Source of the DNA: Paracoccaceae bacterium
GTDB taxonomy: Bacteria > Pseudomonadota > Alphaproteobacteria > Rhodobacterales > Rhodobacteraceae
DNA length: 64,000 nucleotides
Direction of reading: 5' to 3'
Assembly (NCBI GenBank): GCA_021741245.1
Contig: JAIOYF010000002.1
Coordinates: 186,001 to 250,000 of the forward strand
Numbering within the stretch: position 1 is the first letter of the stretch; every line of letters begins with the position of its first letter. Below, one piece after another: positions 1 to 64,000 of the stretch. The notes under the pieces are model-generated. The model had not been told where the DNA came from and ran no database searches. It saw only the letters and a list, made by a program, of their open reading frames with translations. The position numbers and the translations under genes were made by a program.

Positions 1-1518
1 ACCATCTTTGGACCGGGCGTGACCGTTGTCGGGGCGAGTTATACCGGGGGATCAACATCCTCGGCGGTCTACTCCAACGGACAGCGGGCAGAGGGCGTCG
101 TTCCAGGCACAAACGGCGTCATCCTATCGACCGGCGATGTCCGCAACTTCACCCAATCCAGCGGCGACCCAAACAGATCTTCAGGCACGTCGACCAATAC
201 CTCGGGCGTGGATAACAACAGCCAGTTCAACACGATCGCCGGTGCCCGAACTTATGATGCCGCGTGGCTGGATGTCGATTTCATCCCTACCGAAGGTTTG
301 ATGACCATCCAGTTCATCTTCGCATCAGAAGAATACCCAGAATACGTCAACTCAAATTTCAACGACGTGATGGGGGTATGGGTCAACGGCAGCTACGTCC
401 CTATTCAGGTTGGCAATGGACGAACATCTGTTAACAATATCAATGGCCTGACAAATGAAAACCTTGTCGTCTCGAACACCGGCGACAATTACAATACGGA
501 AATGGATGGCTTTACCGTCACCCTGTCGCTGACGATGGTCGTGATCCCCGGTGTCGTAAACTCCATTCGGATCGGCATCGCGGATACCTCTGATACCAAC
601 TACGACTCCGCGATCCTGATCGCCGCAGACTCCGCCCATACCAACCTTGTCGCGGTTGCCGATTCCGTCAACCTGAACCCATATGGGTCAAAGACAGTCG
701 ATGTTTTGGCAAACGACGTCTCTCCGGGCGGGTCGTCTTTGGTCATCACCCATATCAACGGACAGCCCGTCTTGGCGGGCCAGACGATCACCTTGCCATC
801 CGGGCAGCTGGTGACGCTCAATATGGACGGAACCTTCACCATCGTCGGGGATGGCGATACAGAAACCGTGAACTTTACCTATACTGCGGCCATTGGTGGG
901 GGGGCGGGCCTGAACTCTGTCGGCATCGTCACCATCAATTCCATTCCCTGCTTTGTGGCCGGGACCATGATCCTGACACCCGACGGCGAACGCCCGGTCG
1001 AGACACTGAAAGCCGGTGATCTGGTGGTGACCAAGGATGACGGCCCGCAACCCGTGCGCTGGATCGGCCAAAGACAGGTCGAGGCCCGCGGCACCTTGGC
1101 CCCCATTGAAATCCGCGAAGGCACCTTTGGCCCCCATCGTCAGCTTTTGGTTTCCCCCCAGCACAGGGTTCTGGTGCGCGACAGCCTTGCGGAACTTTTG
1201 TTTGGCGAGGCCGAGGTTCTGATCGCCGCAAAAGATCTGGTCAACGACAAATCGGTTCGCATCCGCGAGGGTGGAACCGTCGAATATGTCCATATCCTTT
1301 TTGACAAGCATCAACTTGTCTCCTCTGCCGGGCTGACAACGGAAAGCTTCCTGCCGGGTCCTCAGGCCACTCAAATGTTCGAGCAAGCCATCCTTGAGGA
1401 AATCAGCGCCATTTTTCCCGAGATCGATCCGCGCACTGGCGAAGGCTACAGCACAGCGGTCCGCCGCACGCTCAAAAGCTTTGAGGCACAGTTGCTTTTG
1501 TCATCACAGGCCGCCTGA
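1..1518 (+). CDS. Choice-of-anchor L / Hint domain protein, 5' partial
   Basis: The frame is open at base 1, so the start lies before the window. The first residues (TIFGPGVTVV) align with [10 protein letters not shown] near residue 18 of the paralogue at 3087, so only about 20 residues are probably missing. An N-terminal choice-of-anchor L-type domain (FIFASEEYPEYV, FNDVMGVWVNG) is followed by an Ig/cadherin-like stretch (VLANDV) and a C-terminal Hint (hedgehog/intein) domain. The Hint nucleophile candidate Cys is at 949-951 (CFVAGTMI) and the His motif is SPQHRVLV. Hint domains cleave or rearrange their own backbone at the Cys; the anchor-L part suggests a secreted or surface protein. No signal peptide is visible in this part. 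The C-terminus carries an R-x-x-L-K-x-x-E-A-x-L-L tail shared with the two downstream paralogues. The next gene starts 5 bases after the stop, suggesting an operon. Confidence 0.85.
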   Translation, partial: TIFGPGVTVVGASYTGGSTSSAVYSNGQRAEGVVPGTNGVILSTGDVRNFTQSSGDPNRSSGTSTNTSGVDNNSQFNTIAGARTYDAAWLDVDFIPTEGLMTIQFIFASEEYPEYVNSNFNDVMGVWVNGSYVPIQVGNGRTSVNNINGLTNENLVVSNTGDNYNTEMDGFTVTLSLTMVVIPGVVNSIRIGIADTSDTNYDSAILIAADSAHTNLVAVADSVNLNPYGSKTVDVLANDVSPGGSSLVITHINGQPVLAGQTITLPSGQLVTLNMDGTFTIVGDGDTETVNFTYTAAIGGGAGLNSVGIVTINSIPCFVAGTMILTPDGERPVETLKAGDLVVTKDDGPQPVRWIGQRQVEARGTLAPIEIREGTFGPHRQLLVSPQHRVLVRDSLAELLFGEAEVLIAAKDLVNDKSVRIREGGTVEYVHILFDKHQLVSSAGLTTESFLPGPQATQMFEQAILEEISAIFPEIDPRTGEGYSTAVRRTLKSFEAQLLLSSQAA

Positions 1519-1523
1519 TCTGC

Positions 1524-2516
1524 ATGAAAAACGATTGGCTCGCCCTCTCTGACCTTCCCATGACCGATCTGCCGGATCGGATGATTGATGACGGGCTGTT
1601 CATCTGCGAAGTTGCCTTGCCACTTGCCTCGACAACTGTGCTGCTGGATTGGCAAACGACCGAACCCGAGGCCAGAACCTTTTCGATTTTTCTGGATCAA
1701 GACCGGGGTGTGGTCGTCTTGCATCGACAGGGCGACACAATCCGCCGCCACATGCTGCCCGGCCCCTTGCCATTTGGCAGCGGCAGCGCCCGGATCACCT
1801 ATGGCTGGGGTCGGCGCAGCGGGAAGTGGTCCCTGACCTTTGGACGCATCGGGATGGGCGAGGAATGCCGCGCCGTGGGCATCAACCCGATTTGTCTGTC
1901 CACCTCTACCTTGGCCGCCCTTTGCCGGTCAGACGGGGCGGGATCGCGACATCCGTCCTTGCTTTGGTTTGGGGTCACCCAAGGGGCCAGCCCACCCGAG
2001 CGCGCGCCTTGGATCGGTCTGCGCACCCCGATAGAGACGGTCCGTGGCCCGGTCCCCGCTGGTAGGCTTACCGTGGGTGACTTGATTTGCACCGCCGACA
2101 ACGGCCTTCAGCCCGTACTTGGATTGCAGCGCCTGCGGCTGCCCAGCCGAGGAAGTTTTGCCCCCGTGATCATGCGCGCGCCGTTCCTTGGGCAAGGCAC
2201 CGATGTTCTGATGTCGGCAGACCAGCAGTTGGTGATTTCCGGCACCGAGGTGGAATATATGTTCGGGGTTGAAGAAGTGCTGGTCAGCGCCGGTGCCTTG
2301 GCCAATGGCTCCATCGCGATAACCGACAGTCTGCATGCCTCAACGGATTGCATCGCCATTGATCTTGGGTTGCCCGAACTGATGCTGGTTGACGGCCTAA
2401 AGATCCTGAGCCACGGCGCTGTCCTCAGCCCGCCATCGCGCAAGGTTCTGCTTTCCTATGAGGCGCAGCAGTTGGTCAGCCTGACCGCCCGCCGCACGCT
2501 GCAAGGCGCAGCTTGA
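1524..2516 (+). CDS. Hint-like protein lacking catalytic residues
   Basis: A 330-residue protein in a tight operon with the Hint gene upstream. Residues 1-165 match no domain I recognise. From about residue 170 the sequence follows the Hint domain of its neighbours (TPIETVRGPVPAGRLTVGDL, FGVEEVLVSAGAL) and ends with the same LSYEAQQL-type tail. The neighbours' catalytic Cys (CFVAGT) is replaced by WIGLRT, and their QHR/NHA histidine position reads QQL. It is therefore probably a non-cleaving Hint relative, perhaps structural or a partner of the active proteins; that role is inference. No signal peptide was seen. Confidence 0.75.
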   Translation: MKNDWLALSDLPMTDLPDRMIDDGLFICEVALPLASTTVLLDWQTTEPEARTFSIFLDQDRGVVVLHRQGDTIRRHMLPGPLPFGSGSARITYGWGRRSGKWSLTFGRIGMGEECRAVGINPICLSTSTLAALCRSDGAGSRHPSLLWFGVTQGASPPERAPWIGLRTPIETVRGPVPAGRLTVGDLICTADNGLQPVLGLQRLRLPSRGSFAPVIMRAPFLGQGTDVLMSADQQLVISGTEVEYMFGVEEVLVSAGALANGSIAITDSLHASTDCIAIDLGLPELMLVDGLKILSHGAVLSPPSRKVLLSYEAQQLVSLTARRTLQGAA

Positions 2517-2560
2517 CCCCCCGTGACGCCCCACCGCACCCTGTGGCGCGCCTGTGGCCC

Positions 2561-2896
2561 TTAGTCGAAAAACGGAGTCAACTGGGCGACGATAACCGAA
2601 TTTTCATCCAAAGCGCGTTTCATAAGCGCTTCTTCCTCGGCATCAAATTCAGCACCCGCTTCCCTTTGCTCATCGATGGTTCCATGCCCCTCGACCTCCA
2701 GAACAGCCAGATCCGCCTGTTTCAGAATCGCAACCGTTTCGCGGACTGCCTCGGCCTCATCTACGCCGCTGGCATAGCAGACCAAGGCACCACCGGTGGC
2801 TTTGGGGGGCAAGCCATCGCCGGGCTTGCGGCCAATTTCGACCAAAAGTGTATACACCTGCTGACGACTGGTCTTTTCTGGCTTTTGATCTGACAT
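2561..2896 (-). CDS. Hypothetical protein, 111 aa
   Basis: A small acidic protein I do not recognise, starting MSDQKPEK and ending TPFFD. The ATG at 2896 is preferred over a GTG two codons upstream because AAAGG sits eight bases before it. It has no signal peptide or membrane segment and is rich in Glu/Ala helices in the second half, so it is probably cytosolic. It lies convergent to the Hint operon and divergent from the Hint gene at 3087. Reading-frame length and ribosome site support a real gene; an antisense frame over the same stretch is weaker. Confidence 0.6.
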   Translation of the reverse strand: MSDQKPEKTSRQQVYTLLVEIGRKPGDGLPPKATGGALVCYASGVDEAEAVRETVAILKQADLAVLEVEGHGTIDEQREAGAEFDAEEEALMKRALDENSVIVAQLTPFFD

Positions 2897-3086
2897 GAAC
2901 ACGGCCTTTCATCGCTCGTCCCCCTCCGGTCGCCCGAACGCGGGCGCTTGTCAAGGAACACGCTTCATTCACGTTGCTGCACTGAGGTCAGATCGGACCG
3001 CAAACCCAAGCAAGCAGCCATGCCCGCCTGAATTCAGAAAATCCAAAGTCGCCTGAGGTGCTGAACATCCGAGCAAGTCATCGATC

Positions 3087-4706
3087 ATGCCAAATGAACT
3101 CTCAATCAACACCGACGCGTCGGCATTGGACATGGCCAACACCATTTTTGGTGAGGGTGTCACAGTCGTTTCTGCAAACTTTTCAGGCGCGGCGATGCAA
3201 TCGGGAATTTATTCAGGCGGAGAGACATCTTCACCCGGTGTGGTGCCATCTGACAGCGGTGTTATCCTCTCAACTGGCCAAGTGACGGATTTCACCACGG
3301 CTGGACCAGACGCAAACATCTCGTCCGGCACGACGACGGATTATTCCCTTGGCGGGTCCGTCGCGAATGGCGATGCGCAATTGACGGCGCTGGCAGGCAA
3401 CCAAACCTTTGACGCCGCTCTTTTGACTGCGACCTTCATTCCCACCGGGAATGAACTGACCATGCAGATTGTCTTTGCGTCCGAAGAGTATCTGGAATGG
3501 GTAAACGACGGTTTCAACGACATCGTTGCGATCTGGGTGAATGGAGAGCAGGCCACGCTGACCATTGGGTCTGGCGATATATCGATCGACAACATCAACA
3601 ACACAACCAACTCCAACCTCTATGTTGACAACCCCGATACGGCGACGGGCAATCTCTACAACACAGAAATGGATGGGTTTACCGCCACGCTGACCCTGAA
3701 GGTGACCGTGAACCCCAATGTCGAGAATACGATCATTTTTGCAATCGCAGATACTGGCGATGGGGCGTTCGATTCGAACCTTTTGATCGCCGCCGATTCT
3801 GTGCAGGTGTCTTTGATCGCGGCGGATGACGCAATTTCACTTGGCAAAGGGGATAGCGGGACTTTTGACCTGCTTGCCAATGATCAAAGTACTTTGAACG
3901 CCACTTTGACCCTTTCGCAAATCAACGGGATAGACGTGTTTGCGGGTGACACGATTGTTTTGCCAACGGGTGAAAGCATCACCCTTAACCCCGATGGAAC
4001 AATTTCGGCCAGCGCGACAAATGCGATGGGAACGACGACATTCAGCTACACAATCACCGACGGCTCCAGCAGCACCGACGTCGCCTTCGTGACGCTTAGC
4101 ACCGTCGCCTGTTTCACCGCCGGGACAATGATCGCGGTGCCCGGCGGGCAGCGCCGGATTGAATCACTTGAACCCGGCGATTTGGTCACAACCTTGGATC
4201 ACGGCCCCCAACAAGTGCGTTGGGTTGGGCGCAGCCTTCGCCGTGCCACGGGCGCAGATGCCCCGATCCTCATCCGCAATTGCGATCTTCTGGGCGAAGG
4301 CGAGCTTCGCATTTCCTCAAACCATGCGGTTTTGGTGCGCGAACCCCATGCCGAACTGAATTTTGGGACGTCAGAGGTGCTGGTCAGGGCAAAGGACCTG
4401 ATCGGCATGGCTAATGTATCCCGCGAGGAAACGGGCCGCCCGGTGCTCTATCTGCACCTCTTGCTGGACCGGCATGAGATCGTCATTGCCAATGGCATTC
4501 CGGCGGAAACCTATCTGCCGGGTGGGCATACTGACTATAATTATAATCAAGATACGCAAGATGCCTTGGCGCGGGTTGCCTCAGACAGAAAACGCCACGC
4601 TGCAAGGCCCATCTTGAAACGTCACGAGATGTGCCTTTTGTTCCCGCCCAACCAAGCGCCAAGCGGGAACACCCAAGCTCACATCAGTCGCGCAGCAGGT
4701 CGTTGA
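3087..4706 (+). CDS. Choice-of-anchor L / Hint domain protein
   Basis: A 539-residue full-length paralogue of the partial protein at the window start. Residues 18-240 form the choice-of-anchor L region ([20 protein letters not shown]). Residues 245-335 form an Ig/cadherin-like region ([16 protein letters not shown]). A Hint domain follows from residue 342, with catalytic Cys 342 ([10 protein letters not shown]) and the His motif SSNHAVLV. There is no obvious Sec signal, so export by a type I or other route is possible. The ribosome site before 3087 is weak, and ATG 3132 (MANTIFGEG) is an alternative start. The last 23 bases overlap the end of convergent dapD, and the tail is longer and more basic than in the paralogues. 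Confidence 0.85.
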
Positions 4707-5511
4707 TGCTTGTCTTGCTGCGGGTTTGAGCATCGACTTTCTTGACGATGACCGCGCAGTACAGATTGATCCCGTTTTTCGATGGCATCGACCCTGCAAC
4801 CACGACGGACCCTGCGGGCACTTCGCCGTACATCACCGCCCCGGTCTCACGGTCAACGATCTTGGTCGACTGGCCAATGAACACGCCCATCCCCAGAACC
4901 GAACCTTCGCGGATGATACAGCCCTCAACCACCTCGGACCGCGCGCCGATAAAGCAATTGTCTTCGATGATCGTGGGGCCAGCCTGCATCGGCTCCAGCA
5001 CGCCACCAATCCCGACACCCCCCGACAGGTGCACGTTCTTGCCGATCTGGGCGCAGGAGCCGACCGTTGCCCAGCCATCAACCATCGAGCCTTCGTCAAC
5101 AAAGGCCCCAAGGTTCACAAAAGACGGCATCAGAACCACGCCCTTGCCAATAAAGGCAGACCGACGCACGATGCTGCCCGGAACGGCGCGAAAGCCCGCC
5201 TTGCGCCAATCCGCCTCGATCCAGCCCTGAAACTTGGACGGAACCTTGTCCCACCAGTTGGACCCGCCGTTTGACCCCGAAATTTCATACATATCCGACA
5301 GGCGGAAGGACAAAAGCACTGCCTTTTTCGCCCATTGGTTCACATGCCATTTGCCATCGGCCTGCCGCTCGGCCACGCGCAACGCCCCGGAATCGAGCGC
5401 GGTAAGTGTCGCCTCAATCGCGTCACGGATCTCACCCTTGGTGGCGGGGGTGATGCCATCCCGCGCATCCCATGCGGCTTCGATGGCGGCTTCAAGTGCG
5501 GCATTGGACAT
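4684..5511 (-). CDS. dapD: 2,3,4,5-tetrahydropyridine-2,6-dicarboxylate N-succinyltransferase
   Basis: A 275-residue enzyme transferring succinyl from succinyl-CoA to tetrahydrodipicolinate in the lysine/meso-diaminopimelate pathway, in the cytosol. It has a helical N-terminal domain (residues 1-100; [13 protein letters not shown]) and a left-handed parallel beta-helix made of hexapeptide repeats (residues 105-230). The repeats include [20 protein letters not shown] and [10 protein letters not shown], both highly characteristic of DapD. Its length equals the family norm. It stands alone here, with no other dap gene adjacent. The start MSNAALE fits the family. Confidence 0.97.
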
Positions 5512-5866
5512 GGTCGGGGCCCTTTTCTAACTGAAACTTTGCGCCTGAGTAGCGATCCCAGACCATCAGTGCAATCACCTACTGCGCTTGATCGCTTGGC
5601 AAACACCCCAAAAGGTCAGGCATTCCGTTTTGCAATCAGCAGCAAGTTTCGGCCGCCTGTCCTGAATTGGCCCTTCGATTCCGTTGCGACCGCCATTTTC
5701 ACAAACAAAGCGGATTACAAGGATTGTTCCTGTGGGCCTTGGCCCTGTCATGGCAAAGTTCTGAAGCCTTTGCCGATGCACCGCCAAGGCCGTCTGCCCC
5801 GGCACCTTCGTAGACAACGGGGGGCAGGCCTGCCACAAAAGGGGAAATGCCGCAAAGGATTTGCCG
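5512..5866. other. Intergenic region between dapD and the LOG-family gene
   Basis: A divergent spacer of 355 bases that should hold both promoters. I see no convincing reading frame or RNA gene in it. A perfect 12-base palindrome (GGCAGGCCTGCC) lies at 5823-5834, about 30 bases before the downstream start; its role is unknown. Confidence 0.5.
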
Positions 5867-6688
5867 ATGAAAGACGAACCCCGCAGCCACCCTTTCCGTG
5901 ATTCCGTGCAAGACATGGAGGCGGCAAAGCATACGCCCGACACCGCACAAACCCGCGCGCCTGCGTACCGCCTGGCCTTTACCGACCGCGACTTCATGGC
6001 ACGCGAAGACTTGCGCCCGGTGCGTCTGCAACTGGAATTGCTGAAGCCACAACTGGTGATGGATGAACGCGGCATTGAATCGACCATCGTCTTGTTTGGC
6101 GGCGCCCGCATTCCACGCCCCGAGGATAGGGGCAGCGCCCGCAGCAAGACCTTGGCCGATCTGTCAGCCTATTACGATGAGGCGCGCAAGTTTGCCTACC
6201 GCATGACCGAGCGCAGCATGTCAAGCTATGGCCGAGAGAATGTGATTGTCACCGGTGGCGGCCCCGGCGTGATGGAGGCCGGGAACCGCGGCGCGCATGA
6301 GGCGGGCGGTCAAAGCATTGGCCTGAACATCGTGCTGCCGCATGAGCAAGCCCCAAACGAATATGTCACGCCCGATTTATGCTTTAACTTTCACTACTTC
6401 GCCATTCGCAAGATGCATTTTCTGATGCGGGCAAAGGCGGTTTGTGTGTTCCCCGGCGGCTTTGGCACGCTGGATGAGATGTTTGAATCCCTGACCCTGA
6501 TCCAGACCAAACGCATGAAGCCGATCCCATTCTTGCTGTTTGGCAGGGCCTTTTGGGAAGGGGTCATCAACTGGCAGGCTTTGGCGGACGCGGGCACGAT
6601 CAGCCCTGAGGATTTGTCGCTGTTCCAATTCGTCGAAACTGCCGATGAGGCGATTGCCGCAATTGATGCTTGGCCCGTCGAATGCTGA
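5867..6688 (+). CDS. LOG-family (TIGR00730-type) Rossmann-fold protein
   Basis: A 273-residue member of the LOG/'lysine decarboxylase-like' family. Members studied elsewhere hydrolyse nucleoside 5'-monophosphates, including cytokinin riboside monophosphates, although bacterial members are often mislabelled as lysine decarboxylases. The family signatures are clear: GGGPGVMEAGNRGA near residue 125 and PGGFGTLDEMFE near residue 195. An N-terminal extension of about 60 residues precedes the Rossmann core (IVLFGGARIP). ATG 5867 is chosen over an in-frame TTG at 5861 because AAAGGA lies seven bases upstream. The gene converges on tamB with a 7-base gap. Confidence 0.88.
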   Translation: MKDEPRSHPFRDSVQDMEAAKHTPDTAQTRAPAYRLAFTDRDFMAREDLRPVRLQLELLKPQLVMDERGIESTIVLFGGARIPRPEDRGSARSKTLADLSAYYDEARKFAYRMTERSMSSYGRENVIVTGGGPGVMEAGNRGAHEAGGQSIGLNIVLPHEQAPNEYVTPDLCFNFHYFAIRKMHFLMRAKAVCVFPGGFGTLDEMFESLTLIQTKRMKPIPFLLFGRAFWEGVINWQALADAGTISPEDLSLFQFVETADEAIAAIDAWPVEC

Positions 6689-6695
6689 CGGGTCC

Positions 6696-9600
6696 TTAGT
6701 AGTCTTTTTCAAAGAACAGCCCGATCCCCGTATTGCCATCGGCACCGACCGCCCCCTTCAGCGTCAGGGTATCGGACAGATCGAGGTTCAGGTTGATCTG
6801 ACTCTTGCCTGTCTGATCGACGACAACTTCTGAATAGACGTTCTCGGACAGATATTTTCCGGCGGTCAGTTGGGTCTGACCATCGGCCGATGTTTGCACA
6901 TCCAGATCGTCCAGACCAAAGCCTGTGCGCAGGCGGCTGATGATGCCATCGCCACCGCGCCCGGCAAGCGTTGCCACGGCGCTCGCCAATTGCAGGGCCT
7001 GAAAGGCAGACAGGCTGTCCAATCTGCGGCCAAACAAAAGCTGGGCCAGAACCTCTTCTTCCGGCAATTCGGGGGAGGATGTAAAGCTGACCTGCGGGTC
7101 TGTGGCCGACCCGTCGATCCTGACCGAACTGGTGATCCCGTCGCTGACAGTCGATGCCGCAACAGCCAAAAGCGGATCGAAGTCACCTTGCAACTGCAAC
7201 TGCGCCTCTGACAACACAAGCCGTCGGCCCAGAATATCCAATCGCCCCCGGATCAGGTTAAAGGCCCCAGTCGGGATGACATTGTCACTGGTGCCCGTCA
7301 GCCGCAACTCGCCGCCAAGTTCGGCATCCAAGCCCCGCCCCCGTATGAAAAACCGATTGGGGGCAGAGATCACGATATCAAGGCCAAAGGGCCGCCCCTG
7401 CCCGCCTCCTGTGCCAGATGTCGTCCCCAACAACCCCGCCCGTCGCCGTGTTTCGCGCACAGCAACAGGTTCATTGACATGGCGCAGGCCTGCCAGATCG
7501 CCCGTGGTGCCCAGCCCCGTCGCCGCAATACGCAGTTCGGTTTCCGGCAAGGCCACCCGGCCCGAGATCACCGCCCCCCCCGCAAGTGGGCCGTTGATGG
7601 ACAGGGTTCCGTTGGCGCGCGTCTGATAAAGCTGCGGATCGCGCAAGACCACGCTGACCAACCCAACTTGCAAATCGCTGTTATAGGGCGGGGTCAAGCC
7701 GATCACCCCATCCACGTTCAGATTTCCGCCCGTAGATACGCTTGCCGTGCTGTTGATCCGCGCCTGTCCGCCGGACAGATCCACTGCCGCCGAGATGCCC
7801 TGAACGGTAAACGGCAGGTTTGGGTCCGCCAGCCGCCCCTCGGTCAAAGCCACCCTGCCTGACACAGAGGAAAGCGCGGGCGGGCCATTCACCCGGAGTG
7901 CCAATGAGATCGGCCCAGACACCACCCGTGGGCCGATAAAGGGATTGGCCAGCCCTGCCTGCGCGGTGCCTGCAATGTTCAGATCAACGTTGCGAAAATT
8001 TGGGCCAACGCGCCCGGTGATACGACCGTTGATCTGACCCGGTCCCGTGCCGGACAGGTTAAGGACATAGCCCGCCGCATCCTCGGCGGCGGTGCCTTGC
8101 ACAGTGACTGGCCCCGGAAAATCGGGCAGCAAAAGGCCAAGATTTGCCAAGCGTGCCGTCATATCAATCTCGCGCTGCGCACCAGTGACGCGCCCCGTGG
8201 CGGAAACATCTACTTGCGCATTCTTTAGGGCCAGATCGTCAAGGCGAAGCTGACCCTGATCCAAACGCACCGTTGCGTTCAAGACAGACGCCCCTGCCAA
8301 AACACGGTCCACCTCGGCCTGTCCTATGCGCAGGCTGCCAGCCTCGGCTGATGCTGTGACCACCGCCGCCTCGGGGGTGCCCTTGACCGTCAGATCGGCC
8401 CCGATCCGTCCGCCATAGCCGGGCACGATCCGCCCCAGATCGGCAAGATCCAACCGCACGGCAAGATCGCTGCCGCTTATCGCCAACTTCCCTTGCACCT
8501 GCGCGGTGGCACCCGACGCAGATAACTCCAGCGCTTCGATCTGCAGCACATCGCCGTCGAGATCCGCCAGCACAGACAATGTGGTTTCCCCTTGCAACAG
8601 CCGGTCAAGCTCGGCCTGACCTAGTGCTAGATTTTGGCCTGTGATATTCGCCTCGACCCGTGCCTGTTGTTGCGTCAAGGCGCCGTTAAGGCGGGCCGTC
8701 CCGGACGCCCCCCCGCCATAGGTTGGACCAAGAACCGAAAGATCTGGCATGGAAAAGTCCAGTGTCAAATCCGTCGTTGTGCTGCTGATCTGCCCTTTGC
8801 CTTGCGCCTCAAGCGACGATGCCGATATCGTCAGCGCGCGGATAAGCGTGCCCGTCTCATCCCGTCGCGCATCCAGCGACAGGCGCGAAGCGCCGCTCAA
8901 AAGGCCATCCAGCTCCGCTTGGGACAGCGTCAGATCCTGCCCCTCGACCTGCACCTTGGCGTCAAAAGTTCCGCCCAGCACGCTGCCCTGCCCGGCAAGA
9001 TTGACCGACGCACCTCCCGACAAGGGCCTGCCCACAAGACCGGAAAAGCGGGCCATATCCTTGGCGATCACCGTGGCCGAACCCTCCACCACGATCCCTG
9101 CGGTTGGGTTTGAAATGGCCCCACTGCCCGTCAGGCTGACATCGCCAGCCGCCAGTGACAGACCGCCAAAGCGCAACTCACCTGCGCCTGAGGTCCACCA
9201 AAAGCGCGTATCCAATTGCACATCAGACCCAAGCGCCGTGGCGAGGGCTGCATCTTTGGCCTGCACCCCTTGCAGGCGCGACGAGATGGTTCCGCCAATC
9301 AGTCGATCGCTGCCGACCCGGCCAATCCTGCCCGATCCCGTCAGGGAAAATCCGTCCACATCCGCCGTTGCGGTGCCCAACCCGCGCCCCGTGACAGCGG
9401 CCCGCCACGTTTCGCCCTGCGTTTTGTCATAGCCCAGATCCAACGTGGCAGATTGCAGGCTGACTTCCCCCCCCGCTCCGGGAAGCAAGACCGTGGCCCC
9501 ACTGGGATCACCCAAATCCCCCACCAGCGAAAACTGCTCTGGCAGACCATCCGCAGCAAGGGTGACCTGCCCCGCCAGCCGCACCGAGCGGGCCGCAAGA

Positions 9601-10544
9601 TCGAACGCCGACAGCGCAACCCGACCCGACGCCTCGCGCTGCCCTTGGGCAGAGAGGGTCATTTCCCGACCAAAGAAATCGGCATATTGCGGCAAGAACA
9701 GGGGGGCCACGTCGCCCCCAAAATCAACAGAAAACCGCTGCGCGCCGCCGTCCCCGCCCATCAGGGTCACAGACCCGGCAAGGCGTTCTTGACCATTGGT
9801 GTTCAAGACTAGATCGGCCTTGAAATCGTCAAGCGGCCCTTGGCCCGCTACAGTCAATTCGACCGAAGGGGCACCCGGCAGGTTCAAAACCGTGGCGGCA
9901 AGGCCGCCCGCCTCTTCCACCGCCGACAGATCAAGCGTGAGGGTGCGATCCAGATTGGTATAGCGCGCATTCAGCGAGATATCCGCCGCAGGCCCCGCAT
10001 CCAGTCGCTGAATGGATAGCGTGGCTTGCCCTTCACCACCTGCAAGCTGCAAGGACGCTGCAATCGTTCCTTCAAAGGCCTGACCCAGTACGGGCTGTTC
10101 CAGAACAACACGCTCTGCCGCGATCTGACCTATATCGACCGAGACGGGGAGGTCGGGCAGCGCAAAGCCACTTGCCTCTGGCGCGGGCAGGGTGGTTTGG
10201 CTGCTGCCCGGCGCACGGGCCACGATGATCTCTTTTGCGGTCAGTTCGTTGACCGATACCCGCCCTGCCAAAATAGCGGCCCGGTTCCAATCCAACACGA
10301 TGTCATTCAAGGTCAGCCAAACGCCATCATCATCGGCGATGGTCATCTGTGTGGCCGTTGCCCGCGACGACAGCGCCCCTTGGAACCCCCGGATCACCAC
10401 TTGCCGCCCAGCGCCCGAAAGGTTGTCTTCCAAAAAGGCGGTGATTGTTCCACGATCCTCACGCTCGGCCGCGGTTTCTTGTGCCCAACTGCCATGCGGC
10501 ATCAGCACGGCGGCAACAAGAGCGAGGGACATAAACCAGCGCAT
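6696..10544 (-). CDS. tamB: Translocation and assembly module subunit TamB
   Basis: A 1282-residue inner-membrane-anchored, periplasm-spanning protein of the TamB/AsmA-like (DUF490) family, partner of TamA. It has an N-terminal signal-anchor (MRWFMSLALVAAVLMPHG) and then about 1000 residues of repetitive beta-strand sequence rich in G, L, D and T. The conserved C-terminal DUF490 region contains LLFGRRLDSLSAFQALQLA and ends FFEKDY. TamB proteins form a hydrophobic groove that moves phospholipid or outer-membrane protein substrates between membranes. The ATG overlaps the tamA stop as TGATG, so translation is coupled. The length is usual for alphaproteobacteria. Confidence 0.95.
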   Translation of the reverse strand: MRWFMSLALVAAVLMPHGSWAQETAAEREDRGTITAFLEDNLSGAGRQVVIRGFQGALSSRATATQMTIADDDGVWLTLNDIVLDWNRAAILAGRVSVNELTAKEIIVARAPGSSQTTLPAPEASGFALPDLPVSVDIGQIAAERVVLEQPVLGQAFEGTIAASLQLAGGEGQATLSIQRLDAGPAADISLNARYTNLDRTLTLDLSAVEEAGGLAATVLNLPGAPSVELTVAGQGPLDDFKADLVLNTNGQERLAGSVTLMGGDGGAQRFSVDFGGDVAPLFLPQYADFFGREMTLSAQGQREASGRVALSAFDLAARSVRLAGQVTLAADGLPEQFSLVGDLGDPSGATVLLPGAGGEVSLQSATLDLGYDKTQGETWRAAVTGRGLGTATADVDGFSLTGSGRIGRVGSDRLIGGTISSRLQGVQAKDAALATALGSDVQLDTRFWWTSGAGELRFGGLSLAAGDVSLTGSGAISNPTAGIVVEGSATVIAKDMARFSGLVGRPLSGGASVNLAGQGSVLGGTFDAKVQVEGQDLTLSQAELDGLLSGASRLSLDARRDETGTLIRALTISASSLEAQGKGQISSTTTDLTLDFSMPDLSVLGPTYGGGASGTARLNGALTQQQARVEANITGQNLALGQAELDRLLQGETTLSVLADLDGDVLQIEALELSASGATAQVQGKLAISGSDLAVRLDLADLGRIVPGYGGRIGADLTVKGTPEAAVVTASAEAGSLRIGQAEVDRVLAGASVLNATVRLDQGQLRLDDLALKNAQVDVSATGRVTGAQREIDMTARLANLGLLLPDFPGPVTVQGTAAEDAAGYVLNLSGTGPGQINGRITGRVGPNFRNVDLNIAGTAQAGLANPFIGPRVVSGPISLALRVNGPPALSSVSGRVALTEGRLADPNLPFTVQGISAAVDLSGGQARINSTASVSTGGNLNVDGVIGLTPPYNSDLQVGLVSVVLRDPQLYQTRANGTLSINGPLAGGAVISGRVALPETELRIAATGLGTTGDLAGLRHVNEPVAVRETRRRAGLLGTTSGTGGGQGRPFGLDIVISAPNRFFIRGRGLDAELGGELRLTGTSDNVIPTGAFNLIRGRLDILGRRLVLSEAQLQLQGDFDPLLAVAASTVSDGITSSVRIDGSATDPQVSFTSSPELPEEEVLAQLLFGRRLDSLSAFQALQLASAVATLAGRGGDGIISRLRTGFGLDDLDVQTSADGQTQLTAGKYLSENVYSEVVVDQTGKSQINLNLDLSDTLTLKGAVGADGNTGIGLFFEKDY

Positions 10545-12394
10545 CAAAACGACTGCCCCAGACCGACATAGATCTGAACGCCCTTGCCCGTCTTGCCGCC
10601 CACGGGGGCAGCCACGTCCAGCCGGACTGGGCCAAAGCCGGTGCTATAGCGCAGCCCAAGCCCCGCGCCTGCGTGCCAATCGCCTGCAGCGCTGAAAAAC
10701 CCGTCTACATCCACCCGCCCGGCATCGACAAAGCCGACGATCCCGATCGTCTCGGTCACTTTGGTCCGCAGCTCAACGCTGCCCGCCATAAAATAGGTTC
10801 CGCCAACCTGATAGTTCACTGCACCGCGCAGCAGGTTTATGCCCAGCGACTGATAGGGTTGCCCCCGTACCGTGCCACCGCCACCCGACAGGAAAAGGTC
10901 GTCGCGCGGGGTATTGGTAAGCTTGGTCCCCAAGATCGCACCCGCCTGAAGCCGGCCCGCCAGAACGAATTTGTCACTTTCAGAAAAGCTGCGATAGGCC
11001 CGCAGATCGGTTGTCATCCGCGCCCCGGTGCCCGTTGACCCAAAGCCCAGAAATGGCTTGATCTCGGCATCCACGTAAAAGCCCTTGGTCGCGTCCGTCT
11101 TGCTGTCGCGGCGATCCCACGTCAATCCAATTGGCAGGGCGATGCTGCGCGAGAGGTAAGCCTCGGTCGTTACCCCATCTTCGGCAATAGCCACGCCGTC
11201 GGTATAGGCGTAGGCAAGGTCGACACGGCCCGTCAGCGTATCGCTGAACACATGACTGAACCCAAGCCGAAGGTCATACTGGTCTGCCCGATAATCGGGT
11301 TCGTCCAACCGCTCAAAGCTGGTGGAAAACCGCAGCGTCGTATCGGGCGTGATCGTCGCCGGTCGCTCGATCGAGAGTGACAGTCCATAGTCAACGCCAC
11401 TGTCGGGCGCGCCCAAGTTGCTGATGTTGCCTTCAACCTTGAACCGCTCGGCCCCGCCAAACAGATTGCGGTGCATCCATGACCCCGTGATCGCGGCGCC
11501 TTCAAGGCTTGACACCTCGGCACCAAAACTCAGGCGACGCGGCTTTTCTTCGACGACGACAATCGTTGTTTCCAACAGATCTGGAGCGGTGACCTGCGCC
11601 GCTTCGTCAATCGTGGCCGATGCAAAGGTGCCTGTCCGGCGCAACCGGGCCTCGGCCCGCGTGATCTCTTTGGGATCGTAAACCCTGCCCTGCGGCAGGC
11701 CAGCGATCGCCCGCACGCGGTTCTCGCGGGTGCGTTCGTTCCCTTGAACTGCAACCGCCCCGAACCGCAGCTTTGGCCCCGGCGCAAGCGCCACATCCGC
11801 CGACAAACGCTGGGCCCGGTGATCGGCGATGACATCTTGGGCCACGATCTTTGCCTTGGCGTATCCAATGGCACGCCATCCGTCCACAGCGCCGACAACA
11901 GCCTCACGGATCACGCCACTTTTGGCGACCTGACCCGGCGCAACAGTTGCAGGCAAGGTATATCCCCCCGCCAAGGGGCGCACGTCGACCTTGCCAAACA
12001 AAAACTTCGGTCCGGGATCAACCCGCACATCGACCCGTGAAATACGCCCCGGCGCATCCAGCGGCGCGATGCCAGAGGCTTCTTCCCCGTCCAGCCGGAT
12101 CGAGACAACCGGTGAATAATGGCCCTGCCCATAAAGCGCACCGACCATCCGCCCATAATCCGCCAAAGCTGCTGACAGCACTTCATCCGCAGCGCTGGTC
12201 TTGTCGATGCCATGCAAAAGGGACGCGCCTTGAACGATTTCGGAAAGCGCGCCGTCCTCGCCGGAAACCGAGAACTCCAAAGCGTCAAAGGCAAAAGAGG
12301 CAGACCCATCCCCGATTGATACCGCAAAAAGCAGGGCAACCGGCAAACCGAGGCTGCGGGATTTCCATTGAACCAAGGGGGAACTCCGTTTCAT
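10544..12394 (-). CDS. tamA: TamA, Omp85-family outer-membrane protein
   Basis: A 616-residue outer-membrane protein. An N-terminal signal segment (LPVALLFAVSIGDGSASFA) precedes POTRA domains over residues 35-260 (ISRVDVRVDPGPKFLFGKV; RVYDPKEITRAEARLR). The C-terminal 16-strand barrel has SLEGAAITGSWMHRNLFGGAERF and LSGGGGTVRGQPY, the latter being the VRG-type loop motif of Omp85 proteins. The final residue is Phe (VGLGQSF), as in a Bam recognition signal. With TamB it forms the TAM complex. It is the first gene of the tamA-tamB pair, and its promoter should lie in the 140-base spacer shared with the divergent peroxidase gene. Confidence 0.95.
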   Translation of the reverse strand: MKRSSPLVQWKSRSLGLPVALLFAVSIGDGSASFAFDALEFSVSGEDGALSEIVQGASLLHGIDKTSAADEVLSAALADYGRMVGALYGQGHYSPVVSIRLDGEEASGIAPLDAPGRISRVDVRVDPGPKFLFGKVDVRPLAGGYTLPATVAPGQVAKSGVIREAVVGAVDGWRAIGYAKAKIVAQDVIADHRAQRLSADVALAPGPKLRFGAVAVQGNERTRENRVRAIAGLPQGRVYDPKEITRAEARLRRTGTFASATIDEAAQVTAPDLLETTIVVVEEKPRRLSFGAEVSSLEGAAITGSWMHRNLFGGAERFKVEGNISNLGAPDSGVDYGLSLSIERPATITPDTTLRFSTSFERLDEPDYRADQYDLRLGFSHVFSDTLTGRVDLAYAYTDGVAIAEDGVTTEAYLSRSIALPIGLTWDRRDSKTDATKGFYVDAEIKPFLGFGSTGTGARMTTDLRAYRSFSESDKFVLAGRLQAGAILGTKLTNTPRDDLFLSGGGGTVRGQPYQSLGINLLRGAVNYQVGGTYFMAGSVELRTKVTETIGIVGFVDAGRVDVDGFFSAAGDWHAGAGLGLRYSTGFGPVRLDVAAPVGGKTGKGVQIYVGLGQSF

Positions 12395-12534
12395 CCCTTA
12401 TACTATCGCAACTGATCGACAGAATCACAACGCAAGTTGGCGTTATCAGGCAGCTTTCGCCCTTTTCAAGGCACGAGGAGCGTGGTTTTGTCCAGCTAAG
12501 GCGTTAGACCCCGTTACGCTTGAGGAGACTGGAA

Positions 12535-13851
12535 ATGCGCATCGCTTTTGTCTTTTTGCTGGCCACATCCGCCATGACCATGGCGCATGCAGGCGTGCCA
12601 GACCCGGTGACAGATGCGGATTTTCGTCCCGTTGACATGGCCAAGGCAGAATTGGGTCAGCTTTTGTTTTGGGACAAGCTTCTTTCGGGCAACAAGACCA
12701 TTGCTTGCGCCACCTGCCACCATCCGCGCTTTGGCACATCTGACGGGCAATCACTTGGCCTTGGCGAAGGGGGCATTGGCCTTGGACCAGAGCGCCGCGC
12801 CGATCCTGCCAATCTGCCCGAACAACGCATCCCAAGAAATTCCCCCGCACTGTGGAATCTGGGCGCGACCGAATTCACCCGAATGTTCCATGATGGCCGC
12901 ATCGAGGAAGACAAATCCCGGCCAAGCGGTCTGCGCACGCCCCTCGAAGATGAAATGGTGGTGGGCTTTGCCACGCTTTTGTCTGCACAAAACATGTTCC
13001 CCGTCCTGTCACCCGATGAGATGGCCGGTCATTACGAGGAAAACGAAATCTCAACGGCGGTGCGGCAAGGCGTGCTTACGGCCGCAGGTGGTGCATGGGA
13101 CCGGATCGCCGCACGGGTAGAGACTGTGCCGAAGTATCGCGCCCTGTTTGATACAGCCGCCCCCGAAACGCGCGGCCGTCCGCTTGTATTTTCTGATGTC
13201 TCAAATGCGATTGCTGAGTTCGTGGCCTTTGAGTTTCGCTCGGACGACACCCCCTTTGACGCCTATCTGCGCGGGACGGGCACCTTGCCGGAAGGCGCAA
13301 TGGCCGGGATGGACCTGTTTTATGGCAAGGCAGGCTGCTCTGATTGCCATTCCGGCAAGTTTCAGTCGGATCACGACTTTCACGCCATGGGCAGCCCGCA
13401 ACTCGGCCCCGGCAAGGGTGAGCGGTTTGAACGCCATCAGCGCGACGTGGGCCGCATGCGTGTAACAAATAACAAGGCAGACCTTTACGCCTTTCGTACA
13501 CCCAGCCTGCGCAACATTACCCTGACCGGCCCCTATGGTCATGCGGGTGGGCATGTCGACCTTGAAAACTTTGTCCGCTTTCACCTCGATCCTGTAAGAG
13601 GATTGGCCATTTACCAGCCACAAGCGGTCTTGACACCGTTCGAGGCGGCCAAACCCGATTGGGCAATGCTGGAAAAGGGCGAGGAGTTCCCCGCCATTGC
13701 CGCAGCCGTCACCCGCCCCCCGGTCACGCTCAGCGATACGGAGATCGCAGACATCCTTGCCTTTCTGGCCAGCTTTGAAAGCCCGACGGCAAAGTCAGGC
13801 CGCCTTGGTATCCCAGACACCGTCCCAAGTGGGCTGGAGGTCGAAAAGTAG
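12535..13851 (+). CDS. Di-haem cytochrome c peroxidase / MauG family protein
   Basis: A 438-residue periplasmic di-haem protein. It has a signal peptide ending AHA before GVPDPV (about residue 20) and two c-type haem sites, CATCH at residues 58-62 and CSDCH at 268-272. Typical family segments include LGQLLFWDKLLSGNKTIACA, PRNSPALWNLG, and FRTPSLRNITLTGPYGHAG near the C-terminus. Family members reduce peroxide with electrons from small cytochromes or oxidise protein residues (MauG); the substrate cannot be told from sequence. ATG 12535 is preceded by GAGGAG, whereas an in-frame TTG at 12520 lies inside that ribosome site. No mau genes are nearby. Confidence 0.9.
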   Translation: MRIAFVFLLATSAMTMAHAGVPDPVTDADFRPVDMAKAELGQLLFWDKLLSGNKTIACATCHHPRFGTSDGQSLGLGEGGIGLGPERRADPANLPEQRIPRNSPALWNLGATEFTRMFHDGRIEEDKSRPSGLRTPLEDEMVVGFATLLSAQNMFPVLSPDEMAGHYEENEISTAVRQGVLTAAGGAWDRIAARVETVPKYRALFDTAAPETRGRPLVFSDVSNAIAEFVAFEFRSDDTPFDAYLRGTGTLPEGAMAGMDLFYGKAGCSDCHSGKFQSDHDFHAMGSPQLGPGKGERFERHQRDVGRMRVTNNKADLYAFRTPSLRNITLTGPYGHAGGHVDLENFVRFHLDPVRGLAIYQPQAVLTPFEAAKPDWAMLEKGEEFPAIAAAVTRPPVTLSDTEIADILAFLASFESPTAKSGRLGIPDTVPSGLEVEK

Positions 13852-14011
13852 GCGCACCGCTGATGTTCGCCAGCGGTCAAACGATGCCCGGCTGGCCGTG
13901 CTGCCCCTTGATTGCTCGAACAAAAGTTTGGGGGGCGGCTATGTGGGACATCGTGACCACTTCCACAAAAGTGCTTTGAATGTCTGCATTCAAAGATTGC
14001 AATTCTACGAG

Positions 14012-14044
14012 AAAAAGGGGCATCAGCGTAAACCAACGCCCCTT
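14012..14044 (-). terminator. Intrinsic terminator of the VPLPA-CTERM gene
   Basis: A perfect 7-bp stem (AAGGGGC at 14015-14021 with GCCCCTT at 14038-14044) and a 16-base loop, followed on the minus strand by TTTTTC. It lies about 55 bases downstream of the minus-strand gene stop. Confidence 0.75.
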
Positions 14045-14098
14045 GAAAAGCATCTCACGCTTGGAGCAAGCAGATCCGGCTGGTTCGTCTGCTTTGAG

Positions 14099-14662
14099 TT
14101 AAGCAGCTTTTTTCTTCTTGCGGCCGAAGACTGCAAGGCCACCGAGGCCAGACAGAATCAATAGGCCACCCGCTGGAAGCGGCACTGCCGACACCGAAGC
14201 AGGTTCAAAGGAGAAACCGGCATATCCAAAGCCTGCGCCAGTTGAGGAATCATCAAAGAACAATCTGCTGATGCTGCCGAATGCACTGAAATCAACAAAT
14301 GTGTCGCTGAATACGTCAATAGTGCCAAGCAGAATTTCCGCAGCGTCAAATGCGCTGACCGCTACGAAATCGCCCGGATTAAAACCCCCTGTCGAAAACG
14401 AAAGGTTATCGACAGCGTAATTGAAGGCAATTTCCATATCCGCTTCGCAACTAGAACCGCTGATGGCACAAAAAGAATCTGGACGGCTATCGGCCCCCCC
14501 AAAGTATAGGCTCGTCCCAAATGAAGTAATCGTCGCCTCCGCGCCGACAAAGACAGTACCACCGAAGTAGCCTGAGCCTGGGAGATCAGTAAAAGTCGCC
14601 GCATGTGCGGCACCAGCAAGAAGCGTTGTGGACAAAGCAAGTGCGAGCGTGGTTTTCATCAT
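14099..14662 (-). CDS. VPLPA-CTERM sorting-domain protein
   Basis: A 187-residue exported protein. The signal peptide is MMKTTLALALSTTLLAGAAHA. A beta-rich body contains two cysteines close together (FCAISGSSCEAD), perhaps a disulfide. The C-terminus is a PEP-CTERM-type sorting signal of the VPLPA class: VPLPAGGLLILSGLGGLAVF followed by GRKKKKAA, that is motif, hydrophobic helix and basic tail. Exosortase/archaeosortase-like enzymes process such tails; none is encoded in this window. ATG 14662 has GGGA five bases upstream; ATG 14659 and TTG 14665 are alternatives. Its AT-rich upstream region and intrinsic terminator suggest a single-gene unit. The function of the mature domain is unknown. Confidence 0.85.
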   Translation of the reverse strand: MMKTTLALALSTTLLAGAAHAATFTDLPGSGYFGGTVFVGAEATITSFGTSLYFGGADSRPDSFCAISGSSCEADMEIAFNYAVDNLSFSTGGFNPGDFVAVSAFDAAEILLGTIDVFSDTFVDFSAFGSISRLFFDDSSTGAGFGYAGFSFEPASVSAVPLPAGGLLILSGLGGLAVFGRKKKKAA

Positions 14663-15048
14663 CAATATCCCTTATTCGATTAATTAATCACAGGGCTGAA
14701 CAGCCAAAACTTTACCAAAACAGGCTGCTGAACCCTCTATTTTATGTCAAGTTTTTTTTGATTTTGAGCGATCTGGGCGCCGGGCCCTCACGATTTCTAG
14801 CGACAATATGTAGAATTTCTTGGCATTCTATTCACTTCTGCACCAAATAGAAGCATTCGCCAAAGTGGTCCTAGCCTAAACGCTTCGACCACACATTCGT
14901 CGGACCCTTTCGGCTGAAGCGGAAACTCACACAAAGCGTAGCGACTCGCTACTCTGGTCTCCTCGCAGACGTCGGCTAGTTCGCTCAGGGATACCGGCAA
15001 CCTGTCCGATACCCTGCTTGTGACGGAATGCTGGTACCAGCTGGAAAA
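14663..15048. other. Intergenic region upstream of the VPLPA-CTERM gene
   Basis: 386 bases with no convincing gene. The part nearest the VPLPA-CTERM gene is markedly AT-rich for this genome (oligo-T run at 14751-14758) and contains TTGACA on the minus strand at 14745-14750, although I could not find a -10 element at the right spacing. The rest (14770-15048) has short frames on both strands that look non-coding. No tRNA-like fold was seen. Confidence 0.45.
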
Positions 15049-16596
15049 CTAGCCACCGATCCGAAAGGTGGCACCATCCCGCTGCAAGATGCTGACCTGT
15101 CCCAGCGGCACCTCTTGCCACTCAGAGGCCGTGCCGTCTGGCCAGATGATGCGAACTTCGGCGCTTTCGGCAGCCCCCAGACCAAAGTGCAAGGCGCCTG
15201 CGTGGCCCGAGACGTGGCCCCCGCCAATGGTCAGTTCCTGCGACTGCACAGCAGCCCCCACCCGCACCTCGACCCAAGACCCGATGGCGCGCGTGTTGGT
15301 CCCCTTTTGCCGGGGCTCCACCTCCAGCCAAGTGCCTGTCATGGGTGTGGCGTTTTGCCAAATCTCCATCGGGGCGCGTCGGTTCATAACCACGATGTCC
15401 AGCAACCCATCCGCGTTCAGATCGGCCAGACCCGCCCCGCGTGAGCGTTCCGTGGTATCAATCCCCGCCTCATGCCCGCGTTCCACAAACCGGCCATCGG
15501 GCTGTTGCATCAACAGGTTGTTGGGATCATGGATCGCATTTGAGGGCATCTGATCGACATTGCCCTTGGCGATGAACAGATCCGCCAGCCCATCGTTGTC
15601 TATATCGCCAAACTCCGCGTGCCAGCCGGTCGAAGGGCGGCCATCATCGCCGATATAGGGCGTGGTCGCGGTGGACCCTATGTCATAGGTCGCATCCGCC
15701 ATGACCCCATTGCCGCGATTGAACTGCAAAAGTTGATCGCCCATCGAGGTGAGCATCACCTCGGGCAAACCGTCGCCCGTGATGTCGCGGCTGCCAATGC
15801 CCATGCCCCACAGGCGCAGGGTGGGCCAGCCATCGGCCTCGGTATATTCTTGCAACGGGTCCAGTCGCCACATCTGTTCGCGCCCCGCCCGCACGTAATA
15901 CTGACGGTCGTTTGAAATCCGCAACTCGCGCGCGCCTGTGCGCTTCCAATCCGAGATCAGCATCGACAGCGCACAAAATCCGGGGCTGATCGCGATGGGG
16001 GCGTCAAACCGCCCCTTTGTGCCCCGGTAAAGTGCATTGTCATCGCAGGCCTCGAACGGGCCATTCGGGTTTGATCGGTCAACATAGTTGCCAACCACCA
16101 AAGTGGGCCAGTTGCGTGACCCTTCCCATGTGGCAGTAAAAGAGGTGCTCCAGCGGTCCTCGGACGGAAGACCCACCTCCTCCGTTGCATCGTGAAAACG
16201 GCACGCCCCCTCGCCGCGCAACAAGACATTGGGGCCAGCGCGCAAAACCATCAGATCAAGAATTCCGTCACTGTCCACGTCGAGCGGATAGGCTCCGGTA
16301 ACGTTTAGCAAAGGCGCAGCGCCGCCATCGGCAAAGGTGATCGGAGCGCCCGGCGCGGTTGTCACATTCACAAACAAGCGCGCTGGATTTGCCCCGCCTG
16401 CCGCGAAGAGATCCGGCAAGCCATCGTCATTGCAATCAAGGATCGCAACGCCACCACCCACGAAATGCTCCCACGCCCCATCATAAACCTGCGCAACTGG
16501 CAGGCCTGTGGCCCGATCCACAAACAGCGGTTCCGCCAAGGCTGCGCCAGCAAAACCCAAAAGGGCCGCGCCATGGCAAAGGAATGTGACCTTCAT
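15049..16596 (-). CDS. FG-GAP/VCBS repeat protein with ASPIC/UnbV domain (CRTAC1-like)
   Basis: A 515-residue exported protein. The signal peptide is MKVTFLCHGAALLGFAGAALA. Several beta-propeller FG-GAP/VCBS repeats follow (ILDCNDDGLPDLFAAGG, DVDSDGILDLMV, DITGDGLPEVMLTS, DIDNDGLADLFIAKG, DLNADGLLDIVVMN), each with Asp-rich calcium-binding loops. The C-terminal 90 residues match ASPIC/UnbV (IGGGHVSGHAGALHFGLG, IIWPDGTASEW). The biochemical role of the family is not settled; it is exported and probably binds calcium. The ATG at 16596 overlaps the stop of the ROK repressor as ATGA, which fixes the start and indicates co-translation. Why a xylose-type repressor is coupled to this protein is unclear. 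Confidence 0.9.
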   Translation of the reverse strand: MKVTFLCHGAALLGFAGAALAEPLFVDRATGLPVAQVYDGAWEHFVGGGVAILDCNDDGLPDLFAAGGANPARLFVNVTTAPGAPITFADGGAAPLLNVTGAYPLDVDSDGILDLMVLRAGPNVLLRGEGACRFHDATEEVGLPSEDRWSTSFTATWEGSRNWPTLVVGNYVDRSNPNGPFEACDDNALYRGTKGRFDAPIAISPGFCALSMLISDWKRTGARELRISNDRQYYVRAGREQMWRLDPLQEYTEADGWPTLRLWGMGIGSRDITGDGLPEVMLTSMGDQLLQFNRGNGVMADATYDIGSTATTPYIGDDGRPSTGWHAEFGDIDNDGLADLFIAKGNVDQMPSNAIHDPNNLLMQQPDGRFVERGHEAGIDTTERSRGAGLADLNADGLLDIVVMNRRAPMEIWQNATPMTGTWLEVEPRQKGTNTRAIGSWVEVRVGAAVQSQELTIGGGHVSGHAGALHFGLGAAESAEVRIIWPDGTASEWQEVPLGQVSILQRDGATFRIGG

Positions 16597-17870
16597 TGCG
16601 CAGCAATCTCCCGGTTGGCCGCCAACAGCATCTCGCTCACCGATGACAGCGCCAAAGCGGCGGCGCCATGGGCCCAAAGCAAATCACCCCATGCATGAAT
16701 TTCGATGGGGGGACGCGGTCGGCCAGTGTTGATGGCCAGATTGTCCATCTCGGCCAAAGTCTCGGAGGCATAAAGATAGTCATAGCGCATCCGCTCACCC
16801 GACAAGATGATCAGCGCCGGATCAAACAGGTTGATCACATTCGACAGCCCCACCGCCAGATAGCGCCCGGCCCTACGAAAGATCGACCGCGCCGTCGCAT
16901 TGCCCGCCTTGGCATGATCATACAGGCTTTCCAGCAACACCCCTATCGGCGGGGCATCCTTGTGCCCCCAGTTCAGGGCCGTCGTCGCCTCGCGCGCAAG
17001 GGCATAGTCAGCGACATAGGCCTCAAGACAGCCCCGTTGGCCGCAGCGGCACAGCGCGCCATCCAACTGCACCTTGATATGGCCCAATTCCATCCCCAGC
17101 CGCTGCGACCCGCGGTAAAGGCGGTGGTTCAGCACGAACCCCATTCCGACGCCATGTTCAATCGTCACAACCGCGAAATCCGAAAGGGTGCGCCCTGCGC
17201 CAAACCACAACTCGGCCAGCGCCACCAGATTGGCATCGTTGTCGATCCAAACCGGCAATCCCAACCGACGTGCCGCTACGGATGCCAGCGGCACATTGCG
17301 GTCATTCAGGATGGAAGACCAAAGCACGATGCCGTCCAGGCTGTCGACAAACCCCGGAACGCCAACGCCGATGGCCGATAGATCCGCACGCGACAACGCA
17401 GCCTTGGCGCAAACGCGGTCCAGCAGCGTTTCCATGGCAAGCAAAAGGTCGTTCAATGTCATGGGGCCGGGGCGGCGCGGGATGGCATCATCGGCAATCA
17501 GATTGCCCGCAAAATCCACGATCACCGCCGTATGCTCTCGATCCGAGATTTTCATGCCCGCCACGCGATGTGCATCGCGGCGCACCCCCAGTGCCACGGC
17601 CGGACGCCCGCGCCCGCTATCGCTGTCCCGTGCGGTCATCACCTCTTCGATCAGGCCCGAGTCGATCAGCTCTGACGTGATCGTGGTGACCGAGGCCGGG
17701 CTGACACCCAGTTCCTTTGCGACTTGCACACGCGGAATCATCCCCGCAGCACGCACGCGTTCAAAAATCTGCTGCCGCAAGGGTCGCTGCAAATCGGAGA
17801 GCGGTGCAATCAACGGGCCCACTCCCTTGCGGGCACCCTTTTGCCCCACACCAGCATCTAGCGTCTGCAT
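16593..17870 (-). CDS. xylR: ROK-family transcriptional repressor, probably xylose-responsive
   Basis: A 425-residue repressor. The N-terminal winged helix (residues 20-75; LGVSPASVTTITSELIDSGL) should bind DNA. The ROK sugar-binding domain follows, with IGVGVPGFVDS, DNDANLVALAE and the ROK zinc motif CRCGQRGCLEAY. It faces the xylF-H-G-B-A genes across a 213-base spacer, so repression relieved by xylose is the obvious inference; glucose or another sugar cannot be excluded. ATG 17870 is chosen because the HTH then begins at a usual distance and an A/G-rich ribosome site (GGAAAGAAAAG) precedes it; a longer start at 17921 would run into the putative operator. Confidence 0.87.
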   Translation of the reverse strand: MQTLDAGVGQKGARKGVGPLIAPLSDLQRPLRQQIFERVRAAGMIPRVQVAKELGVSPASVTTITSELIDSGLIEEVMTARDSDSGRGRPAVALGVRRDAHRVAGMKISDREHTAVIVDFAGNLIADDAIPRRPGPMTLNDLLLAMETLLDRVCAKAALSRADLSAIGVGVPGFVDSLDGIVLWSSILNDRNVPLASVAARRLGLPVWIDNDANLVALAELWFGAGRTLSDFAVVTIEHGVGMGFVLNHRLYRGSQRLGMELGHIKVQLDGALCRCGQRGCLEAYVADYALAREATTALNWGHKDAPPIGVLLESLYDHAKAGNATARSIFRRAGRYLAVGLSNVINLFDPALIILSGERMRYDYLYASETLAEMDNLAINTGRPRPPIEIHAWGDLLWAHGAAALALSSVSEMLLAANREIAAQ

Positions 17871-17875
17871 TTCTT

Positions 17876-17894
17876 TTCTTTCCGAAGTAAAGAA
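17876..17894. promoter_or_regulatory. Candidate ROK repressor operator (inverted repeat)
   Basis: TTCTTT and AAAGAA form a perfect 6-bp inverted repeat with a 7-base spacer, six bases upstream of the repressor start codon. The spacer to xylF also holds TTGACA at 17991-17996 and a wider TTTCAG...CTGAAA pair (17955-17960 and 17998-18003). Operator function is inferred from position and symmetry only. Confidence 0.4.
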
Positions 17895-18083
17895 CTGATG
17901 TCCCAACCCCAAATCGCCCAAAAAATGCTGCAGAGCAGCAAAATTCGGATGATATTTCAGCCCTACTTACATTTGTACATTATTTTTATTTTGACAACTG
18001 AAATTAATAGCGGCATTTTCCGGTCGTGTCGGCGAATCTGCCGGGCCGGTCATACGCTGACCGCATCCATAGGGAGGATACTC

Positions 18084-19109
18084 ATGCGTAATGCACTCAT
18101 CATCGCCGTCATCGCGGCGGCAGGATTCTCTTCGGCAGCTTTGGCCGAAGGTAAGAAAATCGGCGTGTCTTGGGCAAGCTTCCAAGAAGAGCGCTGGAAG
18201 ATCGACGAAGCAGCAATGGTTGCGGCTATCGAGGCTGCTGGCAACACCTATGTGAACGCTGACGCACAGTCGTCGTCCACCAAGCAGCTGGCTGACATCG
18301 AGGCGCTGATCACCCAAGGCGTTGACGCCTTGATCATCAACGCGTGGGACAAAGACGCAATCGGGCCTGCCATCGAACTGGCAGCCGCTCAGGGCATCCC
18401 AGTCGTTGGCTATGACCGTCTGATCGAAGATGCTCGCACCTTCTATCTGACCTTCGACAACGTTGGCGTTGGCCGGATCATCGCTGAAGAAGTCTCGAAA
18501 GTGGCCCCAAAGGGCAACTACGCGATCATCAAAGGCGACCCAGGTGACCCGAACGCTGGCTTCTTGCTGCAGGGCATGATGTCGGTCATTCAAGGTGCTG
18601 TGGACTCGGGCGACATCAAGATCGTCGGCGAGGCCTTCTCGGATGGCTGGAAGCCAGAGAGCGCCCAGACCAACATGGAACAGATCCTGACCGCCAACAA
18701 CAACGCGATTGACGCCGTTCTGAGCCAGAACGACGGCATGGCCGGTGGTGTGGTTGCGGCACTTGGTGCACAGGGTCTTGTGATTCCAGTCGGTGGCCAA
18801 GACGGTGACCTTGCTGCAATCAACCGTGTTGCCCGCGGCTCGCAGACCGTTTCGGTCTGGAAAGACGCGCGTCAGCTTGGCAAAGCCGCTGGTGAAATCG
18901 CTTCGGCTTTGGCCAATGGCGACGCACTGGACAGCATCGCCGGGGCTTCCAAGTTCTCGGGCGGTGAGAAGGGCGTTGAAATGAACGCTATTCTGCTGGC
19001 ACCAACCCCGCTGACCAAAGACAACCTGAACGTCGCCATTGACGCAGGTCACATCACCAAAGCGCAAGCCTGCGAAGGCGCAATGGCCGGCGTCGTCGGC
19101 TGCGAATAA
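18084..19109 (+). CDS. xylF: Xylose ABC transporter, periplasmic substrate-binding protein
   Basis: A 341-residue periplasmic binding protein of the RbsB/XylF type (Peripla_BP_4). The signal peptide is MRNALIIAVIAAAGFSSAALA, then a two-lobed sugar-binding fold (IGVSWASFQEERWKIDE, IEALITQGVDALIINAWD, GIPVVGYDRLIED). The xylose-specific feel comes from YDRLI and from the neighbours xylB and xylA. The start is fixed by GGGAGGA six bases before the ATG. It is the first gene of the operon and is followed by a strong terminator before xylH, an arrangement that lets the binding protein be made in excess. Its codon use (gcg/gct/ctg-rich, few rare codons) looks like that of a highly expressed gene. 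Confidence 0.92.
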   Translation: MRNALIIAVIAAAGFSSAALAEGKKIGVSWASFQEERWKIDEAAMVAAIEAAGNTYVNADAQSSSTKQLADIEALITQGVDALIINAWDKDAIGPAIELAAAQGIPVVGYDRLIEDARTFYLTFDNVGVGRIIAEEVSKVAPKGNYAIIKGDPGDPNAGFLLQGMMSVIQGAVDSGDIKIVGEAFSDGWKPESAQTNMEQILTANNNAIDAVLSQNDGMAGGVVAALGAQGLVIPVGGQDGDLAAINRVARGSQTVSVWKDARQLGKAAGEIASALANGDALDSIAGASKFSGGEKGVEMNAILLAPTPLTKDNLNVAIDAGHITKAQACEGAMAGVVGCE

Positions 19110-19119
19110 CCTCTGATCA

Positions 19120-19150
19120 GGGTGCCAGTGCCAAACTGGCACCCTTTTTT
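19120..19150 (+). terminator. Intrinsic terminator between xylF and xylH
   Basis: A perfect 10-bp stem (GGGTGCCAGT at 19120-19129 with ACTGGCACCC at 19135-19144) and a 5-base loop, followed by six T. It sits 11 bases after the xylF stop and should end most transcripts there, leaving partial read-through into xylHGBA. Confidence 0.93.
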
Positions 19151-19279
19151 CTTTCATAAGTCCCAACGGCCCTGCGCCGTTCAAGGGCGCGACACTGACC
19201 TTTCGTTGCAAAGGGCACCTGTGCCCGATGCTTGGGTCCTTTGTCAGTGCGTCCCCCCCTCAGACCGCCGGACGAGGAC

Positions 19280-20662
19280 ATGACCGATACATCCACAAAA
19301 ACATCCCAAGACCTGCAAGTGGGCACAGTGACCCGCTTCTTGCGTGCAACCGAAATTGACACCCGCCTTCTGGGCATGTTCGGCGCGCTGTTGCTGATCT
19401 GGCTTGGGTTCCATCTTTACCCCGGTTTGCGCGATTTCGCGCAAGCCCTTTGGGGCGCCATTTCACGTGGCGATGGAGGTGTTGGCGAGGCCTTTGGCTT
19501 GCTCAACCCCGCAACGGTCTGGTCAAAGGGTTCATTCCTGACGCCCCAGAACCTGTGGTTCCTCAGCGTGCAAAGCGCCTCCATCGGGATCATGGCCACC
19601 GGCATGGTGTTGGTGATCATTACCCGCAACATCGACCTGTCTGTCGGGGCCATTCTGGGCGTGACCGGCATGGTTATGGGCCTGTTTCAAGTTGAATTCC
19701 TGCCGCAATACCTTGGCCTTGGCCATCCGATGATCTGGGTTTTGACTGTGATCCTTGGCATTTGTGTTGGTGGCAGCATCGGTGCGTTTCAGGGCTCGCT
19801 GATCGCCTATCGCGGCATTCCATCGTTTATCGTGACGCTGGGCGGCTTGCTGATCTGGCGGGGCTTTGCATTCCTGTCGGCGAATGGCCGCACGATCTCA
19901 CCCGTCGACAGCACCTTTCAGCTGCTTGGGGGCGGACCCTATGGGGCGGTCGGCGAAACCGGCAGCTATATCGTAGGTGCCATTGCCATCTCGGCGATCC
20001 TGTTTCTGATCTGGTCAGGCCGCCAGTCGCGCAAGCGGCACGACTTTCCCCTGCGCCCGATGTGGGCCGAAGTGACGATGGCCGTCCTTGGCTGCGGGCT
20101 TGTGACCGGGGCAGTGCTGGTCGTGAACGCCTATCCTTGGCCCCGTGGTATTTTGCGCCAGCAAAACCTGGCCGAAGATGTGGTCGTCAGTCACGGCTTT
20201 GCCATCCCGGTGCTGATCATGGTCGCCGTGGCAATTGCCATGACAATCTTGATGAACCGCACGCGGTTTGGCCGCTATGTCTTTGCCATCGGGGGCAATC
20301 CAGAGGCTGCGGCCCTGTCGGGCATCAACGTGAAATGGATGACACTGAAGATCTTTGCCCTGATGGGGGCGCTGGCTGGCCTTTCAGCCGTGATCGCAAG
20401 TGCGCGCCTGAACTCGGCCACCAACGCGCTTGGTCTGCTGGACGAGCTTTACGTCATCGCCGCAGCCGTGATCGGCGGCACGTCGCTGGCCGGGGGGGTT
20501 GGAACCATCTACGGTGCCATTCTTGGGGCCTACGTCATGCAATCGCTGAAATCGGGCATGGTGCTGATCGGGTTTGATACCGCGGTTCAGCAGATCGTGG
20601 TGGGCACCGTGTTGGTGCTGGCCGTCTATCTTGACAACGTTTATCGCCGCCGCGCCAAGTGA
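19280..20662 (+). CDS. xylH: Sugar (xylose) ABC transporter permease
   Basis: A 460-residue inner-membrane permease of the BPD_transp_2 (RbsC/XylH) family with about ten hydrophobic segments, starting around residue 35 (MFGALLLIWLGFHLYPG). Family segments include MATGMVLVIITRNIDLSVGA near residue 115, IPSFIVTLGGLLIWRG near 190, and FAIGGNPEAAALSGINV near 335. This is longer than E. coli XylH (about 393) through a central loop, as is common in alphaproteobacteria. ATG 19280 gives MTDTSTK; GAGGA lies unusually close (one base between), so a weak or different start is possible, but upstream in-frame starts are TTG without a ribosome site. xylG follows 12 bases later. Confidence 0.9.
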   Translation: MTDTSTKTSQDLQVGTVTRFLRATEIDTRLLGMFGALLLIWLGFHLYPGLRDFAQALWGAISRGDGGVGEAFGLLNPATVWSKGSFLTPQNLWFLSVQSASIGIMATGMVLVIITRNIDLSVGAILGVTGMVMGLFQVEFLPQYLGLGHPMIWVLTVILGICVGGSIGAFQGSLIAYRGIPSFIVTLGGLLIWRGFAFLSANGRTISPVDSTFQLLGGGPYGAVGETGSYIVGAIAISAILFLIWSGRQSRKRHDFPLRPMWAEVTMAVLGCGLVTGAVLVVNAYPWPRGILRQQNLAEDVVVSHGFAIPVLIMVAVAIAMTILMNRTRFGRYVFAIGGNPEAAALSGINVKWMTLKIFALMGALAGLSAVIASARLNSATNALGLLDELYVIAAAVIGGTSLAGGVGTIYGAILGAYVMQSLKSGMVLIGFDTAVQQIVVGTVLVLAVYLDNVYRRRAK

Positions 20663-20674
20663 GGAGGGACTGAC

Positions 20675-21436
20675 ATGACCACCAATAAAGGCACACCTCT
20701 GGTCGAGTTGCGCGATATCTCGATCTCTTTCGGCGGGATCAAGGCCGTCGATCATGTGACCGTAGACCTTTATCCCGGTGAGGTTGTGGGCCTGTTGGGC
20801 CACAATGGCGCGGGAAAGTCGACGCTGATCAAATGCCTGTCAGGGGCCTATCAGGCCGACAGCGGGCAAATCCTGATCAACGGCACCCCGGTGGAGATAC
20901 AGAACCCCCGCGATGCCCGCTCGCAGAACATCGAGACGATCTACCAGACCCTTGCGCTGGCAGATAACCTTGATGCGGCGTCGAATCTGTTCTTGGGGCG
21001 TGAGTTGGTAAGTTCCACCGGATTTGTCGATGACAGCCGGATGGAGGCGGAAACGCGCAAGATCATGGCGCGGCTGAACCCGAACTTCCGCAAGTTCAAC
21101 GTGCCGGTCAGCGCCCTGTCGGGCGGCCAGCGCCAGTCGGTCGCCATTGCCCGCGCGGTCTATTTCAATGCCAAGATCCTGATCATGGATGAGCCGACCG
21201 CCGCCCTTGGCCCGCATGAAACCCAGATGGTTGCCGAACTGATCCAAGAGTTGAAAAAGCAGGGGCTTGGCATTTTCCTGATCGAGCATGACATTCACAA
21301 CGTGATGAAGCTGTGTGATCGCGCATCGGTGATGAAAAACGGCCAATTGGTCGGCACGGTGAATGTGAACGAAGTAACTGATGAAGACATCCTTGGCATG
21401 ATCATCCTTGGCAAAACCCCCGAAAAGGTTGCCTAA
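20675..21436 (+). CDS. xylG: Sugar (xylose) ABC transporter ATP-binding protein, single domain
   Basis: A 253-residue ATPase with Walker [10 protein letters not shown] (about residue 45), the Q-loop region [12 protein letters not shown], the ABC signature [14 protein letters not shown] (about 150), Walker [12 protein letters not shown] (about 170) and the switch His in LIEHDIHN. E. coli XylG has two fused ABC domains (about 513 residues); here there is one, which should homodimerise, as in many alphaproteobacterial xylose systems. A GAGGAGG ribosome site in the gap after xylH supports the ATG. The stop is one base before xylB, so the genes are co-transcribed. Confidence 0.92.
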
Positions 21437-21437
21437 G

Positions 21438-22898
21438 ATGTACATCGGGCTTGATCTTGGGACCTCTGGCCTCAAGGGTATCTTGATGGATGAGGATCAG
21501 GTGGTCATCGCAGAGGCGACCGCCCCCTTGTCCGTCACGCGCCCCCATCCTGGGTGGAGCGAACAGGCCCCCAGCGATTGGATCACGGCCGCTGAAACCG
21601 TGTTGGATCAATTGTCCTTGCATGGCTTGGGCGGGGTGCGTGGTATCGGGCTTTCGGGCCAGATGCACGGGGCGACGCTGCTGGACAAATCGGATCAGGT
21701 GCTGCGCCCTTGCATCTTGTGGAATGACACCCGCAGCCACGAAGAGGCGGCAGAGCTTGACGGTGATCCGATGTTCCGGCGGTTGACCGGCAATATCGTC
21801 TTTCCCGGCTTTACGGCCCCCAAGGTCATGTGGATCGCCAAGCATGAGCCACAGATCCGCGACGCGTTGGCCCATGTGCTGTTGCCAAAAGACTACCTGC
21901 GGCTTTGGCTGACGGGCGAACATGTGGCCGAGATGTCGGATGCCTCGGGAACAAGCTGGCTTGATACAGGCGCGCGCGACTGGTCGGATGATTTGCTGAC
22001 GGCCACCGGGCTGGACCGCAGCCACATGCCACGTCTGGTCGAAGGGTCTGCCGTTTCGGGCACGATGCGGACCGCCCTTGCCGCGCGTTGGGGCATTCCG
22101 GCGGGAACGATCGTGGCAGGCGGGGGCGGTGATAACGCGGCCTCGGGCGTGGGGGTTGGCGTGGTGCGGGCGGGCGATGCCTTTGTCAGCCTCGGCACCT
22201 CGGGCGTTCTTTTCGCCGCAAATGATGGCTATCAACCCGATGCCGACACGGCTGTTCACACCTTTTGCCATGCACTGCCAAAGACATGGCACCAGATGGG
22301 TGTGATCCTGTCGTGCACCGATGCGCTGAATTGGTATGCGGGCCTTGTCGGTCAGGATGCGGCCACCCTGACCGGTGAGTTGGGCGCGCTGCAGGCACCC
22401 GGTGCCACGCGGTTCCTGCCCTATCTGGGGGGTGAACGCACGCCTTTGAACTCCGCTTCGGTGCGCGGGGCCTTTCTTGGGTTGGAACATGCCACCGACC
22501 GGCAAGCGGCCACCCGCGCGGTGCTGGAAGGCGTGACCTTTGCCTTCCGTGATTGCCGCGACGCCCTTGCTGCAACGGGCACAAAGGTCGAGCGTCTTTT
22601 GGCAGTGGGCGGCGGCTCACGCTCTGACTACTGGCTGCGCGCGATAGCCACCGCGCTTAACTGCACGGTTCAGGTGCCTGTCGCAGGCGATTTTGGCGGG
22701 GCCTTCGGCGCCGCGCGCCTTGCCTTGATGGCCGCCAGCGGTGCCGGGGCAGAGATTGCCACGCTTCCAAAGATCGCGCGGGTCATCGAACCAGACGCAG
22801 CCCTCAAAGACGCTTTTGACGAAGGCCACGCCGGTTTTTGTGCTGCCCGCTCCGCCATTATGGCATTGAACACCGCCTCGAATAGGACCTCTTCATGA
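21438..22898 (+). CDS. xylB: Xylulokinase
   Basis: A 486-residue FGGY-family sugar kinase that phosphorylates D-xylulose to xylulose 5-phosphate for the pentose phosphate pathway. The N-terminal phosphate-1 motif is [25 protein letters not shown] is typical of XylB, and [11 protein letters not shown] and [17 protein letters not shown] give the catalytic Asp and the ATP-binding turn. The C-terminal adenosine motif is [15 protein letters not shown]. The ATG immediately after the xylG stop is used because the protein then begins MYIGLD as in the family; the frame extends 10 codons into xylG. The end overlaps xylA by ATGA. Confidence 0.95.
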
Positions 22899-24196
22899 CC
22901 GATTTCTTCAAAGATATCCCCGCCATCACCTATCAAGGCCCCTCTGCCACCAGCGAGTTTGCCTTCCGCCACTACAACCCGGATGAAATGCTGCTGGGCA
23001 AGCGGATGGAGGATCACTTGCGCTTTGCCGTTGCCTATTGGCACAGCTTTGCATGGCCCGGTGGCGACCCCTTTGGGGCCCAGACCTTTCAGCGCCCATG
23101 GTTTGGCGACAGTATGGATCTTGCGCGTCTAAAGGCCGACGTGGCCTTTGAGATGTTCGATATCCTTGGCCAGCCCTTCTATTGTTTTCACGATGCCGAC
23201 ATGCGCCCCGAGGGTGCCACCTTTGCCGAAAGCAAACGCAATCTGGACGAGATGGTCGATTACATCGCCGCCAAGCAAGAAGCGCATAAGGCCAAGTTGC
23301 TCTGGGGCACGTCGAACCTGTTCAGCCACCGCCGCTGGATGAGCGGGGCTGCCACCAACCCCGATCCCGATGTCTATGCCTATGCTGCGGCAACCGTGAA
23401 GGCCAACCTTGACGCCACGATGAAACTGGGCGGCCAGAACTATGTGCTGTGGGGCGGGCGTGAGGGCTACGAAACCCTGCTGAACACCGACCTGAAGGCC
23501 GAGCGCGAACACGCTGGCCGCTTCTTGCAGCAGGTGGTGGAGTATAAATACAAGATCGGCTTCAAGGGCGCGATCCTGATCGAGCCAAAGCCGCAAGAAC
23601 CCAGCAAGCACCAGTATGACTATGACGTGGCCACGGTCTATGGCTTCCTCAAGGATTTCGGCCTTGAAAAGGAAGTGCAGACCAATATCGAACAGGGCCA
23701 CGCCATCCTTGCAGGCCATTCGTTCGAGCATGAGATCGCCCTTGCCGCCAGCCTTGGCATCTTTGGGTCCATCGACATGAACCGCAACGATTACCAATCC
23801 GGCTGGGATACCGATCAGTTCCCCAACAACCACGCCGAAAAGGCCGTGGCGTTTTACGAGATCCTCAAGGCCGGGGGCTTTACCACCGGGGGCGTCAACT
23901 TTGACGCCAAGGTCCGCCGCCAAAGCCTTGACCCAGAGGATCTGATCCTTGCCCATGTCGGCGGGATGGATACCTGCGCCCGCGCCCTGAAAGCCGCCGC
24001 TGCCTTGCTGGAGTCGGGTGAGATGGAGGCCGCAAAGGCCGACCGCTATGCCGGATGGAAAACCCCCGCCGCGCAGGCGATGCTGAAAGGCAGCCTGGAA
24101 GAGGCCGCCACCCGTGTAACCGCCGAGGGGCTAGAACCGCAGCCACGCTCGGGCCGTCAGGAGCGGCTGGAGAACCTTTGGAATAAATACATCTGA
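22895..24196 (+). CDS. xylA: Xylose isomerase
   Basis: A 433-residue TIM-barrel enzyme converting D-xylose to D-xylulose; it uses two divalent metals. Signatures visible are the catalytic-His segment [15 protein letters not shown] (about residue 100), [34 protein letters not shown], the metal-binding [18 protein letters not shown], and [11 protein letters not shown]. The length matches class II XylA (about 435-440). It is the last gene of the xylose operon and is translationally coupled to xylB. Operon completeness (transport, kinase, isomerase and repressor) makes the pathway assignment firm. Confidence 0.97.
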
Positions 24197-24200
24197 TACC

Positions 24201-24232
24201 CATGGCGGGCCGGATCAAACCGGCCCGCCATG
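24201..24232. terminator. GC-rich hairpin after xylA
   Basis: A perfect 13-bp stem (CATGGCGGGCCGG at 24201-24213 with CCGGCCCGCCATG at 24220-24232) and a 6-base loop, five bases after the xylA stop. There is no T run on either side, so it is either a weak terminator or a 3' mRNA-stabilising structure for the xylose transcript. Confidence 0.6.
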
Positions 24233-24295
24233 ACTATGCCCCGTTTCTGCGCCCAATGATCAGATTGGGCACTGCTTCGATGGTGGGCGTTCCGG

Positions 24296-24511
24296 TCACG
24301 CGACGGATTGGCGCTTGATCCATTCGTAAACCACATCCCCCATGGTCTTTGGGGTGCCATCCTTGATCCAAAGCATGAAAGGCCGGTCAAACCTGAAACC
24401 GGCACCACATGCGGCCATCATGAAACGTCGGACGTTCTGTGTTGACCTATAGGTCTCATCAACAGGGGTTTCCCGACCAATAGTGTCAGAATGCCAGTCA
24501 AATTTTGCCAT
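24296..24511 (-). CDS. Small DUF6434-like protein, 71 aa
   Basis: A short basic-aromatic protein: MAKFDWHSDTI, then TYRSTQNVRRFMMAACG, FRFDRPFMLWIKDG and TMGDVVYEWIK. The FDWHS and TQNVRRF blocks are ones I associate with DUF6434, a family without known function. ATG 24511 has GGAG six bases upstream; an in-frame GTG lies four codons earlier. It has no signal or membrane segment. It stands alone between the convergent xylose operon and the YihY gene. Confidence 0.65.
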   Translation of the reverse strand: MAKFDWHSDTIGRETPVDETYRSTQNVRRFMMAACGAGFRFDRPFMLWIKDGTPKTMGDVVYEWIKRQSVA

Positions 24512-24581
24512 TTTCCACTCCACCGACCAAATTGATTCACACTTCGTAGTCTGGGAGTCACGCTGACGTCTGCCGCTGCCC

Positions 24582-25418
24582 TCAGCCCCTCCCCCGTGCC
24601 GTCAGTTCGGCATTGATGGCACCGCCCAACAAGACCGACCAGACCGAAAGATACAGCCACATCATCAGCGCAACCACCGCGCCAATGGACCCATAGATGC
24701 GGTTGTAGCTGTCAAAATTCGCAAGATACGCGGAAAACGCAAAACTGACGCCAGACCAAGTCAAGGCCGCGACAACAACGCCCACACTGACCCAAGGCGC
24801 CCCTGCTCCATCGGGCAGATTGGGGCCAAAGCGGTACATGATCGACAGGCAGGTCAGCACGAGCAGAAACATCGCGCCCCAAGGCAAAACAGTCAGCAAC
24901 CAAGCCTCTGCCGGGCCGAAGGGGACGTAGCCCAACAACAATGGCACCGCGATCACGGTCACAAGCCCTACAAACAGCGCAAGGATCAAAGCAAAGGTCA
25001 AAAGGAAATCCACCGCCCACCCCCAAAGCCAGCCTCGCGGCGTTGTCCCGTGCACAACGTCCAAGCTTTGGATCAAGGCAGACACGCCGGCCCTTGCCGA
25101 ATAAAGCGCAATTGCGATGGAAACAAAGGTGGTCCACCCAAGGGTGGCGCGCGGCGTATTCAACAAGGCTTCGACCTGTGCATGGACGAGTGCCGCCGCA
25201 TCGCGGGGTAAAAACCGTTCGGCGACCACAAGATAGTTACCCAAAACGGCGGGGTCTGACACAAGGCTCCAGATTGCGACACTGGCTGCAATGGCAGGGA
25301 ACACCGCAAACATGGCGTAAAAGGCAACCCCTGCCGCGATCAGTCCGAAATGCCCGGTCCCGACCCGATCCCAGACGGCCAAGACAAAGTGATAGATTTT
25401 GGTTGTGATATTATTCAT
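24582..25418 (-). CDS. YihY/BrkB-family inner-membrane protein
   Basis: A 278-residue integral membrane protein with six hydrophobic segments. It has the family landmarks LIAAGVAFYAMFAVFPAIAA (about residue 30), a middle SARAGVSALIQSLDVVHGT, and the C-terminal VGAVVALMMWLYLSVWSVLLGGAINAEL region. The family was once called ribonuclease BN in error; its real function is unknown, with transport suggested. ATG 25418 gives the usual short cytosolic N-terminus; a longer in-frame start at 25475 has no better ribosome site. It is divergent from the aldo-keto reductase gene. Confidence 0.9.
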   Translation of the reverse strand: MNNITTKIYHFVLAVWDRVGTGHFGLIAAGVAFYAMFAVFPAIAASVAIWSLVSDPAVLGNYLVVAERFLPRDAAALVHAQVEALLNTPRATLGWTTFVSIAIALYSARAGVSALIQSLDVVHGTTPRGWLWGWAVDFLLTFALILALFVGLVTVIAVPLLLGYVPFGPAEAWLLTVLPWGAMFLLVLTCLSIMYRFGPNLPDGAGAPWVSVGVVVAALTWSGVSFAFSAYLANFDSYNRIYGSIGAVVALMMWLYLSVWSVLLGGAINAELTARGRG

Positions 25419-25503
25419 TCCACAACTGTGCCCCGCTCTGACGCCCGGCGCAACTTGCAGCCCAAGCAAAGCCATGGAAAGGTAGTGGCAACAGGAGGAC
25501 TAA

Positions 25504-26532
25504 ATGCCATATACCCCGCATCCAGACCGCTATTCCCGCATGACCTATCGCCGTTGCGGTGGCTCTGGCCTGAAACTGCCCGCGATTTCCCTTGGCCTGT
25601 GGCATAACTTTGGCCATGACACACCGCACCAGACGAAACGCGATATCTGCCAGACCGCCTTTGACCATGGGATCACCCATTTCGACCTTGCCAACAACTA
25701 TGGTCCCCCTCCCGGCAGTGCCGAAGAGGCCTTTGGCGATATCCTGAAAACCGATTTCGCAAGCCATCGGGATGAGCTGATCATCAGCTCAAAGGCCGGC
25801 TATCTGATGTGGGGTGGCCCTTACGGGGAATGGGGCAGCCGGAAATATGTGATCGCATCGTGCGACCAAAGCCTAAAGCGTATGGGTCTCGACTATGTCG
25901 ATATCTTCTATTCGCACCGCTTTGATCCCGACACGCCACTAGAGGAAACGATGATGGCACTGGACCACATCGTCCGGTCAGGCCGTGCGCTTTATGTTGG
26001 TATCTCCAGCTATAGCAGCGCCAAAACGCGTGAGGCGGCCGCCATCCTCAAAAGCCTCGGCACGCCGTGCCTGATCCATCAGCCCAGCTATAACATCCTC
26101 AACCGCTGGGTCGAAAAGGATGGCTTGCGCGAAACGCTGGCAGAGCTTGGGATCGGCTCCATCGCCTTTACGCCCTTGGCCCAAGGTATCCTGACTGGAA
26201 AATATCTGGGCGGCATTCCCGAAGGCAGCCGCGCCTCACAAGGCAAAAGCCTCAACCCCGCCACGATCACGCCACGGGCGATTGAAAGCGTGCGGGCCCT
26301 CAATGCGATTGCACAGGCGCGGGGCCAGACCTTGGCGCAGATGGCGCTGGCTTGGGTCTTGCGGGATGGCAAGATCACAACCGCGCTGATCGGGGCCTCG
26401 CGGCCGGAACAGGTGGTGGATTGCGCAGGTGCCATTGGCAATCTTGACTTCACCGCCGCAGAACTGGCCGAGATTGACCGTGTTTCGGCGGAAGAGGATA
26501 TAAACCTGTGGGCCAGATCCTCGGCTGAATAG
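25504..26532 (+). CDS. Aldo/keto reductase, YghZ-like (L-glyceraldehyde 3-phosphate reductase)
   Basis: A 342-residue NADPH-dependent aldo-keto reductase. The N-terminus (YRRCGGSGLKLPAISLGLWH) and active-site Asp/Tyr segment (FDLANNYGPPPGSAEEAFG) are characteristic of the E. coli YghZ subgroup, which reduces L-glyceraldehyde 3-phosphate and methylglyoxal. The catalytic Lys is in ISSKAGYLMW and the His in DIFYSHRFD. The C-terminal NADP segment is LIGASRPEQVVDC. A very strong ribosome site (AGGAGG) precedes the ATG. It is a single gene just upstream of the flagellar motB block and probably unrelated to it. Confidence 0.9.
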   Translation: MPYTPHPDRYSRMTYRRCGGSGLKLPAISLGLWHNFGHDTPHQTKRDICQTAFDHGITHFDLANNYGPPPGSAEEAFGDILKTDFASHRDELIISSKAGYLMWGGPYGEWGSRKYVIASCDQSLKRMGLDYVDIFYSHRFDPDTPLEETMMALDHIVRSGRALYVGISSYSSAKTREAAAILKSLGTPCLIHQPSYNILNRWVEKDGLRETLAELGIGSIAFTPLAQGILTGKYLGGIPEGSRASQGKSLNPATITPRAIESVRALNAIAQARGQTLAQMALAWVLRDGKITTALIGASRPEQVVDCAGAIGNLDFTAAELAEIDRVSAEEDINLWARSSAE

Positions 26533-26555
26533 CCAATTGCCTCAAATCCAAAGTG

Positions 26556-26570
26556 TTAAGCACCCGTTTA
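26556..26570. promoter_or_regulatory. CtrA-like binding site upstream of motB
   Basis: TTAA-N7-TTTA (one mismatch to the CtrA consensus TTAA-N7-TTAA), 46 bases before the motB start in a short spacer. CtrA control of alpha-type flagellar genes is well known in Rhodobacterales; binding here is inferred. Confidence 0.45.
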
Positions 26571-26616
26571 CAGAGATCTTGTAAATCTGGGAACGGGTGT
26601 GAAACATGGGTGTGTG

Positions 26617-27456
26617 ATGGCCGGGCAAGTAAATGCCGCGCCAGTCATCATCAAGCGTAAGAAAAACGTTATTAGCGGTGGTCACCACGGTGGGGCGTGG
26701 AAAGTGGCCTATGCTGATTTCGTGACGGCCATGATGGCCTTCTTCATGCTGATGTGGCTGTTGAACGCGACGACGGAAAAACAACGCAAGGGGATTGCGG
26801 ATTTCTTTAATCCGACGATTCCGGTGAACCGAATTTCTGGGGGGGGTGACGGCGCTTTTGGCGGTGACTCGGTGCTTTCCGAGGATGCGCTGGCCCAAAA
26901 TGGCACCGGGGCGACATCCGCCAGCCCCACCGAGCAAAAACAAGCGCGGGGCGATGACAGCGGCAAAACCAGCAGCGAAAGCGCCGAAGAGGCCAAACTG
27001 GCCGATGTGGAAAAGGCCCTTCTTGCCCGAAGTGGGGAGAGCATGACGATGGAACGCTTGTTGCGCCATGTCGTGACCCGCGTGACGGACGAAGGCTTGG
27101 TGATCGAACTTTTCGATCTGGAAAACGCGCGTCTGTTCAAAGGGGAAACCGCGGATCCTTCGGACCCGCTGCGCGAACTGGCGCAGGTTTTGTCCAGCGT
27201 GTTGGACGCCACGACGAATGAGATCGCAGTCAATGGATATGTCCGCAGCTATCCGACCGTCTTGCTGGAGAATCCGGTCTGGCCCCTTTCAAGCGACCGG
27301 TCGCAAGCCATGCGTGACCTGCTGATTGCCCAAGGCCTGTCAGACGAGCGATTTCAGCGAGTTTCCGGCTTTGCCGACAGAAAGCCTTTGACTCCAGACC
27401 CTTCGGTGATCCGCAACAACCGTTTGGAAGTGATCTTGCTGCGCCGCGACCGCTAG
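26617..27456 (+). CDS. motB: Flagellar motor stator protein MotB (alphaproteobacterial type)
   Basis: A 279-residue inner-membrane protein. The cytosolic N-terminus (KRKKNVISGGHHGGAWKVAY) leads into the single membrane helix ADFVTAMMAFFMLMWLL, where the Asp in YADFVTAMMAFF is the proton-carrying residue. A low-complexity linker (residues 70-140) precedes a C-terminal OmpA-like peptidoglycan-binding domain (IAVNGYVRSYPT, LSSDRSQAMRDLLIAQGL, NNRLEVILLRRDR). MotA is not in the window. ATG 26617 is used; upstream in-frame GTG codons (26599, 26614) are alternatives because no strong ribosome site is visible. It heads the motB-flgE-K-L-I block. Confidence 0.88.
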   Translation: MAGQVNAAPVIIKRKKNVISGGHHGGAWKVAYADFVTAMMAFFMLMWLLNATTEKQRKGIADFFNPTIPVNRISGGGDGAFGGDSVLSEDALAQNGTGATSASPTEQKQARGDDSGKTSSESAEEAKLADVEKALLARSGESMTMERLLRHVVTRVTDEGLVIELFDLENARLFKGETADPSDPLRELAQVLSSVLDATTNEIAVNGYVRSYPTVLLENPVWPLSSDRSQAMRDLLIAQGLSDERFQRVSGFADRKPLTPDPSVIRNNRLEVILLRRDR

Positions 27457-27479
27457 GGAAATCGATCAAATTGAAAGCA

Positions 27480-27494
27480 TTAGCTGGGCGTTAA
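27480..27494. promoter_or_regulatory. CtrA-like binding site upstream of flgE
   Basis: TTAG-N7-TTAA (one mismatch to TTAA-N7-TTAA), 58 bases before the flgE start in the 96-base spacer after motB. Confidence 0.45.
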
Positions 27495-27552
27495 TCGCCT
27501 TGATGCAGGGTGAGGCCACATAGCGGCATCTACCTGTAGAAAGGCGGTATCG

Positions 27553-28860
27553 ATGACGATTTCTTCCTCGCTGAACGCGGGCGTGGCGGGTCTGTTTGCG
27601 AATGCAACCCGATTGGCCACCATCTCGGACAACATCGCGAATTCTTCGACCTTTGGGTACAAAAGGGCTGCTGCCGAATTTGAAAGCATGGTCATTTCCA
27701 ATTCGCGGGGGGCAGGATCTTATTCTGCGGGGGGCGTGCGCGCCTCATCCTTGCGACTGATAGATGAACGCGGCTCCATCGTTGGCACGTCGAATGCGCT
27801 GGATCTTGCGGTATCGGGGCGCGGGATGCTGCCCGTGATGCCGGCGGTCTCCATTGGGGGGGGCGTCGGTGAGCAACCCTTGATGATGACCACCACAGGG
27901 TCATTCCGAACCGATCCCGATGGGGTCTTGCGCACCGAATCCGGTCTGGTGCTTTTGGGCTGGCCTGCAAATGCAGATGGGTCGATCTCTACTTTCCCGC
28001 GCGATACCGTGACGGGCCTGCAACCGGTTGTGATCAACGCCAACCAGACTGCGGGGGACCCGACGACTGTGATGGCCTTGGGCGTCAACCTTCCCGCGAC
28101 CGAAACAGAGGCCGGGGCCTCGGGTGAGGTTTTGCCGGTTTCGGTGGAATATTTCGGCAACCTTGGCACCTCGGAATCCCTCGACATCACCTTTACCCCG
28201 GTCGTTCCCGCGACGGGGTCCTCCAACAGTTGGACGATGGTGATCCGCGACAGCGCCTCGGCGGGCGCGATCATCGGGGAATACGACCTGACCTTTGACG
28301 ATACCCGTGGCGCAGGCGGCACACTGGCTTCGGTCACCGCGATTTCCGGGGGCGCGTATAGTGCCGTCGACGGCACCCTTGATCTGACGGTCGCCGGTGG
28401 CCCGATCACGATGACAATCGGCAAGCTGGCGGACCCCAATGGGCTGACCCAGCTTTCCGACAGTTTCGCCCCGACTGCGATCACCAAAGATGGCTCTCCG
28501 GTTGGCAATCTGATGGGGGTCGAGGTCGATGAAAACGGCTATATCATGGCCAGCTATGATACCGGATTCATCCGCCGCATCTATCAGATCCCTCTGGTCG
28601 ATGTGCCCAATGTCAACGGCCTGACCGCATTGAACAACCAGACCTATCAGGTCTCGACCGACTCGGGTTCGTTTTTCCTGTGGGATGCGGGTGATGGCCC
28701 CACGGGCAGCATCATCGGCTATGCCCGCGAAGGATCAACCACCGATGTCGCGGCAGAGCTGACGGCACTGATTCAGACGCAGCGGGCCTATTCCTCGAAT
28801 GCCAAGGTCATCCAAACCGTGGATGAGATGCTTCAGGAAACCACGAACATCAAACGTTAA
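27553..28860 (+). CDS. flgE: Flagellar hook protein FlgE
   Basis: A 435-residue axial protein polymerising into the hook. The conserved N-terminal rod/hook helix is SSSLNAGVAGLFANATRLAT followed by ISDNIANSSTFGYK. The C-terminal flg_bbr motif is ALIQTQRAYSSNAKVIQTVD and ends NIKR. The central domain (residues 100-370) is beta-rich, with GSFRTDPDGVLRTESGLVLLG. The sequence is of the alphaproteobacterial type. It begins a run flgE-flgK-flgL-flgI, the order I associate with CtrA-controlled Rhodobacterales flagella. The spacing of 15 bases to flgK indicates co-transcription. Confidence 0.94.
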   Translation: MTISSSLNAGVAGLFANATRLATISDNIANSSTFGYKRAAAEFESMVISNSRGAGSYSAGGVRASSLRLIDERGSIVGTSNALDLAVSGRGMLPVMPAVSIGGGVGEQPLMMTTTGSFRTDPDGVLRTESGLVLLGWPANADGSISTFPRDTVTGLQPVVINANQTAGDPTTVMALGVNLPATETEAGASGEVLPVSVEYFGNLGTSESLDITFTPVVPATGSSNSWTMVIRDSASAGAIIGEYDLTFDDTRGAGGTLASVTAISGGAYSAVDGTLDLTVAGGPITMTIGKLADPNGLTQLSDSFAPTAITKDGSPVGNLMGVEVDENGYIMASYDTGFIRRIYQIPLVDVPNVNGLTALNNQTYQVSTDSGSFFLWDAGDGPTGSIIGYAREGSTTDVAAELTALIQTQRAYSSNAKVIQTVDEMLQETTNIKR

Positions 28861-28875
28861 CCGGGGGGTTGAGGC

Positions 28876-30333
28876 ATGAGCATCTCATCCGCGCTTTCTT
28901 CGGCCCTCTCTGGCCTGACGGCGAATTCACGCATGGCCGAGGTCGCCGCTTCGAATGTTTCAAACGCGTTGACAGAGGGTTACGCGCGGCGAGAGGTCAA
29001 CCTTTCCTCTCGGTTCATCGGCATGACAGGCGTGGGCGTGACCATCAACGGCGTCACGCGTCATGTGAACCGGGGCTTGCTGCAGGATTTGCGCCTGTCA
29101 AACGCCAGTCTGGGCTCTCGGGATACCACCAAGGACTTCCTGCTCCAGTTTGAGAAAGCGCTGGGAACCCCGGATCAGGCAAGCTCTCTTTCCGGGCGGA
29201 TTGCGGCGTTGGAAAAATCCCTGATCGAAGCCGCCGCCCGCCCGGAATCAGAGGCGCGGCTGGCCGCCGTCGTTGATGCGGCGCGCTGGTTGACGCAAGG
29301 AATGACCGATACCTCAGACCAGATTCAACAGGCCCGCCAATCCGCCGATGCCAGCATCGCCCTACAGGTTGAACAGGTAAACAGCGCCCTTCGGGGTGTC
29401 ACCGACATCAATAAGAAGATCCGCGTTTCAACGGTGGCAGGTCAGGACACAACAGCCTTGATGGATCAAAGGCAACAGCTGATCGACCGAATTTCCGGCA
29501 TTGTCCCCTTGCGTGAGGTGGCCCGCGACAACGGTCAGGTCGCGCTCTACACCACCGGGGGAAGCATCTTGCTGGATGGCAGGCCTTCAATACTTGGCTT
29601 TACTGCAACAGGTTTCATCACCCCGGACATGACGCTTGCCTCGGCTGCGTTGTCAGGGCTGACGGTGAACGGACAAGCGGTCAGCACATCCCCCGCGGGC
29701 GGCAGATTGGGCGAGGGCAGCCTCTCTGCCCTGTTTGACCTGCGCGACCGCATCGCGCCGGAAAGCCAGATCCAGATCGACGCCATTGCCCGCGACCTGA
29801 TCGAACGATTTGAGACACCCGGCCTTGATCCAACCGCAATTCCCGGTGCTGCTGGCCTCTTTACCGACGACGGCGCGCCCTTTGACACCCTGTCCGAAAC
29901 TGGCCTTGCCGGGCGCTTGCGACTGACGGATCTGGTGCAACCCGAAAGCGGTGGCGCCCTGTGGCGGCTGCGCGATGGGTTGGGTGCTGCAAGCGCTGGT
30001 GCCCCCGGATATTCGGGCCAAATCACCGCTTGGTCTGGGGCGCTGACGGCAGCGCGTGCGCCTGCGTCGGGGGGATTTACAGCCGGGGCCCGCAAATTCG
30101 CCGATCTTGCATCGGAACTGGTCTCTTCTGTCACGGTTCGGCGCCTGTCGTCTGAGACCGAGGCCAGCTTTGCGACCGCACGGGCCGATGGGTTGCGCAC
30201 CGAATTGCTGCGCGACGGCGTTGATACAGATGATGAAATACAGCGCCTGCTGCAGATTGAGCAGGCCTATGCCGCCAATGCCCGCGTCATCCAGACTGTG
30301 GATGACATGATTCAGACCATTTTGGGGATTTGA
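28876..30333 (+). CDS. flgK: Flagellar hook-associated protein 1 (FlgK)
   Basis: A 485-residue hook-filament junction protein. The N-terminal helix is SSALSSALSGLTANSRMAEV followed by AASNVSNALTEGYARR, the FlgK-type N-terminus. The coiled region (residues 110-200) includes DINKKIRVSTVAG and DQRQQLIDRISGIVPL. The C-terminal flg_bbr motif is LLQIEQAYAANARVIQTVDD and ends QTILGI. A G-rich ribosome site (GGGGGG, seven bases upstream) marks the ATG. It overlaps nothing and is followed two bases later by flgL. Confidence 0.93.
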   Translation: MSISSALSSALSGLTANSRMAEVAASNVSNALTEGYARREVNLSSRFIGMTGVGVTINGVTRHVNRGLLQDLRLSNASLGSRDTTKDFLLQFEKALGTPDQASSLSGRIAALEKSLIEAAARPESEARLAAVVDAARWLTQGMTDTSDQIQQARQSADASIALQVEQVNSALRGVTDINKKIRVSTVAGQDTTALMDQRQQLIDRISGIVPLREVARDNGQVALYTTGGSILLDGRPSILGFTATGFITPDMTLASAALSGLTVNGQAVSTSPAGGRLGEGSLSALFDLRDRIAPESQIQIDAIARDLIERFETPGLDPTAIPGAAGLFTDDGAPFDTLSETGLAGRLRLTDLVQPESGGALWRLRDGLGAASAGAPGYSGQITAWSGALTAARAPASGGFTAGARKFADLASELVSSVTVRRLSSETEASFATARADGLRTELLRDGVDTDDEIQRLLQIEQAYAANARVIQTVDDMIQTILGI

Positions 30334-30335
30334 GC

Positions 30336-31340
30336 ATGACAATGGTATCCTTTGGTGACTTGGCGCAGAATTTCATGCTGCGCGCCCAGACCTCGCGCCT
30401 GAAAACTGACTCTGTCAGGATTGCGCAGGAATTGACCTCGGGCCGGTTGAGCGATGTCGGCGCGGCGCTGTCGGGCGACATGGGGCGGCTGTCGTCCCTC
30501 TCGCGCGTGCACCAGCTTTTGAATGGGTTTCAATCGGTTGCCAAGGATGCCGCCTTTCAATCCGCAACAATTCAGGGCGTCATTGGCTTTGTGTCCGAAA
30601 ACACCCAAGCCATGGTCGGCAGCCTGATCGGGGCCCCGCTAAACGGCAATGGTGATGTGCCCGCCCTGATCGGGGGCGAGGCCCGCTCTCGCCTGTCCGG
30701 TGTGCTTGAGGCGATGAATACCTCCTCCTCTGGCCGCACCTTGCTTGCAGGGACTGCCGTTGATGGACGTGCGGTCTCTGGCATGGATACCTTGCTCGGG
30801 GCGTTGCGAACGGAACTGGCCGGGGTCACGACCGCGGATGAGGCGATGACCCGCATTTCTGCTTGGTTCGATGCCCCGGCTGGCTATAGCAGCACCGTCT
30901 ATCAAGGCGGCCCCGCGCTGGAGGACCTGCCTGTTTCGCAAAATGATGCGGTCTGGCTTGGGGTTACGGCGGATGATCCGGCCTTTCGCAGCGCCCTGAT
31001 GGGCCTTGCGACAGCCGCTTTGGTCGATGATTCAGCGCTTGGATTTTCGGATCGGGAGCGCAAGGCCCTTGCCAATCGCGCGGGGGAGGCGATTTTGGGC
31101 GGGCAAGACAGTTTGGTCAGTCTCGCCGCCCGCCTTGGTGTCAGCGAAGGGCGGCTTGAAACCGTGCAGTCGCGCAATCAGGCGGAATTGCTCAGCCTTG
31201 AAATGGCACAGGCCGACCTTGTTGGATCTGATCCCTATACACTTGCCACAGAACTGGAGGCGGTCCAGACCAACCTTGAGATGGTGTATTCGATCACCGC
31301 TCGCATGTCGCGGCTGAACCTGACGGATTTCATCCGATGA
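30336..31340 (+). CDS. flgL: Flagellar hook-associated protein 3 (FlgL, flagellin family)
   Basis: A 334-residue protein of the flagellin/FlgL family. The N-terminal helix is FGDLAQNFMLRAQTSRLKTD followed by QELTSGRLSDV. The C-terminal helix is ELEAVQTNLEMVYSITARMS then RLNLTDFIR. It forms the second junction ring between hook and filament. ATG 30336 is preferred: the in-frame TTG at 30330 lies inside the end of flgK, and GGGG sits about nine bases upstream of the ATG. The stop overlaps flgI by ATGA. Confidence 0.88.
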   Translation: MTMVSFGDLAQNFMLRAQTSRLKTDSVRIAQELTSGRLSDVGAALSGDMGRLSSLSRVHQLLNGFQSVAKDAAFQSATIQGVIGFVSENTQAMVGSLIGAPLNGNGDVPALIGGEARSRLSGVLEAMNTSSSGRTLLAGTAVDGRAVSGMDTLLGALRTELAGVTTADEAMTRISAWFDAPAGYSSTVYQGGPALEDLPVSQNDAVWLGVTADDPAFRSALMGLATAALVDDSALGFSDRERKALANRAGEAILGGQDSLVSLAARLGVSEGRLETVQSRNQAELLSLEMAQADLVGSDPYTLATELEAVQTNLEMVYSITARMSRLNLTDFIR

Positions 31341-32479
31341 CCACAGTCCTTTCGTGCACTGTCCTGCGCCCGTTGCGCCATCTTTTGCCCTTGGTCGCGT
31401 CGTTCTTTCTGGTCTTTGCCGGGATGTCCGGGGCGGAGGAAATCCGGCTGAAGGATCTGGTCGAATTCGACGGGGTCCGCGGCAACGATCTGGTGGGCTA
31501 CGGCCTTGTGGTCGGGTTGAATGGCACAGGCGACGGGATCCGCAATGCCCCATTCACCGAAGAGATCATGTCAAACCTGCTGGAGCGTCTGGGTGTCAAT
31601 GTCGCGGGAGAGGCCTATCGCCCCAAGAACGTGGCCGCCGTATTCGTCACAGCGGAACTTCCGGCCTTTGCCCGCGCGGGGGGCCGCATTGATGTGACCG
31701 TGTCGGCCATTGGGGATGCCAAAAGCCTGCTGGGCGGAACCTTGGTGATGACCCCGATGAACGGGGCCGATGGGCAAATCTATGCCGTCGCACAGGGCAC
31801 CATCATCGCGGGTGGCGTCGTGGCCGAGGGCGATGCCGCGCGCGTCGTCCAAGGGGTGCCAACGGCAGGGGTGATCCCTGCTGGGGCACGGGTGGAGCGT
31901 GAGGTTGACTTTGATTTCACCACCCTCAATTCCTTGCGTCTAGCCTTGCGCAGCCCCGATTTCACCACCGCAGGCCGGATTGAGGCCAGTTTGAACCGCG
32001 AGTTTGGGCGCAGGGTTGCCACAATGCTTGATTCCGGCACGGTTGAGTTGGATGTGAATGCAGCCAACATGCGCTCACCGGCCCATGTGGTGGGGCGCAT
32101 TGAAAATCTGGCCATTTCACCGCAAATGCGGGCGCGTGTGGTGGTGGATCAGCGGTCAGGCACCATTGTCATCGGCGAAGATGTCCGGATCAGCCGTGTC
32201 GCCGTGGCACAAGGCAACCTCACCCTCAGGATCGAAGAGGCCCCCACGGTCGTTCAGCCGAACCCCTTTGCCGAGGGCGAGACCGTGGTGGTGCCGCGCA
32301 CCAATGCAAACATCAACCAAGAACCCGGAACGGGCCTTGCCGAGGTTACGGGTGGCACATCGCTGTCAGAACTGGTTGCGGGCCTGAACGCCCTCGGCGT
32401 CGCCCCGCATGACATGATCGACATCCTCAAAAGCATAAAGGCCGCAGGGGCCCTGCACGCCGAGTTTATCGTGAACTGA
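31337..32479 (+). CDS. flgI: Flagellar P-ring protein FlgI
   Basis: A 380-residue periplasmic protein forming the peptidoglycan ring. The signal peptide ends around AGMSGAEE (residue 34), and the mature protein begins IRLKDLVEFDGVRGNDLVGY. Other highly conserved FlgI parts are GLVVGLNGTGD, NVAAVFVTAELPAF, GTLVMTPMNGADGQIYAVAQ and the C-terminal DMIDILKSIKAAGALHAEFI. The length is typical (about 370). Translation is coupled to flgL (ATGA). It closes the alpha-type flagellar block; map follows on the other strand 20 bases later. Confidence 0.96.
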   Translation: MTTVLSCTVLRPLRHLLPLVASFFLVFAGMSGAEEIRLKDLVEFDGVRGNDLVGYGLVVGLNGTGDGIRNAPFTEEIMSNLLERLGVNVAGEAYRPKNVAAVFVTAELPAFARAGGRIDVTVSAIGDAKSLLGGTLVMTPMNGADGQIYAVAQGTIIAGGVVAEGDAARVVQGVPTAGVIPAGARVEREVDFDFTTLNSLRLALRSPDFTTAGRIEASLNREFGRRVATMLDSGTVELDVNAANMRSPAHVVGRIENLAISPQMRARVVVDQRSGTIVIGEDVRISRVAVAQGNLTLRIEEAPTVVQPNPFAEGETVVVPRTNANINQEPGTGLAEVTGGTSLSELVAGLNALGVAPHDMIDILKSIKAAGALHAEFIVN

Positions 32480-32499
32480 GCCCGGTGCAGCCCGCCAGT

Positions 32500-33309
32500 C
32501 TAACCCCAGGTTGGATGGAACTTGCCCGCCGGCGAGAGGGTAAAAATCTCGCAGCCCGTTGCTGTAACGCCAACCGAGTGTTCGAATTGGGCGGAAAGGG
32601 ATTTGTCACGGGTGACGGCTGTCCAATCATCGGCCAGCACTTTCGTTTCTGGACGCCCAAGATTAACCATAGGCTCGATGGTGAAAAACATCCCCTCTTC
32701 CAAGACAGCGCCACTGCCCGGACGGCCATAGTGCAAGACATTGGGTGGCGAATGAAAGACGCGTCCCAAACCATGGCCACAAAAATCACGCACCACACTC
32801 ATCCGATTGGCCTCGACATAGGCCTGAATGGCAAAGCCGATGTCGCCAAAGGTATTTCCCGGCTTAACCGCCGCAATCCCGCGCATCAGCGCCTCATGCG
32901 TGACTTCGATCAATCGCTCGGCCTTGCGGCCCAGATTGCCCGCGGCATACATGCGGCTCGTATCGCCAAACCACCCATCGACGATCACAGTCACGTCAAC
33001 GTTCAGAATATCGCCATCGGCCAGAACCTTTGCCCCGGGGATCCCGTGACAAACCACGTGATTGACCGAAATACATGAGGCGTGCTGATACCCCTTGTAG
33101 CCGATGGTGGCCGAGACCACCCCGCGCCGTTCAATCTCTTCCCGAATAAAATCGTCAATGACAGAGGTCGTCACCCCCGGCTTAACCAAGGGCGCCACCA
33201 TATCAAGGATCTCGGCCGCAATTTTTCCGGCCCGTTGCATGCCCACGAAATCGGAGTCTTCATAGATCCGAATGCCTTCGCGCGTGATGCGTCCGCGTGT
33301 GTCTTCCAC
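32500..33309 (-). CDS. map: Type I methionine aminopeptidase
   Basis: A 269-residue cytosolic enzyme that removes N-terminal Met from new proteins; it uses two divalent metals. Metal ligands are visible: Asp in DILNVDVTVIVDGWFGDTS, His in FCGHGLGRVFHSPPNV, Glu in MFFTIEPMVNLG and Glu in SAQFEHSVGVT. The GTG at 33309 is chosen as start (MEDTRGRITREGIRIYE) because AAGGAG lies six bases before it and this matches the family N-terminus; further upstream the frame has no family sequence. It stands between flagellar flgI and a molybdopterin-binding-like gene. Confidence 0.95.
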   Translation of the reverse strand: MEDTRGRITREGIRIYEDSDFVGMQRAGKIAAEILDMVAPLVKPGVTTSVIDDFIREEIERRGVVSATIGYKGYQHASCISVNHVVCHGIPGAKVLADGDILNVDVTVIVDGWFGDTSRMYAAGNLGRKAERLIEVTHEALMRGIAAVKPGNTFGDIGFAIQAYVEANRMSVVRDFCGHGLGRVFHSPPNVLHYGRPGSGAVLEEGMFFTIEPMVNLGRPETKVLADDWTAVTRDKSLSAQFEHSVGVTATGCEIFTLSPAGKFHPTWG

Positions 33310-33455
33310 CTGCCGCTCCTTCTGTCTTGACCCTAAATAGGCAAAACGCTTTGGATTGACCAGAGGCCGCCAGCATAACAAGGCACGCTGGGGGCTTTGA
33401 AAGCCTTGATCCGCGCCTTATACCCAGATTGGGAACCACGCAAAGGATGATGGGA

Positions 33456-34175
33456 ATGGCAAATCCAACCGCAGCGATGCTTGTGATCGGGGATGAGATC
33501 CTGTCCGGGCGGACCCGCGATTCCAATACGAACTTTCTGGCAGGCGAATTGACCCGCCACGGCATCCGCCTGATGGAGGCGCGCGTCGTCTCGGATGAGA
33601 TGGAGGCGATCATTGCCGCAGTGCGCGCCCTGAGCACGCGCTTTGACCATGTTTTCACCAGTGGCGGCATCGGGCCAACCCATGATGACATCACCGCTGA
33701 CGCGATTGCGGCGGCGTTTGAAACACCGATCACCCATCGCGCCGATGCCATGGCACTCTTGCAAGCGCATTATGATCGCAGCGGGATGGAGTTCAACGCC
33801 GCCCGCCAGCGTATGGCGCGCATCCCGGATGGGGCCATTTTGATCGACAATCCGATCAGCACGGCACCCGGCTTTTGCATCGGGAATGTGCATGTGATGG
33901 CGGGCGTTCCACGGGTGTTTGAGGCGATGGTCGCCTCGGTCTTGCCCACCCTTACCGGGGGAGATCCGCTGTTGAGCCAATCGTTGCGTGTCGACCGAGG
34001 TGAAGGGGATGTGGCCACGCCTTTTGCTGCCTTGGCGGCAGAGTTTCCCGATCTGACCATGGGCTCTTATCCCTTCAACCAAAATGGCGCGTTTGGCACC
34101 AATCTTGTCGTGCGTGGCACCGATCCGGCCCGGATTGACGCGGCCATGGTGCGTTTGGCTGGGCTGTTTGCATGA
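33456..34175 (+). CDS. Molybdopterin-binding (MoaB/CinA-N type) protein
   Basis: A 239-residue protein of the MoCF-binding fold, as in the N-terminal half of CinA. Motifs are LVIGDEILSGRTRDSNTNFL at residues 8-28 and VFTSGGIGPTHDDITADAIA near 65. Later segments fit the COG1058 group (GFCIGNVHVMAGVPRVFEAM). CinA's C-terminal deamidase domain is absent. The function of stand-alone members is uncertain; molybdopterin or nucleotide binding is family-based. ATG 33456 has AAAGGA eight bases upstream, and earlier in-frame ATGs fall in or near that site. It overlaps the GNAT gene by ATGA. Confidence 0.87.
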   Translation: MANPTAAMLVIGDEILSGRTRDSNTNFLAGELTRHGIRLMEARVVSDEMEAIIAAVRALSTRFDHVFTSGGIGPTHDDITADAIAAAFETPITHRADAMALLQAHYDRSGMEFNAARQRMARIPDGAILIDNPISTAPGFCIGNVHVMAGVPRVFEAMVASVLPTLTGGDPLLSQSLRVDRGEGDVATPFAALAAEFPDLTMGSYPFNQNGAFGTNLVVRGTDPARIDAAMVRLAGLFA

Positions 34176-34885
34176 TTTCCCCGGCGCTTCTGGCTGACGT
34201 CATGGCCGCGACTTGGCCTGCCGCCAGCGAGAGTCGGCTTGGCCCTTGGACCATTCGCGATGGTCAAGGTGGCGGTCAGCGCGTGTCTGCCGCAACGGCC
34301 GAGGGCGCGTGGTCGGATGAGGATATCCCCATGGCCGAAGAGGCCATGGCGCAGATTGGTCAGGGTCATCTTTTCTTGATACGTGCCCAAGATGCGCTTC
34401 TGGATCAGGCGCTTCAGGCGCGGGGCTATCGGATAAAGGACCCTGTCCTTGCCTATGCCGCACCAACGGGCCAGTTGGCTGACCCGGCCCCTGCGGGTAT
34501 GGCGGCCTTTGCCCATTGGCCGCCCTTGGCCATCTGCCGGCAAATCTGGGATGAGGCAGGGATCGGGCCTGCACGGCTGGCTGTGATGGACCGTGCAGCG
34601 GGGCCGAAATGTGCCATCCTTGCGCGCAGCAATGACCGGCCAACCGGGGTAGCCTTTGTCGCCCTGCACGGCACGACGGCCATGTTGCACGCCCTTGAGG
34701 TGGCCCCCACCGCCCGTCGGCAAGGTTCCGCGCACAATATGATGCGGGCAGCGGCTGTCTGGGCGCAACAAAACGGGGCAGACACGCTGTCTGTGGTGGT
34801 GACGGTCGCAAACACGCCGGCACGGGCGCTCTATGCTTCCCTGAAGATGGAAGTTGTGGGAGACTATCACTATCGGCAGAAATAA
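34172..34885 (+). CDS. GNAT-family N-acetyltransferase
   Basis: A 237-residue protein whose C-terminal part carries a GNAT core. ALEVAPTARRQGSAHNMMRA (about residue 170) is the acetyl-CoA-binding R/Q-x-x-G-x-A/G-like motif, and VTVANTPARALYASLKMEVV is the following helix with the conserved NxxAxxLYxxLGF-like pattern. The N-terminal 100 residues are less typical and may be a second, degenerate GNAT-like lobe. The substrate is unknown. It is co-transcribed and translationally coupled to the molybdopterin-binding-like gene. Confidence 0.82.
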   Translation: MISPALLADVMAATWPAASESRLGPWTIRDGQGGGQRVSAATAEGAWSDEDIPMAEEAMAQIGQGHLFLIRAQDALLDQALQARGYRIKDPVLAYAAPTGQLADPAPAGMAAFAHWPPLAICRQIWDEAGIGPARLAVMDRAAGPKCAILARSNDRPTGVAFVALHGTTAMLHALEVAPTARRQGSAHNMMRAAAVWAQQNGADTLSVVVTVANTPARALYASLKMEVVGDYHYRQK

Positions 34886-34918
34886 GCCCGAATTGGGCCA
34901 AAAAGGGCACGGCAACAC

Positions 34919-35911
34919 GTGGCAGGATATCGCAAATCGCTGGGCATGGCACTGGCTGCCTGGCTTGCCACATCGGTCGGCCATGCGCAGGCCCTGACAC
35001 TGCGTTTGCCCGAAACCGCCACACATGCCGCCGATCGCAGCGAAACCCTGACCTCATATGCCCTGCCGACCGGCCCGTTTTCTGACGGTCAAATCCCGAA
35101 CCAGCGGATTGAGGGGCCCATGACCCAGACCGCGTGGCGTATTGATACGCCGGGCCTGAGCACCCTTGAAATCCTTGCCCCCTTGCGCAGCCAATTGCTG
35201 GACGAAGGGTTTGCCACGCTTTTCGAATGTGGAACTGTGGACTGCGGCGGCTTTGATTTTCGCTACAACACCAGCATCCTGCCCGAACCTGAAATGCATG
35301 TGGACCTTGGCGATTTTCGCTTTCTTTCGGCCCGCAGGGGGGATGAGGCCGTCAGTCTGGTCGTCAGCCGCAGTTCTTCGGCGGGCTTTGTGCAGATGAT
35401 ACACATCGGCGGCACCGTGGGTGCACCCCCTGTGCTGACAGCATCGACCAAGGCCGGTGGTGGGGCGCAACCCGTGGCATTGGCCCGCCCGATTGTGGAC
35501 ACGGCTGAAACTGAGGGTGCGGCCGGACAGATCGGTGTGCGTCTGGTGGCGGGCGACTCGGTTGCTTTGGACGATCTGATCTTTGCCTCTGGCACCTCAA
35601 GCCTGAGCGAGGGGGCCTATGAGTCTTTGGCGGAACTCGCGGCATGGCTGACAGAAAACCCGGACCTGCGCGTGGCCATCGTGGGCCATACAGACGCCTC
35701 GGGCGGGTTGGAGGGAAATATCGCCCTCTCTCGCAAGCGCGCGCAATCCGTGCGCCAGCGGTTGATCGCCAATTACGCCATCCCTGCGGCCCAGATGGAG
35801 GCAGAGGGCGTTGGCTATCTGTCGCCCCGCGCCTCGAACGTGACAGAAGATGGGCGCCAGAAAAACAGACGGGTCGAAGTCATCATGACCTCGACCCAAG
35901 TTTCGCCCTAA
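34919..35911 (+). CDS. OmpA-family protein (exported)
   Basis: A 330-residue envelope protein. The signal peptide (MALAAWLATSVGHAQA within the first 27 residues) is followed by an unrecognised domain of about 170 residues that has a CGTVDCGGFDFRY segment with two cysteines. The C-terminal OmpA/Pal peptidoglycan-binding domain begins near residue 215 (LIFASGTSSLSEGAYESLAE, VGHTDASGGLEGNIALSRKR, NRRVEVIM). It probably links the outer membrane or periplasm to peptidoglycan. A GTG at 34919 is used as start because the signal peptide is then complete; ATG 34946 would give a shorter one. It converges on the LysR gene. Confidence 0.87.
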   Translation: MAGYRKSLGMALAAWLATSVGHAQALTLRLPETATHAADRSETLTSYALPTGPFSDGQIPNQRIEGPMTQTAWRIDTPGLSTLEILAPLRSQLLDEGFATLFECGTVDCGGFDFRYNTSILPEPEMHVDLGDFRFLSARRGDEAVSLVVSRSSSAGFVQMIHIGGTVGAPPVLTASTKAGGGAQPVALARPIVDTAETEGAAGQIGVRLVAGDSVALDDLIFASGTSSLSEGAYESLAELAAWLTENPDLRVAIVGHTDASGGLEGNIALSRKRAQSVRQRLIANYAIPAAQMEAEGVGYLSPRASNVTEDGRQKNRRVEVIMTSTQVSP

Positions 35912-35930
35912 GGGAACGCTCAGGCGGATA

Positions 35931-36836
35931 TCACCACAGATCGGGGCCCTTGTCGGAATACCGGCGGGCCAGAAAATCAATGAAAGCGCGAACCTTTGGC
36001 TGCGTGAAGCGGCCGGGTGGGTAAACGGCATAAATGCCAAGCACCTCTGTGGGCAGGCCGGGAAGAGCCTCTTCCACCAAGCCATCCTTGAGGGCGTCAT
36101 AGTACAAAAAGCTGGGAAGATAGGCGATCCCCAGACCCGAGACCGCCGCATTCAACAAGGATTGACCATCATTCACCGTCAACCAGCCCGCCGTTCTGAC
36201 CTGACGCTTTTCACCTGATGGTGCCGTGATTTTCCAAACATTGCCGTTTGCCTGATTGGAATAATGCAAAAGCTTGTGGTCATTCAGATCGTCGATTTTC
36301 AGGGGGCGCCCGTAGCGCTGAAAATAGCTGGGCGAGGCAATCATACGCTTTGACGTATCGGTCAGTTTGCGGGCACGCAGGGACGAGTCTTCCAAGTCTC
36401 CGACACGGATCGCCAGATCGAACCCTTCGGAGATCAACTCGACATAACGGTTGTTCAAAACCATGTTGACGGTGATATCGGGGTATTCCAGCAAGAAATC
36501 CCCCAGAATGGGCGACAACAGGTTCACACCAAAATCCGTGGCCACGCTGATCCGCAAAAGGCCGGACGGCGCACTTTGCATGGATGTGACCAAGGCATCT
36601 GCCTCTCCCGCATCATTCAGCACCCGCCGGGCGCGGTCATAATAGGCAAGACCAATCTCCGTCGGGCTGACGCGACGGGTGGTCCTGTTCAGCAGCCGCG
36701 CCCCAAGGCGCGCCTCAAGGGCCGAGACGTGCTTCGAAACGGCAGATTTCGAAATGCCCATCTTTTTGGCCGCATCAGTGAAGCCGCCTTGGTCTACGAC
36801 CGTGGCAAAGGCCTCCATTTCAGTCAGACGATCCAT
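35931..36836 (-). CDS. LysR-family transcriptional regulator
   Basis: A 301-residue regulator. The N-terminal winged helix (residues 1-60: MEAFATVVDQGGFTDAAKKM, ISKSAVSKHVSALEARLG, LLNRTTRRVSPTEIG) is of the DmlR/CrgA-like subgroup, and a periplasmic-binding-like effector domain follows. The effector and target are unknown. Divergent targets would lie upstream at 36837 and beyond, the EF-hand gene being the nearest candidate, but I see no clear T-N11-A palindrome that would settle this. Confidence 0.9.
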   Translation of the reverse strand: MDRLTEMEAFATVVDQGGFTDAAKKMGISKSAVSKHVSALEARLGARLLNRTTRRVSPTEIGLAYYDRARRVLNDAGEADALVTSMQSAPSGLLRISVATDFGVNLLSPILGDFLLEYPDITVNMVLNNRYVELISEGFDLAIRVGDLEDSSLRARKLTDTSKRMIASPSYFQRYGRPLKIDDLNDHKLLHYSNQANGNVWKITAPSGEKRQVRTAGWLTVNDGQSLLNAAVSGLGIAYLPSFLYYDALKDGLVEEALPGLPTEVLGIYAVYPPGRFTQPKVRAFIDFLARRYSDKGPDLW

Positions 36837-37183
36837 TTTTCCCCCAGGACGCGCTAATCGGGTTTATGCGTCCTTATTGACGTCGAAATCAGGCAGGATA
36901 AGGGCGCAGACTTGTCCTATCCGGGGAATTGTGGGGAATCGTCGCGGGGCGAGAAACGAAATTCCCCCGGCGCAAACCCGCGCTTTGTGCGAAGTCTGAT
37001 CCGCAGGAAAAGGCCGATATCTGCGGACAGGCAAGAATATGTTCCCGATTTTTGCAGAAATGGCGGGGGAAATCCGCCTGAGGCGACAGTAATTTGCCAC
37101 CTATGGAATGCTGTTCCTGATCCGCCTAGCTCTGCGGTTGACGGGGGTACTGATGCCCTCGTCTGATGAAAAAGGAAGAGATC
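36837..37183. other. Intergenic region between lysR-type gene and EF-hand gene
   Basis: A divergent spacer of 347 bases. No gene is supported here. It contains an inverted repeat TCCGCAG (37000-37006) / CTGCGGA (37021-37027) that could be a regulator site or a transcript hairpin, and AAGGAAGAG at 37172-37180 as ribosome site of the EF-hand gene. Confidence 0.45.
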
Positions 37184-37435
37184 ATGAAAAAAATCTTCAT
37201 GCCCCTGATTGTCGGCCTTGGACTTTTTGCAGGTCTTGCATCGGCACAAGCCACCTTGCCAGACATCGCTGATTCCGATGGTTCCGGCGCGTGGTCCTTG
37301 ATGGAACTGCAAACCGTATGGCCCGATATGAGTGAGGAGGTCTTTGCCACACTGGACCTTGATGCAAACGGATCAGTGGACCCATCCGAGCTTAGTGCCG
37401 CGATTGAGGCCGGAACGCTGAACGTGCCCGCGTAG
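37184..37435 (+). CDS. Small exported EF-hand protein
   Basis: An 83-residue protein with signal peptide MKKIFMPLIVGLGLFAGLASA. The mature part holds two calcium-binding loops: DSDGSGAWSLME, and DLDANGSVDPSE near the C-terminus. It resembles small periplasmic EF-hand proteins, which probably buffer or sense calcium; the partner is unknown. ATG 37184 follows AAGGAAGAG by three bases; an upstream ATG at 37166 is inside the leader and would spoil the signal peptide. A strong hairpin terminator follows, so it is a single-gene unit. Confidence 0.82.
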   Translation: MKKIFMPLIVGLGLFAGLASAQATLPDIADSDGSGAWSLMELQTVWPDMSEEVFATLDLDANGSVDPSELSAAIEAGTLNVPA

Positions 37436-37460
37436 TCATCGGACGGCCGAACCAAAGCGA

Positions 37461-37486
37461 GGGGGCCATGGCTGGCCCCCTTATTC
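37461..37486 (+). terminator. Terminator of the EF-hand gene
   Basis: A perfect 8-bp stem (GGGGGCCA at 37461-37468 with TGGCCCCC at 37473-37480) and a 4-base loop, followed by TTATTC. It overlaps the end of convergent kdsB. Confidence 0.75.
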
Positions 37487-38284
37487 CCACCCCATACGTG
37501 CAAGGTAGCCTTCGATCAGGGGCACATCGTTTGGGTTGTTCAATTCCCAGAAAACCGCACCGGGAGCAGACACTTCGACCATCCGAATGGGGTGGCCGTT
37601 TTCAAGGAAACGCAACTGCTCCAGCCCCTCCAGCGCCTCCAGCGGACCCGGTTCCCACGTCTGATAGGATGCCAGAGATGCCGGGCGATAGGCATAGACG
37701 CCCACATGGTGAAACACCGGCACCACGCCGTTGATCACGCCCTTGCCATTGGTAAAGGGAATGACTTCTTTTGAAAAATACAGCGCATTGCTGGCACGGT
37801 CCGCCACCACCGTCGTGGCCCCCACCCGCCCATTGGCCCGGTCGGCCAGAAGGTTGGTCACCGTTTCCGGATCACAGCGCAGACAAGGCGTCGCCATGCC
37901 AATGCCGGGGTCTGCCCGCATCGCTGCAATCAATGCGGTGACAAAATGCGCAGGCGTCAGGGGGGCATCACCTTGCAGGTTCACGATGATATCGGCGCTG
38001 ATCCCGGCCCGCGCCATGGCATCGGCCACCCGCTCGGTGCCATTGCGGCAACTTTCCGAGGTCATGATCACATCCGCCCCGATCCGCCGGGCCTCCTCCG
38101 CGATGCGGTCGTCATCGGTTGCCACGTAAATCGGTATCAGGCCGTCCGAGGCCCCCCGCGCCGCCATCACCGACCGTTCGATCAAGGTCCGCGAGACGCC
38201 CGAGGCACCTTTCAGCGTGGCCAAGGGTTTGCCCGGATAACGGACGCTGGCATAGCGCGCGGGGATGATGATGCAGACGTCCAT
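37481..38284 (-). CDS. kdsB: 3-deoxy-manno-octulosonate cytidylyltransferase
   Basis: A 267-residue cytosolic enzyme activating Kdo to CMP-Kdo for lipid A-core assembly. The nucleotide-binding N-terminus is IIPARYASVRYPGKPLATL. It also has IYVATDDDRIAEEARRIGAD, TSESCRNGTERVADA, IIVNLQGDAPL and HVGVYAYRPASL, all typical of KdsB. The start directly abuts the kdsA stop, so it is the last gene of the kdsD-kdsA-kdsB operon. Confidence 0.95.
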   Translation of the reverse strand: MDVCIIIPARYASVRYPGKPLATLKGASGVSRTLIERSVMAARGASDGLIPIYVATDDDRIAEEARRIGADVIMTSESCRNGTERVADAMARAGISADIIVNLQGDAPLTPAHFVTALIAAMRADPGIGMATPCLRCDPETVTNLLADRANGRVGATTVVADRASNALYFSKEVIPFTNGKGVINGVVPVFHHVGVYAYRPASLASYQTWEPGPLEALEGLEQLRFLENGHPIRMVEVSAPGAVFWELNNPNDVPLIEGYLARMGWE

Positions 38285-39115
38285 TCACAACCCCTTTGCA
38301 AGGGCATCAAACGCCCGAAGATTGGCAATCAGTGCCGCCATTTCCGTCAGTGGTATCATATTGGGCCCGTCACTGGGTGCACGATCGGGGTCTTCGTGTG
38401 TCTCGATGAACAGGGCCGATACGCCAACCGCGCAGGCGGCGCGCGCCAGCACGGGCGCAAACTGCCGCTGCCCGCCGCTGGACCCGCCAAGCCCACCGGG
38501 CTGCTGCACCGAATGGGTCGCATCAAACACCACGGGCCAGCCGGTTTCGGCCATCGTGGGCAGACCGCGAAAATCGGTGACGAGGGTGTTATAGCCAAAG
38601 CTGGTGCCGCGTTCGCACAGCATGATCCGGCGGTTGCCGGTGCTTTCGACCTTGGCCGCCACGTTCTTCATATCCCAAGGCGCCAGAAACTGGCCCTTTT
38701 TGACGTTGATCGCCAATCCGGTTTCGCCTGCGGCCAGCAACAGATCGGTCTGGCGGCACAGAAAGGCGGGGATTTGCAACACATCCACCGCCTGCGCCGC
38801 GATGGCACAATGGCCCGGTTCATGCACATCGGTCAGCACGGGCACGCCATATTCGGCGCGGATCGCGGCCAGAATCTCCAGCCCCTTTTCCATACCCAAC
38901 CCACGTTCGGTTCCAATCGAAGAGCGGTTGGCCTTGTCATAGCTGGCCTTGAAGATGAACTTGGTGCCTGTCGGCGCACAGGCCGCAAGGATGCCTTCGC
39001 ACATCATGCGGGCATGGGCGTGGCTTTCCAACTGGCAGGGGCCAAGGATCAGCGCAATCGGGTTCGCCCCCCCGATCACCACTTCGCCCACGGTTACAAC
39101 GGTCTGGTCCATCAA
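38285..39115 (-). CDS. kdsA: 3-deoxy-8-phosphooctulonate synthase
   Basis: A 276-residue TIM-barrel enzyme condensing arabinose 5-phosphate with phosphoenolpyruvate to Kdo 8-phosphate. Signatures are [74 protein letters not shown] and [33 protein letters not shown] keeps the metal-site Cys region. The middle gene of the Kdo operon, four bases after kdsD. Confidence 0.96.
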
Positions 39116-39119
39116 ATCC

Positions 39120-40112
39120 TCACATTACGCCAATGCGCAAAAGGTCATGCAGGTGCAAGATCCCCACGGGACGCCCCTCATCCACCACAAACAGCGCGCC
39201 GATCTTGGCACGGTTCATCAGGGCAAGCGCCTCTGCCGCCAAAGTTTGCGGCCCCGCGGTGACGGGCAATCTGTTGGCCACATCCCCCGCCACACGATCC
39301 ATCAACCCGGCCATATTGCGGCGCAAATCCCCGTCCGAGACAACGCCGACCAAGATGCCCGCATCATCCACGACCCCGGCCACGCCAAAGCCAAAGGCCG
39401 TCATCTGTAAGATCACCTCTTGCATGGCGGTATCGACACGCACCAAGGGCACCTTTTCCGCGCCATACATGATTTGCCGCACGGGCGTAAGCTGTGCGCC
39501 CAGTTTGCCGCCCGGATGATAGTTGCGGAAGGCTTCCACTTCAAACCGCCGCGCCTCCATCAGGGCAACGGCCAGCGCATCACCCAAGCCCATCATCAAA
39601 GTGGTCGATGTGGTCGGTGCCATGCCGATCGAACAGGCCTCTGGCAGATCAGGGATTGTCAGCCGGAAATCTGCAGCAGTCATCAAGGCGCTGTCTTCGG
39701 CTTTTGACATGCCGATCAAGGGGATATCAAACCTTGCGCAATGGGCGATCAGATCGCGCAATTCCGACGTCTCGCCGCTGTTGGACAAAAGGATGCAGAT
39801 GTCTGACGGTGTGACCATGCCCAGATCGCCATGGCTCGCCTCGGCCGGATGGACGAACATTGCTGGCGTCCCAGTCGAGGAAAGCGTAGCCGCAATCTTG
39901 CGCGCCACATGCCCGGATTTTCCGATTCCTGACAACACCACACGGCCCTTGGCTTCCAAAATCGCCTCGACAGCGTTTGAAAAATCGGCGGGCACAGCCT
40001 CGGCCATCTGAAGCAGGGCCTCTGCCTCGGTGCGGAGCACACGGGCGGCAATCCGCGTCTTGTCTGCGCGTGTCAGGGGCTCAACTCGTTTCTGGGGCAT
40101 CATTTCGGCCAT
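39120..40112 (-). CDS. kdsD: Arabinose 5-phosphate isomerase (KpsF/GutQ family)
   Basis: A 330-residue enzyme interconverting ribulose 5-phosphate and arabinose 5-phosphate, the first step toward Kdo. The N-terminal SIS domain (residues 45-180) shows [33 protein letters not shown] and [14 protein letters not shown]. Two CBS domains follow (residues 205-330; [26 protein letters not shown]). The start is placed at ATG 40112 because AAGGGGA lies six bases upstream; the frame extends 27 codons further without family sequence. It heads the kdsD-kdsA-kdsB operon. Confidence 0.95.
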
Positions 40113-40234
40113 TTGGCATCCCCTTATGGATCGCGCTTGTTTGCCATGCGACGCAGTCCCTGTCCAGAACCGGGCCGCCGCTAAATCGGCCAACGACCAA
40201 GCCGTTATCAGTCAAGAAGTTACAGGAGTGACCC

Positions 40235-41173
40235 ATGCCACAGGCCGAACCGGCACCAACGTTCGTCACGGCGCAAGAGTTGTTGGACCTTGCAGACCAT
40301 CTTCCCGATATGGCGCGCAGTTTGCTGGAGCCTTTGGCCGCGCGGCAAGCTGCGGCCACTGCGGCAGCCCCGGTGCAGGCGGCAAGGAAATTGCTTGGCT
40401 TGGTCGAGTCTTTGGGGGACTACGATGATCAGGCGGCCTCTCATCTGCTGATCGGGCTGCTGCGCATCGCCTCTGACGCCCGCCCCCTGTCAGTGGAGCG
40501 AACGGCGTTACGGATCGCGGGCTTGGCAACCGTCGCAGAGGATCAGTTTTTTCTGACACCCGAAGGACGCAGTCTGGTGCAGTCGCTTTCCCTTGGCCTT
40601 GCGGCCTTTGCCGAACCCGATACGCAGACACAATCGTGGCCATCGGACCCACCCAGCACAAGTTCGCTGGAGGCAGTCCCCTTTGCCCAAATCCGCTGTG
40701 GGGAAAAGCTGTTCGAGATTGCCGATGGACCAATCAAAGACTCCCTCGCGTTTCGGCTGCACACAGACAAGGATTGGGTTCTGCTTGATCTGGACCGAAG
40801 CGCTGGCTGGGCCGATATCGGGGCGGAGATTCTGACCCGCAGTTCCGACGTGGTGGGCGACTACATATCGATGCACACCGTTCGCCTGCTTGATCCCAGT
40901 GGGGGCCCCGATCTGCATCGGTTTGATCTGGGCAGTTTTCACTGGTGGGTGCGCGTGCAAGATGGAAAGCCCCAGCTGCGCCTTTCCAATAGCGAAGAGT
41001 GGCTTGATCTTCCTGACGACCCCAAGGCCGAGCCAATCCGCAGCATTGGCATTCGTGCGGCCCAAGCGCATATCCCGGACTTTGCCACCACAATCAGGGC
41101 ACAGGCGGCCATTTGGGTCCGCCGGATGGCGCATGCGGCCTCTGTCACACCAATCTTGTCGGGCGCGGCTTAG
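40235..41173 (+). CDS. Hypothetical protein next to fliA
   Basis: A 312-residue protein I do not recognise. The N-terminal half (residues 10-130) is helical and Ala/Leu-rich (LLDLADHLPDMARSLLEPLA), and the C-terminal half is beta-rich with many Trp (SFHWWVRVQ, SNSEEWLDLPDD). There is no signal peptide or membrane helix, so it is probably cytosolic. The ATG has GGAG six bases upstream. Its stop overlaps the fliA stop by four bases in convergent orientation. Position at the edge of the second flagellar block is the only clue to function. Confidence 0.72.
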   Translation: MPQAEPAPTFVTAQELLDLADHLPDMARSLLEPLAARQAAATAAAPVQAARKLLGLVESLGDYDDQAASHLLIGLLRIASDARPLSVERTALRIAGLATVAEDQFFLTPEGRSLVQSLSLGLAAFAEPDTQTQSWPSDPPSTSSLEAVPFAQIRCGEKLFEIADGPIKDSLAFRLHTDKDWVLLDLDRSAGWADIGAEILTRSSDVVGDYISMHTVRLLDPSGGPDLHRFDLGSFHWWVRVQDGKPQLRLSNSEEWLDLPDDPKAEPIRSIGIRAAQAHIPDFATTIRAQAAIWVRRMAHAASVTPILSGAA

Positions 41174-41898
41174 GCCGCGTCTTCCCCCTGCCGCGCAGCG
41201 ATCCCGATCCGCAGCCGATCTACAGCCGCTTTCTTGATTTGCGACACACGCCCTGTCGTCACCCCAAGGATATCCGCGATCTCGTAGATGTTCAGTTCTT
41301 CGACGTAGTAAAGCTGCAAGACCAAAGCCTCGCGCTCGGGAAGTTCGCTCAGGGCATCTTGCAGCATCTTCTTCAGCTCGTCTTGCTGAACCCGATCCTC
41401 GGCTGAAACGGCATTGTCGGTAAACAGGATCGAGTGATCCGTATAAACCTCGTCCAGCGAGCTGATCTGACGCGTGGCAAACTGGGTCTGCCATTGCTCA
41501 TACTCGGGGATCGACATCTCCAGATTTTCAGCAAGTTCCGGCACGCTGGGTGCCCGCATCAACTCATGCTCCATCCGCGTTGTCGCGGCTTTCACCTTTT
41601 GGTGCATGGCGATTGTGGCGCGACACATGGTCGAGTTGGACCGCAGATAATCGACAATAGACCCCCTGATGCGGATCTTTGCATAGGCGGCAAAACTGAC
41701 ACCGTCTTTTTGCACGTAGCGCAGGCTTGCATCGACAAGGCCGATATAGCCGATTTGCAGCAGATCATCGATCTCGATCATCCGCCCGACGCGGCCGTGC
41801 ATGTGCCATGCAATCTTGCGAACAAGGTTCATGTGGCTGACGACCAGCCGCTCGGGACTTTGCGCCTGTTCCGGATATCCTTTCGACAGAAAGGTCAT
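41170..41898 (-). CDS. fliA: Flagellar RNA polymerase sigma factor FliA (sigma-28)
   Basis: A 242-residue sigma-70 family factor. Region 2 (residues 15-85) shows VVSHMNLVRKIAWHMHGR, EIDDLLQIGYIGLVDASLRY and FAAYAKIRIRGSIVDYLRS. Region 3 is around residues 95-160. Region 4 (residues 185-232) shows ELPEREALVLQLYYVEELNI and EIADILGVTTGRVSQIKK. It should direct late flagellar genes and be held by FlgM, which is encoded 6 kb away. The start overlaps the flhF-like stop by ATGA. CtrA-controlled alphaproteobacterial flagella usually lack FliA, so this gene marks the second, gamma-type system. Confidence 0.93.
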   Translation of the reverse strand: MTFLSKGYPEQAQSPERLVVSHMNLVRKIAWHMHGRVGRMIEIDDLLQIGYIGLVDASLRYVQKDGVSFAAYAKIRIRGSIVDYLRSNSTMCRATIAMHQKVKAATTRMEHELMRAPSVPELAENLEMSIPEYEQWQTQFATRQISSLDEVYTDHSILFTDNAVSAEDRVQQDELKKMLQDALSELPEREALVLQLYYVEELNIYEIADILGVTTGRVSQIKKAAVDRLRIGIAARQGEDAA

Positions 41899-42914
41899 GG
41901 GAGGGACTCCGTTTTTTCGTGTTCGTCTTCGTTGGCTTCCTCTTGCACCCAGCGTGCCAAGTCAGCACGCAGTGGCACCAAAAGAGTATCAATCACTCCG
42001 GTTCCGCCCGCGGCACGCGACAAACGCACGCCAGCCTCGACCAGCGCGGTCATCTGGGTGCGGTCGGGGCCCGATGAATCGCAAAACGTCAGACAAATGC
42101 GCGGCGACAGCGCTGACCAGCGCGAGACCTCGCGCAGCGTCCGGCGGGGCGACAGACCGACCGGCAGGGCAAGGACGACTTCACTTTTCATCGTTCGGAT
42201 CAGCGCTGCAACAAGGTCCGGCGCGGCCTGAGAAACGTCAGAAAGGTCAAAAATCTGGGGTCGTAGCGGTTCCGGGACGGACCCTTCGTCCGCTTGCAAC
42301 AAATCGCCAACCAGCGGGCGCTCTGGCGTCAGGCCAATCAGCCGCGACCATCCCCGCAGCCGATCATCCGACAAAAGATTGGCAATCCGAGGGGCAATCA
42401 ATCGAGGTTGGAGAGACCGATTTGCCAGCAAGGCCGCTGCGGCCAGTCGCACGGCCAAAAGTGACTTTCCCCCGCCGGGCGGGCCCACAATGATGGTTCG
42501 CGGCAAAAGCTGCCCGATCGGCAGCGGATCGGGGGACAGCAACTGTGCCTCCAGCCGATCAACAAGTGCCGCATGACGGGACATGGGCGAAACCTGCGAC
42601 CAAGGTGTGCGCCGGGGTGGGACCACAGGGCGCAGGACAACGGGTTCTGCCCAGTCTGACCGGGCCTCCAACAGATCCGAGAACCGTTGCGCCCGTTCGG
42701 TCATCGACTCGCCCGAACGGGTTTCGATTTTTACCGACGCCTCGCGGGGCGCACTCTTTGACCCGGACGTCTCTTCCAGTTCTGACGCGGCCTTGATCTC
42801 GACCATTCCGTTGCGGACAGTCGTTGACAGAATGTAGGCGTTGACACCAAGCCTGCGGATGACCTCGTCCATCGCCTCGGAACTGTCATTCCCACGTGCC
42901 GTGATCACTGTCAT
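41895..42914 (-). CDS. flhF: Divergent FlhF-like protein
   Basis: A 339-residue protein between flhA and fliA, the usual place of flhF. The N-terminus fits FlhF (SSEAMDEVIRRLGVNAYILS, then VRNGMVEIKAA). A P-loop is present but altered: IVGPPGGGKSLLAVRLAAAA at about residue 138, where FlhF normally has GPTGVGKTTT. The G3 region reads FDLSDVSQ instead of DTAG, and the G4 region reads LTFCDSSG instead of TKLD. So the SRP-type GTPase motifs are eroded and nucleotide specificity is doubtful. Position and layout argue for a role in placing or timing the flagellum; enzymatic GTPase activity should not be assumed. Confidence 0.7.
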   Translation of the reverse strand: MTVITARGNDSSEAMDEVIRRLGVNAYILSTTVRNGMVEIKAASELEETSGSKSAPREASVKIETRSGESMTERAQRFSDLLEARSDWAEPVVLRPVVPPRRTPWSQVSPMSRHAALVDRLEAQLLSPDPLPIGQLLPRTIIVGPPGGGKSLLAVRLAAAALLANRSLQPRLIAPRIANLLSDDRLRGWSRLIGLTPERPLVGDLLQADEGSVPEPLRPQIFDLSDVSQAAPDLVAALIRTMKSEVVLALPVGLSPRRTLREVSRWSALSPRICLTFCDSSGPDRTQMTALVEAGVRLSRAAGGTGVIDTLLVPLRADLARWVQEEANEDEHEKTESLP

Positions 42915-42945
42915 CGCTTGTTACTCCTACATACACTGTGGGTCA

Positions 42946-45099
42946 TCATCGCGCCCCCGGAAGGCCCGGCTGACCGCCGACGGTCGCCACCACCTCGATC
43001 CGTCGAGTTTCTGGCAACTCGTTGATTCCCATTACAATCGCATCTGGCAGATGCGCCCTTAACCAAACAGCCAATGGGCGGCGCAGCCCCCCTGCCACGA
43101 TCACAACCGCCGTGCGGCCCTGATCCGACACCTTGTCCAGCGCAGAACTGAGCGAGGTCAGGATCTTTTGGCCAAGGCCCTGATCAATCATCAGACCGTC
43201 TTCCCCACCCGCCCCGCCATTCCCGGAATTGCGACGCGCCCGCAGCAAAAGCTGTTCCAACTCTGGCTCCAGCGTGATCAGGGGAAGCGGCTGCGACAGG
43301 GGGGCAATCTGCTGCAAAAGCAAGGGTGCCAGCGCCGGGCGCAGGGCCTCGGCCATATCGGGGGGCGTCAGGTTGCGCGAGGATAGATCTGCAAGCCCCT
43401 CCAGAATGCGCCGCATATCCGCAATCGGCATCCGCTCGGCCAAAAGGGTGCGCAGGACGGTGGTGAACTGATGCAAGGGAACCAGTTTTGGCACCACGCC
43501 ATTGACCAGCGTCGGCGCAACCTTTGACAGCGTATCAAGGAGCGATTGCACCTCATCTGGGCCAATCAGAAGCGCCGCGTGTTTGGTGATGATCTGACTT
43601 AGATGCGTGGCGATCACCGAATCCGGCTCCACCACCACGTGATCATCGGCCTCGGCCTCGGGCAGTTGATGTGGCAAGATCCAGACAGCGTCCAACCCAA
43701 AAGACGGATCTTTGACCTCGATCCCCTTGAGTTTGCGGGTGGACCCGTTTCCGGGAATGGCCAGTTTGCGATCCGGATAGACCTGATCTTCGGCCATGAT
43801 CGCCTGACCCACGCGGATGCGATACTGATTGGGGGCGAGGGTGAGGTCATCGCGGATACGCACCCCCGGCACCACAAAACCAAGGGCACGGCTGGCATCC
43901 CGGCGGATCGCGGTGATCCGGCTGACCAATTGGCCATTTCCGGCCCCATCACCATCCCCGGTCAAGGGGATCAGCCCATAGCCAATCTGCAAGGAAATCG
44001 GGGCGTGATCTGCCACATCATCGGCGGTGATCGCCTCTGGCTGGCCGGAGCCTGCCGTCGCGCCATCCATACCCGGCAGAGCGGGCAGTCCATTGGCGAC
44101 AGCGTCAGCCAAAGCCGCAGCCTTTTCCCGTTTATGCCCAAACCATGCGGCCGCCGCCGCCGCACCCCCGCCCAAAAGGAACATGAAATTCGGCATCCCC
44201 GGCACAAGACCAAGGAGCGTCATGACCCCTGCGACGGGCAACCATGCGCGGCTGAGGTTCACCTGTTTGGCAATCAACTCGCCCATATCCGTGGCGGATG
44301 AGACGCGCGTGACGATCAGGGCTGTTGCGATGGACAAAAGCAGCGCCGGGATTTGCGCGACAAGTCCGTCCCCAATCGACAAAAGCACATAGGTCTGCGC
44401 GGCCACGCCAAGGCTCATGTCGTGCTGGGCGGTGCCGATCAAAATGCCGCCAATGACGTTGATCGCCAGAATAAGGATGCCCGCCACCGCGTCACCTTTG
44501 ACGAATTTCGACGCACCATCCATTGCGCCGTAAAAATCCGCCTCTGCAGACACATCCGCCCGGCGCACTTTGGCTTCGGCAGGTGTCAAAAGTCCGGCGT
44601 TCAGGTCGGCATCAATGGCCATCTGCTTGCCGGGCATGGCATCCAGCGTAAAGCGCGCCGAAACCTCGGACACGCGCCCCGCACCTTTGGTGATCACCAC
44701 AAGGTTGATGATGACCAGAATGGTAAAGACCAAAAGCCCCACCACATAGTTGCCAGCAATCACGAATTCGCCAAAGGCTTGGATGACCTTTCCCGCCGCC
44801 GCCTCACCCGTGTGCCCCTCGCTCAGCACAATCCGGGTCGAGGCCACGTTCAACGCCAACCGCAGAATGGTGGCGATCAGCAACATGCTGGGAAAGCTGG
44901 AGAAATCCAGCGGACGAAAGGTGTGCAAGGCCACCATCAGGATCAAAAGCGACAGCAGGATATTGCCAACGAAAAACACGTCCAGCAAAGCCACCGGCAA
45001 GGGCAGCACCATCATCGCAATCACAACCATGATCCCCGTTGGCAGGGCAAGGCCGCCCAGCTGCCGGGTCATGTTTGGAATGATGCTCACCTCACTCAT
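42946..45099 (-). CDS. flhA: Flagellar export apparatus protein FlhA
   Basis: A 717-residue core of the flagellar type III export gate. Eight membrane helices occupy residues 15-320 (MVVIAMMVLPLPVALLDVFF; LLIATILRLALNVASTRIVL). The conserved FHIPEP-like segment between them is DAMPGKQMAIDADLNAGLLT followed by RRADVSAEADFYGAMDGASK. The C-terminal cytosolic domain (residues 345-717) includes LAERMPIADMRRILEGLADL. ATG 45099 (MSEVSIIPNM) has AAGG upstream; the frame runs on 55 codons without family sequence and across the sigma-54 site. It is the first gene of the flhA-flhF-fliA unit. Confidence 0.95.
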   Translation of the reverse strand: MSEVSIIPNMTRQLGGLALPTGIMVVIAMMVLPLPVALLDVFFVGNILLSLLILMVALHTFRPLDFSSFPSMLLIATILRLALNVASTRIVLSEGHTGEAAAGKVIQAFGEFVIAGNYVVGLLVFTILVIINLVVITKGAGRVSEVSARFTLDAMPGKQMAIDADLNAGLLTPAEAKVRRADVSAEADFYGAMDGASKFVKGDAVAGILILAINVIGGILIGTAQHDMSLGVAAQTYVLLSIGDGLVAQIPALLLSIATALIVTRVSSATDMGELIAKQVNLSRAWLPVAGVMTLLGLVPGMPNFMFLLGGGAAAAAAWFGHKREKAAALADAVANGLPALPGMDGATAGSGQPEAITADDVADHAPISLQIGYGLIPLTGDGDGAGNGQLVSRITAIRRDASRALGFVVPGVRIRDDLTLAPNQYRIRVGQAIMAEDQVYPDRKLAIPGNGSTRKLKGIEVKDPSFGLDAVWILPHQLPEAEADDHVVVEPDSVIATHLSQIITKHAALLIGPDEVQSLLDTLSKVAPTLVNGVVPKLVPLHQFTTVLRTLLAERMPIADMRRILEGLADLSSRNLTPPDMAEALRPALAPLLLQQIAPLSQPLPLITLEPELEQLLLRARRNSGNGGAGGEDGLMIDQGLGQKILTSLSSALDKVSDQGRTAVVIVAGGLRRPLAVWLRAHLPDAIVMGINELPETRRIEVVATVGGQPGLPGAR

Positions 45100-45188
45100 G
45101 GGCACACCTTTGGGGTGGTCCCTGATGTGGATGAGGCGCGGTTGGGCATATGTTTGGCCTTTGACAGGTGCTGATCTGTGTTGGCGCG

Positions 45189-45205
45189 TGCAAATCCCAT
45201 GCCAA
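45189..45205 (-). promoter_or_regulatory. Sigma-54 promoter of the flhA operon
   Basis: On the minus strand TTGGCATGGGATTTGCA fits the -24/-12 consensus TGGCACG-N4-TTGCA with one mismatch (A-C to A-T in the -24 box) and exact GG-N10-GC spacing. It lies 90 bases before the flhA start. Confidence 0.75.
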
Positions 45206-45280
45206 TGGGGGGGACACGGCTTTGCATCACAGCGCTTTGGCGCAAAAAAACACGGCCCTGCCATGGGTTGGCCGGAAAGG

Positions 45281-45297
45281 TTGGCATGAGCCTTGCA
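45281..45297 (+). promoter_or_regulatory. Sigma-54 promoter of the flgP-flgT-flgA-flgM operon
   Basis: TTGGCATGAGCCTTGCA fits TGGCACG-N4-TTGCA with one mismatch and exact GG-N10-GC spacing. It lies 36 bases before the flgP ATG and points away from the minus-strand site at 45189-45205. Confidence 0.75.
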
Positions 45298-45332
45298 TCC
45301 CCTGCCGCGTAGTGACCGTAGCGGAGCCCTTG

Positions 45333-45896
45333 ATGACCCTGTTTCCAGTGATAGCCACCTTTGCCGCGATGGCTCTTGTTTTGTCAGGCTGCACGCCGGG
45401 CCAGCACGGTGCCAGGCAAGCCCTGCCTTTGGGCGCAGATGCCGCGACCACCCAGCTTGCCGAAGTCAAAGATGCCCTCGACACCCTGTCGCCCAGCGAA
45501 AATATGCGGTCGCAGATGGCACCTTCGGTCATGCCGCTTGCCAGTCGAGAAGCCCCGATGCTGACTGGCCTTGGCTTTGCCCAGATCTCGGGCCAGCCGG
45601 GCAAGACGCCGAACGAAAAGCGCCTTATGGCCATACGGGCGGCCCGGATGGAGGCGCTGAGGGATCTGACCGAACACGTCCATGGCATCCGCATTGATGC
45701 CGAAACCACGCTCCAAGATGCAATTGTGCGCAATGACCGGCTTTCGGGTGTGGTCGAGGGCACCATTCGGGGCGCGCGAACCCTGCGGATCACGCCTCGC
45801 GATTCAGACAGCTATGAAGTCTTGATGGCGCTTGACCGCGATACGGTCGGCTACATCTTGCGCGCGGTGGCCGGAACTCCGAACGGCGGCATGTGA
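45333..45896 (+). CDS. flgP: FlgP/LPP20-family flagellar lipoprotein
   Basis: A 187-residue lipoprotein. The signal sequence MTLFPVIATFAAMALVLSGC ends in lipobox LSGC, with Cys20 to be acylated. The C-terminal half has the LPP20/FlgP pattern of an Ala/Arg-rich helix followed by a short sheet: KRLMAIRAARMEALRDLTEH, then VHGIRIDAETTLQD and VVEGTIRGARTLRI. In Vibrio, FlgP builds an outer-membrane-associated ring at the flagellar base with FlgT and others. GGAG six bases before ATG 45333 fixes the start; the frame extends far upstream through the promoter. It is the first gene of the operon with flgT and flgA. Confidence 0.72.
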   Translation: MTLFPVIATFAAMALVLSGCTPGQHGARQALPLGADAATTQLAEVKDALDTLSPSENMRSQMAPSVMPLASREAPMLTGLGFAQISGQPGKTPNEKRLMAIRAARMEALRDLTEHVHGIRIDAETTLQDAIVRNDRLSGVVEGTIRGARTLRITPRDSDSYEVLMALDRDTVGYILRAVAGTPNGGM

Positions 45897-45986
45897 TGGA
45901 TCGCGGTTACATGGGCCAAAAGGTCACTGCCAAGCCACCTATGGCCGCGCAAGGCCAGACCACATCCGTTGCACCAAGGCTTTGAG

Positions 45987-47111
45987 ATGAGTTTCCAACG
46001 TGTGTTCAACCCCCGTCTGATTGTCCTTCTGGCGATAATTGCCGCTGCCTTTATCGGAAAGGGGAATGCGGCGACATCCGCATGGGTGGAGGTGACGGGC
46101 CATGCCGCCATCGCGGGCGAGGCGGATCGTGACAGCGCCCGGCGGCGGGCGCTTGCGGATGCGCTGTTCAATGCCGCTTTGGCCGGGGGGGCGGATGTCA
46201 GGGGCCATACCGCGATTTCGTCGGCTGTTGTCACATCAGATCTGACCATCGTCCGCGCGATGGGCCGGGTTCTGGAGCACACGATCGTGGCGCAAACGGA
46301 AACCGGGGGTCTCTGGGCGGTCAGCATTCGGGCGCGTGTGGGGCTTGGTAGGGACCCCTTTTGTACCTCGCCACATCGGCTGGTCGTGTCCGCCTTTGCG
46401 CCCCGGATTGAGGTCGCGCCGCGGGCCCCGGCCTGGACCGCGGCCTTGGCCCAATCCATTGCAACGGAACTGACCGAACACCTGGCGCGCCACCCCGCCA
46501 CAGAGATCGTCCGCATCACCGACCAGCAGATCCCAAAAGGGCAGCTTGGGTCAGAGGCAATGGACTATAGCGCGCTTACCAAAGGTTCCATCCGGCTGCA
46601 GCCGGGTGAACTTGGCTTTACCGTCCATCTGCGCCTTGCGCCAATCAGGGATGCGCGCGGGCCGGGCGTCGCATTGGATGCTGACATGCAGTTGCACAGC
46701 GCAAATGGCGAGGTCAGTCGGCAAACCTTTCAGCGTGAGGCGACGCTTTCAAAACCAGCGATTCTGGGGCGGCTGGCTGAACTGACGCAGCGCGACCGGA
46801 TCACCATGACCAAGGCCCTGACAAAGGGGCTAAAGGACAGCTTTACGCGGTTGCTTGACGCCAAGGCGTGCGATCCGATCACCGCCAGACTGGCCGCAGC
46901 CGAAAAGGGATCCCTGAGCGTGCCAATCGGTCGACGCCATGGTCTGAGCCGGGCCACGATTGCCTTCACGGCCGACAGGGATTCCACGACCACATTGCTG
47001 GAAATCGTGGAGCTTTCGGCAGATCGCGCCATTTTGCGCCCGCTTGATCCCGGCCTGTCAACGGCGGCCCTTGCTGGTCGCCCCGTTCGCTTTGTCGAGG
47101 CGGCATGGTAA
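45987..47111 (+). CDS. flgT: Flagellar assembly protein FlgT-like
   Basis: A 374-residue periplasmic protein. Signal peptide MSFQRVFNPRLIVLLAIIAA continues to about residue 28 (GKGNA). The FlgT N-terminal domain follows (WVEVTGHAAIAGEADRDSAR, RRALADALFNAALAGGADVR). A middle segment (residues 120-260) and a C-terminal domain (residues 285-374) complete the three-domain layout of FlgT. FlgT forms the H-ring in Vibrio, and I recall that it is needed for Fla1 rotation in R. sphaeroides. The 90-base gap after flgP and the 7-base overlap with flgA support one operon. Confidence 0.72.
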   Translation: MSFQRVFNPRLIVLLAIIAAAFIGKGNAATSAWVEVTGHAAIAGEADRDSARRRALADALFNAALAGGADVRGHTAISSAVVTSDLTIVRAMGRVLEHTIVAQTETGGLWAVSIRARVGLGRDPFCTSPHRLVVSAFAPRIEVAPRAPAWTAALAQSIATELTEHLARHPATEIVRITDQQIPKGQLGSEAMDYSALTKGSIRLQPGELGFTVHLRLAPIRDARGPGVALDADMQLHSANGEVSRQTFQREATLSKPAILGRLAELTQRDRITMTKALTKGLKDSFTRLLDAKACDPITARLAAAEKGSLSVPIGRRHGLSRATIAFTADRDSTTTLLEIVELSADRAILRPLDPGLSTAALAGRPVRFVEAAW

Positions 47112-47848
47112 GGCGTTTTCTTCTGGTCGCCCTTTTGCTGCCAACCCCACAGGTCATGTGGGCAGAGGCACCGACAGCTTCCATGATCCCGGCAGAGCAG
47201 GCGGTTGCCATTGCGACAAAGGCCTTGCGTGAGGCGGGCATCACTGGTGCAACCCCGATTGCCCCCAGCCACCCCTTGCCCGCCTGCAACGGGCCAATCC
47301 TCGCCTCCCCGCGCCAAGGGACATGGGCGACCATCGTGCTGAACTGCGACGGCCCGCAATGGACCCGCTCATTGCGGACGCGGGCCGGTTCACAGGCCCC
47401 CCTCACCGCGTCTGCCGATAGGGTCCCTGCCAAACCAAACGACACAGCCCGTCAGGCCATTGCGCTGATCCGCACACTGGGAAAGGGCGAGGTGATCGGA
47501 CCAAAAGACATTGCGTTGATACCGGTATCAGACCAGACACCGGAACAGGTTTTCTCCGCGCCCGATGACCTGATCGGCCGACGCCTGAAACAGGCCATGG
47601 CCCCCGGAAAAGTCATTTCGCCACGGCATCTTGAGCCAGATTGGATGGTCGAGAAAGACGGGCCTGTTCTTATCGTGTCGCAGGCTGGCGGCATCAGCTT
47701 AAGCGTCAAGGGACGTGCCTTGGAAAGTGCGGCCTTTGGGGAGCTGGTTTCCGTTGCCAGCCTTTCGTCAGGCAGAACGCTAAACGCTCGCGTGATCGGT
47801 CAGGATATTGTCAGTGTCGCGCTAAAACCTTTGCAAATAGCGCCGTAA
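47105..47848 (+). CDS. flgA: Flagellar P-ring assembly chaperone FlgA
   Basis: A 247-residue periplasmic protein that assists FlgI polymerisation. The signal peptide is MVRRFLLVALLLPTPQVMWA. An N-terminal domain has a pair of cysteines (LPACNGPIL, VLNCDGP), then a SAF domain (IRTLGKGEVIGPKDIALIPV), and the C-terminal FlgA segment is GPVLIVSQAGGISLSVKGRA. The size is that of gamma-type FlgA rather than the shorter alphaproteobacterial form (about 140). Its substrate FlgI for this system is not in the window; the flgI at 31337 belongs to the other block. Confidence 0.88.
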   Translation: MVRRFLLVALLLPTPQVMWAEAPTASMIPAEQAVAIATKALREAGITGATPIAPSHPLPACNGPILASPRQGTWATIVLNCDGPQWTRSLRTRAGSQAPLTASADRVPAKPNDTARQAIALIRTLGKGEVIGPKDIALIPVSDQTPEQVFSAPDDLIGRRLKQAMAPGKVISPRHLEPDWMVEKDGPVLIVSQAGGISLSVKGRALESAAFGELVSVASLSSGRTLNARVIGQDIVSVALKPLQIAP

Positions 47849-47870
47849 GTGGACTCAGCTAGGAGGTCCT

Positions 47871-48194
47871 ATGGTAGAACCTGTTTCATATTCCGCTGGA
47901 AAAGCCCGCATGCAACGCGCAGGTGGGGAGAACACGAATCCAATCGGCAGCGCGGCAAATGGTGCATCAGCCCCATCGCGCCTATCAAATGCTGCCGCCG
48001 CCGGGGCGTCTGCAGAGATGCTGTCTATCAGCGCTGCGGCAAAGGGTCTGCCATCAGAGTTGAAGGCCGGCCCCCCGATAGATATCGAATCGGTCAACCG
48101 CATCCGCGTCGCGATCAGCGAAAACCGCTATCCGATTGACCTGAAAGCCATCACGGAAAGCTTGTTCCAAAGCTTTCTTGAAATTTCCCGCTGA
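47871..48194 (+). CDS. flgM: Anti-sigma-28 factor FlgM
   Basis: A 107-residue protein that binds and inhibits FliA until it is exported through the finished hook. A disordered Ala/Ser-rich N-terminus (residues 1-60) precedes the conserved C-terminal FlgM helices: PPIDIESVNRIRVAISENRY and PIDLKAITESLFQSFLE. A strong AGGAGG precedes the ATG. The gene lies in the flgP-flgT-flgA-flgM order. Together with fliA it makes a sigma-28 checkpoint, absent from typical alpha-type flagella. Confidence 0.87.
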   Translation: MVEPVSYSAGKARMQRAGGENTNPIGSAANGASAPSRLSNAAAAGASAEMLSISAAAKGLPSELKAGPPIDIESVNRIRVAISENRYPIDLKAITESLFQSFLEISR

Positions 48195-48212
48195 ATACGA
48201 GCGAGTGCTGAA

Positions 48213-48605
48213 ATGAGCTTTGGCCTGATTGAAACTGTCTCCATCGCTGCCCTTTTGTCGGGGGTTGTGATCTTGGGTGTCGGGCTATGGCAGTGGCAGC
48301 ATGCCAGACAGTCTGCGTCCAGTAAGCCTGATGCTGCGAAGGATTTGGCAAGACTGATCCGCGAAAGTGAAGACAGGATTGCAGCACTTGCGCATATGCT
48401 TGATGCCTCGCAACGCGAGCGGATTGAAGGGATGCGGCTCGAATTTACGTCGGTCAAATCGGACATTGAATGGTTGACCGGCGAGCGCATGATCGAGCAG
48501 GCGGTTTCAATGGCACGCGATGGCATGTCAGCCGAAGATATCAGCGCCGATCTTGGATTGTCCCTTGAAGCTGCCCAGACAATCAGCGTAATCCGCAGGC
48601 ATTGA
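48213..48605 (+). CDS. Membrane-anchored DUF2802-like protein downstream of flgM
   Basis: A 130-residue protein. One N-terminal membrane helix (residues 8-27; VSIAALLSGVVILGVGLWQW) precedes a coiled-coil stretch (residues 40-85; LIRESEDRIAALAHMLDASQ). The C-terminal small helix-turn-helix-like module is IEQAVSMARDGMSAEDISAD followed by LGLSLEAAQTISVI. That layout resembles DUF2802 proteins of gamma flagellar loci. Function is unknown; the last module may bind DNA or protein at the membrane. It is followed by an intrinsic terminator, so it ends the operon. Confidence 0.72.
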   Translation: MSFGLIETVSIAALLSGVVILGVGLWQWQHARQSASSKPDAAKDLARLIRESEDRIAALAHMLDASQRERIEGMRLEFTSVKSDIEWLTGERMIEQAVSMARDGMSAEDISADLGLSLEAAQTISVIRRH

Positions 48606-48669
48606 TTTAGCCTTTGCTGAATGCGGACTGCGTGTAATGCCCGGACCGTGCTGCCCGGCACTGGCTTTG

Positions 48670-48708
48670 AAAGGCCCTCGCTGCAATGGCGGGGGTCTTT
48701 CTCTTTTC
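48670..48708 (+). terminator. Terminator of the flgP-flgM operon
   Basis: A 12-bp stem with two G-U pairs (AAAGGCCCTCGC at 48670-48681 with GCGGGGGTCTTT at 48689-48700) and a 7-base loop, followed by CTCTTTTC. Confidence 0.75.
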
Positions 48709-48751
48709 AGGACTCCGTCATTGGTTCAGGGCAGGTCACGGATGCCTTATG

Positions 48752-49417
48752 TCACCCATTCCCGGCCAATGTCTGGGCGACGTCTGCCGTCATGACGGCA
48801 CAGGCCTCTGGGGCATCAGTGCGTTGCGTGACACACCATTTGGCGAAATCAGACATGGCACGTGCTTGTGCCCCCTTTGCCTGTTTCGGGCTTAGCCCAC
48901 TGAAGGCCACGTCGCGCAAAGCTGCGGTTCCCGGATGACCAAGCGCTGCGGCCAGCGAATACCATACGTAGATTTGCAGAATATCCGGTTTGGCGGCGAG
49001 ACCCTCTTCAATCAGGGCCAGCCGCACAAAATTCGTTGCAGCCTCTGCCGGGCCGTTCGTCTGCGCCGCCTCAGCCTCGGCCATCAACGTTTCATGTACC
49101 ATCTGGCGCCGTTCTTTTGCAGCATCCGGCATCAGAAGAGCCACCAACGCCACGGCCTTTGGCACGGCGGCCAGACGGGCGCGCCACGCCCAATACAGGG
49201 CCATGTCGCCATTTTGCGGCAAACCCACGCCCTGATGATACAGCAGCGCCAGATTATACATCGCATCGCCGTCGCCGCCCTTGGCGAGCGTATCAAAAAG
49301 CGCCGCCCCGGTGCCAATATCCCCTGCCCTAAGGGCGGCAATTGCCTGCGCAAAGGAATCGGCAAGGGCAGGTCCATTCGTGGCCAAGATCGCGGCCAAT
49401 GCCACCCAAAGCCGCAT
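48752..49417 (-). CDS. Exported Sel1/TPR-like repeat protein
   Basis: A 221-residue periplasmic protein. The signal peptide is MRLWVALAAILATNGPALA. Sel1-like repeats follow: GDGDAMYNLALLYHQGVGLP with NGDMALYWAWRARLA, then ILQIYVWYSLAAALGHPGTA. Such repeats mediate protein contacts. The two C-terminal cysteines (KWCVTQ, EACAVM) may form a disulfide. Its ATG lies two bases after the stop of the gene upstream (49420-49860), forming a two-gene unit. Lying between flagellar genes, it may serve the motor or rings, but that is inference. Confidence 0.8.
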   Translation of the reverse strand: MRLWVALAAILATNGPALADSFAQAIAALRAGDIGTGAALFDTLAKGGDGDAMYNLALLYHQGVGLPQNGDMALYWAWRARLAAVPKAVALVALLMPDAAKERRQMVHETLMAEAEAAQTNGPAEAATNFVRLALIEEGLAAKPDILQIYVWYSLAAALGHPGTAALRDVAFSGLSPKQAKGAQARAMSDFAKWCVTQRTDAPEACAVMTADVAQTLAGNG

Positions 49418-49419
49418 CC

Positions 49420-49860
49420 TCAGGTCCCCGCCATCATGACAAGGTGAAGGTACAAAAGCCGCCGCCTCGGCCCGGCCAAGCGCCGCTCATAGACCACGAT
49501 CCGGGGGCGAGAGACGCCGTCGGCGACAAATTCCACGTCAATCGACTCGGGCAAGAAGACGTTGTATTCTGCCATCGTCCCGATCGGGTCTTCGGCAAAA
49601 CGCTCGCGAAAGCTGCGGTCGATCCAGATGCGCGCCAAGGCCCGCCCCAGAATATCGGGCAAAAATTGCTTGACCTGATCGGTATCGCGCAAATGCGTTT
49701 CTTGCCGCACAAGCCCAAAGCCCGCCCCTTCGGGCGGGGCATTGGACCAGCCAGACCGTCCGGCCTCGGGCAAGGGGGGCAGAACTTCAACTTCACGCGA
49801 AGGACGGCGGGGCAACAAGGAAAGAAAGGGCACAAGTGCCCGCGACATCGAAAATTTCAT
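49420..49860 (-). CDS. NHLP-leader-like protein of a flagellar locus
   Basis: A 146-residue protein. A basic N-terminus (MKFSMSRALVPFLSLLPRRP) precedes a Pro-rich linker. The C-terminal 75 residues resemble the nitrile-hydratase-alpha-like leader fold (LGRALARIWIDRSFRERFAE, DPIGTMAEYNVFLPESIDVE). NHLP modules are known as RiPP leaders, but no maturation enzyme is present here, so a structural use of the fold is more likely. ATG 49860 has GGAAGG three bases upstream; ATG 49962 would add 34 residues. Divergent from the FliL-like gene. I do not know its function. Confidence 0.6.
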   Translation of the reverse strand: MKFSMSRALVPFLSLLPRRPSREVEVLPPLPEAGRSGWSNAPPEGAGFGLVRQETHLRDTDQVKQFLPDILGRALARIWIDRSFRERFAEDPIGTMAEYNVFLPESIDVEFVADGVSRPRIVVYERRLAGPRRRLLYLHLVMMAGT

Positions 49861-50024
49861 AGCCCTTCCATCCGTTCGGAACAGGTCTTCCACGTGTAAA
49901 AACGGCAGCGTGCCAAAAACTCTTAGCCCATCCTTTTGCAGCACAAACCCACCCTTGCGCATGCTGGCCACATGGCCAAGCGTCGGGCTAAATCGACCCG
50001 TCACAAAGGAAAGGAACCAGCCGC

Positions 50025-50507
50025 GTGCCGATCTTGACCAACCCACGTTTGATGCTGCTTTCGGCCACTGTGCCGACAGTGGCCTTTGCCGTGGCACTCA
50101 GTCAGACCCTGCACCCGGCACTGCCCGACTGGGCCATTCCTAGGGTGGACGAGGTGATGTCTGCGCCCGTTATCGCGCCCTTTTACCTTGAACTCGAAAC
50201 GCCGCTGCAACTGGGGCTCATGGGTGGCCGGGTGCAACTGTCGGTCAATCTGGCATTCTCGGCCCGGCTTGGATCAATGGATCTTCTGGATCTTTCAACC
50301 CGCGTGAAAGACCGCGAACAGCGGGTTCTGGCGGCGCTTTCAAATGATCTTTTGGCCGCCACCAACGCGGATCAAGATGTGAACCGTCTGCGACAAGTGC
50401 TGCCTGCGATCTTTCGGGACACGGTCAATCAGATTCTGGCCACCGAAGCAGTTTCTACGCCCGTGGATGAGGTGCTGATCATGGAAATCTCGCTCACCGC
50501 AGGCTGA
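50025..50507 (+). CDS. Bitopic FliL-like flagellar-associated protein
   Basis: A 160-residue protein with one N-terminal membrane helix (residues 10-28; LLSATVPTVAFAVALSQ) and a periplasmic remainder. The C-terminal two thirds show FliL-like layout: a long helix LSTRVKDREQRVLAALSNDL, then LRQVLPAIFRDTVNQILATE and the closing strand VDEVLIMEISLTAG. FliL supports stators at the motor. R. sphaeroides also has another bitopic motor protein, MotF, near its Fla1 genes; I cannot decide between these. A GTG start with AAAGGAAAGG about ten bases upstream is used. Confidence 0.65.
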   Translation: MPILTNPRLMLLSATVPTVAFAVALSQTLHPALPDWAIPRVDEVMSAPVIAPFYLELETPLQLGLMGGRVQLSVNLAFSARLGSMDLLDLSTRVKDREQRVLAALSNDLLAATNADQDVNRLRQVLPAIFRDTVNQILATEAVSTPVDEVLIMEISLTAG

Positions 50508-50510
50508 CAC

Positions 50511-51581
50511 CTATGCGGAACGGCGCAACCAACGCACGCCCAACTGGGCGAGGGTGACTGCAAGAATGATCCGCGCGACGTGATGGACGGTGACATAGAT
50601 CACGCTCATCTTCAGGCTTAGCGCAATCAGGCTCATCTCGGCCAAACCACCGGGGGCAAAGGCCAGAAACACCGCCGCCACCGGCTCCCCCACAAGGGCA
50701 TGCAGGGTCAGCGCAAAGGCAAAGGCAATGGCCAGCGCAACGACGCCGTTGACCAATGCCAACACCCCGGCGCGCCGCATGAGCGACAGGTCAAGCCCCG
50801 CAAACCGGGCGCCAAGCCCTGTGCCCAGCACCACCTGCGTCATGCTGATCAACCACTGCGGCGGCACCCCTTCGACGAGTCCAGAGACATGCACCAAAGC
50901 TGACAGGGCCAGCGGCCCGGTAATGATCCCGGCCGGAATCCGCAGGGATTTGGCGATCAGCGCGCCGATGACGCCACAGGCAAGCAAGATGACCACGTCT
51001 TGAACCGACAGCGCCGCATCCGCCCCCGCCATCTTGACGCCCGAGGCGCTGCCCACGGCCTGCCCGGTCAGCGCCCAGAAGATTATCGGCACCGCAATGA
51101 TCGTCAGGATCAGGCGCAAGAACTGCAAAAGCGTCAACAGACCAACATTCGCCCCCGCCTCTTCGCCCAGTTGCACAGACTCGATCAAGCCACCGGGAAC
51201 GGCCCCGAAAAAGGCCGTCTCCCGCGACAAGCCACCGCGCAGATAGATAAAATACCCCACTGCATGCGCCACGGGGATAAACACCACCAGCGCAAGCAGG
51301 CTTGGCCCCCATTCCAAGGCCTCACGCGCGACAGCGGGGGTAAAGGCCCCGCCGATTGACACGCCGATCACGGGCACAAAAGACATGCGCAACCGCATCG
51401 GCATGTTGATCCCTTGGCCAAGCACGCGCCACCCCATCACCGCAGGCACCCCCACGGCGACCAGCGACCCCAGCAGATAGCCAAGCGGCAGATGCGCCAG
51501 ATGCGCAAGCATGCCGCCAAGTCCCCCCAGACAAAGGGTCATGGCAATCGCGAGTCCGTCCTTGGGCATCCTCAAATCCAT
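50511..51581 (-). CDS. AbrB-family (AbrB_dup) inner-membrane protein
   Basis: A 356-residue integral membrane protein of the family labelled 'AbrB/ammonia monooxygenase-like' (PF05145), which is not a DNA-binding AbrB. Two homologous halves each have about five helices: [20 protein letters not shown] (residues 18-40) with [11 protein letters not shown], and [20 protein letters not shown] near 215. [20 protein letters not shown] and [19 protein letters not shown] are the repeated signature loops. The function is unknown; transport is suspected. Its ATG overlaps the slyX stop as TGATG. It converges with the FliL-like gene. Confidence 0.87.
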
Positions 51582-51781
51582 CACCAATGCGGCGGCGGCA
51601 CATTTGCCGAAGGGGCCTCACCCGCGGTTGCCTCACGCTCGGCTTCGCGCTCGACCAGCAGACCAACCAGACGCGACAGGCGCGCGATCTCTTTTTGTTG
51701 GGCTGCCACGATGTCAGACACCTCATCCACCGTGCGGATCAGATGCGCCATGCGTTCTTCCATCACCTCAAACTTGTCCAT
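51581..51781 (-). CDS. slyX: SlyX family protein
   Basis: A 66-residue coiled-coil protein. [38 protein letters not shown] and the C-terminal PPPHW are characteristic of SlyX. Its function is unknown. ATG 51781 has AAGG about eight bases upstream; the frame extends to 51955 but without family sequence, and into the promoter of divergent hisS. Translation is coupled to the AbrB-family gene. Confidence 0.83.
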
Positions 51782-51953
51782 TCGACGGCCTTTCATGGCG
51801 GCGCGGGGGCGCGATGCTTGTGCCATGAAAGGAAGACGGGAAAACGACGCGCAGATCACTGCCGTTTTCCAGCCCGCCAGACGGACCGCCCGCTTGCTGA
51901 TACCTCCCCCATCCGTTACAGCAAGCACGCAACAGATCGAAGGGCTTCTTGCC

Positions 51954-53471
51954 ATGTCCGATGGAAAAAAATCTGACGGAAAGATCCGCCGCCCAAGGGC
52001 CGAGACGCCAAAGGGCTTTCGCGACTATTTCGGGGCCGAGGTCACCGAACGCCGCGCCATGCTGGAGGCGATCACCGCAGTCTATCATCGCTATGGCTTT
52101 GATCCGCTTGAAACCTCGGCGGTTGAGACGGTTGAGGCTTTGGGCAAGTTCTTGCCCGATGTCGACCGCCCGAATGAGGGTGTCTTTGGGTGGCAAGATG
52201 GCGAGGATGCCGATTGGCTGGCCCTGCGCTATGACCTGACCGCCCCTTTGGCCCGCGTCGCCGCGCAATTCCGCAACGACCTGCCCAGCCCCTATCGCCG
52301 CTATGCCTTTGGCCCGGTCTGGCGCAACGAAAAGCCGGGTCCGGGGCGGTTCCGTCAGTTTTATCAATGCGATGCGGATACGGTTGGCACGGCCTCGGTC
52401 GCGGCGGATGCCGAGATTTGCGCGATGCTGTCGGATGCGCTGGAAGTCGTGGGGATTCCCCGTGGCGACTATGTGGTCAAGGTCAACAACCGCAAGGTTC
52501 TGAATGGCGTGATGGAGGTGGCAGGCGTTCTTGATCCCACCGACCCGGAGCGTTTTGCCAATGAGCGCGGCATCGTCTTGCGCGCCATCGACAAGATCGA
52601 CCGCCTCGGCCCCGAAGGCGTCCGCGCCCTGTTGGGCGAGGGCCGGAAGGACGAGTCCGGCGATTTCACAAAGGGTGCGGGATTGTCGGCAGAGCAGGCC
52701 GAGGTTGTGATGGGGTTCACGACCGCAAAGCGCGAGTCAGGGACCGCAACGATTGCCCGCCTGCGCGAGTTGGTCGGAACCTCGGTCATCGGGGCCGAAG
52801 GCGTGGAAGAGCTTGAAACCATCGCGGCGCTTTTGGATGCCCAAGGCTATGGCCCAGACCGTATCCTCATTGATCCGGGTGTCGTGCGCGGCCTTGGCTA
52901 CTATACCGGCCCGGTCTATGAGGCGGAACTCACCTTTGAAATTCTTGATGAAAAGGGACGCAAGCGGCAGTTTGGCTCGGTCGCGGGGGGTGGGCGCTAT
53001 GATGACCTCGTCAAGCGCTTTACGGGCCAGTCGGTGCCAGCCACTGGCGTTTCCATTGGCGTTGACCGCCTGCTTGCCGCGCTGCACGCCAAGGGCCGGA
53101 TCTCTGGCGATACCACTGGCCCAGTCGTCGTGACGGTGATGGACCGCGACCGGATGGCCGATTACATGGGCATGGTCGCCGATCTGCGTAACGCGGGCAT
53201 CCGTGCCGAGGTTTACTTGGGCAACCCCAAGAACTTTGGCAACCAGTTGAAATATGCCGACAAACGCCAATCCCCCATCGCCGTGATCCAAGGCGGGAAC
53301 GAGGCCGAAAAGGGCACCGTGATCCTGAAAGACCTGATCCTTGGCGCGCAGATCGCGCAAAACGCCACGCTGGAGGAATGGAAGGATCGCCCCGCTCAGG
53401 TGGAAATTCCGCGCGCAGATCTGGTGGCGGAAGTGCAAAAGATGCTGGCTCAGGACTCATTGGCCCGATGA
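51954..53471 (+). CDS. hisS: Histidine-tRNA ligase
   Basis: A 505-residue class II aminoacyl-tRNA synthetase. Motif 1 region: [20 protein letters not shown]. Motif 2: [20 protein letters not shown]. The histidine-A motif region is [20 protein letters not shown], motif 3 is [15 protein letters not shown], and the anticodon-binding domain is at residues 395-500. It has the extended form found in alphaproteobacteria. ATG 51954 is chosen by family N-terminus and AAGGG ten bases upstream; the frame extends 180 codons back into the AbrB-family gene. It is the first gene of hisS-hisZ-hisG. Confidence 0.96.
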
Positions 53472-54562
53472 CCCCCAAAACTGCGATCCGGGCCGAGGCT
53501 GATGCGCTTTATGCCGCCATCGCGGCGACGGGGGCGGTCCCGGTTGAGGCCGACCTCCTCTTGCCAGCCGAAACCCTGCTGGACCTTTATGGCGAGGATA
53601 TTCGCGCCCGCGCCTATGTGACCCATGACCCGGTGCGCGGCGAAATGATGCTGCGCCCCGATTTCACGGTTCCCGTGGTGCAGGCCCATATGGCCCATGG
53701 CGCGGAACCTGCCCGCTATTGCTATATGGGTGAGGTGTTTCGCCAGCAATATCACGCGGGCCCGCGTCAAAGCGAATATGTGCAGGTGGGGTATGAGGTG
53801 TTTGACGGCAGCGATCCGTTGGCCGCCGATGCCGAGGTGTTTGCGCTGTTCTCAAAGATTCTGCAGCCGCTTGGCCTGCGGGCGGCCACCGGGGATACCG
53901 GCATCTTGCGCGCGGCGGTGATGGGCCTTGGCACGACCGAACGGCGCAAGGCGGCGCTGATGCGGCATTTGTGGCGACCAAGGCGCTTTCGTGCGCTGCT
54001 CGACCGTTTTGGCGGCCGCACCGCAATCAGCGAGGCCCGCCACAGCCTGTTGCAGATGCTGGACCGGGGCCAAGACCCTTGGGCAGGCGTTGCCCAAACC
54101 GGATTGCGGAGCCAGCAAGAGGTCAGGGAACGGATCGCCGCCCTGCAAGAAGATGCCGCCACCCCGCCGATCAGCGCAGACGAAGTGCAGCTTGTGGAAG
54201 CCGTTCTTGCCGTGGCCGACAAATGCCCGGCCGCCCTTGAAACGCTTGCGGCAATGGCGGGGCAAATGCCCGCCCTTTTGCCCGCCGTGGATCGCCTGAA
54301 GGCCCGGTTGAATGCCCTTGAAGCAAAGGGCATTGACGTGCAGGCGCTGGACTTTGAGGTCAGCTATGGGCGCACGACGATGGAATATTACGATGGGTTT
54401 GTCTTTGGCTTTTATGCCGATGCAGCCGCCGATTTGCCCGCCGTGGCCAGTGGCGGGCGCTATGATGCGCTGACGGCCGTTTTGGGCCAAGGCCGCTCGA
54501 TCCCCGCCGTGGGCGGGGTGATCCGCCCCGCATTGGTTGCCCGGCTGAAGGGGGGCTTGTGA
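53468..54562 (+). CDS. hisZ: ATP phosphoribosyltransferase regulatory subunit HisZ
   Basis: A 364-residue HisRS-like protein lacking synthetase function. It binds the short HisG and gives it activity and histidine feedback. HisRS-like motif 2 region: [21 protein letters not shown]-terminal class II part: [18 protein letters not shown], then [17 protein letters not shown] and [10 protein letters not shown]. It overlaps hisS by ATGA and hisG by TGATG. Pairing of hisZ with a short HisG is the expected two-subunit system. Confidence 0.95.
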
Positions 54563-55299
54563 TGCTGAAGATCGGGGTGCCGTCCAAAGGGCGGCTGATG
54601 GAGAAGACCTTTGAATGGTTCGGCGCGCGCGGGATCACCATGCGCCAATCCGGGGCCGAGCGTGAGTATGCGGGCACCGTCGAAGGCATTGACGGCATTG
54701 AACTGGTGATGCTGTCCGCAGGTGAAATCCCGCGCGAGTTGTCGGCGGGCCGGATTCACCTTGGCGTGACGGGCAGCGATTTGGTGCGCGAAAAGCTGGC
54801 TGATTGGGATCGGCACGTGCTGGAACTCTCGCCCCTTGGCTTTGGCCATGCCGATCTGATCATCGCGGTGCCAACCGGTTGGGTGGATGTGGATACGCTG
54901 GAGGATCTGGACGCGGTCGCGGCACAGTTTCGCCGCACGCATGGCCACCGATTGCGGATCGCCACCAAATATCACCGTCTGGTGCGCGAGTTTCTGACCG
55001 CGCAGGGCGTCGCCGACTATCAACTGGTCGACAGTCAGGGTGCCACCGAAGGCACGGTGAAGAACATGACCGCCGAGGCCATTGCAGACATCACCTCATC
55101 TGGGGAAACGCTGCGCGCCAACCACTTGAAGGTGCTTGCGGATTCGCTCATCCATCCATCACAGGCCGTGCTGTTCCTGTCCCGTCAGGCAGATTGGGCC
55201 ACAGCGGCGCAGGCCACGTGTCAGCAGCTTTGCAGCCGCCTTGGCATCGTGTCACCACATCTCGACGATATTGAATTCCCTACGTCAGCTGGCCTTTGA
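54562..55299 (+). CDS. hisG: ATP phosphoribosyltransferase, short form
   Basis: A 245-residue catalytic subunit for the first step of histidine synthesis (ATP plus PRPP). Signatures are IGVPSKGRLMEKTFEWFGAR, GIELVMLSAGEIPRELSAGR, HLGVTGSDLVREKL and the PRPP-binding VDSQGATEGTVKNMTAEAIA. The regulatory C-terminal domain of long HisG is absent, agreeing with hisZ next to it. ATG 54562 follows GGGGG by six bases; a GTG one codon earlier is less likely. Confidence 0.95.
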   Translation: MLKIGVPSKGRLMEKTFEWFGARGITMRQSGAEREYAGTVEGIDGIELVMLSAGEIPRELSAGRIHLGVTGSDLVREKLADWDRHVLELSPLGFGHADLIIAVPTGWVDVDTLEDLDAVAAQFRRTHGHRLRIATKYHRLVREFLTAQGVADYQLVDSQGATEGTVKNMTAEAIADITSSGETLRANHLKVLADSLIHPSQAVLFLSRQADWATAAQATCQQLCSRLGIVSPHLDDIEFPTSAGL

Positions 55300-55345
55300 A
55301 TCGCGCAGTGGATGCTGTACCTTGGCCTTGGTACAGGAGCCTGAG

Positions 55346-55717
55346 ATGATCGCGCGGTCGGCAGTGAAGTTGATTTTGGGCGTTGGCATGGTTTTGCTTT
55401 GGGCGGGTTTCTCGGCATCGGCGCAGCAATTGGCGTCTGCCGATATCATTCGGGGTGCCGTTTCGGGAAACACAGTTCAGGGGTCGATGCAGGCCTCGGG
55501 CGGTTTTGAAGAGTTTTATGCCCCTGACGGGACCATTCGCGGTGCGGACTATTCCGGCGAATGGAGTGTGCAAGGCGACCGCATGTGCTTTGCCTATGAT
55601 GGAAATCCTGCAAGTTGCTGGAGGGTGCGCGTCAATGGCCGCGACCTCGTCTGGGTCGGCTCAAACGGGGATGAGGGCACGGGGACGATTTTGCCCGGAA
55701 ATCCCAACGGATACTAA
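55346..55717 (+). CDS. Small exported protein, 123 aa
   Basis: A signal peptide (LILGVGMVLLWAGFSASAQQ within the first 28 residues) precedes a 95-residue mature domain with repeated short motifs: SGGFEEFYAPDGTIRGADYS, GEWSVQGDRMCFAYDG, CWRVRVNGRDLVWVG. The two cysteines (MCFAY, SCW) may pair. I do not know the family by name, though similar small periplasmic proteins occur in Rhodobacterales. AGGAG six bases before the ATG supports the start. It lies 46 bases after hisG but is probably unrelated to histidine synthesis. Confidence 0.78.
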   Translation: MIARSAVKLILGVGMVLLWAGFSASAQQLASADIIRGAVSGNTVQGSMQASGGFEEFYAPDGTIRGADYSGEWSVQGDRMCFAYDGNPASCWRVRVNGRDLVWVGSNGDEGTGTILPGNPNGY

Positions 55718-55807
55718 AATTTCAGGGGGTCCTGCCGTCTGGCATGGGCCTTGCACCTCTGGTTCACGCCCTGAAAGGGCAGTTGTTTATGTGAACCGGA
55801 AAAGAAT

Positions 55808-56002
55808 ATGAAACACTGGACCAAACAAACCGATGTGACTGGGGTTACGACCTCGTATCTGGCCGTGGAATGCATTTCATTCGACAATGACGATCAACCG
55901 CAAACGCAGACCAGAACACCCTTGCTTGAGCTTTTGAAAAGCCTTGCCGTCACCTTGCCGATTGCCCGCAGCTTTACGGTCGACCGGCCCGGTGCCATCT
56001 GA
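55808..56002 (+). CDS. Hypothetical protein, 64 aa
   Basis: A short frame, MKHWTKQTDVTGVTTSYLAV and on to FTVDRPGAI, with an A/G-rich GGAAAAGA ribosome site before the ATG. No family, signal or membrane helix was recognised. Its last 29 bases overlap the minus-strand small membrane protein gene. Support is only the ribosome site and plausible composition. Confidence 0.4.
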   Translation: MKHWTKQTDVTGVTTSYLAVECISFDNDDQPQTQTRTPLLELLKSLAVTLPIARSFTVDRPGAI

Positions 56003-56210
56003 CCAATCTGATCACAAAGGCCGGAATGGCCACCATCGGCACCAACACTCCAAAAACCTCGGGGGGGGGCAGACGCGCCCCCAGACCAGAGGCGAGAGAT
56101 GGGAAAAACGCCATAAGGGCGACCAAGGGCAGTGCCACCATAAGATACAGCCGAACAGTCAGACACCGTCGGCAAGGTGGTGACTGACGTCTTTTGCGTG
56201 GCGCTTGCAT
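55974..56210 (-). CDS. Small two-helix membrane protein in the fliS unit
   Basis: A 78-residue protein with a basic N-terminus (MQAPRKRRQ) and two hydrophobic segments: LYLMVALPLVALMAFFPSL, and VFGVLVPMVAIPAFVIRLV. It ends RWHRAGRP. It starts six bases after the stop of the preceding gene, without a clear ribosome site. Family unknown. It may be translated by coupling from the fliS transcript. Confidence 0.45.
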   Translation of the reverse strand: MQAPRKRRQSPPCRRCLTVRLYLMVALPLVALMAFFPSLASGLGARLPPPEVFGVLVPMVAIPAFVIRLVRWHRAGRP

Positions 56211-56215
56211 CTGGG

Positions 56216-56551
56216 TCAAAGCGGAAGCCTTTCAACCGTGCGATAGGTTGCACGCGCATCAGTGGCGGCACCCGCACCCCGCGACACAGAGGCCGCGTCC
56301 AAGCGCATCAAGGCTTGCCCGATCATGTCCAGAGCCTGCTGTGCAAGACGATCTGTGCCCGCAAGTTTCATGCGGTCAGCCTCGGCGAAGAGGTCGTGTA
56401 GGTCTTTCGTAGCCGTCAGGATCTTGCCTGCATCATCCGCATCCAGACTTGTCTGAACACGGGCGATCGCCCCCAGCAAAGAAATCTCAAGCCCGCTGTC
56501 CACGATCACGGTGCTATCCCACCTCAAACTTTCGTCGGCATGCTCTGCCAA
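56216..56551 (-). CDS. FliT-like small helical protein downstream of fliS
   Basis: A 111-residue all-helical protein: LLGAIARVQTSLDADDAGKI, LHDLFAEADRMKLAGTDRLA, then QQALDMIGQALMRLDAASVS. Its start overlaps the fliS end by 28 bases, so it is translated with fliS. In many flagellar loci the gene after fliS encodes the chaperone FliT. Sequence similarity is too low for me to confirm this, so the call rests on position, size and helicity. Confidence 0.55.
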   Translation of the reverse strand: MAEHADESLRWDSTVIVDSGLEISLLGAIARVQTSLDADDAGKILTATKDLHDLFAEADRMKLAGTDRLAQQALDMIGQALMRLDAASVSRGAGAATDARATYRTVERLPL

Positions 56552-56907
56552 GCTGACAGGATCTCGCCAATGTAGGTATGCGACGCACCAAGCTGTGCGC
56601 CCTTGTCACGTTGGAAGGCCGCGATCAGTTGAAGGCGCACAAACTCATACACCCGGAAAAGGTTATCTGCGATTTCGCCGCCCTTTTCAAAATCAAGGCT
56701 CGATTGCAGCACATAGACCGCGGTCAGCCCTTTGGTCACATGCGCCGCAGCATACCGCTTTCCCTCGGTCTGGGCTGCCACCAAGACGGCCAGCGATTTG
56801 TGCAATTCACGAAGGGTGACCGACACAATCTGATGCGGATCGGTTAGTTCGGGCACTGTGCCCTCTTCGGCGCGACGGTATTGTGATCTGGCGTTAAGAA
56901 AGCTCAT
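56524..56907 (-). CDS. fliS: Flagellin export chaperone FliS
   Basis: A 127-residue four-helix chaperone binding the flagellin C-terminus. FliS landmarks: LTDPHQIVSVTLRELHKSLA near residue 20, VLQSSLDFEKGGEIADNLFR with the SLD-x-x-KGGEIA-x-NL core, and VYEFVRLQLIAAFQRDKGAQ. The 149 bases between fliS and the cheA gene contain a sigma-54 promoter. FliS is typical of gamma-type and enterobacterial systems and unusual in CtrA-type alphaproteobacterial flagella. Confidence 0.88.
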   Translation of the reverse strand: MSFLNARSQYRRAEEGTVPELTDPHQIVSVTLRELHKSLAVLVAAQTEGKRYAAAHVTKGLTAVYVLQSSLDFEKGGEIADNLFRVYEFVRLQLIAAFQRDKGAQLGASHTYIGEILSAWQSMPTKV

Positions 56908-57055
56908 CTTTTGGTTCCCTAAACCGAAATTGACGCGGTTTCACACATGATTTCAATATGATACCGCCCACTATGTATCACGCAGCCATCTGTCATCGCG
57001 TAGGTTCAGATACGACCATCTTTCCAAGATGTTTACCGGACGAACCACTTGTGAC

Positions 57056-57071
57056 GCAAAATTCGTGCCAA
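57056..57071 (-). promoter_or_regulatory. Sigma-54 promoter of fliS
   Basis: On the minus strand TTGGCACGAATTTTGC matches TGGCACG-N4-TTGC exactly. It lies about 150 bases before the fliS start, just after the cheA stop. Confidence 0.82.
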
Positions 57072-57073
57072 TC

Positions 57074-59779
57074 TCACGCATCTTCAAAGGCCATGCTGGA
57101 CAGATCATTGTCGTGGCAGATCGCCAACGGTGACAACACAAGCGCGATCTGCCCCCCGGCCAGAACGGCAAAGCCTGCAAGGTTGTCCAACTGCTCCATC
57201 ACGCCTTGCAATGGCCGCAAGCGGACGACCTGTTGGCCCAAAAGCTCGTCCACCAACAGGGCCTTGCGACGGCCAGCCGCCTGCACGATGACAAAGATGC
57301 CGCCCTGATCGGCATTGCCGGTATTCAAGGTCACGATGGGCAAGACTTCGCCACTGTCGAGCCGAAGGAAGCGTGAGGTGCCAGCGGCCGCCCGGCGCAC
57401 AATGCAGCCTGCATCCGCCTTGAGAACCATAACCACCGTATCGACCGGCATGACATAATGCGCCTCGCCAGCCTGGACGACCATGCCCTCCATCGCGAGG
57501 GTTCGCCGTGGCAGGCTGATCACGAAGCCATGCTTGGCATCGCCAACCTCTTGCGCCCAGATGCGCCCGCCCGACCCAGCAGCCATTTGCTTTAGATTTG
57601 AGAGAACTGTTGAGGCAACCGGCAGTGGCAAATCATCCGTCACGGACAAAATCGCACGGTCATCCCGTTGCCTGAGCGAAATTGCGACCTTTGCCACATC
57701 TTTCCCCACGCCCTCCAAGCGCCCAAGGACATAGGTCTCACAAATCTTGTCAAGCAAATGCAAGGTCTGACGGTCCAAGGGAATGTCATCCACAGTGAAG
57801 AAAAGTTTGACCATGGGGGCTTTTGCGCGCAGCGCTTTTCGCAGGTCCTCAACCATAGGCGCAAGTGCCGCTTCGGCGGGCCTCAGGCGACTTGCCATGG
57901 CATCTTCTTGCAGAGTGCTGACTTGCCGTGCCAGAGTTTCCAAGGCCTGAACCGACTCTTCCATGCCGCCGCTCAGACCCGCGCATCGCGCGATAATCTG
58001 GTGAACCGCGCCAAGTGCCTCTGCCGTATCTGGTTGCCGCACATGCGGATCCGGCAAGGAAAGGTCACCGGACTTCTCATCAGCCCGCAGCAAGTCGCCA
58101 AGGTGCATCGCAACGCGCGACAAACCGGCCGACACTTCGCCCAGCATTTCCATCATTTCGACGGAAACACCGGCACTCATATCCGACCCGTTGTCACGCA
58201 GGGCCTTGGGGGGGGCACCAACATCCTTGACCCTTTCGACGCGGATCAGTTGCCCGCTTGGGTCTATCTCGGCGATGCGGGCGGAAAATGCGTCACTGCC
58301 AAGGCTGGTGGCCAAAAGAAAGTCAAATTGCACCGTTGCGGCAGACAAGATCGACACGCTGGTGATCTGCTGAATCGCCCCATCTTGCAGGATCGAAAAG
58401 AACTTTTCCGCCGCATCGGTCACATTTTCAAAGTCGGTCCGTGCGACCCAAAAATCTCGGCCCTCTTGCACTGCGCACTGGGCCACGTTGACGCTGCGTG
58501 GCGACATGACCCTTAGAAATTCGACGGGCAGATGTAATTGTTCCAAGGCGTCAAGCGCCGTCAAGGTACCGCTGCGATCATAGACATATCGGCCGCTGCG
58601 CTCTGATAGCGTTTCAAGGGCATGCAGATTGGGCTCTTCGCCTTCGCTGACGGAGTCGATTGCAAGCTCGACAGCACCCAAATAGCTGCGCAGCATCTGG
58701 AAAATCGGTTGGTCCAGCCAGCCCTCTGTGCTGGCATCTTGCGACGGGATGCGCACCAACACGTCCAGAAGCGTCATCGACAATTCGGCAGCTTGCCGTA
58801 AACCGTGGTAGGTGCAGGCCTGTGAAACCCGGCGCAATAGCGATTCAATCACCTTAAGGCGCTCTTCCAGATCAATGCCTTGGGCCAGAAGATCGACCTC
58901 GCTGCGCGCAGCGTCGATCATGGCGAAGGCATTCTCTGCACACCACCCCTGAAACAGATCTTGGGGTCGGGGGCGGGGAAGGACCCCTTTGGGGAGGGCC
59001 AGTTCAATGGTATTGAGTTCTTCGTAAAGGCGCACATCACCGGACGTATCGCCTTGATCAGGGGATGACGCCAAAGAAAGGGCGATATCCGCAAGTCGCT
59101 CAAAACCCAGTGCTTCTGCGTGACCGGCAATGTTGCGCAAGATCTGCGCCCGCTCTGGCGCAGTCTCCAGCTGGGCCCGCAGGCCGGCCAGATGCCTGAG
59201 TGGACCGATGACCTCTGCCATCAGGGAGGTCGCCTGATCTTCCCGCGCCAAAGGGGCGGGACGCATGTCTGGTGCCGAAGGAGGTGGTGCCTCGGCGATC
59301 GGGTGCTTCTGTTCCTCTTGCCCCGCCGCAGCTGGTTGTGCCGCAGGGACGTCTTGTGCCGTCTGCTGCCCACCTCGTGTCACTTTCGCGATCTTTTCGG
59401 AAAGGGCCTGCATCACGTCTGCACCAAAGTCCGCATTGATGTCCGCACGCTGGGCGGCGGTCTGTTCAAGGATCACGCGCAGACGATCAATGGCAAGCTG
59501 AAGAATGCTTGCCATCTCATCATCCCAAGGGGCGCCCTGATCGCGGATCAGGCCGATCAGATCTTCGGTGACATGCGCCCTGCTTTCGGCGACCCGAAGC
59601 CCAAGGACACGGGCATTGCCCTTGAAGGTGTGGACGGCACGAAACAGCGACGACACGCCTTCCGCCACAGCCTCTGGGATGCCGCTGCAAATATCGCGCA
59701 GCGCCTGTTCGGCAGTATCAAGGGACTGGGCGCCATCATCGGCATACAGAACCCAGATCTCTTCCATGTCGTCGATCAT
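57074..59779 (-). CDS. cheA3: CheA3-like chemotaxis phosphotransfer protein lacking a kinase domain
   Basis: A 901-residue protein. The N-terminal HPt (P1) domain has phospho-accepting His50 in AVHTFKGNARVLGL. A long middle region (residues 130-560) has no clear CheA domain. A CheA-like part (about 560-760) aligns with dimerisation and kinase segments, but the N-box, normally N-x-x-D-H-G, reads LHLLDKICETYVLGR; the G1 box reads VTDDLPLP without its glycines, and the G2 box is lost. The C-terminal CheW-like P5 domain (about 765-901) is intact (DTVVMVLKADA, ALLVDELLGQQVV). This resembles R. sphaeroides CheA3, which is phosphorylated by the separate kinase CheA4 and acts as a CheY6 phosphatase. 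It is the last gene of the cluster. Confidence 0.82.
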   Translation of the reverse strand: MIDDMEEIWVLYADDGAQSLDTAEQALRDICSGIPEAVAEGVSSLFRAVHTFKGNARVLGLRVAESRAHVTEDLIGLIRDQGAPWDDEMASILQLAIDRLRVILEQTAAQRADINADFGADVMQALSEKIAKVTRGGQQTAQDVPAAQPAAAGQEEQKHPIAEAPPPSAPDMRPAPLAREDQATSLMAEVIGPLRHLAGLRAQLETAPERAQILRNIAGHAEALGFERLADIALSLASSPDQGDTSGDVRLYEELNTIELALPKGVLPRPRPQDLFQGWCAENAFAMIDAARSEVDLLAQGIDLEERLKVIESLLRRVSQACTYHGLRQAAELSMTLLDVLVRIPSQDASTEGWLDQPIFQMLRSYLGAVELAIDSVSEGEEPNLHALETLSERSGRYVYDRSGTLTALDALEQLHLPVEFLRVMSPRSVNVAQCAVQEGRDFWVARTDFENVTDAAEKFFSILQDGAIQQITSVSILSAATVQFDFLLATSLGSDAFSARIAEIDPSGQLIRVERVKDVGAPPKALRDNGSDMSAGVSVEMMEMLGEVSAGLSRVAMHLGDLLRADEKSGDLSLPDPHVRQPDTAEALGAVHQIIARCAGLSGGMEESVQALETLARQVSTLQEDAMASRLRPAEAALAPMVEDLRKALRAKAPMVKLFFTVDDIPLDRQTLHLLDKICETYVLGRLEGVGKDVAKVAISLRQRDDRAILSVTDDLPLPVASTVLSNLKQMAAGSGGRIWAQEVGDAKHGFVISLPRRTLAMEGMVVQAGEAHYVMPVDTVVMVLKADAGCIVRRAAAGTSRFLRLDSGEVLPIVTLNTGNADQGGIFVIVQAAGRRKALLVDELLGQQVVRLRPLQGVMEQLDNLAGFAVLAGGQIALVLSPLAICHDNDLSSMAFEDA

Positions 59780-59808
59780 TGGACACCCAGCCCCAGAGGT
59801 TTACGGGA

Positions 59809-60213
59809 TCAAGCCGCCACAAGTTGCCGCATCGTTGTTGCCAATTCGCTGCCAGTCGTTTCCTCAAGATCATGGGAAACGGCACCCGAAGGCTTTGCCA
59901 CGACGCCATCAGCCCCAAGTTCGCGCGCCTTTGCAGCCACGGGCGAGCCGGACACGGCAACCGACGACAGCATGCAGATCTTTGCCCGTGTCAAAGGTCT
60001 GGCTTGGCGCAGAAATTCCAGCCCATCCATCACCGGCATCTCGATATCCAGCAAGATAAGGTCAATGTTCTGGGTCGATTCCAGCTTTTCCAAAGCCTCT
60101 TTCCCGTTGGCTGCCTGCGCTACCACCTTGAAGTCAGGCATCCCGCGCAAGAAGCTGGCGATATAAAGCCGCATCATTGCGGCATCGTCTACGATCATCA
60201 CTGAATATGGCAT
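59809..60213 (-). CDS. cheY6: CheY-type response regulator, CheY6-like
   Basis: A 134-residue single receiver domain: acidic pocket IVDD (Asp9, Asp10), phospho-acceptor Asp56 (LLDIEMPVMDG), Ser83/84 in place of the switch Thr, and Lys107 (VAKPSG). The MLSSVAV...ELGADGVVAKPSG tail resembles CheB receivers more than ordinary CheY. It should take phosphate from the CheA3-like His50 and act on the motor switch. ATG 60213 has GGAG six bases upstream; the frame extends 34 codons further without family sequence. Order and neighbours match cheY6 in cheOp3. Confidence 0.85.
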   Translation of the reverse strand: MPYSVMIVDDAAMMRLYIASFLRGMPDFKVVAQAANGKEALEKLESTQNIDLILLDIEMPVMDGLEFLRQARPLTRAKICMLSSVAVSGSPVAAKARELGADGVVAKPSGAVSHDLEETTGSELATTMRQLVAA

Positions 60214-60253
60214 AGTGTTCTCCGTTCGATGGATATGTGTTTCGACTGATGGC

Positions 60254-62383
60254 CTAGAACCCGGTAAAGCCACGCTCGTCGCGGTCTGGATTTCTGCCCC
60301 GGGGGCCGCGCCCATCCAAAAGAGACATGCGCGCCGTGATCAGGGCCTGAATCTGGGCCTGTAATTCGGGCGGAAGCGATTGAAGATCCGCCATTGCGTG
60401 CCCTTCGTCCACGGCCTTGGTCCGCAGTTGAAAGCGCGTCATTTCCTCTCGCATCCGCTCGGTCGCGCGCTCGATATCAGCAACGTTTTCGGCAACTTCT
60501 TCGGCCTGCTGGCTGGTGGCAAGGGCGGTCTTTGCAACCTCGCCCATTGCCGTATTGATCTGCGCCACACCGCGTGCCTGTTCATTCGAGGCGACCGCGA
60601 TTTCGTGCATAAAGTTGCGGACCTTGCCAATATCTTCGGCGATCGAGGTAAAGGCCCTGCTCGTTTCATCCGCGATCTTGACGCCCGCCAGAACCCGCGT
60701 GCCTGCGCTTTCGATCAGATCCGAGGTTTCGCGCGCAGCCTTTGCAGAACGGGCCGCCAGATTGCGCACCTCTTGGGCGACGACGGCAAAACCGCGCCCA
60801 TGTTGCCCCGCACGTGCGGCCTCGACCGCCGCATTCAGGGCCAGAAGGTTGGTCTGGAACGCAATCTCGTCGATCACCTTGATGATCTTGGCGATGTCTT
60901 GGCTGCTGACGCGAATGCCTTCCATCGCAGCGACCATCTGGCTGATCTTTTCCTTGCCTTCGTCGGCCACCAAGGCAGCCCCTGTAACCAAGGAATTTGC
61001 CTGCGCAGCCGAGGCGGCATTGGCTTTGACCTGCGTATCCGTTTCCTCGGCCGAGGCAGACACCTCATCAACAGAGGCAGATTGGATCTGTGAGTTGGAG
61101 GCGAGTTCCTTTGCCGCTTCTGACATCTGGCTTACGGCGGCCGAGGCCTGTGATACCTCTACAGTAATCGTGCCGAAAACGGCGTTGAGACTGTCAAGAA
61201 TGGCGGCGAACTGATCGACGATGCTGCGATAGTCACCGGTGAACTTTGTAGTGTCGACAACAACATCAAGATGTCCCTCGCCGATCGCCCCGGAAATCCT
61301 CGCAATTTCGGCCATGACAGACTTGAAGTTCGACCGCATCGCCTCGATGCCATGGGTGACAAAAGCGCGTTGCCCGGGAAGAACGGGGAATGGGGCATCG
61401 AAATCGCCTTTGCTGAATTTTTCCAGCATGCCAAGGATCGTTTGCTTCAACTGGATATGCCCGGAAACCATCTCATTCACGTTTTCCGCAACGACGGCGA
61501 GGCTTCCCTTGAACCCCCCAGCGTCAATATAGACATCGATGCGCCCATCATTGTGGGCCTCGGCCATGTTGGCGATTTCTTCAAGCAATCGCTCAATGCT
61601 CTGGGAGGCTTCTGTCGCTTTGGCTTGCGTCTGAATGGCACTCAGACGGGCCCCTTCAATGGCCTTGGTGATGATGGCCATTTCGCCGGGAAACTCGGGG
61701 GCTTTGGTATCCAGATCGCCCGCGACAAAGGTCTTGAGCCAACCCAGAGCCTGCAGGTTTACGGCGTTGCGCATGGTGATCATGCTATTGACCTTGGTGG
61801 CCAGATCACTGAACGATCCAGTCAAATCGCCTCCATCCAAGATGGAGGATGCATTGCCGGCCAACTGGCTTTCGGCCATGTCGTTAAGCTTTGTCATCAG
61901 CTTTGACATTTGTTCCTTGGAGTCGGTTTCATAGGAGATGTCCCGACACTCGACCATATAACCTGTAACGGTTTCCCCATCCGGCATGATGCGCGTGACA
62001 CGAAAGCCAATCGAGGCATCGCCCGTCTTGAAGCTGGCATCGTGGAAACTGGTCATCCGACGCATGATGGCGCGTTGATACTCGGGGTTTCGATGGAAGA
62101 TATCGATGTTCTGGCCGACCATGGTGCCAACCGAAAAATGGGGCAGTTCCTTTTGCACTTCTTGCTCGGCCGCCCCGAAGATCGCGATGGCTGCAGGGTT
62201 GGCATAGCGGATGACCCTATCCGTGTCTGTCACAAGAATGGCCGTCATCAAAAGATCATAGGCATCTGTCGCCACCAGATTTTCCAACGGCTTTGGCGCA
62301 GATGACGATGTGTCATCAACCCACTCAAGCGGGTCTTTTTTCAAACGCGATTTGGCGCGAACGGTGGTGTCTTGCTGGGTCAT
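60254..62383 (-). CDS. tlpT: Cytoplasmic methyl-accepting chemotaxis protein, TlpT-like
   Basis: A 709-residue soluble receptor without any membrane helix. A PAS-like sensor occupies residues 40-150 (AILVTDTDRVIRYANPAAIA). HAMP-like/coiled segments follow (residues 180-390). The signalling hairpin spans about residues 400-640, with the highly conserved tip DEIAFQTNLLALNAAVEAAR, AGQHGRGFAVVAQEVRNLAA. The C-terminal tail is Arg/Gly-rich. It should form the cytoplasmic signalling cluster with CheW and the CheA proteins, sensing an internal cue. It overlaps the ParA-like gene by ATGA, an arrangement matching tlpT next to ppfA (slp) in R. sphaeroides. Confidence 0.88.
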   Translation of the reverse strand: MTQQDTTVRAKSRLKKDPLEWVDDTSSSAPKPLENLVATDAYDLLMTAILVTDTDRVIRYANPAAIAIFGAAEQEVQKELPHFSVGTMVGQNIDIFHRNPEYQRAIMRRMTSFHDASFKTGDASIGFRVTRIMPDGETVTGYMVECRDISYETDSKEQMSKLMTKLNDMAESQLAGNASSILDGGDLTGSFSDLATKVNSMITMRNAVNLQALGWLKTFVAGDLDTKAPEFPGEMAIITKAIEGARLSAIQTQAKATEASQSIERLLEEIANMAEAHNDGRIDVYIDAGGFKGSLAVVAENVNEMVSGHIQLKQTILGMLEKFSKGDFDAPFPVLPGQRAFVTHGIEAMRSNFKSVMAEIARISGAIGEGHLDVVVDTTKFTGDYRSIVDQFAAILDSLNAVFGTITVEVSQASAAVSQMSEAAKELASNSQIQSASVDEVSASAEETDTQVKANAASAAQANSLVTGAALVADEGKEKISQMVAAMEGIRVSSQDIAKIIKVIDEIAFQTNLLALNAAVEAARAGQHGRGFAVVAQEVRNLAARSAKAARETSDLIESAGTRVLAGVKIADETSRAFTSIAEDIGKVRNFMHEIAVASNEQARGVAQINTAMGEVAKTALATSQQAEEVAENVADIERATERMREEMTRFQLRTKAVDEGHAMADLQSLPPELQAQIQALITARMSLLDGRGPRGRNPDRDERGFTGF

Positions 62384-63114
62384 GTGCGGGGCCTTCCCTG
62401 GGAACGGGCCAGCGAACGCTGGGAGATGAGGGTTCGCGCCAACTGTGCATAGTCGCTGGCGCCGGTGCTTTTGGGGGCGTATTCGAAGATGGTCTGACCA
62501 AGGCCGGGGGCTTCGGCCAAGCGAACAGACGAACGAATGACAACGGGCAGAACGGTGTCTGACCCGAACCTGTCGATCAGCTTGCCGCGCACCTCGCGGT
62601 GGACAGCGAGGCGGTTCGAATAGCGGGCAATCAAGACCCGCAAACGATCACGGTCAAAGCCAACCTCGGACATGCGCCGCAACAACTGGTTCAAGCCGTT
62701 CAGGCCCAGGAAATCCGGCTCCAGCGGGCAGATGACCAGATCGCTCAGGCTCGCAATCTGGCCCAAGGCCTCTGACCAGCCGGGCGGGGCATCGACAATC
62801 GTCCACCCCCCGTTGGGATGTTGAAACTGTGCCTCGCCAACCTTGCCAGCAAGTGCATCTGCACTTCCCGGAACCAAGGAAAGACCGGGGCTTCCCGTTA
62901 CCTTTCGCGGCTGAACGGGCTTGCCTGAGATCCAATCAGCAGCAGTCCCGGTCCCAGCCTGATCTGAGCCGCCAATTGCCGCCGTCAGGTGCATCTGGGG
63001 ATCCAGATCAACGACGGTCGTTTCATGCCCTTCGACAGCAAGGGCCGCAGAGAGGTTGATTGCCGTGGTGGTTTTGCCAACACCACCTTTTTGGTTATAG
63101 ATCAACACGCGCAT
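62380..63114 (-). CDS. ppfA: ParA-family ATPase positioning the cytoplasmic chemosensory cluster (PpfA-like)
   Basis: A 244-residue ParA/MinD-type ATPase. The deviant Walker A is NQKGGVGKTTTAINL at residues 7-21, with signature Lys9 and Lys14; Walker A' is VVDLDPQMHL and Walker B is WTIVDAPPG. No parB or parS is nearby, and the gene sits between cheW and the cytoplasmic receptor, so it should segregate chemosensory clusters rather than DNA, as PpfA does in R. sphaeroides. ATG 63114 overlaps the cheW stop as TAATG; the frame extends 17 codons back. Confidence 0.88.
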   Translation of the reverse strand: MRVLIYNQKGGVGKTTTAINLSAALAVEGHETTVVDLDPQMHLTAAIGGSDQAGTGTAADWISGKPVQPRKVTGSPGLSLVPGSADALAGKVGEAQFQHPNGGWTIVDAPPGWSEALGQIASLSDLVICPLEPDFLGLNGLNQLLRRMSEVGFDRDRLRVLIARYSNRLAVHREVRGKLIDRFGSDTVLPVVIRSSVRLAEAPGLGQTIFEYAPKSTGASDYAQLARTLISQRSLARSQGRPRT

Positions 63115-63650
63115 TATGCTGGCACCTCTGACGCGGTTGCCACATCTGCCATGACGATCTCGCAATCGGAGGTCAGGACGGATGCATCAAGAATGACAAT
63201 GATCCGCTCACCGATCCGCCCAAGCCCGAAAATTGCGCTTTTGGCACCGCGTTGTGACAAGCCTTTGCTGCGGCCCATTTGCGCTGCGGGAATTTCGCCC
63301 ACCTCGGTCACGCCATCGACGATCAGACCGATCGGTGCACCATCAACATCCATGACGATCACCACGGTCCGTTCATCATAGGCGCGCTCAGCCATGCGAA
63401 ACCGCAGTCGCACATCCAGCAAAGGGATCACCTTGCCGCGCAGGTTGATCACGCCGCGGATATAGTCGGGCAGATCGGGAACGGCCATGATGCGGGGCAG
63501 TCCCACGATCTCAGCGACCTGCCGGATGCCAACGGCATATTCCTCGTCTCCCAAGGAAAAACACAGGTACATGTCATCCAGATTCTCCGTGGCAAGCAGG
63601 TCGCCGACGGAATCGTTGGGGCCAAAGGTTGGTTCGGATAGTGATTGCAT
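63114..63650 (-). CDS. cheW: Chemotaxis coupling protein CheW
   Basis: A 178-residue scaffold linking receptor and CheA. The CheW domain runs from about residue 24 to 165: YLCFSLGDEEYAVGIRQVAE, IMAVPDLPDYIRGVINLRGK, VIPLLDVRLRF and IGLIVDGVTEV. ATG 63650 is used because GGAG lies six bases before it; ATG 63662, one base after the cheB stop, is an equally possible start and would add four residues. In the R. sphaeroides order this is cheW4. Confidence 0.9.
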   Translation of the reverse strand: MQSLSEPTFGPNDSVGDLLATENLDDMYLCFSLGDEEYAVGIRQVAEIVGLPRIMAVPDLPDYIRGVINLRGKVIPLLDVRLRFRMAERAYDERTVVIVMDVDGAPIGLIVDGVTEVGEIPAAQMGRSKGLSQRGAKSAIFGLGRIGERIIVILDASVLTSDCEIVMADVATASEVPA

Positions 63651-63663
63651 CGGTTTCTCCATG

Positions 63664-64000
63664 TCAGCCCCGGTCGAACTGCCGCGCGGCGATCGCCACA
63701 AGATTTCGGTCTAGGGAGTCGTCGGTTTGGCGCGCCATGTGTGGCGAAGTTTCATCCGTCGTCGGGTTGAGCAAACGTGCCGGGATATCATCCAAGGTCA
63801 CACTGTCCCATGCGGCACCGGCCTGCACGGCAGCGGCGGGCATTCCATAAACCACGGAACTTTGCGCATCTTGTGCGACGGTAAAGCCGCCAGCCTTTCG
63901 GATCGCAAGCAAACCCGCAGCGCCATCGCGGCCCATCCCGGTCAAGAGTGCAGCCGACGCGTTGGCACCCACCGTATCCGCAACGGTATGAAACAAGACG
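63664..64000 (-). CDS. cheB: Protein-glutamate methylesterase CheB, partial (3' end)
   Basis: The frame is open at the window end, so only the last 112 or so residues are seen. They match the CheB methylesterase domain: LFHTVADTVGANASAALLTG, MGRDGAAGLLAIRKAGGFTV with the catalytic Asp, and AQDAQSSVVYGMPAAAVQAG. The catalytic Ser and His and any receiver domain lie beyond the window. It demethylates or deamidates receptors, here most likely the cytoplasmic receptor at 60254. The last 40 residues (residual tail MARQTDDSLDRNLVAIAARQ) extend past the usual end. Confidence 0.9.
   Translation of the reverse strand, partial: VLFHTVADTVGANASAALLTGMGRDGAAGLLAIRKAGGFTVAQDAQSSVVYGMPAAAVQAGAAWDSVTLDDIPARLLNPTTDETSPHMARQTDDSLDRNLVAIAARQFDRG

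Follow-up and report, generated by a model that had tools for sequence, protein, structure and literature searches.

Parts of two known types of flagellar system lie side by side in a relative of Rhodobacter sphaeroides

Introduction

Rhodobacter (Cereibacter) sphaeroides holds two flagellar systems, Fla1 and Fla2. By type, R. sphaeroides Fla2 is a fla1-type (ancestral) system and R. sphaeroides Fla1 is a fla3-type system. In the available part of a survey of Rhodobacterales (PMC12363192), the dual fla1/fla3 state is recorded in 14 of 306 genomes, the motBflgEKLI genes are described as lying apart from fliFHNP in D. shibae (108 genes) and C. sphaeroides (2 genes), and no conserved fla3 subtrees are reported above genus level. 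Here we describe a 64,000-nucleotide stretch of DNA (the window) from a relative of R. sphaeroides that carries photosynthesis genes. The genome of the window is referred to as G000, other G-numbers denote compared genomes and C-numbers denote contigs; G046 is taken as R. sphaeroides on the basis of a reaction-centre M chain that matches PDB 4v9g, presumably the R. sphaeroides protein, over 308 of 308 residues. The M chain of G000 gave no PDB chain with an E-value under 1e-170, and hence no species name.

Results

Two flagellar gene sets adjoin in the window

The motB-flgE-flgK-flgL-flgI block (positions 26599-32479, Table 1) is part of the ancestral Rhodobacterales flagellum, R. sphaeroides Fla2. 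An initial annotation, made from the letters alone, had assigned this block to an alphaproteobacterial type of flagellum, and the assignment is confirmed by its domains, by the FlgI tree and by sequence comparison, in which the block genes match the Fla2 copies of G046. One hypothesis is that these genes, detached as they are from the remainder of the ancestral set, represent the remnant of a decayed flagellum. However, all five reading frames are open, the ancestral set is otherwise largely present, and the ancestral FlhA type is found in 16 of 16 genomes of the genus, all of which render decay scarcely credible.

The block that begins at 41 kb is the start of a gamma-like flagellar island (R. 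sphaeroides Fla1) of ~69 kb (C11:226.2-295.7 kb), which extends ~46 kb beyond the window. A Pfam inventory of the island recovers its own export gate, rod, hook, filament, stators, FliA/FlgM, RpoN, two sigma-54 activators and chemotaxis genes; the island FliO scores below its cut-off and the island FliJ is without a Pfam match. The island genes match the Fla1 genes of G046, and their order is that of G046 and G095 apart from an internal 5-kb abrB-his segment. FlgT, FlgP, FliA/FlgM, RpoN and the sigma-54 activators, all of them in the cluster, are recognized with differing firmness: among the names first given to the genes at 41-48.6 kb and to fliS, those of flgT, the long flgA and flgM are backed by profile matches, fliA is named by position, flgP falls just under its cut-off and fliS well below. 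CheY-, CheW- and CheB-like genes at 57074..64000 are named from sequence and position only. The flhA gene of part A was not named in the text of the initial annotation.

Sigma-54 promoters had also been proposed for this block. Strict sigma-54 sites show no excess in the window, where 4 are found versus 2.25 expected and 24 of 100 shuffles reach 4, but two of the four are divergently arranged in the interval separating flhA from flgP, and relatives have this pair too. Moreover, 9 of 10 intergenic TGGC-N7-TTGCW sites lie within the island, which makes up ~42% of the 164-kb stretch scanned. No strict full CtrA site (TTAA-N7-TTAA) is present in the window, a weak test since 0.03 would be expected by chance.

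The separation of the two blocks by ~9 kb containing map and Kdo genes, as first described, holds up: 8.7 kb lies between flgI and the sigma-factor gene, occupied by map, CinA-like, GNAT, OmpA and LysR genes followed by kdsB, kdsA and SIS-CBS genes. The synteny interval against contig C8 of G122 stops after LysR, and the gene at the island border has counterparts at the same place in G046, G375, G095, G405, G408 and G395. The window shows a junction at which a detached piece of the ancestral set adjoins one end of the gamma-type island. We do not claim that the LysR-kdsB junction arose by reciprocal inversion, given that the gene pair on which this would rest shares only 48-62% identity.

Table 1 Features of the window and the basis on which they were named.
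Feature	Position	Strand	Basis or remark
motB, ancestral set (R. sphaeroides Fla2 type)	26599..27456	+	PF13677 (MotB_plug) 7e-19; 66% to gene before flgE2 in G046
flgE (hook protein), ancestral set	27553..28860	+	PF06429/PF00460 rod/hook domains; name by position; 63% to G046 Fla2 copy
flgK, ancestral set	28876..30333	+	PF22638 (FlgK_D1)
flgL, ancestral set	30330..31340	+	flagellin-C PF00700; taken as FlgL; PRK06008 (NCBIfam) below cut-off
flgI, ancestral set	31337..32479	+	PF02119 2e-134; FlgI tree
map, CinA-like, GNAT, OmpA, LysR genes	32500..36818	.	same order in G122 C8
kdsB, kdsA, SIS-CBS (KdsD/KpsF-like) genes	37481..40112	-	directly beside abrB-his in G122
Gene without Pfam match at island border	40235..41173	+	similar genes at same place in other genomes
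fliA (sigma-28), island part A	41170..41898	-	sigma-70-family match; FliA by position; 63% to G046
FlhF-derived protein, degenerate GTPase motifs	41895..42914	-	TIGR03499 over residues 1-75 only; model; PDB matches 2px0, 8r9r
flhA, island part A	42946..45099	-	PF00771; trees
Divergent sigma-54-type sites between flhA and flgP	45189..45297	.	two of the window's 4 strict sites; recur in relatives
flgP-like lipoprotein	45333..45896	+	LPP20 25.4 bits, cut-off 25.9 (just under); 49% to G046
flgT	45987..47111	+	PF16548 (FlgT_N)
flgA, long form	47105..47848	+	PF13144 (ChapFlgA)
flgM (anti-sigma-28)	47871..48194	+	PF04316 25.3 bits, cut-off 25
abrB-like, hisS, hisZ, hisG: host genes between the two island parts	50511..55299	.	
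fliS-like, near start of island part B	56524..56907	-	TIGR00208 5.6e-5, well below cut-off
Island chemotaxis genes	57074..64000	-	CheA-type kinase, chemoreceptor, ParA-like ATPase by Pfam

Each set has its own core genes

Two flagellar systems, both of known types and both apparently complete, are very probably encoded in the genome: the ancestral set (R. sphaeroides Fla2) and the island (R. sphaeroides Fla1). FlhA, FlgI and FliF each occur twice in G000, and FlgE is present in each set, the block copy being named by position. Core-gene trees cover FlhA and FlgI. In the FlhA tree, the window copy falls in an alphaproteobacterial group of 37 sequences (SH-aLRT 100) beside gamma and beta sequences, and the C2 copy groups with Fla2 (14 sequences, SH-aLRT 100); a more careful FlhA tree resolves a clade of nine (100/99) that holds both the window copy and the Fla1 copy of G046. 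The FlgI tree, for which the fetched flanks contained no gamma-genome sequences, gives the same split, with one copy beside R. sphaeroides Fla1 and one beside Fla2 (100/100). The second copies and the Fla1/Fla2 split foreseen in the initial annotation were thus both found, and neither single copies of flhA, fliF, flgE and flgI nor a single lineage, as judged on FlhA and FlgI, were observed.

The ancestral set occupies three separate loci, namely C1:197.5-205.3 kb, C2:0.6-18.8 kb and the window's five-gene operon, and by Pfam it includes flaF and flbT in addition to motBflgEKLI. Its completeness is not fully shown: FliG was not seen in the three loci, and an ancestral FliM is not recognized by PF02154 in G000 or in G122, with G046 likewise giving one match, in its island.

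Could the two blocks jointly encode a single hybrid flagellum, or trade components? They are close together, their adjacency recurs in congeners G405 and G408, and the failure to find ancestral fliG and fliM makes use of the island's switch possible; however, G122, which has no island, also lacks a recognized FliM. Separate flhA, flgI, fliF, flgK, flgL, motA, motB and flagellin genes are found in each set, the two blocks match different systems of G046, and the five-gene block keeps the same neighbors in island-less G122, so that a hybrid appears very unlikely. The cross-talk or gene exchange that closeness had been thought to allow is not borne out either, in that no gene was observed to have moved between the sets and the block's neighborhood is the same in a congener where the island is absent. 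Two separate flagella are the preferred reading. By analogy with R. sphaeroides, they would be built under separate control, by CtrA for the ancestral set and by RpoN/sigma-28 for the island. The closeness of block and island would come from rearrangement, with no joint unit formed.

Gain or loss of the island within the genus

Among 16 genomes of the genus, the island was detected in 5 and not detected in 11. G122 has no island at the site, and its kdsD, abrB and his genes are contiguous. G395 carries a different island version at another site, and the genus contains two different fla3-type versions. PheT served as the species marker, RpoB having given no match in the G000 assembly.

One hypothesis places acquisition of the island at the kds-his site in the ancestor of G000, G405 and G408, with G122 preserving the untouched site. 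The contiguity of the G122 genes fits this, and a grouping of G000, G405 and G408 is not rejected (AU p 0.075 for PheT, 0.22 for FlhA2). Moreover, two genomes without the island, G401 and G402 (82-85% complete), do not join the derived island-less clade in the FlhA2 tree, such that a loss scenario would require either repeated events or missing data; their placement slightly raises the odds of gain at this site. However, the best PheT tree places G405 beside the island-less species tested (89/88). In G403, the his side lies to the right of part A and the left flank is a different one, shared with G095, a member of another genus; the island thus looks older than the junction. Gain at this site is accordingly a tentative reading, and absence of the island from G122 through loss is more likely.

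A degenerate FlhF in the island

The initial annotation had named an flhF-like gene in the gamma-type block. Its product matches the FlhF profile TIGR03499 over residues 1-75 only, at 32.9 bits versus a curated cut-off of 174.15, a profile that was above cut-off in 0 of 7 genomes tested. The FlhF fold is nevertheless recovered by structure prediction, in an SRP-GTPase NG fold (pLDDT 86.3, pTM 0.68) from an alignment that included five canonical FlhF. FlhF accounts for three of the four best PDB matches to this model and the remainder are mostly Ffh/FtsY kin, at a TM-score of ~0.5 by query.

Compared with FlhF as an SRP-type GTPase (PDB 2px0 and 8r9r; the available part of a review, PMC7226244), the protein is alike in its N-terminal region, its predicted NG fold and the position of its gene after flhA. 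It differs in that the P-loop (G1) is kept but the G2, G3 and G4 motifs, DTxG included, are lost, and in that no FlhG gene lies adjacent; none was found beside the flhF-like gene in the window or in R. sphaeroides. The DTxG motif is absent from this protein in all 35 alphaproteobacterial islands read, versus its presence in 69 of 71 controls. TK[LT]D is kept in 13 of 13 FlhF with FlhG adjacent and in 0 of 22 without. That the losses of FlhG and of TKxD are coupled was rejected, as only two independent events are represented (sign test p 0.5) and as G289 and G296, which have no FlhG, carry NKCD at the TKxD position.

The Fla1 flagellum of R. sphaeroides is single and subpolar. From sequence comparison, with the GTPase motifs gone in 35 of 35 islands and FlhG lost twice, it is conceivable, though short of probable, that the polar-placement switch decayed on or after entry into the Alphaproteobacteria and that the FlhF-like protein acts possibly as a scaffold only for basal-body assembly, which would help explain the off-pole Fla1. 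FlhF decay might thus bear on the non-polar position of this flagellum, and it makes placement of a single off-pole flagellum testable in R. sphaeroides. This side finding may be worth more than the two-system result.

Comparison with known flagellar systems

The two-system finding is mostly ordinary, since such pairs are already known in related species. It extends the list of bacteria with both an ancestral and an acquired flagellum by a genus that carries photosynthesis genes. What is new is the division of the ancestral set into three pieces, the adjacency in two congeners, the island-free site in G122 and the G395 version elsewhere. With five island-bearing genomes and eleven without a detected island, the genus is well suited to following how an entire machine is acquired, lost and reacquired.

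Relative to R. sphaeroides Fla1 and Fla2 (G046), the same two types are present and the island follows the same order, including flhA-flgP-flgT-flgA-flgM, the che genes, RpoN and the activators. Unlike in G000, however, the fetched part of the G046 ancestral set is contiguous (3.07-3.10 Mb) and far from the island (1.74-1.80 Mb), which has no internal his genes. Relative to the available part of the Rhodobacterales survey (PMC12363192), G000 is alike in its dual fla1/fla3 state and differs in that its ancestral set occupies three loci, with the motB operon adjoining a fla3-type island, and the nine-sequence FlhA clade found here spans four genera.

Two flagellar gene sets in one genome

The initial annotation proposed that two flagellar systems, of the Fla2 and Fla1 types of R. 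sphaeroides, lie about 9 kb apart, and Pfam and NCBIfam scans bear out both blocks; the motB-to-flgI block and the start of the Fla1-type island are separated by 8.7 kb filled by other genes. The window spans C11:186001-250000; the 4.2-Mb genome (27 contigs) encodes two copies each of FlhA, FlgI and FliF, and most flagellar genes in the stretches fetched around these core genes were named by Pfam. Beyond the window, the island runs through fliE-F-G-H-I-J-K-L-M-N-O-P-Q-R-flhB, RpoN and a flagellin, continues with motA, motB, fliD, two sigma-54 activators, flgL and flgK, and goes on to flgJ-I-H-G-F-E-D-C-B, followed by hybrid-kinase and response-regulator genes. Island fliH, flgF, flgC and flgB were named without a scan, by position and match to genome G046, as were fliJ, which had no scan match, and fliO, which scored below cut-off.

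The ancestral, Fla2-type set comprises the window block together with genes on contigs C2 (flgD, flgJ, flagellin, flaF, flbT, fliI, flgB, flgC and fliE, then fliQ, flgF, flgG, flgA, flgH, fliL, flhB, fliR and flhA) and C1 (motA, fliL, fliF, a matchless fliH named by position, fliN and fliP). No fliG or fliM was found in its three pieces, and a PF02154 search of the genome returned only the island FliM; in the congener G122, without island FlhA, that search likewise found no ancestral FliM. No rpoB match was found in the assembly, rated 99.79% complete, which would reflect an assembly gap or a stretch left out of it.

Flagellar and neighbouring features; positions without a contig or locus are those of the window (C, contig; L, fetched locus)
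Feature	Position	Remark
motB, flgE, flgK, flgL, flgI (block)	26.6-32.5 kb	Pfam/NCBIfam
fliA, FlhF-derived gene, flhA, FlgP-like gene, flgT, flgA, flgM	from 41 kb	Pfam/NCBIfam
Island	C11:226.2-295.7 kb	~69 kb
FlhF-derived gene	41895-42914	beside flhA
FlhA, island copy	C11, in window
FlhA, ancestral copy	C2:16101-18065
FlgI, ancestral copy	in window	in block
FlgI, island copy	C11:284156-285205
FliF, island copy	C11:255290
FliF, ancestral copy	C1:202248
Island flagellin	L007:197-2617	806 residues, long for its kind; 489-493 in several relatives
Island FlgK	L007:9796-13851	1351 residues, long for its kind
abrB-like, hisS, hisZ, hisG	50511-55709	inside island
HAMP-domain chemoreceptor	60254-62383	among island chemotaxis genes
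ParA-like ATPase	62380-63114	adjoins the chemoreceptor
Two Hint_2 and bacterial Ig domain proteins	19-1518; 3087-4706	N-termini alike; one counterpart in G122
Island of congener G395	C1:708-771 kb of G395	L228-L231

The R. sphaeroides gene flgE2 is described in PMC6180460 as under CtrA control; by the strict pattern, which is rare by chance, no full CtrA site occurs within the window. Strict sigma-54 sites are not overrepresented in the window, with 4 found where 2.25 would be expected. Over 164 kb we counted 15 strict sites, 10 of them intergenic, in a stretch that is 8% intergenic, and nine of these ten lie in the island. The flhA/flgP gap carries a site directed toward flhA in all eight genomes compared and toward flgP in seven.

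Phylogenetic placement and distribution

G046 is presumably R. sphaeroides: its reaction-centre M chain matches PDB 4v9g, a chain we take to be from strain 2.4.1, over the full 308 residues. For the FlhA tree, 128 sequences were extracted from loci and 77 used, 29 of 80 loci from genome contigs being retained by hand for spread. The window copy falls inside an alphaproteobacterial group of 37 rows, including one identical pair (SH-aLRT 100), that neighbours gamma and beta sequences; a Fla2 group of 14 rows (SH-aLRT 100) takes in the copy on C2. A careful tree of 23 rows unites the window copy with those of the congeners G405, G408, G403 and G395 and of G046/G375, G095 and G242 (100/99), and an FlgI tree of 20 rows separates block from island copies (100/100). 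Island gene order is identical in this genome, G046 and G095. In two members of the alphaproteobacterial FlhA group, L014 (SAR116) and L015 (another alphaproteobacterium), the island-type FlhA is followed by FlhF and FlhG-like genes. G124 (L121), of the same family, has a best FlhA match of 41% on a long branch outside both FlhA types, perhaps a third flagellar type.

Among 395 genomes sampled evenly from the family (completeness at least 90%), 29 have window-type FlhA, this one included; the other 28 are at 56-72% identity and the next best matches at 43% or less. A further FlhA match turned up in at least 15 of these 29, a lower bound since only two candidates were scored per genome. Within the genus, 5 of 16 genomes carry window-type FlhA and all 16 the ancestral one, six of the 16 missing the joint mark of >90% complete and <5% contaminated. 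A 118-kb plasmid of Octadecabacter arcticus bears a 60% relative of FlhA.

Why block and island adjoin

In G122 the block has the same neighbours, largely collinear over ~45 kb, until synteny stops after a LysR gene; its kds, abrB and his genes lie side by side on a different contig. Since these genes are contiguous there, the island here is split in two, at kdsD/abrB and after his. The order block-LysR-kds-island recurs in G405 and G408; in G405 the his genes also sit inside the island, and the G408 contig stops earlier. In G228 and G003, unlike here, fliP of the main ancestral cluster is the block's direct neighbour, and in G046 the two are separated by two genes. For this reason, detachment of the block looks derived, judging from gene order; in G122 the ancestral set already occupies three loci.

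Was the island then lost or gained within the genus? In the ancestral FlhA tree, G395 and nine of the 11 congeners that lack the island share one clade (90/92), G401 and G402 falling outside; a PheT tree gives such a clade for G395 and the six of 11 tested (94/92), with G405 beside it (89/88). Our preferred reading is that the island would have been lost in that clade. Counter to this, this genome, G405 and G408 may form one group, which is not rejected (AU p 0.075 for PheT, 0.22 for ancestral FlhA). G395 lies inside the island-less clade by PheT, yet its island FlhA groups with that of G242 (99/98). A single FlhA clade for the five genus rows, a constraint chosen after the first tree was known, is rejected (AU p 0.018). 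The G395 island is a different version at another site, and separate acquisition would be the simplest reading.

A decayed FlhF

The gene annotated as flhF-like does match FlhF, but over its first 75 residues only. The ORF after flhA was examined in 37 alphaproteobacterial islands and 35 were aligned (one a repeat of G236); G301 (L103, L318) has no FlhF gene, fliA following flhA directly, and in G380 a contig end cuts the ORF. Controls were 71 of 76 other loci with an ORF of at least 300 residues and a P-loop, a selection that predetermines their G1 column. All 35 islands lack both G2 residues, D and R, which 68 and 71 of 71 controls have, and they also lack DTxG (present in 69/71 controls); the G4 lysine remains in 15 (68/71 controls) and the P-loop lysine in 32. 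The window protein lacks the G2, DTxG and G4 motifs, as does the R. sphaeroides copy, and neither gene has FlhG beside it. FlhG comes next in 13 of 36 readable islands, and a KGGxGK motif in 56 of 68 readable controls; on the FlhA tree, whose five gamma rows were checked, FlhG loss takes two changes. FlhF scored above the curated cut-off in none of seven genomes searched. The predicted structure of the window protein has FlhF (2px0, 8r9r) as top structural matches, from an alignment with five canonical FlhF that may favour the fold.

In V. alginolyticus, some FlhF GTPase motif mutations abolish polar localisation, and V. alginolyticus and V. cholerae mutants without GTPase activity still show normal localisation or assembly (PMC7226244). 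Losing hydrolysis therefore does not, by itself, have to shift a flagellum. The R. sphaeroides flagellum is medially located according to PMC7226244 and subpolar according to PMC7277832, and PMC12363192 gives both types as polar. The titles and abstract openings listed, with thin coverage of subscription papers, made no mention of a decayed FlhF in this group; of the findings, the decayed FlhF is the one that could surprise a specialist.

The two-system finding is right, and the rearranged ancestral set and the turnover of the island within the genus are new details. Such pairs are already known: PMC12363192 reports the ancestral type (its fla1) with the R. sphaeroides Fla1 type (its fla3) in 14 of 306 Rhodobacterales and describes fla3 as recruited from other alphaproteobacterial orders, and PMC7277832 names an ancestral gamma-proteobacterium as the probable source of Fla1.
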